From contig JAHYIO010000005.1 of assembly GCA_020543525.1 (NCBI GenBank), positions 248,001 through 312,000 of the forward strand: a stretch of DNA of 64,000 bases, written 5' to 3'. The notes under the pieces were generated by a model. That model did no database searches, had not been told where the DNA came from, and saw only the letters and a list, made by a program, of their open reading frames with translations. The position numbers and the translations under genes were made by a program. This document shows, piece after piece, positions 1 through 64,000 of this stretch (position 1 is its first letter; the number at the start of each line of letters is the position of its first letter). Source of the stretch: Coriolopsis trogii. Lineage: Eukaryota; Basidiomycota; Agaricomycetes; Polyporales; Polyporaceae.

Positions 1-438
1 TGCGCTGAGCATGCAGTAGAAGGAGCATTACGGTCCTCTTTATAGTTTCGATGATGCATTTATTGACGCACCATGAGGGACCAAGTATCGGAGTGCTGCA
101 GCGATTTGTGACGAATCATGCGTTGTGCAGTTATTGTGAAGAGTCAGCGTGCTGCAGCATCGCTTATAGAACTGAAGGCGATGAGTATACTAGATTGCCG
201 AAACGGCACGCCAAAGTTTCCCTGCGGAAGCTCCAACTGAACAGTGAACATCATCTGCAGCATCTGCATGGGAACAGCCGCAGCAGTCTGGTCAGTGACA
301 ACGTCTCACAGAAGCCAGAAACGCACTACTATAAATGTCCGGTTGATATGGGATTGTAAGACCCAACTGCCTCTTCCTAGTACACTACCACGTCCCCGCA
401 CATATGGCCTCACCGTTCCTGCCTGAAGCGGTCTGTCA
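1..438. other. Left-edge intergenic region
   Basis: No convincing coding exon was seen. The stretch lies directly upstream of the first coiled-coil gene. Because the Hsp70-like genes of this window sit head-to-head with coiled-coil genes, a minus-strand Hsp70-like partner could lie just outside the left edge; this is inference only. Confidence 0.4.
330..335 (+). promoter_or_regulatory. TATA box of coiled-coil gene 1
   Basis: A TATAAA hexamer stands 104 bases before the ATG at 439. The distance is usual for fungal promoters. Assignment rests on position only. Confidence 0.45.
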
Positions 439-1845
439 ATGGTGAGTTCAAGATCTACGACTGTACACCAAAATCAACATCCCCTCCCGAGCAGGCTGGA
501 TGCTCGACTCACATCCCTCGAATCCATGCTTCAAGGCAAGGCAAGAATCGGATGCGAAGACACTCAAACAAACGGGAGTTCGATTACTCGCAAGAACATG
601 CCAATGCATGAGGCAGAATTTTGCGCAGCGTTTCGAACATCGCGCATGCAGGAGGAGGAAATTTCCAGGTTGAAGCAGGAGATCCACGACTTGCAACACC
701 AAATCCTCCAGCTTACGCGGCAAAACGAGCATCTGAAGACCGAAGTGTGTGGAGCGACGCGCAATCTCTCCATCGCGAATAGCCACCACCAGGCAACGCA
801 GGACCTCCTGGCAACCAAGTCCTCGGAGCTACGAGAGGCACACGCGTACCTGACGAAAGATGACGAGCTCGCTGATAGTGACGTTCTGCGTATCCTCAGC
901 GTTCTCAACGCTACAATCTTCCAGACCACAGCATTGATCACCGACAAATTCTTTCCAAGTCAGAGCCCTCATAATGCTCAAGCCGGAGCAGAGGCCGAAC
1001 GCGCCTTCGCGCGACTCTACAGCTCCCGGGGGGTTGGACAGGACCTCCTCGACGCAATGCGCAGGTATGACCATGGCAAGGATTCGACTATTGTCTGCAT
1101 CGCTCTCCAAGCGGTGATGGCCTCCTTTGCCCACTATTTGTGCGTCACATGGGATCTTGAGTTCGAAGACTTCAGGACGGGAGGTGTGTTCAAAACGGTT
1201 TACAGTCATATCAGAGCAACCGGTAGGACCAAATTAGTGCCTACGACGCCCTCAAGTGACTGACAATCTCTAGAATTCCAATCCGTTGCAGGGAGGTGGC
1301 GCGCGCTGAGTCGTGCGCATATTAAGGCCTGCAATCCGGGAGCTCAGTGGCTCTCCGCCACGTCGGAATCGAAGCTCGTTGACTATGTCGTAGACGTACT
1401 CCTCGCGTCCCGAGCGCATAACTCGACGGGCGCGATACGAGAGGAGCTCGCCAGCGTGTCCACCGCACTCAGCAATATAGTTCAAAACGCGCTCGAAGTT
1501 CGAAGCATCACTGGAGAACGGATCGTATCGAACGATCTCGTCGTGACCATGGTCGACCCGGGCGACAAGTTCGACGCTGCTCTCATGGTGGACGAAGACT
1601 CGCCATCAAAGACGCGTCGCAGAGACGAGGATCGTATCGTTCTATGCACAACAGAGCTAGGACTCGTGCGAGAGGAGATGGAGTGCCGTAACGAGGGACA
1701 ACAAGGAGCTCATTGGGAGCCGCGTCTTGTTGTCCTCGCCAAACCACGTGTTGTCCTAGTGGACATGTTGCGTGAGCTGGCCACGAGTAAGTCGCACTTC
1801 GTTACCAGTACTCGCAGCTTCGAACTTGTCTCAGCCGAGGGCTGA
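439..1845 (+). CDS. Coiled-coil family protein, copy 1
   Basis: Two exons, 439-1222 and 1274-1845, separated by a 51-base phase 1 intron, encode about 451 residues. I do not recognise the family, but it occurs six times here with the same plan. Residues about 70-105 form a heptad-rich coiled coil. Then comes a helical block with the family signature (R-E-A-H-A-Y-L-T-K here) and a TWDL motif just before the intron. Exon 2 opens with VAGRWRAL, then GERIVSNDL, then LCTTELGLVREE, and ends with a K-P-R-V-V-L motif. The splice junction was chosen because it restores the VAGRWR reading frame found in all copies. No hydrophobic N-terminal segment is visible here, unlike copies 2-4. It faces the 3' end of the first Hsp70-like gene. 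No enzymatic motif is visible; a scaffold or adaptor role is only a guess. Confidence 0.75.
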
Positions 1846-2137
1846 TGTACGCGGTAGCTCAATGAGGCCCTGTGCGATCCCTCGCGCACAATCGCATAAG
1901 TCGCTGTTTACTCTGGTACGCACGATGCTGCTCACCTCTCGCATTTCTGTTCCGCTAATCGACCGCGAGTAGGTCATAGTCGTGTCTCGTGCCGTATTTG
2001 AAATTCTCGAAACGATAGGAAATACAATGATAGTGCACAAGATGTTACAATGATGTCCGTGTCAAATACTCGTTCATTGATACTCTTCCAATACATCGTC
2101 ATAGACGATCGTCGCAGGACCTCTGCCAGATGGTGAG

Positions 2138-4578
2138 TCATGAGAATGACATATGTGCATGGTCGACGTACCGCTTCTCTTGTCCCTATGTAGATAGCAC
2201 AGCGCGAAGCGTCTAATCAGCCCTGGTTAGCCGAGACAAGCACTGGGATGGCTCACGTTATCATTCCAGCTGATCTGCGCCTTGAGCTCCGTCAAGCCGC
2301 ACAAGAGTATGATCCTATACACCTGGACGTAGAACGTGCCATGCGCTCCTTCTCTCGGCGTCCGAGTGACCTTCGAAGTGTCTGCGTGTATAGTACAGAG
2401 AGGCGTATACATCTCTGCGTTAACGATTGCATCAATCAACCAACGTAGAGATCAATTGGGACAGATGTCTTACCTGGCTCGATGTCCATCCAATGCGGTT
2501 CGGGATTGTTGCCCTTGTAGCAGGTGATCGAAGTAGTGATACTATTTAGCGTGCGCGGTTCGCGCGCCTCGCGGAAGTAGCACCGAGACATTTCCTGTGT
2601 ATCGCGCACACTCGTTCCCTGACAGAGTTGGGCACTGTCAGCGCTACGATACGGTTACGAGGACACCATCAAGACGCATGCCTTTGCCAGTATAGGTGAG
2701 AATCCGTTCGGGAGGACTACTCGACCGGATGGGCGGATGACCTTGAACATGCTTCTAGACAGGTGCTCAGGATTTGACGCATCGAAATCGTGGTTGCAGA
2801 CCACGCCGTAGGTCGTCCGGATGACGCGGGCCGAGACGAAGCGATCCAAGTAGAACGAGACCGCGCCCTCAGAAACGGCCTTGCCCCTGCCAGACGACGT
2901 AAGGTCAGAACAGCTAAAGACATCCTCGCCGGGTGAACGACATACGTGTGCGTGTCCGGCCTGCAGAGCGTCAGACCGAGAGCATCTAGGTTGCTCTTCA
3001 GACCCGCGTACAGCCAAGGGCTGGCAGCGAAGCCTCCAACGAGGAACGCGGTCTGCATGCGCCAATTGAGATGAGAAGTCACAGCGAGATTCACGAGGCA
3101 GATGACTACGGACCGAGATTGGACGCGAGGCATTCTGGCGCTGACGCTGCACGGCCGTAACAATGCCATCTAGTGAAGGGCGGAAGAATGACTCCATCTC
3201 CGTCCTGCAGAAGACACGCAGTCAGGGCGACGCACTGTATGGAACAGGGGTGAGACGACGCACCCTGTAAGTGTGAGCTGTCCACGTCTAATCTTCGCTT
3301 TGGGGTCGTTGCAGCCCATCGAGCCGAATTTGATGTAAGACGGATCACTAGAGTCCTTGAAGACGGGCTTTGTGTACTTGTCGAAGTAGTCAATCATCGT
3401 CTTGATATCTTCCTCGTTACCGTATGCCGAATTCTTGAGTCGTTCTGTCGTGTAGAAGAAGGTGAGCTTTCAGTATTGACCCAATACACCTTTTAGTGAT
3501 GCAAGCACGCACCCTTCAGAAACTCCGTAGCCCGCACATTCACTCTCGTTGATCCTTGCATGATACCTGATGGACGTGCGGTCGAATGTGAGCATGGTGA
3601 CTGATGAGTTGAACGATCGACACACATTCTGCCGACGCGATCTCCTCCACCGATAACGGCGTGGTAGAAACGAAAGAGTAACTGCTGATATCGACTGTTC
3701 CTCCGCCCGCGTCAACAACCATGACGCTCTGTCCAGCCTAGACCGGAGAAGCAAATGGTACTCAGTACATCTTCTTCACCCATGGATGCTCAGCGTACCT
3801 CGATAGTGTCCGACGTCAACCCACTCTGAATGCAGAAGAGCAGACTCGCTTCGCCCTCGGTGACGAAATGCACTCGTGCAGACCCCGCCGCATCGTCCGG
3901 CACGAGTCCCGCCATAACCGCCGCCTGGCGCATCTTGCCTTGTTGAGCGCCCTCCCAGCCATTCGGGTGGGATAAGACAAATTCGATCTGATCCTTGAGG
4001 GAAGCCCACAAAGTCAATCCACTCGCGTGCGTCTCGGTGATGTATGTACGTGCGCATGAGAACATGTACGATAGGAAGTCGGAAAAGACGTCGAGAACAG
4101 TCTTGCCGGGTGGGAGCGGGGGTAGGCTGCGCTTGTTCACCTCGTCGGAGTCAAGATGCTCAGGACGGAGGTGGAGCTTGAACCTAGGCACAGAACCAAT
4201 GGGCAGGCGGTCAAAGATGAGTAGATAATAGGACGCACCATTGTACAAAGAACAAATCCTCGTCCTCGGCATCAAGCTCGATTCCCGGAACAGCGGCCTC
4301 CGCGCCGACGGAGTGCACAGTACCGTCGGGACGATAGTACAAGATGGAAGGGATCTTCGAGTCTCCAGCTGCGTTCTCCTGTCCAGGGAAACTACGGCCA
4401 CTGTCAGACCCGATGAACGATGCTCATTTGAAGTGCATGCTCACCGGGTAACACCTAGGATCTTCGGCACCTCTCCAGGGTCCAGGATGGCGTACGAAAC
4501 ACCAGAGTAGGTCGTGCCGATGTCTATCCCCAACACGAGCTTCCGGGCAGATCCAGCAAACGGCTTGAGCGGCGCCAT
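2138..4578 (-). CDS. HSPA12-like Hsp70 family ATPase, copy 1
   Basis: Twelve exons on the minus strand: 4445-4578, 4239-4391, 3799-4183, 3626-3737, 3513-3566, 3264-3444, 3114-3204, 2946-3052, 2676-2886, 2474-2618, 2257-2414 and 2138-2185. They give about 592 residues. The N-terminus carries the actin-like phosphate-1 motif GIDIGTTYSG (residues about 16-25). Phosphate-2 is VVDAGGGTVD (about 231-240), and an adenosine-type motif FLVGGFAASPWL starts near 373. The lineup resembles HSPA12A/B rather than canonical DnaK: there is no recognisable substrate-binding domain and no EEVD tail. Exon lengths match the other two copies almost exactly. The donor of intron 9 (2676 versus 2667) is the one uncertain border. 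It is divergent from coiled-coil copy 2, with 442 bp between the start codons. Client and function are unknown. Confidence 0.88.
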
Positions 4579-5020
4579 AGTCGAGGACAGTGAGCCGAAG
4601 CGAGATGGAGAGCACAGATCAGCTTGCGACCATGAAGGTCTTATGCAGGATCAGGTTCGGTGCGTGCAGGCGGGCCTGGCAGAACGCGCGCCGGGTGTGC
4701 TGCGGTAATGAAAGACACGAGGGCGAGAAGCGTCTACTCAGCCTCCGCTCACACGCCTGCCCCTTCCTTGCTTTTTCTCGAAGTAGGGTCGCGCCCCGGG
4801 CCTCAGGAGCAACGCGCCGGAGGAGTGAGGATACTCCTTCTCACCTGCAGGACGCAAGAGGACCCTAAACGAAAGCGCATCGTGAGGGACGGTGCTTCAA
4901 ACGCACCGAGTAGGCATGTTTACAGTCTCGTGTGCACGGGACAAGTCGACCGAGAAGGCGCGGGTGCCTGCCGTCGCGTGCCATAAGTGCGAATCCAGTC
5001 AACTTTGCCTTCCGACGACA
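4579..5020. promoter_or_regulatory. Shared divergent promoter region 1
   Basis: This 442 bp gap separates the start codons of the Hsp70-like gene (minus) and coiled-coil copy 2 (plus). It holds no coding exon of its own. A TTCTCGAA-type inverted half-site pair, weakly like a heat-shock element, is visible near 4784-4795, but a single pair is not strong evidence. In-frame ATG codons upstream of 5021 (from 4892) leave the true start of copy 2 open. Confidence 0.45.
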
Positions 5021-6593
5021 ATGAGCGCCGACTCCCACCTTCGTCTCGCCGTCACTCTCTACCGTCTCGTACTCCGAGCTGTGTTTTCCATCTGCTGCTG
5101 TCTAGGTGGTCAAATCATTCGACTTCATCACCTCGTGCGCTCCGCCATCCTAGCGGTTTACAACCAGCCCTTATTGATCCTCCGCGAGGGCCCGATGGAC
5201 AGAATCAAACATATTTTCTCCGGAGGCGAGCGGACTTCGGTCTGGGTACAGGAACAGCGGAACCACTGGCCGTACCTGAGGAAAAGCCAGAAAATCTCGA
5301 GAGAGGAACATGAGAAGATTGTGAGCGAGAGGGACGAAGCACGAGCGCAGTACGAGAGGGAGAGGCAGGCCGGAGAGAAGAGCAGGAAGGAACGCGATAC
5401 CTTGAACGTGAGGATCCAAAGTCTCGAGGCGCGACTTGCGGACGTTTCAGGGGAGGCGGCGCGGAACGCGTCGAAGCTTGCCGAGCTACAACGGGAGATC
5501 GCGCACTATCAGAAGGAGCGCAGCAACACGTCCGCTCTCCTCGAGACACGTACGATGGAGCTGAAAGAGGCGCAAGCCTTCTTGCCCAAGGCGGACAACG
5601 TGGCAGACAAGGAGGTTGTGCGGATGGTCGAGCAGCTGAACACGAGGATCTTCCAGACCGCCGCGGCCTTGGCCGAGTCGCCGAAGTTCCAGTACGGGAT
5701 GCCAGGGGACATACGAGCCGTGGAGGAGGTGATGCAGAAGCATGAGAAGTACGATTGGCTTGGTCCGCACCTCCTACCCTCACTCCGTTCCATCAACCAT
5801 GCCGATGACCCTCTGCTCGTGCAAACTGCGCTCCAGGCGACCATGGCGGGATATGCACAGCGTCTTGCGACAAGTTGGGATCTAGGGAGGTGCGACGCTG
5901 AGGATTTGTGTAGCAACATCTATACGGGCATCAGGGAAACAGGTACGCACCGCAACGTCCTAATGCGCACGCCGTGCGCTTGACCTCGAGTCCGCAGAAC
6001 CTCAATCTGTAGCAGGCAAGTGGAGGGCAATGTGCCGCACGAACATCAAGAAGCTCTTGGACGTTGAGGACACAAAGCCAGAGAAGTATCAGATGCAGCT
6101 TGCGCAGGTCCTAGCCGAGGTGCTCGTCCTGTGCGGAGTAGTCAGTCCATTGGATGCGGTCCGAGACGTCATAGACGCAGGGTTCCGCAAGAAGCTCAAG
6201 GAGATAGCAGAGCTCGTTCTCGACATCCAGAGGATCACGGGCGAGGTCGTGGTGTCCCGTGAACTGACCATCACGGTGGCGACTCCCAACGTGTCGTTCG
6301 AGGCCGCCACTATGGATGACGAATGGGCAGATCCCAAGCATCCATCAACGTCCGGCCAAGTCCTGTGCACGACACATCTTGGTCTCCTCAGGGAGGATCT
6401 CGAAGGGAGAACAGTCAAGGTGATACCCCTCGTGAAGCCAAAGGTCGTCCTCAGGAGTATGCTCGAGCAATTGTGGGCAGAGATGACGAGTGCAGACCAG
6501 GTGGAACGAACGATCACAGTTCCGGTACGTGGCAAGTTCTCAATTCTGACAGGAAGTCAAAACGCTTACCGTATGTCGATTGGCCGCTATTAG
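5021..6593 (+). CDS. Coiled-coil family protein, copy 2
   Basis: Exons 5021-5942 and 6013-6593 give about 500 residues, with a phase 1 intron at the position shared by the whole family. Residues about 9-48 are hydrophobic with scattered basic residues and could anchor the protein to a membrane. Residues 93-185 are a long, highly charged coiled coil. The family block LETRTMELKEAQAFL follows, then LLVQTALQATMAGYAQRL and TSWDL, then after the intron AGKWRAMCRT, TGEVVVSREL, the MDDEWA motif, LCTTHLGLL and KPKVVLRSML. The C-terminal tail after that motif is longer than in copies 3 and 6, so an additional 3' intron is possible. The gene is divergent from Hsp70-like copy 1. The function is not known. 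Confidence 0.8.
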
Positions 6594-7421
6594 GTATGAC
6601 ATTCAAATCCCAAGACAGCGTGATTTGGTGGATGAACGTACTGTATAAACCCCTATTGCCTCCGTGCAGCGCCCATGTCTCCCTCGCTTGAATGTCATCG
6701 TCGATGCTACTCAGATATTCTGGGTGTGCCGCTTCTTAGTCAGCGTGAGCTACGCCACTTCAATTCGCCGGGACTCCTCGGCCGCGCGCAGAAGGCTTGA
6801 AGTGCGACTTTCCCTCATACTTATATGTTCTCGATTCCGTTCTTTGGTCAGAGCCATCACTGTGACCAAGGATGCTCGCTGTCAACGTTGCTTTACCAGG
6901 GCTCGGAGAATGATAGACAATGTCACCGCACCTCAGGCTCATCGACCAGTCCGGTGGTCACAGCGTACCGCTCCCAACGGCGTCCTCGTGGTTCTAATGG
7001 CGAATGCACTTCATGCGTAAGATAGCCCGATAAATCGACGATTTGTATTCATGTTGTCTCCCTAGAGACGAGAATGAGGATAGATGGCCGTATATGACGG
7101 TCAGAGAGAAGAGGTGGTCATCGCGTCCTACTGTCGTGAGTGGGATGACGCAGGCTAAGATTCTCTGACGAGATAAGATAAGATAAGCGTGTAGCGCCCA
7201 GTTGTGGGTCGGCCACCAGTACTCAGTGTTTACTTCAGACCATTCGAGGCAGACCGAGCACATATACAATGTAGAGCTCCAGGATTCAATTGATCTGTTA
7301 TAATTATTCTAGCAATCATGTGAGGACTATGTAGGCAACTTCGGGTGAGCACTAGTACCCAGGTACGATAGTAGCAGGTCCCCTGAAGGACATATGAGAT
7401 GAGAATACTACGCAACAAGTG
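6594..7421. other. Intergenic region between convergent genes
   Basis: No coding exon was recognised between the 3' ends of coiled-coil copy 2 and Hsp70-like copy 2. A short run of three GATAA units is visible near 7169-7186. Nothing else stands out. Confidence 0.4.
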
Positions 7422-9893
7422 TTATTCAGCAGAGTCTACTTGCCGCTGCTCTTTCCCCTGAATGGATAAGCAATTGTTATCATATCGTTTTGACCATTCT
7501 GAGACGCGCACACTCACGTTTTCCATCCAGCGGAGCTCAGCCTTCAGCTCAGTAAGTCCACACTGAAGGACTATACTAAACTCCTGGCGGTAATACTCTC
7601 CATTGATGCCCGTCATAGGGGTCTTAGAGACTCTCGAAGTATCCGCATGGACCTTACAAAGCTCCTCATATAGGTCTATCCAAGTTGTGGTCATTCGCAC
7701 AGTCTGAACTCAAGCCGCACATACCTGGCTCGACATCCATCCAGCGCGGATTTGGTTGATTCCCGCGGTAGCAGATGATCGGCTCTTGTATCGTTGCAAG
7801 AGAGCTCGAAACAAAAGCGACTCTAGAGTATTCCTTCGAGATCTCCTGCATACCTGTCGTGACAGTACCCTTTTGGCGTGGCATGAGATTGATGTATGCG
7901 TCTAGAGATGGCATGGTAAGATTTACCTTGTTCAGGATTATATCAAATGCATTAGGGAGTCGAACCACGCCTGAAATACTGCGGAACTTCAGACTGCTAC
8001 GAGAGATGTGATCGGGATCTGTTTCGCGATAGAATGTGCTGCATGGAGTCCCGTAAGTCAGTGGGGCGACGTGTTCGAAGACGAATCTTGGTTTGAGATA
8101 GGAGTATACAGCGCCTTCAGCTACCGCTTTGTTCCTAACTGAGGATAAGCACGGATCGAAGACACACAGACTAACACTCGTTATCTTGGACTCACGTGTG
8201 GTCACCCGGTTTGTAGATCTTCATGTCCAGCGACTGCAGTCTTTTCTGCAGACTAGAGTAAAGCCAGTGATTTGCGGCGAACCCTCCAATCAGAAGCACA
8301 TTCTACACACACATGATGGATCACGTCAAGGGCGACGGAGCATGGTTAGAAAAATATCGCTACTCACAGAAATCGGCTGCGAAGCCGTCTTTTTCTGCGT
8401 CTGTATTGCATCCACGATGCCATCGAGAGACGGCTGGAAGAGCGAAACCATCTCGGCGCTGCGAAGAAGCAATGGTTCAGTTACTTCGACATCGACGATG
8501 ACGATTCAACCTGGGTGCGTACCCAGTCACAGTTAGCTGACCATACTTGATACCCACGCTGGGGTCCTTGCATTGCGAATGTCCGAACTTAATGCGTGAG
8601 TCCACCTGCGAGTCTCGGAATGTCAACTTCGTATATTTGTCGAAATAGTCGAGCATCGATTCTCTATCCCTGTCGTTCCCGTATTTCGAATTCTTGAGGC
8701 GAGCTGCACATGACAATCGTCAAATTGACTGCCTACTAGTGTGCCGAGAAAATCATGCATCACTTACCCTCCAGGTATGCACGAGCTCTCCAAGTGACTC
8801 GCGTCGAGCCTTGTACAATACCTATGGACAGGCGACATCAGTCAGTCATACCGGGATGCGACAACGCATCCGGTACGTACAGGTCCTCGGTGAGATCTCT
8901 CGGACACTAGATGGGTTCGTTGGCAGAAACGAATAGCTGCTGAGATCTACAGTACCGCCACCAGCATCAACGATCATGACGCTCCGACCTGGCTGCATTG
9001 ACATTGGTCAGCGATTTATGGACGCGTATCACGATGCGAAAACCTTCTAACCCCAATTGCCTGAGAGGACAATCCACTTCGCACACAGAAGTGGAGTCCT
9101 GTTTCGCCTTCGGTTATGAAGTGCATCTGTATGTTGCTGTCCATGCCAAGCTCTGCCTTCAAGGCGCCATCCAAGACCGCCCGACGCAATTTGTACTGTT
9201 CCGCAATGTCCCATCCGTTCGGGTGCGCGACTACGATTTCGATCTTCTTGTTGAGCACATCCCATGGATAGATGTGGCTTTGGGTGATGTAATCGCGGGC
9301 ATGAGTGAGCAGGTATCCTAAGAAGTCGGTATAGACGTCGACGACAGTCTTGCCGGGAGGGAGTTCCAGAACGGGAATATCCTTCTGCGCGGACTCTTCG
9401 AAGCCGAGATCTCTAGGGCACAGATGGAGCTTGAACCTAGACTTACAGACATTAGCCAAGTGTCGCCGAAGCGCAGACATATATCACGAACCATTGCACG
9501 AAGTAGAGCCGCCGCTTGCGTATGCCATCAGGGTGTGAATTCTCTTCGCCGTCCTCATCCTCGCTCAGTTCCTCCTCAGCCTCCCTATCAACAGCGGCGG
9601 CCTGGGCGCCGATGGAGTGAACACTACCGTCTGCGTTGTAGTACAGAATGGAGGGGATTTTGCCTTCTCCAGCGGCGTGCTCCTGTCCCGGAAAACTGTA
9701 CCAGTCGTTAGCCCATGCTCGTGCCGGCGCGTTAAACCAAAAAAACAACGCACCAAGTGACGTCGTAAACTTCTGGTTCTTCTCCTGGCTTGAGCGCACG
9801 GGGGTCGAGAATAGCGTACGATACTCCAGAGTATGTAGTACCGACATCGACGCCAAGGATCAGTGTCAGATTGGTACCTTCGTGCAATGTCAT
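7422..9893 (-). CDS. HSPA12-like Hsp70 family ATPase, copy 2
   Basis: Eleven exons: 9754-9893, 9492-9695, 9052-9436, 8881-8992, 8768-8821, 8523-8703, 8368-8458, 8196-8302, 7725-8134, 7518-7675 and 7422-7457, about 625 residues. Phosphate-1 is GVDVGTTYSG (residues about 13-22), phosphate-2 is IVDAGGGTVDLSSY (about 250-263), and the adenosine-type motif is LLIGGFAANHWL (about 392-403). Exons 3 to 8 have exactly the same lengths (385, 112, 54, 181, 91, 107) as in copy 1. The intron that splits exons 9 and 10 in copies 1 and 3 is absent here. An acidic insert (E-E-L-S-E-D-E-D) enlarges exon 2. There is no EEVD tail. It is divergent from coiled-coil copy 3. Confidence 0.88.
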
Positions 9894-10668
9894 AGGGAGT
9901 ATGATGTATGGGAGGTCTTAATCTGGCGCGATGCTGAGGTGGAGGTGTTCTCCACCGTGGCAATCAAGCGTTGCCAGTCATTATATCAACCCCCAACGAC
10001 AACTTTGATAGGTTCCGACCAATTCCGTGTCCCTGACCTTCCGCACCATGCCCTCGCGGAAAACTGCTGCAGCATATGTCCGAGGGAGTTCAGGAGCTCA
10101 GGAGCTCAGTGATCTTCTCTTGCGCCTGGACTCTGGAGGGGATTCATATATCACGATCATCATCAACATTGTCACCACAGAGCGGCATGCTAGTCGCATG
10201 CTGGGCGCAAGCTGGTCAATCGTAGAGTCTATGTCTCCAACTCTAACCTTATATCTGCACGAGGCTGGCTGCCCAAGATGACAACTCGGATCGTATATAT
10301 CACGTCTGCTTCTCCACCATGTCAGTCAAGAATGCTCGATCGGCGTGTTTTAATTCACTCACAACCATCAAATAAAGGAGGCCCAATGGGTATGAGATAT
10401 CTACAATGCCGCGCAGTACTAGTCGGTTCTGAGACGAAGCTTCCGAATCTGCACCTCATTGATAGAGCGCTGTATTCGCGCGGCGGCAACCAGAACCCAA
10501 TGGCATGTCCTATGTGCACGATCAGGTGAAGAGTCACTCCGCTTGAGGAGAGCAGACATGACACCAGGATATATGGCTCACCGCAAGCAACATAGGTGGC
10601 TATCCGCCCCCTGCCCTCCTCAATTCACGGCCGTTCGTCCGACAAGTCAATCACCCCACTTCGCCGTA
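9894..10668. promoter_or_regulatory. Shared divergent promoter region 2
   Basis: This 775 bp gap separates the start codons of Hsp70-like copy 2 (minus) and coiled-coil copy 3 (plus). It is the longest of the three divergent gaps. No independent gene was recognised inside. In-frame ATG codons upstream of 10669 (for example at 10558) mean copy 3 could start earlier. Confidence 0.4.
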
Positions 10669-11944
10669 ATGCCGGATCGGATGTCGCAGATCCCAAAACG
10701 CTCCATCTTCATGCGGATCTTGACTATGCTCTTCCCCTGCTTGGTGCCAGCTCGTCGCGTGAGGGGCTTTCCCCAAGATGGGGAAGCAAGCGGCGAGCGG
10801 ATTGCCGAGCTCGAAGAAGGCAACAGTCCTCTTCTGCAGCCCAGTCAATGCGCGCAAACCGAGATCGAAAGGCTACGTACGCAGGTGGAACAGGAGCGTC
10901 AAGCGCGCATTGCGGTGGTAGAAGCAACCAACGAGCTCGAGGCGCGTCTCCGGGAAGCCGGAGAAGATAAGAAGGCCGCTGCAGCAAGGGCCATGGGGAT
11001 GGAGAAGACGATCGCGGACCTCAAGGCGCTGCTCGAGACACGTACCGCAGACTTCAACGTGGCGAAGACCTTCCTCACGAAAGCCAGCAGGTACTCGGGA
11101 AGGGAAGTCAAGGATAAAGTTGATGAGCTGAACTGGATCGTCTTCCAAATCGGGGCGCAACTGAGCGACACGCCTCAGTATGGAGCGAAAGTCGAGCGAG
11201 CAAACATCGAGTACCTTAACCCTGATCTCCTAGACGCCATCCGCCATTTCAATCATAGCGAGAACTCCATCCTCGTTCAGAGCGCTCTCCAGACTGTCAT
11301 GGTGTGGTATTTGTACCGGCTCGTGACCAGCTGGGACTTCACCGGGGAACATGAAGAATTTTGTCGCACCATCTACGTCCAACTTCGAGAGAAAGGTTAG
11401 CACAGTTCAACTCATGCCGCATTACATGGATTCAGATAACTACCTAGGTCCCGAGGCCGTCGCAGGAAGGTGGAGAGCCATGTGTCGCACCAGTATTCGG
11501 GAGTGCGCCAACGCCGAGGACCTCAATCCTCAACACCACGCCAACAATCTCATCTCTGTATTGCTACACGTCCTCGCTGCCTGCGGGGCCGTCAGGCCGC
11601 CTGGTGCCGCGAACGTCCTATCCGATGCCACGGTCAACCATCTTCGGACGAGTCTATCTGACTTGGTAGAGCTCGCGCTCAAGCTGAGGCAGATAATCGG
11701 AGAAGAGATCGTGTCGCCCGAGTTCCTACTTCAAGTCGTGCCTCCGAACGTGGTGTTCGATTCTGCCGTTATGGACGACGAGTGGGCGGGCCCAAGACCC
11801 TTGTCGGCGGATCACACCGGCATTGTACTGTGTACGACGTCTCTAGGTTTGATCGTGGAGGAGAACAATGCAGGTCGCGTGCAGACGAAGGTACTCTTGA
11901 AGCCGAAGGCCGTCTTGAAGAGCATCGTGGACCAGCATAGCTAG
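10669..11944 (+). CDS. Coiled-coil family protein, copy 3
   Basis: Exons 10669-11395 and 11448-11944 give about 407 residues, the shortest member. A short hydrophobic stretch (residues about 14-28, with basic flanks) could be a membrane or organelle signal. Residues 62-130 are coiled coil, leading into LLETRTADFNVAKTFLTK. The segment LVQSALQTVMVWYLYRL and TSWDF end exon 1. Exon 2 starts with PEAVAGRWRAMCRTSI and continues with GEEIVSPEFLLQ, PNVVFDSAVMDDEWAGP, LCTTSLGLI and KPKAVLKSI. The stop follows shortly after that last motif, as in copy 6. It is paired head-to-head with Hsp70-like copy 2. No known domain is recognised. Confidence 0.82.
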
Positions 11945-13443
11945 AGGTATGTTACGGTGCGCTTCGTTTCGAAGCTGCAACACATACCAGATTGACACTA
12001 ATGCCCAGTTGACGTAGGATCTCACCTTGAGATACTCATGGTAGGATGGTGCGAGGATTTTTGGATGGGTGGATATGTGCGCGAGGTCCTAGTGATGTTT
12101 ATGACCGAGGATAGATCAGAGGCATGTATGGGTTTTGCACAAGCTACTTAGGCGCGCTGCCTTCTGCATTCTGTACAGGGAGAGGATCGTAAGCTTCGAC
12201 ATACGAATACGCTCAGATGACAGCTACTCGCAGACGTGAATTTCAAACTAACCGCAAAAGTCTTGTCAGTTTGCGATCTTCGCCCCTCATTGTGCTGCGG
12301 TAGTCTTCTGTTCACGAAACTCGATGGTGAAGATCCGTCGTTCGTGGTGAGGACTCAGCCAACACGCGGCCTCTCACAGGACATCGTCCACCGAGAAGAT
12401 TGCCGCACTTTGTCCTGCCCAGCATTTCTCGCTGTGCTGTCCTATGCACCGAGGTTTCATCCAGACCTTCGAAGCAAGCCGGCATACACGAGGCAAAGCG
12501 GTGCACTCACGAATGCCCTCCTTATGGCCATCGAACCGCATGCGTGCTAGGATCGCTGTAGATACCCCGGGCGAGAAGCTGCACCATCAGCCTGATAGGG
12601 TGTTGCCGCTCAAGTCTTGGAGCACCAGACGTACCATGTGTAGGCCATTGCGTAGTGTATCTTGACGGCTGATGTTGAGTAATGCGAACATCTTGACCAC
12701 GAAGGTCGGCCTATGCCTCAGATGCTCGCTACCGAGACCCCGAGAGACTCCAAGATATGAACAGGCACTCATCGATGGTGTGCAAGCACATAATCGCATT
12801 CAAAGTACAAAGGAGCCTGAGTTACGACAGTAGCTCGGTTACGGCCAACGCACACAGCACGTATAAAGCTCTGGACGAAAACAAACCATCATAGACAAAG
12901 TCAATATAACCCACATCAAGCGCACGTAATGGAAACGAACGTACGCGAGGACCCACATCGCCTCGGGCCCCAGTCCACGTAGGCATAGATGCGAAGCATG
13001 CACGAGTGCACGACGGCCCCGAAGCCAGCGCCGTACCTGGACGGTATCATAGGCGGGTATAGTATGCGACGGCGCAATCATCAGAGGCACCGCATGCGGG
13101 ACCTTGATGGACGGCGACAACGGAAAGAGGCAATCGTAGAGGACAAAAGTGAACAAGAGGATCGGGGACAGGGGACAGGAAACGATCAGAGGCACATCGG
13201 AGGTACTAGATATAACGCAGTCAGGGACAAGGCAGGAAATGGTAAAGGAATATGTAGGTTAGGTAGATCAGGACCAGAAATGACAGTAATTCACACAGAG
13301 GTGGAGAGACGAGACGACGCTCCTCTCCAATAAGCTGAGCTATCGGAAAGAAGCGCGCCTGGTACCAGTACAAAACATCCTACAACCGAGGGGGAAACAG
13401 CAAAACGGGGCGACGTGGCGAAGGTCTGATGATTGGAAGACCA
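11945..13443. other. Intergenic region, 1.5 kb
   Basis: No gene could be supported. Open frames on both strands are short and lack family resemblance. A minus-strand frame at 12587-12799 has fairly protein-like composition but no recognisable motif. The 3' end of the membrane-protein gene abuts the right side. Confidence 0.35.
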
Positions 13444-15103
13444 TTACTGCGCGTAGGCATCCTCGTCGTCGTACTTGCTATACTCGGTAGGAGCGAGGCT
13501 CTTCCTGTTACCCGAGGCGGGGTAGGCGGATCCGGGGGAAGGAGATGACGTGTTCTCAGGGGAGTAGAGCGTGCGCATGCCAGTACCATTGTAGTTTGCG
13601 GCGGGAGCCGGTGGTGCCGGACTACCGGGGACGTTACCACCCATTGCACGGCGTTCGGCGTACGCGCGCAGCATGGCATCGGGGGACATCACGTTCGCAG
13701 GCATAGGTTGCATGGGCATCGCACCCATGATTGGTGACTTCGGCGTCTGGTGAGTCGGACTGGGAGGAGTGGGCACAGAGAACAGCAATTCGTTGTGGTT
13801 TGCGCCAACTTCACCCGACCGCATCACTGGAGAAATACCATTTCAGCGCCATATCAACACATCTCATAAGCAGCAAACTTACTGGAGAGAGCAGGCATGA
13901 CTTCATCAATGCTAGGACGAGGGGCGCTCTCCTGGCCAGACATATGAGCACGGATGTCGTCGGGCGTCAAGGTCAATGGACCCGCAGCTTGAGTGGGTGA
14001 GAGGATGGGCGACGAGTTACTCGAGCTCTCCGTCGACAATTGGCGTATGGGAAGGGGCGGGAGTTCACTGTTGTGGAAAGCGCGCGAGGGGCGGGGGTCG
14101 GCAGCGAACGACACACGAGACACCCGGTTCTCGAAGGCGGAAGAGCGAAGGCCGGGGCGCAGTTGAGACATGTAGGGAGCGCCGCCTTCGAAATCTGCCG
14201 CAGAACCAATACCCGCCTGACCGCCCTCGACTGCAACAGTAGAACTGGGGCGAATAGCACCGAACGAGAACGAGGAGGCGCGGTTACCAGGAACGGCCAT
14301 GCTGTTGCGGATAGCGGCGTTAGCACCCGCACCAGAAAGTGATTTCCAGTCGGTAGAGATGGTTGACATGCGCTTGTCGACCATCTCGCTGAACACCTTG
14401 CGCTTCTCCCTGCTCTTCAAACGGCTCATCCTGACGTACGCAGCAGCGATGAGAGCCGCTATGAAGATGATGGGAATTATGACAGCAGCAGCGATGGCGC
14501 CCTTGGTCGGACCATGGGCCTCGACCGGTGTGTTGTTGACTTGCTCGACGGCGCCAGCAACAGCAGTAGAGGTGCGATCGCCAGAGTAGGTCGCAGAAAA
14601 AAGGGGGCCTGCAGCACCGTCGACCATCCATAGGGCTTCGTTGGAGGGAATGATCGTGAACTCCATGTTGATTGGAGAGGTGTAGTTCCACCATCCCGCC
14701 TGGAGCGTAGCATTGTAGCTGCCGGTTTTGTAGTCAACGTTCTCCCACTCGTGGAGAAGGGGATTCGAGGCGCTAGGAGCGTATAGGTAGATGTCGATGG
14801 TCGTTGCGTTGAGGCAAGCAGTGTCCCAGCTGATAGTGACTGGCTGGGAAGCATCGACGACCTGGCCCTTCGCGGGGGTCTTGTAGAGCCCGCCGGTAGA
14901 GCAGTCTAGTGATACCGTCAGTAACGGGGCAACCTTTGACTACACGCAGCCCCCCGACGACGCGACCGCCATCGCTCGCGCAGGCACAGATTGGAGGAAG
15001 GGCATGAAACGATTGTGAGATAGAGTAACTGACCATCGCGCTTCGCGTGTTTGTGCCCAACGGCAGAGTGACCGATACGGATGGTCTTGAAGCCGTTCTT
15101 CAT
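13444..15103 (-). CDS. Single-pass membrane protein with Ser/Pro-rich cytoplasmic tail
   Basis: Three exons (15034-15103, 13883-14905, 13444-13826) encode about 491 residues. After a short first exon the protein has a Cys-containing extracellular-type module (residues about 25-130) with several Asn-X-Thr/Ser sites. A Thr/Val linker leads to one strong transmembrane segment at residues about 159-181, flanked by R-M-S-R-L-K-S-R-E-K-R on the inner side. The remainder is a long Ser/Pro-rich tail ending in acidic residues. The layout, a small glycosylated ectodomain plus a long disordered tail, is common in fungal cell-surface or cell-wall sensor-like proteins, but no named family is recognised. 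The N-terminus lacks a convincing signal peptide, so an upstream exon carrying one may be missing from this model. Confidence 0.75.
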
Positions 15104-15465
15104 CGTGAAAAGAGTGTAGAGATAAAAGAGTGAACGAGAAAGAGAGGGTGAGGAAGCACTCGACGGCGAGGGCGACGACGAGGGACGACGACGGCAGCGA
15201 CGAGGACGACGGGGACGACGAAGATGACGGCGGGGAAGAAAGGGGCAACGACAACGGCGCCCCCCTCCCGGGAGAACAGGCGCCTTACGTACGTAACGCC
15301 ATATTAGTATTCGCTTACGCCTTGGCGTGGATTTACCAAGGACTATAACCTGTCTCTAGGCAACACAGACACGCAAGTAATAATCGTTGACTAACACATG
15401 ACATGAGCACTACTTATACATCTCTACGCCCCCTGCACTATACTCAAGAATACGAGTGCGGCCAC
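15104..15465. repeat. GAC/GAG-rich low-complexity stretch and gene gap
   Basis: Between the membrane-protein start and the PARP-UBC stop, bases about 15123-15245 are an imperfect purine-rich tract of GAC, GACG and GAG units, which is CT-rich on the coding strand of the membrane-protein gene. It is probably the pyrimidine-rich 5' leader or core promoter of that gene, a common layout in filamentous fungi. No other feature was seen. Confidence 0.5.
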
Positions 15466-18400
15466 TCACGCCGCAATCCTGTCTACATTCTTTGGGATCT
15501 GCGAATGGGAACGACTCTGTCGTCAATCGCAGTCTATGAAGCACAGCTGGACGCTTACCCTCCACCCATGAGTGGCAGCAGCGCGTTTGTAGCCGTCGAG
15601 AGCTTCATGTATGCCGTATGGTCTACCAGAGAGAATTGTCATCGGCTCAGCCACCGAACGCACCCTCGATAACCTGCAAACCACTCACGTGTTCCAATTG
15701 GGTGCCAGCCTCGCCGGTCTCGGGTCCAAGTTGGAAATGGCCAGCCTGATCTGTAGGAGGACCGCAGAGATACTAGCGCACGCCTGTCAACTTGCGCCAA
15801 TGGAAGAACGGTTTCGTGTCTCACCTGTAGCTGGGAAGCCATCCTGTCATTCGAATCAGGTATTGGGCGGTGAGCGGCATGGCTTTTCACGGAAAATATG
15901 GAGACTCACCGTCAGCCGTCAACAAATCCATGCATATCGACCCGCCTGCGAACAATGGAAGTCAGTCCACGTTGACACGCGCAGGCGATGCTGCGCCACC
16001 GCATCCCCTGTCAAGGATCCCCGCATTGCCGCAGGAATGCAGAATTAGATGATGTACTTACCCAAGGTGACGTGCCCGCCACCGCCCTGGCTGAACCCCA
16101 AGAGTCTGGGCTTGAGCAGGCGGAAAAAGGGCGGCGCGTGAGGGAATGCTCCCGGGAATCGAATCTCAAAGACGAGCGAGTTGACACCGCTGGGTCGAAC
16201 CGGGTCAATAGGCAGTTCGACGGAAGACGCAAACGGGTACATACCGTTGCTCCATGTCCTTGGCAATGGGTAGGTCCTTGTCGAACGAGTGCAACTCCAC
16301 GATCCATTGATACAGATTGTCTCCAATAAGATCCTCAGGCAGGTACCAGCCGAGCTCTTGCAAGCTCCTCGCGGACTTCTGCTCCTTGAGTATCGACTTG
16401 AGCTCTCGCTGGAGGGCGTTCGTGGCTTGCATTGACGACTCCGTCGGAGGTGGGATGAGATGCGCCATGGCATTGTTGACCCATTCACGATCATGCTCCC
16501 AGTCGTCGACGATCTCGATGACTCTCTCAGGACCTTGACTGTTGTCGACACCAACCATGAGCTGCGCCGGCGGAGGGGCCTCGAAGATCCTGAGATCATC
16601 ATTGTCGTAATCGACAGGAATGAACTCTTCGCGTCGCGCCGATAACACCTTCTCAAGTGCGTGTGTGGGCTCAGGGATACGGATGTACTTCCCGCTAAGA
16701 GTGAGCGGGTGGGTGGGGTCCAGTCGAACGTATGGGATTCCATCGTCGGCCTCCTGTTGAGGTGGAGGAACAGCTGCTCCACGTCCTGTCATCGGGTTCC
16801 AACCCACAGGGATGATGGAAGGCATTCCGTAGTTCGGCGGATTGGTAGACGTCGACGGCGCGTTCTGCGCATGCGCGTATCCGCTTCCTTTGACCATGAA
16901 GTAACGGCTGGAAGCCCGTCCACAAGTAAGTATGCCGACGATGCGAAGCGGACAGGGAGAAACATACCAAATGATCCACTCGGTCTTGTTCACTACAAAG
17001 TATGGTTGGGTCGAAACGAACTTCGAGGGCAGATTGACGATCTCCGCAAGTGCAACGCAGCTGGAAACCCGCGCGCCACTGTTCCGCCAACAACTTTGTG
17101 CCCCTTGCGCGTACCCTGATGTAGACACCGAGCCATCCTTTGCGAAGTAGACACCTGCAGTCCGCTGTGAGACTTACGAACTTGGAATGACAACTCAATT
17201 TCACGCACCATCTCCGAATGCTCTCCCATTCGTCACGGTCTTGAACCAGAGACCATGTCTTATGATCTGCGATGCTGTTAGAAGCGCTCCACGTCGGTAC
17301 GACAGCAAACTTACTGAATGCCAGTTCTTAGCAGCGGAACCATGGAAGGCCTGAATAGTATGGCGGCTGTCAGCTGGGTGTGGGAGTTGTATGCGGGTAC
17401 ACGTACATAGAGAGAGGGGTACTCTCTAGCTCGGGCATTCTCCTGTTGCGCTTGCCGGACAGCATCACGGTACTTGGCTTCGGCATCGGGTGCACCAACG
17501 CTGAACCGGAACTGCTTCCACTCAGGCCCTGGAAGTCAAACAAAGTCGGTAAGTGCACACCAGCGTAGACGGTATGCGCACCAATGTTCTTCACTTGCTC
17601 ATCCTCGTCCTGAAGCTCCTCGAGGTGGGCAGTACATGACGCTACACACCAACGGAGGATGGACCAAGCTGCTTCGGGAATCGTTTTGTCCATGTCTTGG
17701 AGTCGCGGCTTGGCCCGTCCCGCCTTTCGAGGCTGCTCGAGATGCTTCTTCATGTCTGCGATCTATGAGTACTGTTAGCGACGCGCAGACCTGCAACCGG
17801 CAGAACACTACACACTGAAGGAAGAGTGTCGATGAGTCTCACGGTCGCTGCGCGCATCTATCACATCATCAGCGCGTTTCCCGGTGATGCCGTCGCGCGC
17901 ACCCACGTACCTCCGGAGCTGCTAGTTCGTCGAACTCGTAGAGCCCATCGGCACCCCGGTTTGCGGCGAGTGGGACGTTGCTCTCTATTCGCAGTCCCAT
18001 GCCAATGGGAAGAGGTGCGTCCATCGCGCCTTCAGCTACCGCGATGTATGCGAGCGAGACCAGAAGGTCTACAACCACCGGGTTGGCGCAGATCTCGTAC
18101 TATACAGGGCATCTTCAGGATCGAGATCACTTATAGAGTTTATGCGCACCTCTAGCGAAGGCCCACGATTGAGAGTGTAGTACTGATACGTGCATAACTT
18201 CGAGCTGCATACGTATGGTTTGAGCGCATCTAGATCCTCCTTGAGCTGTTGGTGGCATACGAGGCAGTACCGCGGACAAAGCTTCATGCAATGTCAAGGA
18301 TGTTCAGCTATGCTCGTGAATCAATCAAGCCAACTCACAGTGATTCGACGCATGAGGTATGCGAATGCAAGCAAAGGAAGATTGATAGGCTCTGAACCGT

Positions 18401-20000
18401 CGCGTTGAAGCAGAGGATCGGGAGGCAGCATGTAGCTTCTAGAGAGGACCTCGTCTGCCGCGTCTGCCTCTCTGATGAGCTGCAAAACTGTCAGAAACCA
18501 AAGCGCGCCTGTCATGCGAGCACGTACATAACCCTTGAGTCGCATGATGTCGCCGGGTGGTTGTTGGCTCGTCTCGACCTCCCACCAGAGTGTCTCAGCG
18601 CCCGCCCACCCCAACTCGTACTGTATGCGCAGCTGCAAAATGCGAAGAAAGTGCCCGTTGAGTAGGCTTTCGAGAGACGAACTCAAGCTGAAAGGACGGA
18701 AGCCGGTAGTGGGCTCCTCTGGCTCGATGATAGGTTGAGGCTCCTCAATGGGCAAAGGGCCATCATCATAGTCGTTGTAATCGTTGTACTCTTCGTCTCC
18801 AAACAGGGGCTCTTCGACGGCTTCGACAACAGGCTGGGCACCGTACTCCTCCTTCAGCCCAAACTTTCGTACTGTGTCTGCGGCATCCTCGACTGTCGGC
18901 TTGTAACCTAACGTCAGCCCGACGCGGAACTGTGGTAGAGCACCGTGGAAGTGCGACGACGTGGTATACGTGGCGTCATACTGCACGACTGGATAGACAC
19001 CACGTAGCCCCGAGATGAGGAGCGTGATGTGCTGCGCGCGAGACAGCAGCTGCTTGTCCCACGCCATGAGAGCACGCGCAGGTATAGTATCCGCAAGGGC
19101 TTTTGCGGGGAGGGAGACTGAGAGGGCAAAGTCGTCGATTCCGAATGGAATGTAGCCCGGACAGTATTCATATGCAACAATCTCATTGAAGTGGCTGTAT
19201 GCAGTGTGAGCGCAAACGAAGAGCGGGCGTGATGATCTGACAGACCGTTGCAAGAGTGTTCTATCGGCTTTGCTTTGACCGGGTTGGGGCCCTATGCCCA
19301 GCTCCTCGTCCATGTCATAGTCACCCATATAATCTTCGTCGACGTCGTCCTCATCGTCGACTTCTTCTTCATCCTCACTGTCGGTCACTCTACGGAAAGC
19401 GGGTCTGTTTGCCTTTCTCTTCTTGGCAAGCTTCTCCAGCACCTTAACGAGTACGTCTTGTATGCTTAACGAGCCATCCTCATGGACGGTCTCGGTAACA
19501 CTGGAAACATACGCGGGCAACTCATCTCGAGATGAGCAGAAGAAGGTATGATCTGAGGGGTACTCGGACGCATCTGTGCATAGCTGTAAGCATGTCCTGG
19601 TTGACAAATACGTGGAATAAGACGACGAGGAGATATGGACAAGCATACAAGGCTACATTCGTGATAGATCCAGCCATCTTCGACCGATGGGATCCATGTT
19701 CAAGTGAGGACTCGGAGGACGGCGACTAACCTGAAACGAGAATCGTGAGGGTGACCAGGAGATCACCTTCGGTTTCCGCGATGACACAGTCAAAGGAGCC
19801 GTCTTCTTCTCCCTGGGAGACACCTTTACGCAGGACAAGATCGCGTTGAGGAAGAGTGATGAGGAGAAGAGGAAATGTGGCGCACTCAGTAACCGTAGAC
19901 CCTGACACTCTATTCCCTGCGCAACCGTCTGAGATGCACTCCGTAGGTCATGTTGAAACCGTTTGCGACCTCTTGCAGGCACAGTATTGCTAGTGGACAT
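15466..20000 (-). CDS. PARP catalytic domain fused to a UBC (E2-like) domain
   Basis: A large multi-exon gene whose exons read in order from about 20000 down to 15466. The N-terminus (R-G-R-K-R-F) is followed by a small domain ending near 19370, an acidic linker, and a large middle region (18.3-19.3 kb). A four-Cys module follows (C-L-V-C...C-S-S-K-L-C, near 18150-18270), similar to PARP6/8-type proteins. The ADP-ribosyltransferase core runs from about 17530 to 16900: it has FRFSVGAPDAEAKY, AFHGSAAKNWHS with the NAD-binding His, and VYFAKDGS with the Tyr. The third catalytic position is not an obvious Glu. The C-terminus (16.25-15.47 kb) is an E2 fold with FEIRFPGAFPHAPPFFR and GGSICMDLL, where the Cys sits at the E2 active-site position. 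One exon is only about 19 bases (near 15828-15846). The stop is at 15466-15468. The start (20000, or 20213 upstream) and the second intron are uncertain. Confidence 0.8.
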
Positions 20001-20650
20001 CTCTCGATGGTCGTGGATAGTGCGCTTGAGAGCTGGGGGCATGAGTGGCTCAGAAGTTGATGTGACTTTGTCGACTTGCCGCAGCAGCGTGCTGCGTAGC
20101 CTCCAATCTTTGGTCTCTGCTTCTCCGACTTCTCTAGGGCCCGGAGACAGTGAGGTCGTGCGTGAGGACGATGGCGTAGTCCAAGAGACCACTGCAGCAC
20201 GACAGGATGCCACGAGATTTAACTACTTAACGTGTCTGACTCGACCTGAGGCTCGGTGCCGAGGCAGTACCTTGTGGTTTCTTCAGTCCCTTTCTGCACT
20301 CTTGTATGTCGAGACAGTCTCGTCTGCGGGATGTAGAAACGACGACCAGAGATGATGAACGTCGGGGCCACGCCACTGACGCGTTGTTAGCGCTGGAGGT
20401 AGCGCTGTCGGGCGCTCAACATTGAACATAACATAACATATACAAATCAATACATGCGTTCCACACGATCGCTCGTACGTAGCACTGTCGTGTTCGATTA
20501 TTTAAACTAGAAGGGCTTCCACTATAAGAGTGTATTACTAGAGTTCGGCGCGAGACGGACGATGACGCTCACTCGACTGCTGCCTCCGTAGTAATCCCGA
20601 CTGAAAGTGTACCGGTCGAGTCCAGGCGATGCAACTTGCGCTTGATACCT
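20001..20650. other. Intergenic region
   Basis: Upstream of the PARP-UBC gene. A longer in-frame N-terminal extension of that gene up to 20213 is possible. The short direct repeat ACATAACATAACATA lies near 20430-20446. No separate gene was recognised. Confidence 0.35.
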
Positions 20651-21922
20651 TGCAGAATTCTAGACAGGCCTTCCCGTGGAGACTATGTGGCTTTTGCGCA
20701 GGTCGAGGACCACCCTCGCCGACGCGGCCTTGTGCACAGAGGCCATTGTATCAAAGGCTTCCCGGACAATCGAGATCGACCAGGCGTTTCGACGGTTTCG
20801 TCTCCTCGAGCAGCGCGTGTGCGTCGTTCACCACAACAGGAAAGTGGATAGGTGTGATTGAGACGCAGACCTCATCCACAGCACTGGAAGGTATTTCAGG
20901 ACGTCGATTGTCGCTCTGAAGGTTGCCTTAGTACTGTCGAAGGTGTGATGGCCGATGCGGTCCGTCATGATCTTGAATGTCCTCAGGTTCGTGCACCTGT
21001 GGAGAGAGAGCACCTCCCACTCCGCTGAGAAGTCTTGCAGAAGCAGCAGATTGTCGGTTAGCCTGGCAAGGATGAAACGCTGGCTTACGGATCGTGGCCA
21101 CGGGGAGTGGGCGGCCTAAGGCAATCGTGGCGAACGCTTGCGGACTAAACGGGTCTGTCTGACCCATGAGGCGTTGAGAGGCTTTGATAGAGACGGGACA
21201 GAGGGTACGGCCGGCGACCTGAAGCAGATAACCCATTTGCGCGACCTGGTCCCTGTCGTCACGCCCTCCGTCGATGACAAAGTCGCTGAGGGATTTCCAA
21301 TAAAGCATCCTAGACGGATGGAATAACTGCTTGAGGGTTGCTAGGTGAAGGGCGCCCAATATCAGGTTGTCAATACGGAGGTGAGCTGGAAACGAGATCA
21401 CAGAGAGACCCGGATCCGGTGCTGAGCCATCGAAGTTGGATGTACCATGGGGTTGCAGAGATGCAAATACTCGATGTGGGCGAAGAGACCGAGGAAGCGG
21501 TAGAGGTCGTCCACGCTCGACTCGCCGGTTAAGTTGCAAGACTGGACCCTCAGGAGCGTAAGATCGACCACGATCGGCCTTTGAAGCACGGTATCCTCTT
21601 ATGGACTTGATATGTGTATATCTCTGAGGTACAGCACGCGCAAGCCTTTCAGGTTGCTGAACAAGGCGGAATCCTACACCGATACAGACAAATACAGTCG
21701 TTTGATGTGGGGTGTGACCTTTGAAGAGGAGGTCACGAAAGAAGGGAGGTCGCTAAAAGCCGCCTTCTTGTGTGATGCAGACCAGGCGGAGAAGAGGTAG
21801 TAGCGGCTCGCGGGTCCCCACGAGTGGCACACGAGCGAACACGACCTCAATGACGCAGGGACATCGTGAACGTGGTCGATGATAGCGTCAGTTATCTCCC
21901 CAGGAAGCTTCATTGCCTTCAA
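20651..21922 (-). pseudogene. Degenerate F-box gene
   Basis: The N-terminus (LPGEITDAIIDHVHD, SLVCHSWGPASRYYLF) is clearly an F-box of the same subfamily as the intact genes at 30149 and 55585. The frame is broken by an in-frame TAG at about 21674-21676 and a TAA near 21602. It then shifts to another frame between about 21440 and 21470, where the homologous LRR-like part continues (PAHLRIDNLILGALHLATLK). A conserved intron position is recognisable near 21030-21085, followed by a block matching the second exon of the intact genes. A last homologous block (VVLDLRKSHIVSTGRPV) lies in yet another frame near 20660-20750. No GT-AG intron removes the stops. This is most simply a dead copy. Confidence 0.75.
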
Positions 21923-22683
21923 ACCCTGGTTAAATGACTAATTGCGTCTGATTAGGCTAGCTGCGAGTAGAGCAAGAGAAAGTCCATGTCAGGATCATCC
22001 TTATCTGCATGGCGAGAGAGTCGACCTTTACCGGCGATGACTCGGAAGTCGAGTATAATTGGATCATTTGGATGCTCCTTAACACCACTTAGCAGCGGCT
22101 GTATAGGTAGAGAGACAACGTCGTGTAAGTCAAGACCATGAAGGCAATGTCGGTGAGCGGATGGACTTGATCATGATCATTGGCGTTTGTCTTCTTTGTC
22201 TCGAGGAACCGGCGTCAAGGCTGCCTTTCCTGGCTCATTACGTCATGCGCACGAGCACTGAAATTGGCGATAGGTTTGCCTGAGATGGCGCAGTCACATA
22301 GTATGGGTATGATGTCTTTCAAGAACCATGGACATGACTGACTTTCAGAGGCACATACAAAGAATCGCATCAATCCGCAAGGCACTGTTAGGAATGGCAT
22401 GCGCACGATGACACGTACTACTAGTCCGACCGGGGCCTGCCAACAAACAATTGTGCCCTCATTTCAGGGTACTATCAGCCGTCGCGTATACGCAGTAAGT
22501 TGGAGATCACATTCGTTGCACATCACGTCCCTCAAGCTATTGTAAAGACTTAGAAGATTGAAAAATAACACATCAATATCCGAGGGTAGTAGGGGAACAC
22601 ATGGAACTCACAATCCGCGGACTCAGCCTCGCTCCAGCCAACTTCCATTGAGAGCAGGGGGACACTCGGTCCCAACATCTGCT
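21923..22683. other. Intergenic region
   Basis: No gene or relic could be recognised. The segment separates the 5' end of the dead F-box copy from the 3' end of coiled-coil copy 4. Confidence 0.35.
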
Positions 22684-24109
22684 TCAGTGACATCGATTGG
22701 GAGCGTCAGCACTTGAACTTGGAGAGACTGCATGTCGCTGACGTAGGCACTCACCAGACTCGACCACAGCACGTTCATTATGATAGCCTCCGGGCATGTC
22801 TGCCTTCGACCCGCCGTGACGACTCAGGACGACCTTGCACTTCGATATACATTGCGTTCGAATCGGCCCTAGGTGCGTCCCAGACTTCGCGACGTCGGTC
22901 AGGTCCTCCCTCCACTCCGCCATCATTCCCAACTGTAGCGCGTACAGCACGGTAGCTCCATGTCCCGCGCTCGGCCCAGCGGTTCCCGTGTTCCCACCGG
23001 GTTCAGTTTCCATTGTGGCGGGGTCGAAGACAGCGCCCGGGATCGCTGCGAAGAGAGACAGTTCGCGTGACAGGACACGCTCTCCGATCATCTCGTGAGC
23101 CTTCGCGACGTTGATGGCTACATCACGAATATCGCTCGCAAACTCCGTGCTGAGGACATTGGAGAGACTCGGGCGTGGGCCTGTCACGCCGCATGCCATG
23201 AGCACGTCCACGACGATGTCGGACAGAGATTGCATGAGGTATTCTTGTCTTTTGTCGGCGTCAGGAAGCGCCTTGATGGTCGTGCGGGCAAGAACTCTCC
23301 ATCTGCCGGCGACCGACTGAAGTTCTGCATTGGTTTCAGCTAAGTTTTGGGGCGTAATGATGGGCTATGTACGCACCTCTTCCTCTCATTGCCTTGTGGA
23401 GTTCCTGTACAATCCTCATGCGACTCGAGTCGGATGAGATGTCGAGGTCCCAGGTGCTCGTGACGCGCTGGATGTGTTGTACCAACACAGCCTGGATGGC
23501 GGTCCACGCCGTTTCGACCATATCTTGTGGGCGTATCTCACGGAGAGTCTCTAAGAATACATGTCCCAGAAGACACGACTCGCCAATTCTGTGACGAGCC
23601 TCCATGTTCGCCGCGGTCGGATAGTGGTACTCGAACTCGGGTGCATCGGCGACGTTGGACGCCAGCTGGAGTAGTGCCTCATTGATAGCGCTGACAATGC
23701 TGACGACTTGCCTCTCCGCTGCGAGGTCTTCTTTGACTAGGAACGTCTCCGCTAGATGCAGCTCCTTCGTCCTCAATCTAAGACGCTCTTCGGCATCCCG
23801 AGACTTCTCCTCCGACCGCTCGAGGTGGTCCTCGAGAGTCGCAATGCGTTGCAACTGATCGTTCGCCTCGGCTCGGAGGCGCCTCGTATCTTCCTCTGCT
23901 CGTACGCATCTCACCTTGTATGCCTCCATCTCCTCTCTGATCCGCACAAGCTCTCCCGCACCTCTGCCTTGCTCCTCGTCGACTATCCTACTTGCAGGAG
24001 GGGTGTCGCGTCGTATCAGTGGCCTCGTATGTCCTTTCAGCCACCCCGGCATCCAGAATATCACATAGTTGGCACAGGCTACAGCAGAATTCAAGAGCTT
24101 AAGAATCAT
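22684..24109 (-). CDS. Coiled-coil family protein, copy 4
   Basis: Two exons, 23377-24109 and 22684-23339, give about 462 residues. The N-terminal 26 residues are hydrophobic (ACANYVIFWMPGWL) and may anchor the protein. Residues about 52-120 form the coiled coil. The signature RLRTKELHLAETFLVKED follows, then TAIQAVLVQHIQRV and TSTWDLD. The intron is phase 1 and exon 2 starts before LQSVAGRWRVLARTTIK. Further landmarks are MIGERVLSRELSLFAAIPG, VFDPATME and the LQLGMMAEWRED block. Copies 4 and 5 share RELSLFAA, VFDP and EWRED wording that copies 1-3 and 6 lack, so they form a subgroup. No Hsp70-like partner is adjacent: the region upstream (24110-25225) leads to copy 5 in the same orientation. 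Confidence 0.8.
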
Positions 24110-25225
24110 AGCAAGCAGAGAGGCGGCGTACTGACGGGTTCAGCCACGGAAGCGGGCATGAAAACCCATGTACCTCACAACTCGTAGGCCATGAGGATCC
24201 AGCACGCTTTGAAGGGGCCATCTCTGACTTCGACCTCGACGGGGGGATGTCCGCGACATAGCCGTGGGGCAGCCTTGAGTTCCGTGCCTAGACCCATGCT
24301 CGCGAAGTCTGTGAAGGACGCATACCTCGTAGTCGCGGCACCCTCGCATCTAAGTGCGTGTTTCTGATACTGAACTTTCTTGCTTGAGGACTACCGCAGC
24401 ACACAAGGTGTAGGAGGAGGATCGACGACAGGGCATGTTATACGCATGCTCCTCCACCCTTTCACAATACGACACCTCGGTGAAAGCGTGCTGTGTGGGC
24501 TTGTCCTAGCTAGAACGTCCTAGGGCGCGTATCCGGCGAACCTTCACCAGCTAGTCGGTGGTAGCTCGAAGACTCGGGCGTGCTTGCCAAATGAGAGATG
24601 TGGTGATACAACGACGGTTTGCAATGAGTTAGAGGAGACAGATTCGTGTGTTCAGCGTTCAATACATGCATACTCGCCAGTGCGATCGAAGAGGAGATAG
24701 GCCGAGCGGCGAGAATGGACGGCGAGGCGGAGAGTCGGTTGGCACGAGCTGGCAGTGGTAAACGACCAAGTCATCCGGCGCTTATCGCAATCTTGCGCGT
24801 TCGGATTCAGAATCACGCTACATACTATGACTTTGTTTTTGCAACGTCCATCTGAGTCTACACGTCGAGTCACTCGTTTCACCCCGGTACTTACTTGCGA
24901 CTTTGATTGGGTAAGACTCCATTCTATGCGCGTATCTACAACTGATACTATTCTGTGAGTCAGAGCGCGACGCATCATGTCGAGTACTCGTACTGGTGAT
25001 TGGCAGCCGACTCGGAGATGTGGAGTCCTACGGCCTCAAGGGACGCATTCGAAACATAGCGTGTGCATTGTCGTGAATATGCGTAGGTTAACGTGATAAT
25101 TGCAAGCCCATGTAGTCAAACGTCCGCTCGACATCTCCCAACATCCTGATTCCTGATGGACCTCAATGTAAGCATATTACCGGACAAACGTTATGCGGGA
25201 ACGCATTATCACTCACCGAGGTGAG
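24110..25225. other. Intergenic region, 1.1 kb
   Basis: Promoter side of coiled-coil copy 4 and 3' side of copy 5. No Hsp70-like gene or relic was found here, so copy 4 is unpaired. No other feature was recognised. Confidence 0.4.
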
Positions 25226-26634
25226 TCACGGCTTCTTGATGATCACCGCGGTCTTCAAGATGGTACATCGCTGATGAATAGCGTCGCGGGTGTTGGTCCC
25301 GGCCACAGTACTCTCTATGTCCTCCCTCCATTCCGAGATGACACCCAGCTTCGTCGCACAAAGCACCCCAGCATCCTCAGCGGCGATAGCATTTGTAGGA
25401 CTCGACTCGGCTTTCATTGTTGTGGGATCGAAGACGACGCCCGGGGTGGCTGCAAAGAGAGATAATTCGCGCGACAGGATACGCTCTCCGATCATCTCGT
25501 GAACCCTCAGGACCTTGTCGGCAATGGTCCTGATGTCGCTCTCAAACGCCCTGGTGAAAGTCTCGAAAATCGTTATACGCGAGCCAATCGCACCGCATGC
25601 GAGAAGCACGTCAACGACGACGTTCGAGAGAGACCGCATGAGGCCTTGTCGTCGTTTGTCCCTGACACCAGGAAGTATCTTCATGGACGTATATGCAAGG
25701 ACTCTCCACCTCCCTGCGACAGCTTGAAGCTCTGGAACCTGGATTAGCCAATGCACGATCATAGTCGATCCTGTTGTGCGTACGTACCCCTTCCTCTCAT
25801 TGTGGTGTGTATTTCCTGAAGGATCCCCGTACGACTGTTAGGCGGTGCAACGAGGTCCCAAGTGTCGATGGCGCGATGGATGTACTCGACCAGCACGGCC
25901 TGAAGAGCCGTGCACAGAACTTCCGCGATCTCCTGTGGTGGTGTGTTCGAGAGCACCTCCAAGAAGGCGGCCCCTAGAAGGCGTGACTTGCCAATCGCCC
26001 GACGGGCCTCTATGCATACGGCCGTGGGATGTTGACATTGGAACTCGGGTGCGTCGGTAGCGTTGGACGCTAGCTGGAGTATGGCGTCATTGATGGCTCG
26101 AACAGCGTCCACCACCTCCGTCTCCGACGATAGGTCTTCCTTATGGAGGAAGGAATTCGCCACCTGTATCTCCTGGGTTCTACTCTCAAGGCGGACCTCG
26201 GCCTCTCTCCACCTGTTCTCTGCGCATTCGAGGTTGGATTCGAGTTTTGTGACTCGGTCGTCATACCAAAGCTTCAGCTCCTCGGCGTAGTCTCGCCATT
26301 GTGTATACTTCTCCTCGACTATCCTCAACGCATCGTCCTTTCGCTTGTTCTCCTCCTGCAGATCCTGCACCATGCGCTGCAATTGCTCTCTCGTCTTCAA
26401 CTGATTGTCTGCGACGTGGTCTGTACGCCGCTGAAAAGGCAGAATAGCAAACGAGGAGTTGCGCGACATGAAGAGGCAAACCTGAGAGCGTTGCCGTCGC
26501 AAGTCGAGTACGATCTGAAGTGTGGATGAAGGCGGAGGCAACAACAGAGTAGCTGTAGGCGGCCGCATGCATCGGTCATTGCACGAGGCATGCCCCACGG
26601 TCTCTCGTAGGGTTCTCGAGAAGCTGCGTTTCAC
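25226..26634 (-). CDS. Coiled-coil family protein, copy 5
   Basis: Exons 25788-26634 and 25226-25731 give about 450 residues. A second in-frame ATG at 26466 would remove a poorly conserved N-terminal 56 residues and may be the true start. Residues about 78-160 are coiled coil, running into LESRTQEIQVANSFLHKED. The block TALQAVLVEYIHRA and TWDL close exon 1. The acceptor at 25731/25732 was chosen because it restores ELQAVAGRWRVLAYTSM. Exon 2 continues with MIGERILSRELSLFAATPG and VFDPTTM, then CATKLGVISEWRED. It is the closest relative of copy 4 and stands head-to-head with Hsp70-like copy 3. The function is not known. Confidence 0.8.
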
Positions 26635-27082
26635 CGCAATTGGATCAATCTCACGTCACAGGCAGCAATAGATCATGCGGCAACACGTTGTGTTCCCCTC
26701 GCGGTAGGATGTAACTGAGTCCGATCTTTGTCGAGTGTCGGCGACAGTTGCATGGGCTTCTATCCTACGATTATGTATAGATTCGTGTACGTAGATCCCT
26801 ACGTTCACTATGGTGAAGGGTTCGAAGCACAGGGTCGCTCAGCGGTACGTCCTCTCACTTCTGACCTTCATACCAGAAACTCAGCCATACATGCTGCAAA
26901 CATGAGTTTGGATACTCGGAGTCATCGTGGGTCTGCATGCACCCAGAACAAACTTTCGTTGATCCCTTACCGCAGCACCGCTTTATTCTGGCTGGGATAG
27001 GTCGCCGTCATATATCGCGGTTTCGACACTTGGCCGTCCGCAACAACCTTCCTCGCTCTCGCCGTCTCTTCCATTGGCAGAC
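26635..27082. promoter_or_regulatory. Shared divergent promoter region 3
   Basis: This 448 bp gap separates the start codons of coiled-coil copy 5 (minus) and Hsp70-like copy 3 (plus). The relative order of the two families matches the other two pairs: each is transcribed away from the other. No coding exon is visible inside. Confidence 0.45.
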
Positions 27083-29468
27083 ATGCAAGAGCTCGTACCG
27101 TACAAGGAGTCAAAGAGAAAACTTGTTCTCGGCATCGACGTCGGTACCACATATTCCGGGATGTCTTATGTTATCCTCGAGCCAGGCAAAACACCGCAGA
27201 TAGCATCGGTAAACAGGTACATAGAGCTCGACTCATTGATGCGTGATGTGCTCATATCAGCGATCCATAGGTACCCTGGGCAAGAGAACAGACCAGCGGA
27301 TTGTCGAATTCCTTCCATCTTGTACTACGGCTCCGACGGATTAGTTCAACTCGTGGGCGCACAGGCAGCCGCTACCGACGTACAGCAGAGGGAGGATTAC
27401 GACTCGCTTGTGCTGGCAAAATGGTACGTACACCTTGTCTCATACACGGCGATGTCGACACATGTCACACATAGGTTCAAACTCCACCTACGGCCTCGTC
27501 ACCTGAACGATATAGGCCCAATCCCTTCACTTCCGCCTGGCAAGAGCGTGGTCAACGTCTTTGCCGACTTCCTACGCTATATGTTCAACTGTGCACGCAA
27601 GTACATTCAGGAGACCCGCGTTCATGGCGAGTCCATCTGGGAAGAGCTCGAAGGCGACATCGAGTTCGTACTGGGCCACCCAAACGGTTGGGGAGGGCCC
27701 CAAGAGCAACAAATGATGGAAGCCGCAGCGGAGGCAGGTCTCGTCCCTGCAACCGCCGAAGGGTTTGCCCGGATCCACTTTGTCACGGAAGGGGAGGCTG
27801 GTCTACACTTTTGTCTTCGAGATGGACTCATCAACGACAGCCTTAAGGTGAGCACCGATTATCAACGAGGCATACGCCTGACCTTTTATTACAGGCCAAC
27901 AATGTCATCATGCTACTCGACGCAGGAGGTGGTACTGCGGACTTGAGCACATACGTCTATCGGACTGCCGAGCCATTGTCCGTCGAAGAACTATGTGTCC
28001 CAGAATGTGAGCACCTATTCCGATCTGACTACAGTCTGCTCACACCCATGTTTCGCAGGTACACTATCAGGCTCTACCTTCGTCAACATGGAGGCTGAAA
28101 CGTACATTCGAAGTAAGCCGCTCTCTCTCGTTATTACATGGGGCAGTGAACCAAGCGACCTCTGGCCCTCCAGAGAAATTGGACGGGACGAACTACGGCA
28201 CCGACGAAATCGTGAATCAGATCATGCTCCATTTTGACGAAGACGTCAAGCCCGCGTTCAGCAACGAACCCAAACGCGGCTACTACCTTCGAACTGGCCT
28301 GATCGGTAACGATCCTCGGGTCAATATCAAACGCGGCACACTCACTCTGACAAGGTCTTACGCGTAAATCTTGCTCCTCATTTCTGCGAGAGTGCTGAAG
28401 ACATCTGCAGGGAAGAGATGACGTTGTTTTTCAAGCCTGTGCTCGACAGGATACTGGGATGTATACAGGCGCAGTTTAGCAATCCCAAGGACCGGGCGCC
28501 ATCTGTGAGTTCTCTGAAGACCTCCGTATACTGTCGTGCTGAGCTATGAAAACAGTCCGTGTTCCTCATCGGAGGGTTCTCTGCCAACGAGTGGCTCTTC
28601 AATTCCCTCAAGAACACTCTTGAGAGAATGGGAGTCAGTATATCCCGGCCGGACCAGCATGCGTACGTCTGATTGCTCTAGATTCCATTTTTAAGTCGTG
28701 CGGCTGATTAATTGGCAACAGGAGCAAGGCCGTCGCCGATGGTGCTTTGTTGTATTACCTTCAGCATCATGTGAAGTATCGCAAAACAAAGGCCACAGTT
28801 GGTGTCCCAGTCGACATCCGCTTCAACCCATCCGACAAGGAGCATCGTGCTCGCATAGATTCTGTGGATGTCGGTCCTATTGGTATGTTCTTGAGCAAAG
28901 GCTTCTCGCCGATTGTGAAGAAGGTAATCTTGACAATGTCTCGCCCATGCTCGGTGCTAAACTATCGGATACATTCCAGGGTAGACTCGCACGCGATGGA
29001 GAGACGTTTCAGAAGGAGTACCGTGTGGTATATAGTAGGAGTAAGACTCTTGACGAAGTGGAAGACGAGGTGCTAGCATACAATGGAGACAAGGACGAGC
29101 CACAGTTCACGGATGACGAACCCGGTGAGTGAACTGCGAACTCGATCAATGCGATATCTGAGTCTCATGCTCTCAACATCAGACAAGTTCAAGCGTCTAT
29201 GTTTGATTCGGGCGGACGTTTCTAAGCTACCTGCATCACCAGATCTACCCCTGCCGTTAGCTGCATGGGCGTCATCCAAGGTCTACAAGGTCATCATAAC
29301 CTTCGGCGCGACTATGACAGCCAAGATTGGCTGGGTTGAGAATGTGCGTGTCCGATTATCGCATCTGTCCTCGGACATAGGCACTTATGTGGTCATGCGG
29401 ATTGCTTACAGGGCGAGGAGAAGGAGTACGCCTATTCTCTATGTCTGAATCAAGCATTAGCTCACTAG
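27083..29468 (+). CDS. HSPA12-like Hsp70 family ATPase, copy 3
   Basis: Twelve exons: 27083-27216, 27271-27423, 27475-27847, 27895-28006, 28059-28112, 28174-28354, 28393-28504, 28556-28662, 28722-28923, 28980-29124, 29183-29343 and 29412-29468. They sum to an open frame of about 596 residues. Phosphate-1 is LGIDVGTTYSGMSY (residues 16-29). Phosphate-2 is LLDAGGGTADLSTY (about 227-240), with Ala replacing the Val of the other copies. The adenosine-type motif FLIGGFSANEWL begins near 376. The C-terminal third has a beta-rich look (VITFGATMTAKIGW) but no canonical Hsp70 substrate-binding domain and no EEVD. Exon lengths 112, 54, 181 and 107 are identical to the other copies. HSPA12 proteins are distant Hsp70 relatives of uncertain client range. 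Confidence 0.9.
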
Positions 29469-30148
29469 AGTCTGCAGAGGTCCGGCACGCATTCTATGGG
29501 ACAGCATGTAGATGCACTGGCCGTCAGCCGATCTTGAGTGCCGCGAGCAGTGCGCGACAATCGACCTCATAATGTCTCAATCTTACCAGAGCATACGGTA
29601 GTTCAGCTATGTGTACAAATACCACTGCCCTATCTTGAGGCAATATTGACGAGCGGGCCAAAGGTCTTCAAGACCGTGTGACAAATGCTACAGGCGAAGT
29701 ATTTGCGCGGCGCCGAAGCTGATCGTGCCGTCGGGAGGGGAGCGTGCCTCTAATCGCGGTTTCCATCTTGTCTGAGAGAGCCTCGAAGACAGCACGCCTT
29801 TGACTTGACACCAGTACCCGCAAAGATAGAAACAGAAGTCGAAGACGTCACTACGATAGCGTCAGTGGATGTGCGGATGCTGACGACTCATGGCAGGTTG
29901 GGTCGGTTGCCGCCGTTTGTCTTGAACGTCGAGACCGTCAATCATCGCAGTATGCGGATGTTCCACTTGCACCGCGAAGTACGAGAGACTATGTTATAGC
30001 AGCTGAACAACGGCCAGGGTCTCCTTCCTATTTGGTACGCATCATGTCTCGCCACGTGGCCGGGAGACCAGCGGTTTGTTCGACACACATAGCTGCTCTT
30101 GCCTGTCCACCATCAGCACCGCTTGAACGCACCATCGGAGATCGACAT
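29469..30148. other. Intergenic region
   Basis: Downstream of Hsp70-like copy 3 and upstream of the F-box gene. No additional gene was recognised. Confidence 0.4.
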
Positions 30149-31561
30149 ATGTCAATTCGCGCTCATATACGACTGCCAGGAGAGATCACGGACACTATAA
30201 TCGACCACCTGCACGACGATCCAAGTACGCTACGTACCTGCTCAATCGTCTGCCGCACATGGACTGCAGCGAGCCATAATCACCTCTTCCACCGTCTGAA
30301 TAGTTCTCCGGAGCGATTCGGGTTGAACGACCTCATCTCCTTCCTGGTTACACACCCCGATGTATCCCTCCATATCAAACACTTCCGCTTATCTGGATAC
30401 CGAGGAGTCAGTCTCCGCGACCTCGCGACAATCCTCGAAAGCCTACCTTCTCTGCGGATCCTCGAGCTCAACGACATGTATATATCGCCACCTCTCTCGT
30501 CTGAAGAGCCGATCTTTTGTGTTGTGGACAAAGTGGTCCGCCTGTGGATCTCCCACATCAATATCATCGATCGGGACCACGACCTCTTGCTCCGCGTCCT
30601 CGGACTGTTCACTCACATCATATCCCTTCAGCTCTCGCCCTTCCTCCTCCCGCCGCAGCACGACGATCGACCCCACTTCTCTCCGCTGAGCACGCGGCTC
30701 CCTTCCCACGTGAGGATTGACAGCCTCACGACGGACATGATGAGCCCGCTCATAATCGCTCGGCTCATCCATTCGGCACCGCTCTCACAGTGGCACTCCC
30801 TGCGCGAGCTCCATCTCGTCTCAACCGGTTGCAATTGGGCCCAAGTCGCGGACTTGGGCAGCCTCATGGCAGAGATCGGCCCGCGCTTGCGCGTGCTGTC
30901 CGTGAGCCCGAATATCGCCCTGCTTCGAGTCCCAAACGACGCAGACGCGCAGCCCGGCTTAGGTCTGGACCCTATCGTATCCAGTAAGTACCATGGGCAC
31001 CCCTCTTTGTAGGCTCAGCCCACAGCTACTGTATAGCCCCCACGTCGTTTGTCGTGTATGGTCACTATCTGTTCACACTTTGATCGATCCGCGACACTGG
31101 GACTAATGCGCACTCTGGCAGGAGACACGACGGAAGACTGGAAGGCACTGCGGCTCAACCTGTGCACCTCGCTCGAGATCTTCATCACAGGGGCGACTTA
31201 CGCCGCGCCCCCCATCTACAACACGCAGGCAAGCTTCAGGCTGTGGGTCGACCTCCTTCCTCACCTCCCGCAGAGCGTGCGCGAAATCCAAGTGAACGTT
31301 CGGCCTCTGATGAATTACGATCTGAATGGCCCGCTGCCGCAGAGCTCCGATCCGCTCAAGGCCCTCGAATGGGCCCACTTAGACAGGATCATGTCGGCAC
31401 GTAGGTTCCAGGACGCCGTCGTCGTATTGCAGGTCCGCTCGCTGCAAACAGCGCATCCTGGAGAGGGATTCACGGACGTCGTGACTTTCCTCAAGAACGA
31501 GCTGCGTGAGCTGGATGCTAGCGGGAAGCTAGTCTTTGACTTATTGACAAGGAAGTGGTGA
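30149..31561 (+). CDS. F-box protein
   Basis: Exons 30149-30983 and 31122-31561 (phase 1 intron) encode about 424 residues. Residues about 9-50 are an F-box (LPGEITDTIIDHLHDD, CSIVCRTWTAASHNHLF), the Skp1-binding module of SCF ubiquitin ligases. The remainder has leucine-rich-repeat-like spacing (SLPSLRILELNDM, HSLRELHL). Exon 2 starts in RDTTEDWKALRLNL. Intron position and phase match the gene at 55585 and the dead copy at 20651-21922. In-frame ATG codons upstream to 30038 exist, but 30149 sits just ahead of the F-box. The substrate is unknown; such families are expanded and fast evolving in Agaricomycetes. Confidence 0.82.
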
Positions 31562-32153
31562 GGTGAGTTACTCCCACCATCCGAGAGCCACTCACCCACA
31601 GCTACAGCTATAACTGAATCTCGCGTCTTGTCACGGCTCTAGCTTGTCGCGGTGACTCGACAATACGCGATCAAGTGCGCGTGCGAACAGGATTTCAGAG
31701 GAAGGACATGTCTGAAGCAATGTAAATTCCAGAGGACAATCACCCCAGCCGGCGGGATTTTGTCGGGTATCTCCTATGTGTACATGAATGTGAGACTAGT
31801 ACCGCAATGCTCATTAAGATGTGCATTCCCAATGCAGGGCACACAATTGACGTGCGCGATCGAGGCTCAGGAGGCAAGCCTACATCGGACTAGTCACGCC
31901 GATTCCATCCTGGACATGCGTGTGCAGGACACCGTCTCCACGTGGTGAGCTTCGGACGGTACTCCTGTGGCATCCCGTTGAACGTGTATGCACGAACGGC
32001 TCTCATATATGGCTTGTCGCGTCTCAGTCTGCGCAACAGGCGAACGTAGGGCAGGCGACCGCATGTCGTGTATATAGACAATGCCTGGGAACGGACGGAG
32101 TCAAGACATACTTACTGTCTCTGTACACCATTCCCCCCCTATCGTCCGCCCCC
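31562..32153. other. Intergenic region
   Basis: No gene recognised between the F-box gene and coiled-coil copy 6. It serves as the promoter side of copy 6, and no Hsp70-like partner is present. Confidence 0.4.
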
Positions 32154-33628
32154 ATGAACTTCTTACAGCATCCTCTCCGCGAGAAGTCTAAGCAACCGTC
32201 GCCATTCAACACATGGCTGCTTCAGCGAATCCGCCATCGTCGACAGCGGAAGCCACGTCCGGCGGACCTAGAGCCGCCCGTGGCCGAGCCTCACCCCGAG
32301 GTGAAGGCTATGCAAGAGCGGGTAGCCGAACTGCAGAAACAGCTGGCAGAAGAACAGGAGCTCTCCTCGAGGCGCAAGGCCGACCACGAGAGCGCCGTTG
32401 CCGAGAACGACCACCTCAAGACGCGCCTAACACAACTCGACTCCCTTCCGCATCAGGTCAAGGAGACCCAGCGGAAGCTCGAGCAGGAGAAGGAGGCCGC
32501 GCACAAGGCGTGGGAGCTGTACGAGAGCGCGACGGCGACGGTCCAGCAGCTGCAGGAGCGGCTCGCGCAGATCGAAGAAGACGCGAAGCGCAGCAGCGTG
32601 CGCGTCTCCGAGCTTGAGCGTGCCCACGCGGACGCGGAGCGCCAGCGGCGGGATTCTGTGGACCAGCTCAAGGCGCGGACGACGGAGTTGCAGAACGCGC
32701 AGCGGTTCTTGACCAAGGTCGACGACATCACCGACGCCGAGGTGACTCGCCTCGTCGGATCGCTGAACGGGCAGATCAAGAAGACCGCCGCCGCCATCGC
32801 CAGTGCTCCCCACTTCGCATTCGAAAGCCTGAAGGATCCCGTGGCGACCGAGAAGGCCGTGAAGCGCATCGAGCACTACAGCTGGCTGGGCCCCAGTCTC
32901 GTGTCCGCCTTGGGTATAGCCGACCACACACGCTCGAACGCCCTTGTGCAGACGGCTTTGCAGGCCGGCATGGCGGCGTATGCGCGCTGGCTGGCTACAA
33001 GCTGGGAGCTTGGAGTCGTGGACCCACGTGGGCTTCTCGAGGGTGTCTACCTTCAGATCAGGGACAAGGGTGCGTACTTTCCTGTATGGCCGCAACGCAT
33101 ACACTGAGCTAACCGATCCGAGCAGAGCCGCAACCCGTGGCAGGACGATGGAGGGCACTTTGTCGCACCTACGTGAAAGGACTCCTGGAGACCGGTGAGA
33201 CGCAGACGCAACGGCTGTTCAAGACCCTCTCCGGCATCGTCGCCGATGTGCTCGTCATCTGCGGCGTTGTTGGTACGTGGGAGGGCGTCTCGGACACTGT
33301 GGCACAAGCCTTCGAGTCGGAGCTCTACGAGATCGTGAACCTGGCGCTGCAGTTCCAGTGGACAGCGGGCGAGCGTATAGTGTCGCAAGACTTCATCGTC
33401 TTCGTGACGGAGCCTGACGTCACCTTCAACCCGACACACATGGAGGACGAATTGGCGGGTGAGCGAAGGAAAGCTTCTTCCATCCGAAAGGGGAGTGTAC
33501 TTTGCACAACGCACCTCGGACTTATGGCGGAACGGAAAGTGGGAGGGAAGGATGAAGTCGGTGACGTCAGGTCCACAGTCCTGCTTAAGCCAAAGGTTGT
33601 CCTGAAGACGGTGTTCAGCGACAGATAG
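32154..33628 (+). CDS. Coiled-coil family protein, copy 6
   Basis: Exons 32154-33069 and 33126-33628 encode about 472 residues. A basic N-terminus (residues 21-35) precedes the longest coiled coil of the family, residues about 48-182, very rich in Glu, Lys and Arg. Then follow LKARTTELQNAQRFLTKVDD, the helical block ALVQTALQAGMAAYARWL and TSWELG. The phase 1 intron joins to EPQPVAGRWRALCRTYVK. Downstream are TAGERIVSQDFIVFV, FNPTHMEDELAG, VLCTTHLGLMAE and KPKVVLKTVFSD, with the stop right after. There is no Hsp70-like neighbour. GC content is visibly higher than in copies 4 and 5. A long antisense frame in this gene is a by-product of the GC-rich coiled-coil codons. Confidence 0.83.
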
Positions 33629-34241
33629 ACTGTATGTTATTCGTGACCCGCGCGCACCTATATTATTCACCGCTCCCGTACTGCTCTCACCATCGACTGT
33701 ACGATGCTGGCCCTCCGTGAGATGAATTGAATCCGATTAGATGTTCAGTGACCATCCGGCGGTCGAAGACACATAGGTACGCAAAGCATAACACGTCTGC
33801 GAACCGAGTTACACGGAGTCGTTGCTTAACTGGTGAATTGCCTTGTGGACGATGTAGATTGATGAGATAGGTGTTGACTTGAATTTGGAGCGTGTTGACT
33901 ACTTGAATTTGAAGCGTGGTGATCATTTGCTGGTGTTTTGATCATCAGTTTCCTAGCAGACAAGGCCACTATGTAAGTCCAATGGTTGCAACAGCACATT
34001 TCAAGAGCGCACCTCGATATGCTCCTTTTAACGAGGCTATCAGACAGCAAGAAGTACATAGACAGTCATAAAGAACAGTGGGAAGGGGTGTCGGTCATCC
34101 ATTTTTGAGCAGCATTTCGAATGCACAGAGGGAAGCCCTAGAGTTATGGTAGACCCGGATGTGGGAGGAGAATGAGGGGGAGAACGAAAAGAGTAGTATA
34201 GACGCCGACATCAATGAGCGCCCGTTATCTTCAACTACCAG
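33629..34241. repeat. Intergenic region with a short imperfect tandem repeat
   Basis: At about 33873-33917 the unit GTTGACTTGAATTTGGAGCG is followed by a near copy with a 3-base insertion and one substitution. Otherwise no gene was recognised. The right end carries the left target duplication of the MITE. Confidence 0.45.
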
Positions 34242-34249
34242 CCCCGGGC
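34242..34249. repeat. Target site duplication, left copy
   Basis: CCCCGGGC is found directly before the left terminal inverted repeat and again at 34582-34589 directly after the right one. An 8 bp duplication is the hallmark of hAT-superfamily insertion. Confidence 0.85.
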
Positions 34250-34581
34250 TAGTGTTGCCGCGAGTTCGAGTTGAACTCGCGAGTTCCGATGTGAGTTGGG
34301 CAACTCGGTGGGGCGAGTGGGGCGAGGCGAGCGACTCGCAACTCGCGGTGCGACTCGCCGTGGCTGATCATGGCTTCTGATTGGTTGAAGCACGGACCTT
34401 TGAGCGCCCTCCCTCCGAGTTGGCGCCCATGACGAATTTGGGCGATGCCAGAATCAGCGAGAGAGCTCTTGGGGGACCAACTCGCGAGCCAACTCGCAAA
34501 CTCGCATCGATCGAACTCGATCTGACGAGTTGATCGAGTTGCACGACTCGCCTCGCCTCACCTCGCCTCGCGGCAACACTA
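34250..34581. mobile_element. Non-autonomous hAT-type MITE, 332 bp
   Basis: The element begins with TAGTGTTGCCGCGAG (34250-34264) and ends with its perfect reverse complement at 34567-34581. It is flanked by 8 bp direct repeats CCCCGGGC. Terminal TAGNG bases and an 8 bp duplication match the hAT superfamily of DNA transposons. It contains no transposase frame, so it would depend on an enzyme encoded elsewhere. The interior is packed with ACTCG and CGAGT pentamers in both orientations, which would let much of the element fold on itself. Perfect terminal repeats and an intact duplication suggest a fairly recent insertion. Confidence 0.85.
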
Positions 34582-34589
34582 CCCCGGGC
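34582..34589. repeat. Target site duplication, right copy
   Basis: CCCCGGGC, identical to the left copy at 34242-34249. Confidence 0.85.
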
Positions 34590-34839
34590 CGGCCAGTCCG
34601 GCCGCCAACTACAACAAGACAGATGCTCTACACGACACACGGAAAGAGACACCACTACTTTGTGTACATGAGCTCGCTGCACGAGCACCTCTTGGCTTAC
34701 ACTTGTACACTCCACCGAAACGCTGGCCAGCGGGAGTGCTTCGTTAGTTCGTGACCCGGCTCGGCAACAAAGGTCCCCGACGGGCGCGAATCGTATATCA
34801 ACCCCTTCTCATCGTCCAAGGTACCACCACACCGCGAAC

Positions 34840-36081
34840 ATGGATCCTGCTCTCTACAAAGATGTAAAGGTCACTCGAGGCCTCACTTACCACTACTTTT
34901 ACTCTCCAGCGTCCCCGGGAAAACCCACCCTCTTCTTCATCCACGGCTTTCCCTCGACCTCGAACGACTGGGCTCGTCAGGTCGCATACTTCAAGCCAAA
35001 GGGGTATGGCATATTGGTCCCCGATTGCCTCGGATATGGAGGTACCTCGAAGCCGACAGAATTTCAAGACTTTCGCGACAAATTGCACGTCGCTGACCTG
35101 ATCGATGTCCTCGATGCCGAAAACCCTTCTAACGTGATCGGCATAGGACATGATTGGTATGTTCTATCCTTGAGAGTCACGATCTAAATGCTGATCACAT
35201 AGGTCGCGAACTCGACGTGCAGGGGATCGAGCCTCCTTTCAGCTCTAGTACATCGCCATCAGGATCGCTTTGTGGGCCTCGTATGGGTCGCGCTGTCCTA
35301 CATGGCCCCGCGTGTGGAACGCTTCGAGCTCAAGAAAGCAATGGCCGCCATGCAGCAGCGCGTGGGCAGCGACATCTACGGCTATTGGGAGTTTTTCAAT
35401 CAAGAAGACGCGCATGTGAAATCTGAGCAGAACGTAATGCGTCCAATGATGACTCTCAGTATCGGGCATACGCTGACGAACACCGAACCTCGTCGTTCTT
35501 CATCGGCAGATCGACAGCTTCCTGCAGCTCGCGTTTCCAGTCAATCCCGAAATATGGCGCGATTGGCTCTGTGCCGCGGGTAAAACGCAAGAGTGGATCG
35601 AGGCGAACCGTCAAACAGGTCGCCCCAGCTGGCAGACCGAGGAGGTAACACTGCCGTCATCGATCCTGCGTCGACGTGGCAAACTGATCGCCGTACTATG
35701 CAAACACGCAGGAGTATGCCACCAGCCGGCAGAAGCTGCTCGAGGGCGGCCTTCAATCCCCCCTGAACTATTACAAAGTGCAGGTCGCCAGCGCGAACTT
35801 GGAGGACCACCAGTGTACGTCCTTCACCTTCCTAGCAGATCCGTTAGGCTAATCTGCGAATAGCGATTCCAAAGGAGAATTGGGCTGTTAAGAAGCCCGC
35901 TCTCTTTGTCGCGGCGACGCGCGACTACGTATGTCGAGCGGAGTTCGGCAAGGCCGTAATGAAGCATTACGCGCCCCATGCTGATATCGTCGAGCTCGAA
36001 TGCGGTCATTGGGTACAGATGGAGGCGACCGAACAGCTGAACGACGCCATTGAGACATGGCTGGTGAAACTGGGAGAGTAG
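34840..36081 (+). CDS. Epoxide-hydrolase-like alpha/beta hydrolase 1
   Basis: Five exons (34840-35156, 35223-35433, 35510-35644, 35712-35814, 35864-36081) give about 327 residues. The protein has the HGFPS oxyanion motif and the nucleophile motif GHDWG, with Asp at about residue 105. A cap domain carries GYWEFFNQEDAH. The late acid lies in AATRDYVC, and the catalytic His in GHWVQMEATEQL. This order matches soluble epoxide hydrolases and related haloalkane-type hydrolases, which open epoxides through an Asp ester. No signal peptide is seen, so it is probably cytosolic or peroxisomal. The intron 1 acceptor at 35222 was chosen because it restores the DWGSSLLSAL frame matching paralog 2. All five exon boundaries coincide with the paralog at 59048. 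Confidence 0.88.
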
Positions 36082-36665
36082 GTACTCCTTGCCAAGCTGC
36101 GTGCCGGCGTGCGTAAGCGACAGTCTGACAATGTTGTAGTTTCTTTAGTAAGGACTTCCCTTCGACCAACGCTCACTTATAGTAGTAACGGCGTCGTTGG
36201 AGAGTTGTATGTCGGACTGTGCAGGAAGTGTAGCGGGATACTATGCGAAGGTCAACATCTCGTAGACTTCCAGCATCAGGTGCTTCAAGTGATGAAACAC
36301 TCATGTTGTAATTCAGCAGTTTGCGAATCGATAACTCGCTGCGTACTGGTCACGCGTGCAGCGGTGGCCTGGACTAACGTCGAGAAATTCTCCAGGGCAA
36401 TGGGCAATGTGCGCCTCCCAATTTCGTGAAGATATCATGGGCGCCTATCAGAACTCAGAACTCAACCTCCATCGTCACTACGCCAATATTCCTCTGTGTC
36501 GCTAGCAATCCGTGTTGAAATTGTGTTGGCCAACCCGGTTGGTGGTTGGCTTATTTAAAGGTAAATGTGTGCTGTTTTGGCTGTTTTCTGAACGCTGGAA
36601 CGTGCATCACCTGACCGATAGTTGAACTCTGTTAACATCTGTATCGCTGCAGCTCAGGCTGCAAG
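36082..36665. other. Intergenic region
   Basis: No gene recognised. Promoter side of the F-box/LRR-like gene at 36666. Confidence 0.4.
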
Positions 36666-38393
36666 ATGGAGTCGAAGCATATTCCTCAATCACCCACCGA
36701 TGTCTTAGCATCGATGTACATATCTTTGGCCGAAGGGGAGGCAGCTCTCCCCAAGCTGCTCGAGCAACAGTTGGAGCTGTCTCAGCGCATCTTGGATACC
36801 AAGCGATTTATCAACGCACACCGCCCCATCAACACGCTACCTGTCGAGCTCCTCATCAAGGTTTTTCTACTCGTCTACGACGTATCGCCGGTATGCACCT
36901 ACCTTCAGTCTAAGGGCGCTTACGCTGCGCATACGTGGCGGCCTATGAACGCCGTATGCTATGGATGGCGATCTATCGTGTTGGCCAATCCTGAAGTCTG
37001 GTGGCTAGTATCCGGGTGCAAATCTGGCGAACTCGTTCTCTCCCGACGAGCGAGCCTTCCGGTCGTTGTTGCCTCAGACAAAGACGACTCTCTCATACCC
37101 TTTGTCAACGACCACGCGGATCGTATATCCGCCCTTCAACTGAAGAACTTCTACTGGAAGAAATATGGAGGGAGCTGGGCCGCGGCAGAGTATGGGTACC
37201 CTTCCTCACTTCCAGGCACAATGCCCATACTGCGCATTCTGAACGTATGGTTCTCCCGATTCATTAAGTCTCCGGAGGGAAAGTATGTATGCGTCACACT
37301 CTCCCTCGACTGCTTCCCCCAACTCCGACAAGTCTCGTTTTACGGCTTCACATGGGGGTCTTCCTCAGCATTTGAATACACCCCCCCTCGACTCGTGCGC
37401 CTGGAACTTCGGAACATGAAAATGATGTTTACGCTGCGACAGCTGCTCACTTTCGTTGAGAACTGCCAAGAGCTAGAGATCCTTCAGCTCGTGCGGATGT
37501 CCATTCCGGATGACAAGCAACCCATCACAATCCGCGCTCCTCGCACGCTACGCCATCTTGTAGTGGAGGATGTGGACGACTTCCCTGCACGGATCCTGGG
37601 CTGCATATCTTCACTACCCATCTCTGCACATATCACAGTCACCCGCCTGACTTCCCAGACACGACGACATGTCTCCCTGGAAGCCTGTCTTCCCTCAAGC
37701 CAAGATTCGGACGTTCGAACCGCCCTTGCTCTGGCGGAACGAGTTCATGTCGTATTGTGGACCCAGAACTCGGTTTCCCTCATCGTCAGCGCCAGTCAGG
37801 CCGCCTCACTCACTCTCTCAGTCAAACAAGACGATATGTCCCACTCCTCGATCGAATTTGTCCCCAAGATCCCGCAGGCGATCTCCTCAATGTTCGCCCG
37901 CGCCTCTGTTCGAGAGCTCTCCTTCGAGAGTCTGACGAGCTTAGGGCAGATTGAAGCGAAGCTGTGGGGCCCCTTGCTCATGAGCTTTGAGAGCTTACGG
38001 AAGCTTGCGTTCGTCAACGTCCACAAGTATGTGGAGACGCAGCTGGTGTCCGAGGCCCTGCACGCGTTGACGCCCTGGCCAACAACGCCAGAGTCTGACG
38101 GTCGAGGACTCGTATGTCCCATCCTCAACGAGCTTCATATCACGGGGCTCTCGTACCATTGCGAGAGGGTGCTGTTACCGAAGATCAGGGAATGTCTGGA
38201 GAAAAGGGCGACTTGCTCGGGAGACGCACGGATCTCAAGGCTGCATGTTGGGTACTACGTGGACGAGAGCGAGTGGGCCGAACGCGAAGTGTGCTTCATG
38301 AGAGCCGTGAAGCACCTCGTGGATGTCGCTGAGTGTTCGTTTCATGGATATGTGGATCCCGAGCGGGAGGTGAGTGCTGTCTCACATCTGTGA
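36666..38393 (+). CDS. F-box-like protein with LRR-like C-terminus 1
   Basis: One long exon of about 575 residues. Residues 15-50 form a helical lead-in, and the F-box-like segment (INTLPVELLIKVFLLVYDV, then W-R-P-M-N-A-V-C-Y-G-W-R-S-I-V-L) spans about 57-110. This is the usual form of large basidiomycete F-box families. The rest has irregular leucine-rich spacing (CFPQLRQVSFYGF, LVRLELRNMKM). A strong GTGAGT donor at 38370 with an acceptor ending at 38408 allows an alternative C-terminus that finishes at 38528, replacing the last eight residues with about 39. It belongs to the same subfamily as the gene at 38891. It likely recruits an unknown substrate to an SCF ligase. Confidence 0.78.
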   Translation: MESKHIPQSPTDVLASMYISLAEGEAALPKLLEQQLELSQRILDTKRFINAHRPINTLPVELLIKVFLLVYDVSPVCTYLQSKGAYAAHTWRPMNAVCYGWRSIVLANPEVWWLVSGCKSGELVLSRRASLPVVVASDKDDSLIPFVNDHADRISALQLKNFYWKKYGGSWAAAEYGYPSSLPGTMPILRILNVWFSRFIKSPEGKYVCVTLSLDCFPQLRQVSFYGFTWGSSSAFEYTPPRLVRLELRNMKMMFTLRQLLTFVENCQELEILQLVRMSIPDDKQPITIRAPRTLRHLVVEDVDDFPARILGCISSLPISAHITVTRLTSQTRRHVSLEACLPSSQDSDVRTALALAERVHVVLWTQNSVSLIVSASQAASLTLSVKQDDMSHSSIEFVPKIPQAISSMFARASVRELSFESLTSLGQIEAKLWGPLLMSFESLRKLAFVNVHKYVETQLVSEALHALTPWPTTPESDGRGLVCPILNELHITGLSYHCERVLLPKIRECLEKRATCSGDARISRLHVGYYVDESEWAEREVCFMRAVKHLVDVAECSFHGYVDPEREVSAVSHL

Positions 38394-38528
38394 TTGTCAT
38401 ACTAACAGGTTGCTGCCGCTGACAGCGATACATGGGCCATATCCGATACCTCGAGGGGGACTTGCCTGAATCTCCGATGGGTGACGGTACGGATACCTTT
38501 GACTCAGGAGCATTCGCGCCGAAGATGA

Positions 38529-38890
38529 CGTCTCCCCCGTCTTTCGCAGATATATGAAAGGTAGTGGATGAATACTATGCTGGCTTAGTACTGAGCAACG
38601 GAGCTGGATGGGTTTTCGCGAGGGGTTGTGTGAAGCAGAGAGCAATGATTGGAAGTGTTAGCTACTACGCTTGCGACAATACCTGTTCGCGCCTTGTAGT
38701 CGACATAGTCGTCGGGCGAAGAGCAAGTTCAAGTTGTAGTCACGGCCCGAAGCTCCGCCTGAATGACGCCAACTAGACGCGCTGGCAGAGGAATTCAACC
38801 AGAGACGTCTATCGCCTTGCACATCTCTCCCAATCGTAACTCGAGTCGCAACCCATGGTCATATGGTAGGTAATCAAGCACTATGCAAAG
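38529..38890. other. Intergenic region
   Basis: Short gap between two tandem F-box-like genes of the same subfamily. No further feature seen. Confidence 0.35.
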
Positions 38891-40865
38891 ATGAATATTG
38901 GCTGGCCCACACGCACAGCATCCTCAATGGAGCCACCAGCAACAACTACGGTACCTCACGATTTGTGCTACGTCAATCGTCTCCCTGTCGAAATCCTTGT
39001 CGAGATCTTCCTCGATGTCCATGATGACACTGAGGAGCTAGTTCACGACTTTGCACACTTTCTACGTCACGGAGGTGTCTATCGCAAGTCCTGCGCTACG
39101 TGGCTCCCGATGGTCTCTGTTTGCCGGTACTGGCGGTCCATCGTGCTCGCAACACCAATGCTATGGGGGAAGATTCTCTGGGACGGGAAGTTCAATAGCA
39201 TCCAACAGTTCCGCCTTGCGCTGTCGCGCTCGGGTGACATGCCAGTGGAGGTGATGTTTGGAGATTATCACCATGCAGTTTTCGACGAGCAGGACCTTTC
39301 CCATCTTTCCCACCGCATATCATCCCTCATGTTCGCCCTCGTCGCCGACACCGGGGTCTCACGATTGGTCCGCAGGAGAATGCCAGCGCTCCGCAAACTC
39401 AGTGTCTGGTTCAACGTTACGCTCTGTTACGAGGATTGGGACGAAGAGTGCGAGCTCGACTTCCCTGCCCACCTGTATCCGGAGCTACAAGAGCTGTCGC
39501 TCTGCGGCGTTGCCATCTCGGTGCCCAGTCCTCTTCCTCACCTGAGGCGTCTCGAGATCCGCCACAGCCTCTGGCCTAACTGCAATTTTTACGAGTTTAC
39601 CCGCTGCTTGAAGGAGTTGCGCGATCTCGAGTATCTCACCCTGAGCAGATTCCGCCCAAGTTTTGGCGATACTTACGACATCAACAGCGTCCCTACGTTG
39701 ATACCTCCAAACGAACTCTTTGACCTCCCTCTCAAGCTCCGACATCTGGTTTTGCAAGATACAGATGTGTTCATTGCCGGGTTGCTCCGCGTGTTCTCCG
39801 TTCCACCCACTGCCGACGTCTCCCTCATCAAACTCATCCTTCCGGAAGACCCCTACGAACGACGCTCCCTCGATACGCTGCTCGCCGCCCCCCTGCACTC
39901 GTGCATCCCATGTGGAGACGACGCACGGCTCCCGCTCCGCGGCCTCCTCGACTCCGTCAAAGTCGTCCGCGGGTGCCCCAAGGTGGCGTACCTCGTCGGG
40001 TCCGCGGGCGAGCGCACGTTCTCGCTCGGTGTCCCAGACGGCGACCGACGGCTGCACTGCTTGCCGTGCGTCGCCCACGCACGATCTCCTCGCGCTCTTC
40101 TCCTCGGGGGGCCCCGGGGCCACCGGGCGCATCACTGAGCTCTGCGTCGACGACGCGGGTGCCGTCGGGTACGGCGCGCTCGAGGAAGGACCGGGCGGGT
40201 GGGCGGAGGTGTTCGCCCGCCTGCCGCGCTTGCGGAAACTCGTCCTCCTCGTCCGTGCGCGGCAGCGGTGGACGCGCTACCGGCCCGCGATCGAAGACAT
40301 CGTCGACCCGTTCTGCACGTGGGTGTTTGACGGGCTGCGTCCTCGCTCGAGGTGGGAGCATGAGCGCGACGGTCTTGAGCCATCTGCGTCCGCTGGTCCG
40401 TGTGCGCAACTGGAAGAGCTGCATGTGGGCATTGCGGGGTTGGACGACGATAGCCCTGTCCTCGAACACCTGTCTAGGTGTCTCCTCAGCAGGGGAGCCA
40501 AGCTCGGACCGTTGAAACACCTATTGATCGAGCTCAGTCCATCCTCCACGGGCGGTGATGAGGAGGGACGTGAGCACCGTTTGTCCCAGACCCTCAAGGA
40601 TCTCGGAGTGGTGGGAACTGTCGAATGTGTTCATGGGGATGGTCTTAGAACAGACCTATCGGTATGTAGCTCTCGCTTGTGGATACCGGTGTTTTGCGCC
40701 ACTCATTTCGCTGCCTCAACAGAGGAGCCTCCTGAACCTGCATTTGGTGACGGATTCTTTGATATGGTGGTGATGATCTTTTGGACAAGAGGTTACGAGG
40801 ACTTCAGATTTGGTACCAACGCCGGGTTACTCAAAGTGCACTCGAACGTCTCTAGCATCTCATGA
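38891..40865 (+). CDS. F-box-like protein with LRR-like C-terminus 2, apparent frameshift
   Basis: The first frame (38891 to about 40040) encodes an F-box-like N-terminus (VNRLPVEILVEIFLDVHDD and MVSVCRYWRSIVLATP) and LRR-like repeats, as in the upstream gene. After SLGVPDGD the coding-quality sequence moves to another frame that begins with THDLLALFSS near 40080 and runs to the end (LEELHVGIAGLDDD, LKHLLIELSP). The first frame meanwhile reads on in poor sequence to a stop at 40138. Neither a GT-AG intron nor a programmed-frameshift signal is obvious, so one extra base, a sequencing error or early pseudogenisation is likely. A last intron (GTATGT at about 40661 to CAG at about 40721) would end the gene at 40773 rather than 40865. 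Confidence 0.65.
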
Positions 40866-41129
40866 TCAGCTACAGTCTAATATACCTACCACATGTGACG
40901 AGCCGTGGACATCAGGTTCATCAGCTCCAACATGCCTGCAGCGTCTCTCTCGGGGCAGGCACAGAATGTGATCAGCCAGCCGTAGTGTGCTGAGCTGGAT
41001 GTGCACAATTCTCCCTACAACATGCCACTACCCAAGCAAAACGATGACCCATCTCAATCTGGTGACAATCAGCCCTGGAGTTTGGGAGCCGGGAGCATGT
41101 CGAGACGTGTGCAGGATACAGAATACGGA
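40866..41129. other. Intergenic region
   Basis: Short gap after the F-box-like gene. No feature recognised. Confidence 0.3.
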
Positions 41130-41420
41130 CGAGAAGGGAGCCGCGGTCGACGAGGGCTGCTTCTGAACCGAGTTCATGTAGGACGTGCTTCTCGACTTCG
41201 GTCTGAATACGGACTTTCGAGCGCGTACACGTCGGAGAGAGCACTATTGACTCGATTGTATGCGTCCGTCGAGCCATTCAGAGAGTGCGGCGAGGTCTCG
41301 CGAGAATGTGCGGTGTTCACTGAATCGAGTGAGTGTCGAGGAACTTGGACCGAGGACGAGGAGCATCATCGATCGTGGTCATGCACCGCGCATCTGGGCC
41401 TTGTTGGGCGATCGTCCGCG
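41130..41420 (+). pseudogene. Relic of a coiled-coil family second exon
   Basis: Conceptual translation, switching frames, shows D-V-L-L-D-F-G after a stop (compare DVLLACG in copy 5), then E-C-G-E-V-S-R-E-C-A-V-F (compare GERIVSRELSLF). W-T-E-D-E-E and S-C-T-A-H-L-G-L-V-G follow (compare MDDEWA and LCTTHLGLV of the intact copies). The order and spacing agree with exon 2 of the family. The DNA string GACGTGCTTCTCG is shared with copy 5 at the corresponding place. Exon 1 with the coiled coil was not found. I interpret it as a decayed seventh copy. Confidence 0.5.
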
Positions 41421-42508
41421 CCGGACTTGTTGAGGAGTGCGGGGAAAATATCGTATTGTTGAATCATTACCAGATGGAAGCCGTACAGATGCATGGCTGT
41501 ATGCTCCGGAGAAACATGCGCCAGACTCTGACGTCAGGATGGCGATTGCGAGCGCGAGGTTTCTTGACCAGTCCGCATTGCGTGCTAGAAGCATAGGTTG
41601 TAGTCACAGTCTTGCGGTCGGACTGGCTACCTACGAGTTATCGTCGGTCATCGATTGGCGTCGGCGAAGAGAAGAGACTCGCGTGGACATGTGCAGGGTC
41701 AGATGAGAGGAAGCTAAGAGCAACGCCGAGCTTGCTGGTCTTCGAGGAGTGAGCTCGAGAGGATAGCCTAGGTCGATGGATGTAAATTGAGGCCTGAACG
41801 CTAACACATACTTCACCGCTCTGCACGGTCAGAGGGCGTCTGGCTCGACAGGCCTTCTCATGCCGAGGAGCGTTAGGGGTGACAGATGATGCTTGCAATC
41901 CACTGCGAACACCGCATCCCGTCGACGTTCTGCCAACGACGAAGGCCCGGATGTGTGTTTCACAGGCCGCGATTTGCGCGCCGCCGCCCGTGGGCCCGTG
42001 CATGAGAAGAAAGCGCTGCCAGATTCCGCGCTCGGGCAGTTTGTCTGCACACGCCGGGGAGCGTGTACGAGATGCCACGTCTGCGGCGCTCCCCGCTGGC
42101 CGAGCCCCAGAACGACCGGGGCCCGCTCTGTGTGCTAAATCCAGGCGTCGTTGCGAGGCGGGAGGGCGCAACCCTGGGGGGAGTGCTCGTTAGTCGCGCC
42201 AAGTTCGGGCGAGACTGGGAAGATAGACGCCTGGAAGTGGTGCGATAAGAGTGCGGGACCAATGGCGGGCGGCGTTATCTGATATGATGAGTGATGGTGG
42301 GAGTCGGAGTTATCTGATTAGATCTGCCGAGGGCGAGTGGTTTCGGATGATGAGCCCCGACCCCAGTGGAGACCCCCTGTGCTGAGACGATGAGGGCCGC
42401 CGACTGAGCTTTCCTTAAAACCGCTTCCCTCCTTCCTTGTCGCGGTTAGTTCGTGTCTGGGCCCCCTCCGAGTCTTACTCTACTTTTATCGGCATAATAC
42501 GTACACCA
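41421..42508. other. Intergenic region, 1.1 kb
   Basis: Open frames on both strands are of low protein quality. The region ends in the C/T-rich leader (CTTCCCTCCTTCCTT near 42425-42439) of the FAD oxidoreductase gene. Confidence 0.35.
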
Positions 42509-44772
42509 ATGCCCGCCCAGCAGCAGCCCCCCCGCACCGTCGCCATCCTCGGGGCCAGCTATGGCGGCGCTCGCGTCGCCCATCTCCTCGCTCAAGGCCT
42601 CCCAGACGGCTGGAGAGTAGTCCTCATCGACCGCAACAGCCACATGAACCATCTCTACGCCCTCCCCCGCTACTCAGTTCTTCCCGGTCACGAGCACAAG
42701 GCCTTCATCCCCTACTCCAACGTCTTCCTCCCCCCACCTCCCCCTGATGCCGCCATCTCCACATCTGTCGACATCCCACCCCCGCAGTCGCTCCCTGCCG
42801 ACTCCCCTCACGTCCGTCTCCACGCGTCCGTCACTTCGCTCTCCAGGAACTCCCTCACCCTCGACATGGCATTCCCCGAGCACGGCGTCTCCGAATCTGA
42901 TCGCACACTGCACTTTGACTACCTCGTCTATGCGCTCGGAAGCCATCTTCCTGCCCCCATCAACCTCTGGGGCCCCGTTGCGGGCGAGGATGTCGACAAG
43001 GCCTCCGTACTCGACGTCTCGCGCGGCACCAAGGAGGGCGGCATCGCCTGGCTGAAGAAGTTCCAGAAGCGGGTCGAGCGGGCCTCCAGCGTGCTTGTCG
43101 TCGGTGGAGGGGCTCTCGGTATCCGTGAGTAGCATCCTTTGCGTCTGTTCTCTTCGCCCTCTGTTCCTGCGGCAACTCGCGCACGCTCCTGGGATTCGTT
43201 CTACATAGCCGGTTTGCCGGCGTGTATGTCGTGCCCATATTTGCGTCCATCTCTATTCCTGGGACAGGCCCACATTGATGTTCCCAGCTTATTCTCCTGC
43301 TGGTTGCGCCCTCGTACGCACGTCCCATCGCTGGTTGCATGCCGGAGAAGCGTTGCACGCATGCACGCATTCGTTTATGTATTGTCCCAGATGATCGTTT
43401 GACGTGCCCGGAGTACATCTCGCCCGCATACATCATGTCTACCGGCTCATCTGGCAGCGTTGTAACCGGTCGCCTGAGCAATATGGCGCAGACTCTATGC
43501 TGCCGAGGGCTGCCCCGCATTTGGGTGTACGTTTACTCGATGACCACATCCACGTCTGTTCCAGCACGCAGCAGACTGTGCTACATTGTCGTGCTCGATT
43601 GTTTGCACTCATCACTTTACCATTCGTGCTGACTAGTGCACTAGAATTCGCTTCGGACATTGCGGACGTCCACCCCGCAAAGAAAGTCACGCTTCTTCAC
43701 TCCCGCCATCGTCTCCTGCCTCGCTTCGACGAAAGCATGCACACCGAGAGTAAGTGATCTTCGTCTTGTCTATTCGTCGGGTTTTGACCGTCGCTCTAGT
43801 CATCTCGACCCTTTCCAGTCTCAACGTCTGCACCATCCTCGGTGACCGACTTGACCTCTCTTCCCTCGCCGACAAGCAGACACGCGAAGGCGAGCGCGTC
43901 GTGCGCACGCAGAGCGGGCGTGAGATTGCCGCCGAGCTCGTCGTGAGTGTCTTAGTGACTATATGCGGTCAAATCGAGCCTGACGTAGTCCTTCCGTAGC
44001 TATTGTGCACCGGGCAGACACCGAACACAGCCCTCCTCGGCGCCCTCTATCCGAACTCGATCGTCGCCGACGGCCCAGACAAGGGCATGGCGCGCGTCCG
44101 GCGGACGCTGCAGCTGGCTGAGCCGATCCCCGACGAAGAGCTGCCCGCTGAGCTCGCCCAGCTCTCCCTGTCCGAGTCCGCGTCATCCACCCCTGAGCTC
44201 GCGTCCCCGACTTCGGACGAAGAAGACGAAGAGGGAGAAGAGGGCGCGCCGGTCGAGATCGAAGAGGACCCGCGGACGCGCGTCGCGGCGGAGCACATCT
44301 TCGCGATCGGGGACGCGGCGGACGCATTCGGGGCGGTGAACGCGGGCCACAACGCGTTCTTCCAGGGCGAGGTCGCCGCGCGGAACATCCTCAAGCTCGT
44401 CAAGGCGCGCGAGCACGAGGCGCACCCGGAGGTGTACGGCCCGCGTGAGGATCTGGCGCTCGTGAAGTACAACCCCGGCGCGCCTGCGATCAAGGTCTCG
44501 CTCGGACTCGTGAGTGCTTTCGGATTCGGTTTGCGTCTGGTGTCGTGTGGCGGTATGCTGACGAGGCGGGCGTGTGGGTGTAGGGCAAGAGCTTGTACCA
44601 GTTCCAGGGCCAGATCGGGACGAGGGAGGAGGAGAACGTGGACCTGGAGGTGCACCAGATCTGGCGCTACTTTGGCTTCAACGTCACGCGCGAGGACCTC
44701 GAGACCGACTGGGAGGCTCGGCGGGCTGCTTCTTCGTCCGCTCCTGCCGCCGCCGCCGCCGTATCTGCGTAG
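42509..44772 (+). CDS. AIF/FSP1-like FAD-dependent pyridine nucleotide oxidoreductase
   Basis: Five exons (42509-43124, 43645-43749, 43800-43942, 44000-44509, 44584-44772) give about 520 residues. The first FAD-binding GxGxxG-type motif is VAILGASYGGARVA at residues about 11-24. The NAD(P)H-binding motif VLVVGGGALGIQFA straddles intron 1 at about 197-210. A LCTGQTPNT motif follows near 291. The second FAD motif is HIFAIGDAADAFG near 385, preceded by an acidic linker (E-E-D-E-E-G-E-E). This is the class of AIFM2/FSP1 and fungal AMID-like NAD(P)H:quinone reductases. The C-terminus has an Ala run. Intron 1 is 520 bases, ten times the local norm. No N-terminal targeting peptide is evident. Confidence 0.87.
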
Positions 44773-45670
44773 GGCGTTCGTGTTAGATGTTCGGTATAGA
44801 GGTGTAGCGGTAAACATGATGGAAAAAATGCAAGTGTTGTCGAGTACGTATGCCTTCCGGGGTTGACACGGTGAGCTGTTCACGGCATCTTGCTGGCGAC
44901 CACCACCGCCTACACCACTGGTATATATTATCGATGACAGTGCGCGGGCATAGCCCTTGTCGACGTCGTTTATTGTCAAGGGCTCGACTGCGATGTCATG
45001 TGGGGTCATGGGAGCATATGTAGGGGATGGCCCTCGTCGACCGTATTGCCAAGTGCACGGGGATCGAGACGACGCATGGCCGGCACCTGATTCCCATGCC
45101 AGGGCTGAACGAGGGATACCAAAACGCGGAGTGCGGGAACAGGGTACCGGTGCAACTTCTGTTGGTCGTTCATACACTGCTTTCTCTGAGTTGGTAACGT
45201 GCCTTGGGGGCAATTCAAGCATCTGAGGCCCTTTGCACAAACCACATCGCAATAGGTCAAGATCGTCGCAATCATAGACGACGTGTGATGTCTGCTATAT
45301 ATCTGCTACGCCCGGCGAGGGAGCATTGTCTTTAAAGTTGAAGTTCCAGGTTGCCAGCGCTTCTGATCAGCAAAACCGGAACTGCGGGCCGGCAACATCA
45401 CTGATAGTGACTACCATTGTATCAAGTCGCCCTTGCACTGTGCAAGGGACAAATTGTGAACGAGGGCCAGCTTGGCCGGAAGCAATAAGGCCTCTGTTTC
45501 AATACATAAGGTCGAAGAATCCATCGAGCGCGTGAATTGTTCAGAGCATCTTAGCAACTGCCTGCCATGAAAGTCATCATCGTGGTACTTGAACAAGTTA
45601 CAACATCGCACAACTTCCATGTTATCACAATGTCGTTCAATGCCAGCCTTAGAACCTACTATGTACGTGA
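44773..45670. other. Intergenic region between convergent genes
   Basis: No gene recognised between the FAD oxidoreductase and the first glutamic protease, whose 3' ends face each other. Confidence 0.4.
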
Positions 45671-46620
45671 TCAAGAGCCGGTGTAGCGAACAGTCACGGA
45701 GCTGCCGCTGACAGAGCTGGACGTGAGCACCTTGTTGTTCTGCGAGATGTCGATGAGGGTCGAGCCGGACGGGCCGACGGTCGAGCCCGCGTTCGTCGTC
45801 GCAGACGCGCCCGTGAAGGTGACGGTGCCAAAGTTGGCAAACGGCACGAGGCCGCCGCCCGAGGAGAAGTCCTCGACGATCCACTCCGCGTTGTACTCGC
45901 ACAGCGACGGCTGGCCGGAGAACGTGTGCGTCACCGTCTTGCCCGTCGAGTTGTTCGTGATCGTCGCCGTGCCGCCCGTCTTGGAGGACGCGGTGACGGT
46001 GACGGTGACGCTGTCCCCGGCCTTGAAGGAGATTCCGGAGAAGTCGTACGCGTAGTCGGGGTACCACTCGTACCAAGCTGTTTCATGCGAACGGGAGGTC
46101 AGACACGCTTGAAGATTCCCGGACAGCGGACGGGCAAACTAGCGTACCATCATAGCTGACGCTCGAGCCAGAGACGATGAAGTCAAGGCCGGTCTGGAGG
46201 ATGGCCGTACCACAGGTGTCGCCGTCGAGGCCGACCCAGGCGGACGCATAGTGCGTGCCCGAAGCACCAGAGGGCTCCTTAGGAGTGGGGACGACAAAGG
46301 AAGCCGTAACAGACTTGTAGGTCGCCTAGAACCAGCACGGGCGGGCGTAAGTATCGTCCCGGTGGCGCGCACAAGTATATCTCGTCGCTCACCGTGTTGG
46401 CAATCAAGACCGCGCCGGCCCAGTTGCTGCTGTACTCGACGTGCGAGCTGTTCGCAACGAGTTTGGTGGGGCCAGTGACGAGCTGCTTGGGCTGCGTCTG
46501 GTGAGAGAGGAAACCAGAGGCACGACGAGCCTGGCGCTGAGCGAAACGCTCCTTGGAGGTGGGGATGGCCAACGCCGCGGTGGCGAGGAGCACCTGGACG
46601 AGGAAGGTGGCAGCGAACAT
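45671..46620 (-). CDS. Secreted glutamic protease (eqolisin, G1 family) 1
   Basis: Three exons (46393-46620, 46148-46325, 45671-46077) encode about 270 residues. Residues 1-19 are a signal peptide (ATFLVQVLLATAALA). A propeptide with basic residues (SKERFAQRQARR) follows, and the mature enzyme begins near SSNWAGAVL. The conserved G1 segments SAWVGLDGDTCGTAILQTG (with the catalytic Gln) and NAEWIVEDF (with the catalytic Glu) are present. The family are acid-active endopeptidases secreted by fungi. The catalytic pair is established for scytalidoglutamic peptidase. Exon structure equals that of the tandem paralog at 49274. Confidence 0.93.
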
Positions 46621-49273
46621 GGCAGCAAGCAGAGGTCGGCTTGAATGGGCTGTAGGAACTGAATGGATCCTGAGCTGAGGGACTTCGGCTGTCGAGAGAA
46701 GGGCTTTTATACCTCGCGATAATGCATCGGGTCACTACACCAGTATCGCCAGCATGATTGTCTTGGCTGTGGAGCGTCATCCTTCATGGCGGGAAATGCA
46801 ATCAATCGTGCTGGACTGAGCATGGCACGCGCGCAGGATGTTCCGAGCCCAAGAGCGCATGGCCTCCAATCAATTGACAGAGACGACGGTGCGGGTCGGA
46901 GATCTCAGTCGATTCATCACGAAGCCTCTGAATGGACGATTAGCGCGAGTTGGCACTGCACGGCAGCGCTCGTGACCAGGCGTTGCACTCCCGCTCGCTG
47001 CCGTCGGTACCGATTGCAAAAATAGAGCCATAACTCACCGAACAGAGGCAGTGGTGCAAAGCGATGTGATCAGAACGACCTCGAAACATTGAATGGAAAG
47101 TCCAGAAACGTGGGAACCTATGGGAGAGAGCGGAGCATTCGCGTAAGCGCTTCGAGTTGCTGGTAGTCAATTGTGACGCAGTGAATGCCATTCTTGGGAG
47201 TGAATGTTTGCTTCAAAGACACTGTGATGCATATGAGGTCAGCACCTACGCGAAGCTGACCTTCAAGCAAAGCGTCCACACCTTGGACTCGTTGCCGAAC
47301 TCTCTGCCATACATCTTAGGATTGGCCCGGATACTCTATAAGCGTCAACGGGTACTACCCTCTCGTTAGCCGCAGTCACATATTCGAAATCAGAAGGGAC
47401 ATCATCCAAAGAGGCAACCAACCGTGTTGCCCTGTCTCTCTCTCATCCATGGTCAGTGACGTCAAGCGACAGTCGCATGTACGGTGCGATGGTCTCACCA
47501 TATGTTCACTGTCAACGACAACTCCTCGAGGACGGTCCATATCCCCCTACCAATGTTCTCGATCTCAATACCAGTCGTCTCCAGACACCGAACAGTCAAC
47601 ACTGACACAAAGGCCTATGGGCCATGGCGACGTGCATAACAAGGATGGCGCATGGCGACGTTACCTTCGCCCGCAACCTCGTTCCAGGTACGATCTCTCA
47701 ACCGACCTGTCCATGCATGTGTCTTGCTAGAATACAGTGGCGCCGATGAGCTCACCCTCAGAAACGCAGCATGCAATCGATATGGGAACACGGCTTCGAA
47801 AGACGTCTGCTACGGCACAATTGTCCCTTCTCCCGCCCACGAGGTCCATCGGAATGCGCGCGACCATCGCACATGCATGTGGATGTGACAGCCCGAGGCA
47901 TCGAGAACTTGTCGCAGCCGAGGTCCGTAATACCACTCACCAGGTGTGCAAGTTTGCGTGCTCTGTACCATATGGCACACGACATGGAAGCAGGAAACCG
48001 TCGGACAAGAGGAGGCAGTCGGGCAGAGGCCGGGTGCAGGAGTACCGGGCACAGTGCGGAGATACTGGCACCGACATGATCGGCTCTAGAAGCCTTGTCT
48101 CATGGAGATGACGGCGGTAGCACACGCTTGACCCGAACCTCGGGAGGAGCAGATATGTTGTCCAAGAGCGAAAGAGTATCTGCGTGGTGAGGGTTCAAGT
48201 GTGCCCCCGGCGGAGTTTGCTGGTCATTCCGCTTGCCTGCTGTAGCCTATGTCCCTGGGCGAACCGGTGCGCCTGTAGTCATGACATTCCAAGGAGCGCA
48301 TACCTTGTTCTTGCAACAGATAGGGCTGCATAACCACTGCCAAGTCAGTAGGAAGGAGTTGTGTACTGGCCAAGAACACCAAGCCGGCGTCGAGATCAGT
48401 GAAGTCGTGAGTAAAGTCGTGATATCCATATCAGGGATAGGTCTGGAGAGCAACCTTACGTAATCGCACCCCGACTGTTGCCAAATCAGGAAGTCCCGCC
48501 TCTGGAGTTTTGCTGGCATTGCGGGGGTGCGCTCGAAGCGTTGGACTAACATGCGCTATCTCTGTCAGTTCATAGTTACGCATATTTTTGACACACCGTA
48601 TGAAGGATTATTAATATCCCCGTAAGCCGTGGTGGTCGCCCCGTGATGTTGTTCAGTCAGGCTGAAAATTTGCAGTCAGCATGAACTGGAGTAGGAGACA
48701 TCACAAGGTGCGAGTGTTCTACCGTGGGGCTCGCAATACAGTGCTGAGTATATGACACGGACGACCCGGTCCTCAATGGAGGCACGCCACGAGTAACGAG
48801 TTACGACGGATAATCGTACTCTTCAAGTTGGACGTGCGACTAGTAAGTACTAGTGCTGACCCTTGCCTACTTACTCGTACACAATGCTGAGACAGCCTCT
48901 GACGGCTCGCTGTGAGGGGGGAAAAGGGGAGATAACCCCTCGCGTATACGTAGCCAGAAACCTGGTCGAAACGTGGATGGCAAAGAAAGAGGTCGGGGAT
49001 CAAGAACATTTGGCGCTCACTGCCAAGAACGGTAAAGGACTCGGCGCGATCGACATGCACATCCGATCTTTAGCGAGATTGCATCGCTCTCAACCCCACT
49101 CTGTTCAAGATGTCGTGATCAAACCCGTGTGCATTGAACAAGAATGTACATTGACCTTGTATCCACACCGATATCAAACCGTGAACACATCTGTCCGTTG
49201 CCCCCACTCGTGCTAGCACTCTCTGCCCAAACATTGTTCAAACGGTCCAATCCCCAAGATCCCCACACCTCGA
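46621..49273. other. Intergenic region, 2.65 kb
   Basis: Upstream of protease 1 and downstream of protease 2. I find no convincing gene; open frames are short and lack motifs. A dead or very small gene cannot be excluded. Confidence 0.35.
46704..46711 (-). promoter_or_regulatory. TATA box of glutamic protease 1
   Basis: TATAAAAG on the minus strand, 84 bases before the ATG, preceded by CGCGAGG. The paralog has TATAAAAC preceded by CGCGAG at a like distance. Confidence 0.7.
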
Positions 49274-50300
49274 TCAGGGGCCCGTGTACCTGACGGTGAC
49301 CGTGGACCCGCTTGCAGACGCATCGGTCAACACACGGCCGTTCTGCTCCATGTTGATGATCGTCGCGCCCGAGGCACTCGAGGTGCCGCTCGCCGTACCC
49401 GCGGATGCGCCCGTGAAGGTCACGGTTCCCCAGTTGGCGAGGGGCACAAGCCCGCCGCCCTCGGAAAAGTCCTCGACGATCCACTCAGCGTTCTCCTGGC
49501 AGAGCGCCGGCTGGCCAGAGAAGGTGTGCGAGACCTGCTGGCCGGTGGAGTGGTTGACGATGGTCGCGGTGCCGCCCGTGCGCGAGGTTGCGGTGACGCT
49601 GACCGTGATGGAGTTGCCGGGGCTTATGGAGATGCCGCTGAAGTCGTGCGCGAAGTCGGGGAACCACTCGAACCATGCTACGAGGGAAGAGAAATGAAGA
49701 CCGCCATATCAGCATACGGCCTCAGGTTCGGCAGAGAGGGTAAACCATGACGTACCATCGAAGGAAGCGCGGCTGCCGGAAACGGTGAAGTCGACACCGG
49801 TTTGTAGGATGGCGGTGCCACAAGTGTCGCCGTCAATACCGACCCATGCCGACGCGGAGTGGGTACCCGAGCCGCCAGAGGGCTCACGCGGTGTGGGGAC
49901 AGTGAACGTCCCAGTGACAGACTTGAATGTGTTCTGCCCGAAGCAAATACACGTTAGCACCCATCGAGTAAATGCATGGAAGGAGAGGTCGTGAATCGAA
50001 GCATCGAAGATTTGCACGACATGCAGGGAGACTTTACGGCATACGACAGGGCTCCTAGATTTTGGGAAGACTTACGGCGCCAGCGATCAAGACGGCACCA
50101 GACCAGTTGCTGCTGAACTCGGCGTGTGTCGCGTTGGTCTCAGCCTCGGAGATGGGGCGGACGATGTGCTGGTTGGGGCTGGTGAGGTGAGCGCCAGCAG
50201 CGCGGCGGGCAACACGCTGGGCGAGTCGCTCTTTGGAGGTCGGGATAGCGAACGCCGCAGAGGCGACGAGGACCTGGAAGAAGAACGCGGCACCGAACAT
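49274..50300 (-). CDS. Secreted glutamic protease (eqolisin, G1 family) 2
   Basis: Exons 50076-50300, 49756-49933 and 49274-49677 give about 268 residues. A signal peptide (residues 1-18) and a propeptide ending in basic pairs precede SSNWSGAVL. The Gln-bearing segment AWVGIDGDTCGTAILQTG and the Glu-bearing segment NAEWIVEDFSEGGG are intact, so the enzyme should be active. Exon 2 is 178 bases in both paralogs and the intron phases agree. It is the upstream member of a minus-strand tandem pair about 2.7 kb apart. Such enzymes digest extracellular protein at low pH. Confidence 0.93.
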
Positions 50301-52265
50301 GATGCAAGAGCAGAGGTATTGAGAGGGATTCGAAGGAAGGAACTAGGTGAGCACCGAGTTGCGGTCTATTGGGCTGCTGATTGTCGCGGTTTTATACTCG
50401 CGCCACGGGAGCATACCATGCCTGGACCCTGCACACCATCGCCATCGTGGATGTCGGAGAAGAGCTTGGCTGGCTGTGGAGCGATGGTCAAACAATGCTT
50501 CTGGGAAGTCGCGTATGCGTCGGAGTGCACGAACCTTATGGTCCCCGTATGTTCCGGACTGGCCGTACGCATGGTCCTAGGGCTTCTCGTATCACTTGAC
50601 AGGAAAGAGACATGCGTCGCATTGCCGCTATAGGGCTGCTTTTTCACAGTAACGTCAGAACTTGAATAGTAAAACACCACTGTAGAACGACGCTCGTGAT
50701 CTGGCCCCAGGTTGTGGATCACATTCAGCGAAGCTGATTGCAAAAATAACTCCCAAGGCTCACCCAGAATGTGTGGTACGCAATGGTGAGCCTTCGGATA
50801 AGCTGTCGACAGATACCGGAAGAAAGTGAACGTAGAGACTCCCGGATTTCGTGGGAGTAATACTGAGTGTTGTTCTCAAGTCAAAAGCGCCGGCATTGGA
50901 AGTCTATGAATGACACCAGGTGCCACTGTTGAGCAGTTGACCTGAAAGATGGAGAATATAAGCAGAAGTCGTGATGCAAGGGTTGCGCACGTACTGTTGC
51001 ATCCGTGAACTCTATGGCTATCCGAAGCGACATGTTGCAGTGTGTGGTTCTATGCTATGTCAGTAGGTTCACACGACATCAACGATGTTCGTAAGAAGCT
51101 CGCAGCGTGGCAACTCACTTGCCGGCCTGCCACAGACGAAACTTCTGGCATACTCGAGAACCAGCGCACCCGCCCTCGAGTTCACGGGACGCACGCCTGG
51201 AGGATAGCGTCATAATCTGTCGCTCTGAGGAGTATGGTCGGTATCATGAGGGGCAGTGAACACCCTATCGGGAGGCTTGGTCCTTGTAAGTCAAGAAATG
51301 AGGTACATTAATATCGCTGTAAGCTGAGACATCGCTTCGCCAGAGCGCATGGGACACAGAAGCACGTATCGCCTCGAGGAGCATTGGATATCATTCAAAC
51401 AACATTGATAAGTCCATGCTTACCATTGTTCGCAATGGGACATCTGTCGTATGTGGCACAAGGCGCTTCTCAATGATCAGGAGCGGGGGAGCGTTAAATC
51501 CCAAGCTACTGAGAGCCGTCTCCGACCGATACCGTGTCCTGTAGTGATGTCATGAACTTGGAAGACGGATAGCCACAGAAGTTGAGATGGATCATCTTAC
51601 CAGCCATGACGGAAGGAAGGCATGCGCACTGGTCAGTGGTCAGCTGGACCAAGATGCGCCTCGAACCTTGTTCTATGTAATCTTCAAGCTTGCCTTGAGC
51701 TTGCCCCCGGAGAGGAGGCATCGGTCGTTTCCATCCGACTCGCAAGGAATGTGCAGCTTCCGCTCCCTCCAGAATCAATGGTAGATTAGCAGGCTCCTAT
51801 ATGAGATATATGCACGTGGGAAGCTCCTACGCTGCAATATAGCAAGCTAGCTGATCATAGGTTCGGAGCAAGCTCTTTGTTTCGGCGCTTGCTGTGCTGC
51901 GCACCACCAAACAGATCGCTGTCGGAGTTTGCGGCTTTTTAGGTCGGAGACCCAAGTAGCTCCAAATACTTACTCAGGCGGCGCTGACACTTGCCTATTC
52001 AATATTCTGTCTCCGAGGCTTGTGGTAGGTGTACATATGACTGCGCAATGACTACGTACAACTTGCCATCGTGCAAAGCTCAGTAGGTGAGCAGGCTCTG
52101 TACTTTGCCCGTGATCGATTCATCCTTGTTGCTACCGGCCCAGTCGCTTCGCGGTAGTAGCGTCTGTCCCTCTCGCTGCAGTAGTGCTAATGAAGTCTGT
52201 TCAAGTCCAATACGAATGTCGACAAACCGCGACTGAGTAGTCCTCCTTTCCTTACAGCCCGTATC
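50301..52265. other. Intergenic region, about 2 kb
   Basis: No gene recognised apart from the protease promoter at its left end. A minus-strand frame at 51506-51778 (90 residues) has no motif and no visible splice partners. The right end is the 5' side of the BTB gene. Confidence 0.35.
50389..50396 (-). promoter_or_regulatory. TATA box of glutamic protease 2
   Basis: TATAAAAC on the minus strand, about 89 bases before the ATG, with the same CGCGAG lead as protease 1. Confidence 0.65.
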
Positions 52266-53334
52266 ATGACGGACAGTGTCTGCGATTCACCTTCCTCGCC
52301 TCGCGCCGTTGAAACTGCTGCTCCCCAGGAGATCATCCGGGATACCCAGTTCTGGTTTGAAGACGGAAGCGTTGTTCTTCTTACTGCCAACAATGCATTC
52401 CGCGTGTACAAGGGTCTCTTGACATCCCACTCTCCCATTTTTGCGGACACTGTCTCCACTCCATCAGTGCCCGATGAGATGTTCGAAGGGTGCCCCGCCG
52501 TACATGTCCAAGATTCTTCGCAAGACCTGAGGCATTTCTTGCGTGCCCTCTTCCACCCGTCACGTCCATTGTGCGTCTGCTTCCATATATCATGATTGCA
52601 GCTATACGTCTCGTCTAACTTACACATGCAGCCTTTATAGGACCGACAAGATTCCCGTGGACGAGCTGATGTCTGTCGGACGTCTAGCACACAAGTATCA
52701 GGTAGATGAGCTCCTCCGGCAAGTGCTCAGCTGCCTCCAGACCTACTACACCGACAGGTTCGAAGTCTGGGAGATGCGTGGGCAGTTGGACAACATCACA
52801 TTCGAGCGCACCCCAGAACAGATAGAGCTACCCGCACATGCTATAGGAGTCATCAAGCTCGCGCGTCTCACGGACACGCCTTCCATGCTTCCTGTGGCGT
52901 TCTACGACTGTTGCTCCTTAGGAAGTGGAGTCTTGGACGGATGGAAACACGAAGACGGCACGATCGAATACTTATCGACAGATGACTTGGGTCGCTGCAT
53001 CGATGGATTCGTCTCCCTAGCACGACGCGAAGTCCGCGCCCATCTGGATCCTTTCACCTCACCCTGCATCTCAACCGCCATGATCAGCACCTGCCAGCGA
53101 CTGATACCTAACATCAATGCCAACCTTCGCTCTCGCTCAGAACATGTCAATGGAGGTGGTGCCCTCGACTCGTTCATGAGGCTCGCATGCCTGGCCAATC
53201 TACTGCCTAGCCTGTGTCAACGTTGCCGTAGCCTCTTTGAGGAGCGCGATATCAACACCCGCACCGGGCTTTGGAACGACCTGCCAGGGCTATTTAATCT
53301 CGCTGTGGATGATTGGGGAACAAAGCAGGTGTGA
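52266..53334 (+). CDS. BTB/POZ domain protein
   Basis: Exons 52266-52570 and 52632-53334 encode about 335 residues. Residues about 24-110 form a BTB fold (DTQFWFEDGSVVLLTANNAF, VYKGLLTSHSPIFADTVS, then LRHFLRALFHPS). After the intron come VDELMSVGRLAHKYQVDELL and LSCLQTYYTDRF. This pattern (BTB followed by helical repeats) is typical of the large Agaricomycete BTB family. BTB proteins often serve as dimerising adaptors, including for cullin-3 ligases; the target here is unknown. Confidence 0.87.
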
Positions 53335-54752
53335 TCTCTTGGACGTTTCGTTGGCTCGGACGTGGATGCCATGCGAAGAAGGTGAGTTTTCGCTGTATGA
53401 TATTAGGTAGCGTTTGCTAAGCCTTAAGATCCATCCAGTAGGGATAGGCATTTCTCTCGACGCAGTCCCCTACTGCCTTGTATAACCTCTTGCTTGTCCA
53501 TCCTATCATATGAACGCACCTCATGACTTGAGCGGAAGCGATTCTTGACCAGCACGCACGTTCGTCGTTCTGCATATCGCAACGTGACCGGACCGTGGTA
53601 GCCCTTAGACACATCGGACCCTCCTCCGTACTGTTTATAGAAGTCCAAGATCTCGGTGAGCGAACCTATTTGTGTGGCTGTATTGAGCTTCTACTGCATC
53701 CTCCCAGGCGCGATTCTTGCACCAAACAAGCATATTCTTCTCCAAGTATTGGCAACGCGCGTGCGACATTTGAGCGAAGTTCTTGCGCTATCGTGTTCGG
53801 GATGTTCCCTGCGTTCAAAGCGTCCAGGAATGGAGCGTGTATCATGTTCTACACGTGCTTCGTAACAATGCTGCTCAAGGATATTTCTGGCTTCATGGGC
53901 ACACCAGGCTAAGTTGTACTCCAGAGTATTTGATCAAGGAAGGGGTAGTGGCGACGGAAACGAGCATATAGCAACTAACAGGAATTCCGCACGAAACTAC
54001 AGAATGCACCTTCCATGCATTATACTGGTAATGTCAAGTGCTCTAGCAAGTATTCAGGTTCGCCATCTGATGTCTTACTTGTCTATTCTGCAGTACGAAC
54101 GTTGTACGCGGATAGCATCCCGAATGCCGCATGTTGCGCTTCAGACCTGGCTTCGTAGCGACGGCGCGCCCAAGGATCTCTATCCGGATCGTCTGTGCGT
54201 GCCGTTCCGATTCCCGAGGCTCTCAGTTACGTCCATATGCGACGATCATTGCCTCCTCACACGACCGCCGCGACGAGCAAGGCGCATCCCTGCCCCGTTC
54301 ACCGGCTTCGTAAGTCCATCCTCGCTGCTTCTGCGACGCTCTGGGCTGTCATTGCTCACAGAAGCGCAGCATCGCGTACAGTTGTGGACCGTCTGGTGGA
54401 CGAATGGCGACATCGACGCGACAGGACTGACCGACGCGCATCCTGATTCAGCACCAGAGTTTCGCCGGCAGCCAACGGGAATTAGGGCGCGTCACACGAG
54501 GTGCGTTGGCCACCGCTGCTACTTGCAGGATTGTCTCATTCGTTACAGTTTGTAGCTGAGACTCCATGGGACAGAGAAGAGCGCATTCGGGCTGCCTGCC
54601 GCGTCTCCCAGTCTATGTCTTGTTCGGAAACTAGCGAAGGAAAAGGTATAAAGAGCTCTCCTGTCTAACCGAATTCCACCAAGCTCGCAGAGTCTCCTCT
54701 CAACATACTCAACCAATCTTACTTTCTCCTCACCACCCAACCTACAATCACA
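53335..54752. other. Region without a supported gene, 1.4 kb
   Basis: Minus-strand frames at 53666-53845 (ALNAGNIPNTIAQELRSNVA) and 53424-53648 (ILDFYKQYGGGSDV) read like real protein. They could be remnants or unlinked exons of an unrecognised gene. The long plus-strand frame 53914-54555 has no motif. The right end is the promoter of the SMP-like gene. Confidence 0.35.
54647..54653 (+). promoter_or_regulatory. TATA box of the SMP-like gene
   Basis: TATAAAG stands 106 bases before the ATG at 54753 and is followed by a CT/AC-rich leader. Confidence 0.6.
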
Positions 54753-55152
54753 ATGCCGGCTAAGGGAGCTCGCGGCGGTGCTGGTGAGCGAACACGTCTC
54801 TCTCATCCTTCTCTCCGTCGCTGACAGTACGCACCTCTCCCTCTCCTCCCCCGCTTCCCTCACAACAGCCAGCGCAAGCAAGACGACCCCGACTGATGCG
54901 TCGCGCATCCAGTCCACTCAGGTCAGCGTTGCCTCCTCCCCCGTCTCCCCCACCTCCCCGCCGCGCATTCGCGCGCCCTCCGTGTCTGTCCGCCCCCGAG
55001 CGGGTGTCTCATACGCGTTCGCCTTCTCCTCCCCGCAGGCCAAGGCCGGGAACGACGTCGGCAAGAACACGTTCGCGTCCCGCTCGCAGTCCGCTGCGAC
55101 GAAGAACACCGCCGCCCCGAGCGCCAAGGGCCCCAAGGCACCCAAAGCGTAG
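54753..55152 (+). CDS. Small SMP-domain-like protein, 65 residues
   Basis: Three exons (54753-54783, 54869-54921, 55039-55152) encode 65 residues. The core TPTDASRIQSTQA ... NTFASRSQSAATKN resembles the seed maturation protein (SMP) repeat seen in late-embryogenesis-type proteins. The tail is Ala/Lys/Pro rich. The protein is hydrophilic and probably disordered. Related tiny proteins occur in basidiomycetes, and a stress-protective role is inferred from the plant family only. Two introns in such a small gene and a good TATA box support it being real. Confidence 0.75.
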
Positions 55153-55584
55153 TGCTCAGGCGGGACTGCAGCTAGAAAGGAACGAAGAGGGTCTCGGGTT
55201 CTGTGTCTCGGGTTTGGCGGTTGGGTTCGCAAGTCCTAATAGATAACTCACACCGCGTTGGCTTGGAGCCATTGTACTTGATCAAAGAGAACTTGGAACT
55301 TAAATTTCTGATCGCATGCAGGAGCTCGCGCTCCCGTAGCTCGTGGTCGGTTTTTCATGAAATTGAGGTCCATTCGTGGGTTTCAGCAAATGTTCCCGGT
55401 TCGCGTTCGAGCCGCAATAGCTTGGCAACAAGTAGCGGTCACGCGGCAAGTACTTACGCTGATCCGGCGAATGCCGACGACCTAGTTTGAGCTGGCGCTT
55501 GGCAACACTCTTGATAACTTGTACGCTCTCCTGGCATCAGGCTGTATGCCGATGTTAGACCCCAACCGCAAAGCTCAGCGAGAT
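55153..55584. other. Intergenic region
   Basis: Downstream of the SMP-like gene and upstream of the F-box gene. No feature recognised. Confidence 0.35.
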
Positions 55585-57033
55585 ATGCTCTCTACAGGTA
55601 TGCAGTAACAAGTCAGCGTCGTAAGTTCATGAACTAACCGATAGTAATACCTAGGGACCAAAGTACTGACTCGCGATTCCCAGGCATCGGAGTCGGATGC
55701 TAATTCAATCGAGGTCGAAGACGCGATCTTTCGCCGATGTCCATTCCTACCAGCGGAGGTTTGCGATATGATCGTGGACCATCTACATGCAGACAAGGCG
55801 GGCTTGGCAAATTGCTCCCTAGTTTGCAGGTCCTGGTTGTTCAGCGCACGATACCATCTTTTCCACACTCTCACCTTGAAACACTCTCCGGACGGAGGAC
55901 AGCTTGAACATTCTCCGGGAGATTTTTCCAGGTTCATAGGCCCTCGATCTTCGATCGCCGTCAACATCCGCCAGCTCGTGCTTCAGCACTGGAAAGATCT
56001 CTCGTTGGATACGTTACGAGTCATCCTTGAATACCTGAGCATCGCAGGTGGCCTCCGCAAGCTCAGAATCCTCGACTGCGATATCGAGGGATTTGTGATT
56101 CGTCGTCCGGTCGAACCTCTGTTTGAATCGCTAGATGCTGTCGAGATCAGTGTATGTCGGTTCTCCTTCGGGGACTACAACATCCTCTCGGAACTCCTCG
56201 GGTTATTCACGGTGGTAGATCGTCTCACGATAGCCATTGACGACCTCCAATGCCCCGTGGATGAGCTCGCTGTCGCTTGCTACTTCGAGGTGCCCCCTTC
56301 GCTACGCATTCACCAGTTCTTCACACACTCGTGGCCGTGTTCAATGTTCTTCCTGTTCTCCACCCAGTCGCGTATGCCGGAGACGCTCACCCGCCTGAGC
56401 CTGGGCAACGCATTCACCTACTGGGAAGACGTGGAGAGCATTGGGGACGTCCTTCCGCGCTGCAAGAACCTCGCCAAGCTTGAATTCTCTATTTTCTGCG
56501 GAGCACGCCCCAATGAACCTCTGGCCGATCTCTCACAAGGTTCGTTTGCTCGAATGATGCTCGGCTCATTACAACCGTGCTGACGACAAGTGTAACCCGA
56601 TTGCGCAGACACCAATTGGCAGATGCTCCGTCTGACCGAGTGCACCTCGCTCAAAGAGCTCACCTTTGGCATTCTGCTAGGCCGCAATCTCGTGCACGAC
56701 GCCCGGAACGTCTTCCACGCGTGCGTCGCGATCGTCCGCGATGCGCCTCCGTCCGTCGTCACCGTGACCCTCCAGCTGCTGGCGCAACGGATGTGCCGTC
56801 TCTTCCCGCTAAACATGGAGGATCTCGAGTGGGCATGGCTCGATGCGCTCCTGTGCGCGCCGCGGCTCAAGAAGACGGTGCTGCGCGTCAACTTCGCCTC
56901 TATTGAGGCTACGTACGAGGAGTATCCGCAAGTGGTGGGGTTTGTGGACGTCGTTGGGGAGCATCTTCCTGGAGTGTTGCGAGACGGTCGCCTGGAGATC
57001 ATCAAGAAGTCGCCGCTCACTGGACATAAATGA
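55585..57033 (+). CDS. F-box protein
   Basis: Exons 55585-55597 (13 bases), 55655-56539 and 56609-57033 give about 440 residues. The F-box is FLPAEVCDMIVDHLHAD followed by CSLVCRSWLFSARYHLF at about residues 34-72. LRR-like spacing follows (LRKLRILDCDIEG, NLAKLEFSIF). The phase 1 intron before DTNWQMLRLTE matches the gene at 30149 and the dead copy at 20651-21922. The tiny first exon was chosen because it keeps an open frame back to an ATG. A start inside exon 2 would lack a nearby ATG before the F-box except the Met within it. Confidence 0.8.
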
Positions 57034-58100
57034 ACCAAGTGAGTTAGTGGTTGCGCAAGTCTCGCGGTACCCTGTACTGACAGGATGTCTTGTGCTTAGG
57101 CATGGTACTTCGGATGCTGCCCATCAACGCGGCGAGCAGCTCCCGGTATGGGCATCGACTTGGTGGGATCAGCGTGTTCCATATCTCAAAGCTATCGACT
57201 TGACCTTGGATGTTGGTATCTCCACGGCAAACCATTCCTCTTGATCCATCTCTGGTATGGGATGGCATTGACCTTGCAGACCGCTCAGAGTCTGCGCCTA
57301 ACCGTCTGCCGTCCGAGAGCCAGTGCCCGCTCGTCGAGTCATCTTTACGAGCTGCGCGAGCTGTAGACAAGGTCCTCGCGAGACACGTGTTCTGCAAGTG
57401 AAGCCGGCCTAACACGATTTACTCACCACAGCATCAATAATTCGTGGATCCAATCACCAGATTCACCGCCCGTTTGTCCCAGTCCGGCCTCCTTTGGACG
57501 CGACGCAGGATAGTCTCTGGGTCGTGCGGATATCCTGACTTGCATTCGGTCACAGCTTCGAATCGCGTGAGTGAATCCTAGTCCGCGCGCAACGTCGCGG
57601 GAACGTCCGCAACAATGGCATATCTGACATCTCACGCGCTTGCATTCGTATACCTATCATAGTATTCAGTGTATATCAATGGTGAGTGTGCTTCCTTCGT
57701 GTTGCAGTGAAAGCTCTTACCTCGGGGCTCGGTAACTCTTCTGACTTCAACAGGACCTCAGTTTTTGACACAAGCGAAACAAATGCAACTGAACGGGGCT
57801 CAACTCGCTCTCATATTTCATTCGAACCCCCTCCTCCCCTCACACACAACTCAACAAGACAAAATCCCCTTTACACTGGCCTCCAACATCGTCAGCCGCG
57901 ACTCGGACGAAGTAATCATTGCTCTAGGAGTCGATAGCGGCAATCTCAAGGAAAGCTTCGTCGTAGCAGTCAACTTGGGCTACATCTTCCATCGCGGTGA
58001 AAGCTTGGTAAGCGCCATTCATCGCTTTGAGGTTGCCAACAAACTCCTATAACGCATTCTTTTTCTCCAATAACAGGCAATACAGACGACTCGTTGTCGA
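57034..58100. other. Region with weak coding signal
   Basis: A frame from ATG 57783 to a GTAAGC donor at 58008 (75 codons, with ALGVDSGNLKESFVVAVNLG) is plausible as an exon but is not recognised. It does not join in frame to the membrane segments downstream. Otherwise nothing was seen. Confidence 0.35.
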
Positions 58101-58107
58101 GCATCTC

Positions 58108-58500
58108 CGTTAGGGCTCCGCACGGACACAGGTCGAGAGGACACTCCTGCTCCTCGTGGAGTCGGGCCTGCTGTATTGTTCCCTCTGGGTACGTACTCCA
58201 AGTCTTTCCTCTATATGATACGCCATCCATTACCATTGCTACCCTAGGTCCTCGTGGTGATATATCAGTTCCTCGTGACGAACGCATCTGCCTTCCCTTA
58301 CGGCTTCTACGACGCGATGGCCGGATGCGTCATCCCTCTCATCGTAAGTCTTACTCTTCTCTGTTATGTCGGCTACATCATCCTCATCGACATTGTAGGG
58401 AATGATTCCGACGCTCGTTATCATTGTCTGTGCGTTGAATAAGGTCGCCAGCGGGGGTGTCCGGGACATTTACATTTACTTCATTGTCGTCGTTTGTATA
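58108..58500 (+). pseudogene. Remnant of an Agaricomycete multi-pass membrane protein
   Basis: Three exon-like segments, about 58108-58188, 58248-58343 and 58399-58500, join in frame through GTACGT...TAG and GTAAGT...TAG introns. They read VERTLLLLVESGLLYCSLW, then a hydrophobic segment VLVVIYQFLVTNASAF, then GMIPTLVIIVCALNKV. This resembles transmembrane helices 6 and 7 of the seven-helix DUF6533/6534-type fungal membrane proteins. A TAG precedes the first segment in frame, and the five upstream helices were not found. It is therefore probably a truncated, dead gene. Confidence 0.5.
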
Positions 58501-59047
58501 CACAGTTCAGTGCCATGTCATTGTCATCGTCTCAATTTCGAATTCGGTATAGTCGTCTTAGCTCCCGTACCCCCTTTTGGACAGCGTTTACGTGACTCGC
58601 CAAGACTTCAAGGTCTCATGTCAGTCTTCCGTGTTCAAATTGTGGTGCGGTGTTACAGCATCCGGCTACTTATCACCTTACACCGGCTTCGCTCGCGGAG
58701 AGCGGTCATATCAATGTCAGTAAAAACGTGGTGCGCCTCGAAGGATAGCGTGGGCCATTCAGCAGCTGTGAAGGATCCGATGGTACAACGGCCCCCCGAG
58801 CATGTTGATGCTTACGGGACAGCAAGCCGTTCCGCGAGTGATCACCCAAGCCGTTCTGATTCATCGATAGCCCGGCCAAGGCTCCGCAGGATCAGTAAGA
58901 TGAGTCCACGTCCCAGGTGGCAAGTACGATTCAGTCATACAGACGCCGTTCGGAGCTTCCATCAGCTTCAAAAAGAGCGAGGTACGATAGCCCTCGCATT
59001 CTATCAACGGACCCATCAGCCTCTCGACGAACGTACCAGAAACGGAC
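58501..59047. other. Intergenic region
   Basis: Promoter side of epoxide hydrolase 2. No separate gene recognised. Confidence 0.35.
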
Positions 59048-60304
59048 ATGGATCCATCCCTCTACAAGGACCTCAAAGTCAAACGTGGCTTCACGTACCA
59101 CTACTACTACTCTCCGCCAGCTCCGGGCAAGCCGACCATTTTGTTCGTCCACGGCTTCCCTTCGACGTCGACAGACTGGGCTCGCCAGGTTGCATACTTC
59201 CAACCGAAGGGATATGGTCTTATAGTCCCGGACTGCCTTGGGTATGGCGGGACCTCTAAGCCAGAGAGCCACGAAGAGTATCGCATGAAGGCCCTCGCAG
59301 ACGACCTGATGGACATCGTCGACGCAGAGAAGCCTGCAAAGCTCGTCGGCATCGCGCACGATTGGCAAGTCTCCTGAACACACGACGCACATTGCATATT
59401 GACCACGTTCGACGTTGTCTCTCAGGGGGTGCGGAATCCTCTCGGCGGTCGCGAACTACTATCAGGACCGCTTCGCCGGCCTGGCCTGGATGTCCCTGGG
59501 CTACATGCCCCCCAGCATGGAGCCGTTTAACATCCAAAACACCCTCAAGACCATGAGGGAGCTCACTGGCAGCGACGTCTTCGGGTACTGGACATTCTTC
59601 AACCAGCCCGACGCGCACGTCATAAGCGAGAAGAACGTAAGTCGTGACTCGTCGTCGCTCAGGCTCCCGGGGTCCCGGTTCCCTACACATCGCCGCTTAC
59701 TGACGGAACCCACTCGCCCCGCTGACGAACACCAGATCGACAGCTTCCTCGCGCTCTCGTTTGCGTCCCAGCGCGAGATATGGGTCGACTGGGTGTGCCC
59801 CGAAGGGAAGATGCAGGAGTGGGTTGCGGCGAATCGCACCGCGCCACGCGCGTCCTGGATCACCGAGGAGGTCAGCACCGATTCTGCTACTGGCCAGCTA
59901 TGTTGGGCGTACTGACAGACGTACCTCGTAATTACGCAGGAGTACGCCACGATCCGCCGCAAGCTCCTCGCCGGCGGTCTCAAAGGTCCCATGAACTACT
60001 ACAAGGCGTATATCGCCAGCGTCAACCTACCCGACCACAAAGGTGCTTTTGTATTCTGCTCGGCATGCATCTGTGACTTGAACTGTCAGCAGCACTCCCC
60101 GAGGAAAAGTGGCACATCAAAGTGCCTGCACTGTTCGTTGCCACTACACAGGACGTCGTCTGCAAGCCGGCTGTGGGGAAGATGGTGATGGAGAAGTACG
60201 CGCCACACTACGACATCGCTGAGATCGAGAGTGGGCACTGGGTGCAGATGGAGGCCACGGAGGAGTTGAACACTGCGCTGGAGAACTGGGTTCGGAAGTT
60301 GTGA
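59048..60304 (+). CDS. Epoxide-hydrolase-like alpha/beta hydrolase 2
   Basis: Five exons (59048-59364, 59426-59636, 59736-59870, 59943-60042, 60090-60304) give about 325 residues. HGFPS, HDWG (nucleophile Asp), the cap segment GYWTFFNQPDAH, ATTQDVVC (acid) and GHWVQMEATEEL (catalytic His) follow the same order as in paralog 1. Exons 1-3 have identical lengths in the two genes (317, 211, 135). Intron 1 begins with GCAAGT instead of GT: only this GC-AG splice restores DWGCGILSAV. The exon 4 acceptor has slipped by three bases, so one Glu is lost. The tight similarity suggests a duplication. Confidence 0.88.
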
Positions 60305-60430
60305 ACGCGTGGTAGATGTTAAACGAGTCATCTCTGGATGTAGGCGACATCACTCCTGGTCCGATAAAAGTAGTTGGATCGTAGTTGCGTCTGTCCAGCA
60401 GTTCAAGTATCCTCCATCCTAGGGCGCCAT

Positions 60431-62162
60431 TTATTTCCGGTGCAATGTAACCCACCATGCCACAAGAAGTACAAGAAGGCTCGATGTCCATGTTCGTAAG
60501 CTTCTAACAAGGGTACCACCCATGGCGGATGTAGGACCCTCTGCGAGAGCAGCCAAGAAGGCCTCGCTATCGAGGTTCCCGACAGCATTCGAGGGGTCGG
60601 TGGTGTTATCGTCTTGCATACGCTCGGGGTCCGGAACAGTAGCGAGAGGTTTCGACGGTACATCTGACACTTCAGTAGGGGGCAACGGAGGGAGGACCTC
60701 TGCCTGCGAAACTCCTCCAAAGAAGTCGGTGACGAGTGTCTCGCGCAGCGAGCGCCGAAAGAGGTCCGAGCGTACACCAGGATGTGAGCGTATCTTGTCA
60801 GGATCATATGTGTTGAACTGTCATGAACGAGCGTTAATACACTGATAGATGATTCGAGAGGTAGACACTTGCGAGATCCTCCATGGTCGCTTGGCTGGTC
60901 TTGTTGATCCCTTCCATGAAATCGAGGATAAAATGCGTATAGCTATCAATGACAGCAACTCCAATGTCGTAGTCGTTCTCATACTACAGACCAAGTCAAC
61001 ATGGGTGAACACATATGTTGCAGATGTCACGCGTACCGAATAGGAGTTCTCGTGGATGACCGATGAGCCTGTAGCGAGCACATTTGGGGAGTAGAACTTG
61101 GAGTACATGGTATTCGCCTGGCACGTATCAATCATGAAAAATAGCTCGTTGTAACTGTGATGGATATGTCTGAGTGAGGCGGGCGCATGGCGAGCTAAAG
61201 CGATGCGCACCGTTTCTTCTCCCACATCGTCGCAATAGCGTCGGCGATGTCAAACGCACTGATCTCTTCGTTGTCTTGGAACTTGAGGAACTCGTTCCCA
61301 CCATGACCGGCCATGAAAATAAACACGTTCGAGCGGTCGTTTGTGAGCAGCCGCTTCGAACGCGGCACCGACGGGTCCACCCGGCCTTCGTCCCCTCTCA
61401 ATACCCCGTATACCCAGTATGCGGAGGTGAACACGCACCTGTGAGCACACGGAGGAAGTTCTCCACGGTAACCTCGTTCCCGCGATAGTCCACTTCGATA
61501 TTATCGCCATAGAGGTCCAGGTTTCGCCCTGAGTTCGCATATACGCATCCGGGGAACTTGTTACGCGGGTTGCACGCCGCATCGTCCGCAAGCATGAGGA
61601 TGATGTTAGAGTCGGGGATGCCCAAACGCTTCACGGTACGGTACCTGACAGCACGAACATACGTTCAGTATCAAGATGCGACAGGCGATATATGGGAAGA
61701 AAGTGTCCTATCGCTCGAACTTCGACCTGGCTTCGAGCTCGTCGAAGGCAGAACGACTAACCCCGTCCGCATGAGCTGTTGGCGCACTTGTGCACTCTCT
61801 GGAGACAACCATCTACCGATGTGATATTTTCGGACGTCTCGCACGCTTGCACCACCTCTCTCGAACGGAGGAAAGTGACGGAGGGCGATGACTCGAAGAC
61901 TCACATTCCCAGAGCGTTCGACATATGCTACACTCCCGCAACCACTCATGAGTCTCCCTATGCCTTGTCACACCAGCTGACCACGAACCCTGTAATTGAA
62001 CCAATATCTTGAAGAGCACACCAGCACCGCCCAGTTGTTCGTGTGCGCAGAGACCGTTCTCCCGCCTCCGCCGAAGAACTCGGTGACGGGGTCCGCATGG
62101 GCCCTAGCGAACACGAGCCATAGCACGATGAGAAGATGGGGAATGCAGAGGAGACTAATCAT
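60431..62162 (-). CDS. GPI8: GPI transamidase catalytic subunit
   Basis: Exons run from 62162 down to 60431. The signal peptide (residues 1-23) is followed by [18 protein letters not shown] short exon (about 23 bases, near 61913-61935) encodes HMSNALG, then [20 protein letters not shown]. The catalytic dyad of this C13 caspase-like peptidase is visible as [14 protein letters not shown] (His) and [12 protein letters not shown] (Cys). GPI8 cleaves the C-terminal signal of proteins in the ER and joins them to the GPI anchor. A C-terminal transmembrane segment ([14 protein letters not shown]) precedes the stop at 60431. The last intron starts with GCAAGT (GC-AG); a GT alternative breaks the frame. 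The gene should be essential and single copy. Confidence 0.92.
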
Positions 62163-62737
62163 CCAATGAGCGTGTGTGGTCGATGCCTCTACAGCATGCA
62201 GGAGAGGGAGGTGACGATGGTTTCAAAGCAAGCAAGCTCGTTAGCGCTGTATCTCAAGACAAACGCCTCGAAACCTCTCAGGACACATTGCACAGCTCTC
62301 GAACATGTAGTAAAGTACAATGGTATTGCAAACTGCTACTAGCTGATGGCAGCATCGGGAATACGTGGACCCACGGACGAACGCGAGTCCATAAACATGT
62401 ACGATTGAACATTAACGTAGATACGGAAGGGCGCGTGTCTTTGCTGAGAAAACGATACAATGCATGACAGACAATGACAATGAGACAAGTGAGACGAGAG
62501 AGATAGATGGACAGATGAGAGATCGAGAGACGAGGAGGCGAGTTGGAAAGAGAGAGAGAGGGAGAGACATAGCAGCAAGAGTACGATGGTAATACATGCA
62601 CGACGAAGTCAGATCGCACTAACACAAACACAAACACAGACTAATTGTGAGGGTGCCGCGAGGTGGAGGGGTGATCAATGCGAGATGGATATGGGCAAAT
62701 AGAAGGTATAGGGACCACGGCCAGACACTCATCGCCG
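62163..62737. repeat. Intergenic region with purine-rich simple repeat
   Basis: Promoter side of GPI8 and 3' side of the histidine kinase. Bases about 62487-62572 are an imperfect GA-rich tract including AGAGAGAGAGG, and CACAAACACAAACACAG is near 62622-62639. No gene seen. Confidence 0.55.
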
Positions 62738-64000
62738 TCATCGGTAGTCGCGCAGAAGGGTCTGCATGGGGAACGTCGACCGATGCTGGACGCGGCTTCG
62801 TGCCAGCGCCATCTTCCTCTCGCCCGCAAGCTTGTTGATCGAGTTCATGAGGTCGCTCCTGCGTAGCGGCTCTGCACAATCAAGTCAGTCTCGCCTCGCG
62901 CATAGCAATCGACAGAAGAACACTCACTCGTAATGTGGTCGTCCATACCCGCCTGCAAACACCTCTCACGGTCACCGATCACTACAGAGGGGATCGCGTT
63001 CAGCGGATTCCAAACGAGAAACAGAACACGCAGATACGTACTTGCGTGTGCCGTTAACGCGATGATAGGCGTAGGCTCCAGGCCGTGCGTTTGCTCGTAC
63101 GTACGGATGAGCTCGGTGGCCTCCATACCACCCATGAACGGCATAGACACATCCATCTAGAACCCGGCGTGAGCGCCGACGCCGAACATTGAATGATCAC
63201 GATCTGGACTCACGAGGATAACGTCGAACGGCCGGTTCCTCTGCACCCGGGCCTTGAACGCGTCCACGGCCAGCTGCCCGTTCTCGGCGATCTCGACCTG
63301 GTGCCCATACTTCTCGAGGATCTTCACCGCCAGCTTCTGGTTCACCAAGTTGTCCTCCGCGATGAGGATGTCGTACGGCACGTCGTTCTCCGCCACGACC
63401 GGCGTGACCGTGTTCGATTCCAGCGCAGAGATCAGCGCAGACGCGAGATCCTGCTCAGACACAGGTGTCGTTATCTGCGAGGAAATGCCGTTGTCCAGGC
63501 ACCACTTGACTGAATACCAAGCCACCACGAGTCAGCAACGTGTCTTCTCGGACCTGACAGGACTTTGACACTTACGGTTAAGGCGTGGGCTCGACTCCTA
63601 CAGGAAGCCAGACAAATCAGGGGTCCGCCCAAACACCGGGAATAAGGTGAGCCACGTACCGGCGATAGCAAGACAATCGGGATATACCGCAAATGCTCGT
63701 GCTCCCTCAGGTTCTCAGTCTTCAAAATCATGTCAAAGTCACGTCACACGATGTGAGCAGGATAGGATACGTACCACTCCCAGAGAGTCAACGACGATCG
63801 TATCGATGTGTGGGCAAGTCGTCTTGTCCGCGACCTCCTGCACGGAGTGCACGACATATGGCCTGAGGCCCAGCTCGAGCACACGCTGCACGACCCCGGT
63901 GCGGTCAAAGCAGGTGTCCACGAACAGGATGCTCCGCTTCTGGAACGGCTGCATCTTCGCGAGCGTCGCCTCCATCGACAGCGGGCTGATTTGTGACGTG
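62738..64000 (-). CDS. Hybrid histidine kinase, group III (Nik1/Os-1-like), C-terminal part
   Basis: Only the 3' end is inside the window; the gene continues past 64000. Exons encode part of the region preceding the receiver domain ([32 protein letters not shown]). They then encode the receiver itself: [18 protein letters not shown] with the acidic pair, the phospho-accepting Asp in [14 protein letters not shown] (exon starting near 63156), IIALTAHA, and the Lys in TKPLRR after the last intron. The stop is at 62738-62740. This arrangement matches fungal group III kinases, which sense osmotic stress and control the Hog1 cascade. HAMP repeats and the kinase core would lie to the right and cannot be checked here. 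Confidence 0.87.

What the first reader, a model, noticed from the sequence alone, without database searches (positions are those of the whole stretch)
2138..29468. Three head-to-head pairs of an HSPA12-like Hsp70 gene with an unnamed coiled-coil gene
Every Hsp70-like gene in the window is divergent from a coiled-coil family gene across a short gap: 442 bp at 4.6-5.0 kb, 775 bp at 9.9-10.7 kb and 448 bp at 26.6-27.1 kb. Repeated, orientation-conserved linkage of an ATPase and a non-enzymatic coiled-coil protein suggests co-regulation and perhaps a two-component chaperone/adaptor or allorecognition-like system. I do not know of a description of this pair. Function is inference.
Basis: partly seen in the sequence, partly recalled or inferred. 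Interest (0 to 1): 0.88.

Follow-up and report, generated by a model that had tools for sequence, protein, structure and literature searches.

The report
Fungal Hsp70 and coiled-coil gene pairs
In a wood-decay mushroom and its relatives, a lid-less Hsp70 chaperone gene keeps turning up beside a gene for an uncharacterised coiled-coil protein, which suggests that the two proteins work together, although this has not been tested in cells.

Summary
The window lies in a 38.8 Mb polypore-like fungal genome. Searches there found five HSPA12-like Hsp70 genes, all divergent from a member of one coiled-coil family: three in the window, a fourth pair across its left edge, a fifth on another contig with a 1.6 kb gap. 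Nine coil genes were found; four are unpaired. All nine share one intron site; no known Pfam family fits them. In related Polyporales both families often lie on one contig, and in two Ganoderma species 5 of 7 listed Hsp70 genes with positional tags have a coil gene one tag away. Distances in the two families agree across ten pairs (r = 0.92), as expected if pairs duplicate as units. The Hsp70 model is confident: ATPase domain plus beta domain, no helical lid. The partner has a long coiled coil and a conserved domain without a significant fold match. Best reading: a duplicating two-gene module in which an HSPA12-type ATPase acts on, or with, a dedicated partner. Interaction and co-expression are inferred; allorecognition is unsupported. 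Ten paper searches listed no description of the pair.

The parts
2074..4578 (-). HA: HSPA12-like Hsp70 gene, 13 exons, 600 aa
   Evidence: DIGTTYSG and VVDAGGGTVD motifs; Lentinus tigrinus relative P0020 of 595 aa, 80% identical
4579..5020 (.). 442 bp intergenic region of pair A (possible bidirectional promoter)
   Evidence: no full heat-shock element, no 8-10-mer shared widely with the other gaps
5021..6593 (+). CA: coiled-coil gene, 2 exons, 505 aa with N-terminal hydrophobic stretch
   Evidence: relatives
7352..9893 (-). HB: HSPA12-like Hsp70 gene, 628 aa, last intron of GC-AG type
   Evidence: 54% identical to HA
9894..10710 (.). intergenic region of pair B (817 bp; 775 bp if the ATG at 10669 is used)
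10711..11944 (+). CB: coiled-coil gene, 393 aa
   Evidence: 40% identical to CA
22684..24109 (-). CD: coiled-coil gene, tandem duplicate of CC, no Hsp70 of its own
   Evidence: repeat D1; 48% identical to CC; sister to CC in the tree, 100/100
25226..26469 (-). CC: coiled-coil gene, partner of HC
26470..27082 (.). intergenic region of pair C (613 bp; 514 bp if the ATG at 26568 is used)
27083..29511 (+). HC: HSPA12-like Hsp70 gene, 590 aa
   Evidence: 45% identical to HA
439..1845 (+). C4: coiled-coil gene of a fourth pair (start at 439 or 646); its Hsp70 partner starts 48 bases left of the window at C5:247953, minus strand
32154..33628 (+). CE: coiled-coil gene without an adjacent Hsp70; upstream neighbour is an F-box-like gene
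   Evidence: groups with Lentinus brumalis P0135 in the tree, 100/99

Best explanation
This is a conserved two-gene module of Polyporales. One gene codes for an HSPA12-type Hsp70: an ATPase domain plus a beta-sheet substrate-like domain without the helical lid. The other codes for a coiled-coil protein with a conserved C-terminal domain. I propose that the coil protein is the dedicated partner of the ATPase: it oligomerises through its coiled coil, in some copies sits on a membrane through an N-terminal hydrophobic helix, and its conserved domain (perhaps through the acidic MxDEWADP stretch) is bound and released by the Hsp70 in an ADP/ATP-dependent way, as HSPA12A binds acidic clusters in the SorLA tail. 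The shared gap (0.4-0.8 kb in the cluster) may keep the two in step. Shown here: the pairing in this genome, tag or contig linkage in relatives, divergence as units, the structural class of the Hsp70, its conserved ATP-site residues. Inferred: co-expression, physical interaction, nucleotide control, membrane site.
Against: No direct evidence of interaction or co-expression. Four of nine coil genes have no Hsp70 neighbour (CD, CE, C5:237 kb, C33:1347 kb). Linkage could persist only because pairs duplicate locally. No shared promoter motif. No Hsp70-coil fusion among the 120 listed Hsp70s. The N-terminal hydrophobic helix is missing in many copies. Nine of 25 rows of the linked group lack DEW, among them CC, CD, C4 and CE here, and the paired C33a lacks it too. 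The C33 pair has a 1.6 kb gap, and none of its nine close coil relatives shares a contig with a listed Hsp70 (inconclusive, as only the best 120 of 1379 Hsp70s were listed).
Confidence: 0.5

Rival explanations
1. Linkage by descent only: one ancestral divergent pair with a shared promoter was copied locally many times. The genes are neighbours because they are copied together; the proteins need not touch.
For: Four of five pairs are in one cluster of about 32 kb; distance correlation is what unit duplication gives without any interaction; unpaired coil copies exist.
Against: Pairing is also kept on another contig, whose coil protein is only 18-23% identical to those of the C5 contig, and by tag in Ganoderma; pair C is inverted as a unit without being broken.
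Confidence: 0.3
2. The coil protein is a co-chaperone (nucleotide exchange factor or lid substitute), comparable in layout with GrpE (layout recalled): long paired helix, helical domain and a C-terminal beta hairpin that docks on the ATPase domain.
For: The Hsp70 lacks a lid; the coil model has helix 55-165, helical domain 169-360 and hairpin 410-425, the last in a conserved stretch (VLCTTxLGL...LLKPKVVL).
Against: The C-terminal part of the model is below pLDDT 50; none of GrpE, BAG or HspBP1 among the Pfam matches of 20 members and no significant fold match; unpaired copies.
Confidence: 0.12
3. A recognition (allorecognition or immunity) system with diversifying partner genes.
For: Several Hsp70s on one contig in some species, and a coil protein that diverges about twice as fast as its Hsp70.
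Against: No effector, NACHT/NLR, HET or toxin-like domain was seen in the scanned proteins of the pair; no polymorphism data; no paper held with the terms Hsp70-like, allorecognition and basidiomycete together.
Confidence: 0.05

Closest known systems
HSPA12A/HSPA12B (atypical Hsp70s of animals)
   Same: Divergent Hsp70-type ATPase; one Trametes relative (P0058) is labelled 'Heat shock 70 kDa protein 12B' by its source; HSPA12A binds a membrane receptor tail in an ADP/ATP-dependent way (PMC6345817).
   Different: No genome-linked coiled-coil partner is mentioned for HSPA12 in the parts of the two papers I read; here several genes lie in a cluster. No animal HSPA12 sequence was compared.
DnaK-GrpE and other Hsp70-co-chaperone pairs
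   Same: Hsp70 fold with ATP-site residues kept; a partner with a long coiled coil.
   Different: The partner has no significant sequence or fold match to a known co-chaperone; no lid; tail is not EEVD.
Divergently transcribed, co-regulated gene pairs of fungi (recalled, general)
   Same: Short shared intergenic region, orientation kept inside this genome.
   Different: Recurs with both partners multiplied; co-regulation untested.

Membership tests
Hsp70 superfamily (actin-like ATPase) | Hsp70 nucleotide-binding domain fold | tested here: met
Hsp70 superfamily (actin-like ATPase) | Phosphate-1, phosphate-2, adenosine motifs and catalytic lysine | tested here: met
   DxGTT, DxGxGT and GGF columns invariant and K98 at least 90% in 53 sequences; lines up with canonical Hsp70 (on hand-joined canonical sequences). 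That the lysine is catalytic in Hsp70 is recalled
Canonical Hsp70 (PF00012) | Pfam gathering score | tested here: not met
   15.8 bits (a 262 aa join of HA) and 16.3 bits (P0020), cut-off 20.6. One of the 120 listed relatives, P0075, does carry a precomputed PF00012 label
Canonical Hsp70 (PF00012) | Helical lid after the beta substrate domain and EEVD tail | tested here: not met
   No helix after residue 498 in the model; HA ends LEEYQ. The two features are recalled
HSPA12 (HSPA12A/B) | Closer to HSPA12 than to other Hsp70 groups in a tree | not tested
   No HSPA12 reference sequence was on hand; only a source's label for P0058
HSPA12 (HSPA12A/B) | ADP/ATP-dependent binding of a client | not testable with these tools
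   needs pull-down
GrpE / BAG / HspBP1-type exchange factor (coil protein) | Sequence or fold match to such a factor | tested here: inconclusive
   None of these among Pfam matches of 20 members; best fold match not significant, model weak at the C-terminus

The most novel reading that the evidence does not exclude
A previously undescribed fungal two-component chaperone system: a lid-less HSPA12-type ATPase whose client or lid is supplied in trans by a dedicated, co-duplicating coiled-coil protein, with partner specificity diverging from pair to pair so that each cluster holds several insulated pairs.
Probability: 0.25. Interest if true: 0.78.

Novelty: new variant of a known kind. Interest (0 to 1): 0.56.

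Why it matters
HSPA12-type Hsp70s look numerous in mushroom-forming fungi (1379 relatives at E <= 1e-10; of the best 120, which alone were listed, those with a species name are Agaricomycetes by my knowledge), yet the ten paper searches listed nothing on their role there. A genome-linked partner gives a concrete, testable handle on what an Hsp70 without a lid does, and several diverged pairs in one genome allow tests of partner specificity.

Tried and rejected

Of 49 distinct coil proteins it leaves out 13 on contigs under 80 kb or without a contig. It entered 74 of the 120 listed Hsp70s; the other 46 were compared and add no shared contig. Contigs were matched by species and length only. The chance figure assumes 38.8 Mb genomes and independent species, and its 12 species were those already seen to carry both, so it is not evidence and is not used.
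Full report
Setting. The window is C5:248001-312000 of an unnamed 38.8 Mb, 39-contig fungal assembly. The closest named relatives of its genes are in Lentinus, Polyporus and Cerioporus, so it is probably a member of the Polyporaceae (inference).

Gene models. I built exon models by hand from GT-AG (one GC-AG) introns and reading frames. HA (4578-2074, -), HB (9893-7352, -) and HC (27083-29511, +) are 600, 628 and 590 aa and share most intron positions; HB lacks one that HA and HC have. Identity to HA is 54% and 45% (on the models without the last exon). The Lentinus tigrinus relative P0020 is 595 aa and 80% identical to HA, which supports the model. The coil genes CA, CB, CC and CD have one phase-1 intron just before a conserved xx(S/A)VAG(R/K)WR stretch; the other five coil genes of the genome have an intron at the same place. 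CA-CB and CC-CD are the closer pairs.

Genome-wide count. HA as query finds exons of five genes only: the three in the window, one at C5:245.65-247.94 kb and one at C33:1257.2-1259.6 kb. The most divergent of these, H33, finds the same five (E up to 1). The canonical Hsp70s found with PF00012 are elsewhere. The tool scores only its best candidates, so a remoter gene could be missed. Coil queries find nine genes: C5:237.2-238.6, C4, CA, CB, CD, CC, CE, C33:1261.2-1262.9 and C33:1347 kb; one more hit on C6 (E 0.26) was set aside. Five of nine lie divergent on the 5' side of an Hsp70, and five of five Hsp70s have one. Gaps: 442, 817 (or 775), 613 (or 514), 692 (or 485) and 1599 bp, by choice of start codon. 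For the 1.6 kb gap I did not rule out a small gene between the two. Pair C is turned round relative to A, B and the edge pair D, yet still divergent.

Other species. The Hsp70 search gave 1379 relatives, best 120 listed; the two coil searches gave 12 and 44, 49 distinct; those with a species name are Agaricomycetes by my knowledge. Ganoderma sinense: Hsp70 tags GSI_03362, 03370, 03372, 03393 and 11491; coil tags GSI_03363, 03371, 03373, 03390, 03392. Four of five Hsp70s have a coil gene at plus or minus one. G. adspersum: V8D89_000554 (Hsp70) and 000555 (coil); 000572 has no listed coil neighbour. Tag neighbours are a proxy for adjacency; orientation is unknown. Of 36 coil proteins on contigs of at least 80 kb, 19 are on a contig that carries a listed Hsp70 (12 of 29 contigs). 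In the tree of 47 coil proteins a clade of 27 (100/100) holds six coil genes of this genome (CA, CB, CC, CD, CE, C4) and 21 foreign rows, of which 18 have a listed same-contig Hsp70 and three have no long contig. The other 20 rows hold C33a with close relatives, C33b, C237 and proteins of other orders; none has a listed same-contig Hsp70. For that second group the lack is inconclusive, because the Hsp70 list is cut at 120 and ranked by similarity to the window's genes.

Matching branching. For ten pairs (five here, four G. sinense, one G. adspersum) the two distance matrices correlate with r = 0.92 (p 0.00015), 0.94 without the C33 pair, 0.90 for the nine pairs without G. adspersum. This fits pairs that duplicate and diverge as units. 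It does not show interaction, since unit duplication alone gives it. Coil distances are roughly twice the Hsp70 distances.

Proteins. The Hsp70 model (P0020, 53 sequences) has pLDDT 90 and pTM 0.87: an ATPase domain to about residue 420, then strands to about 586 with no helix after 498, so no lid. Foldseek and VIA place it with DnaK and BiP. ATP-site residues are conserved, so it is probably an active ATPase (inference). The coil model (P0001, 12 sequences) is weaker, pLDDT 63: helix 2-30, long helix 55-165, helical domain 169-360, hairpin near 410-425, the last in a part below pLDDT 50. Conservation over 47 sequences rises from residue 151 to 435 and is lower in the coil itself and the N-terminus. 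N-terminal hydrophobic stretches are strong in CA, C237 and several proteins of other orders and absent in others, among them CE, C33a and most Ganoderma copies; start codons are uncertain. DEW of an acidic MxDEWADP stretch is in 16 of 25 rows of the Hsp70-linked group (exact DEWADP in 8) and in 0 of 22 other rows. In this genome only CA and CB have it; the paired CC, C4 and C33a do not. This was found by looking, not predicted beforehand.

How it may work. HSPA12A binds the SorLA tail through acidic clusters in an ADP/ATP-dependent way and changes its trafficking (PMC6345817, abstract and Discussion). By analogy I propose that the fungal Hsp70 binds its coil partner in a nucleotide-dependent way, the coil protein being a scaffold or adaptor that is membrane-bound in some copies. 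Each step beyond the pairing and the Hsp70 fold is inference.

Verdict. The pattern is real, recurs in this genome and is supported in relatives by tags and contigs; the mechanism is open. It is a new variant of a known kind (an Hsp70 with a dedicated partner), not a proven new system. The statement that no description was found rests on the ten paper searches named under Tried and rejected, in an open-access library and with capped listings.

Noticed in passing
window 29804-31012 (+), 38870-40138 (+), 55648-56583 (+): Three open frames with F-box-like domains at or just above the Pfam cut-off; one lies between HC and CE.
   Followed up: no
window 13854-14939 (-): Frame with a Kre9/KNH-like N-terminal domain just below the Pfam cut-off.
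   Followed up: no
G000 C33:1261.2-1262.9 kb (L069): C33a groups with relatives in other Polyporales on short branches, unlike the fast-evolving cluster copies; it may be a conserved older copy of the family.
   Followed up: partly
G000 C5:237.2-238.6 kb (L067) and relatives P0157, P0164, P0167: Coil proteins with a strong N-terminal hydrophobic stretch outside the Hsp70-linked group, suggesting that a membrane-anchored form is widespread in Agaricomycetes.
   Followed up: partly
P0013-P0019, P0032, P0102: Relatives of about 800-1100 aa that match the Hsp70 profile two or more times, either real tandem proteins or fused gene models.
   Followed up: partly
window 7352-7457 (-): HB's last intron starts with GCAAGT, a GC-AG intron.
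   Followed up: no
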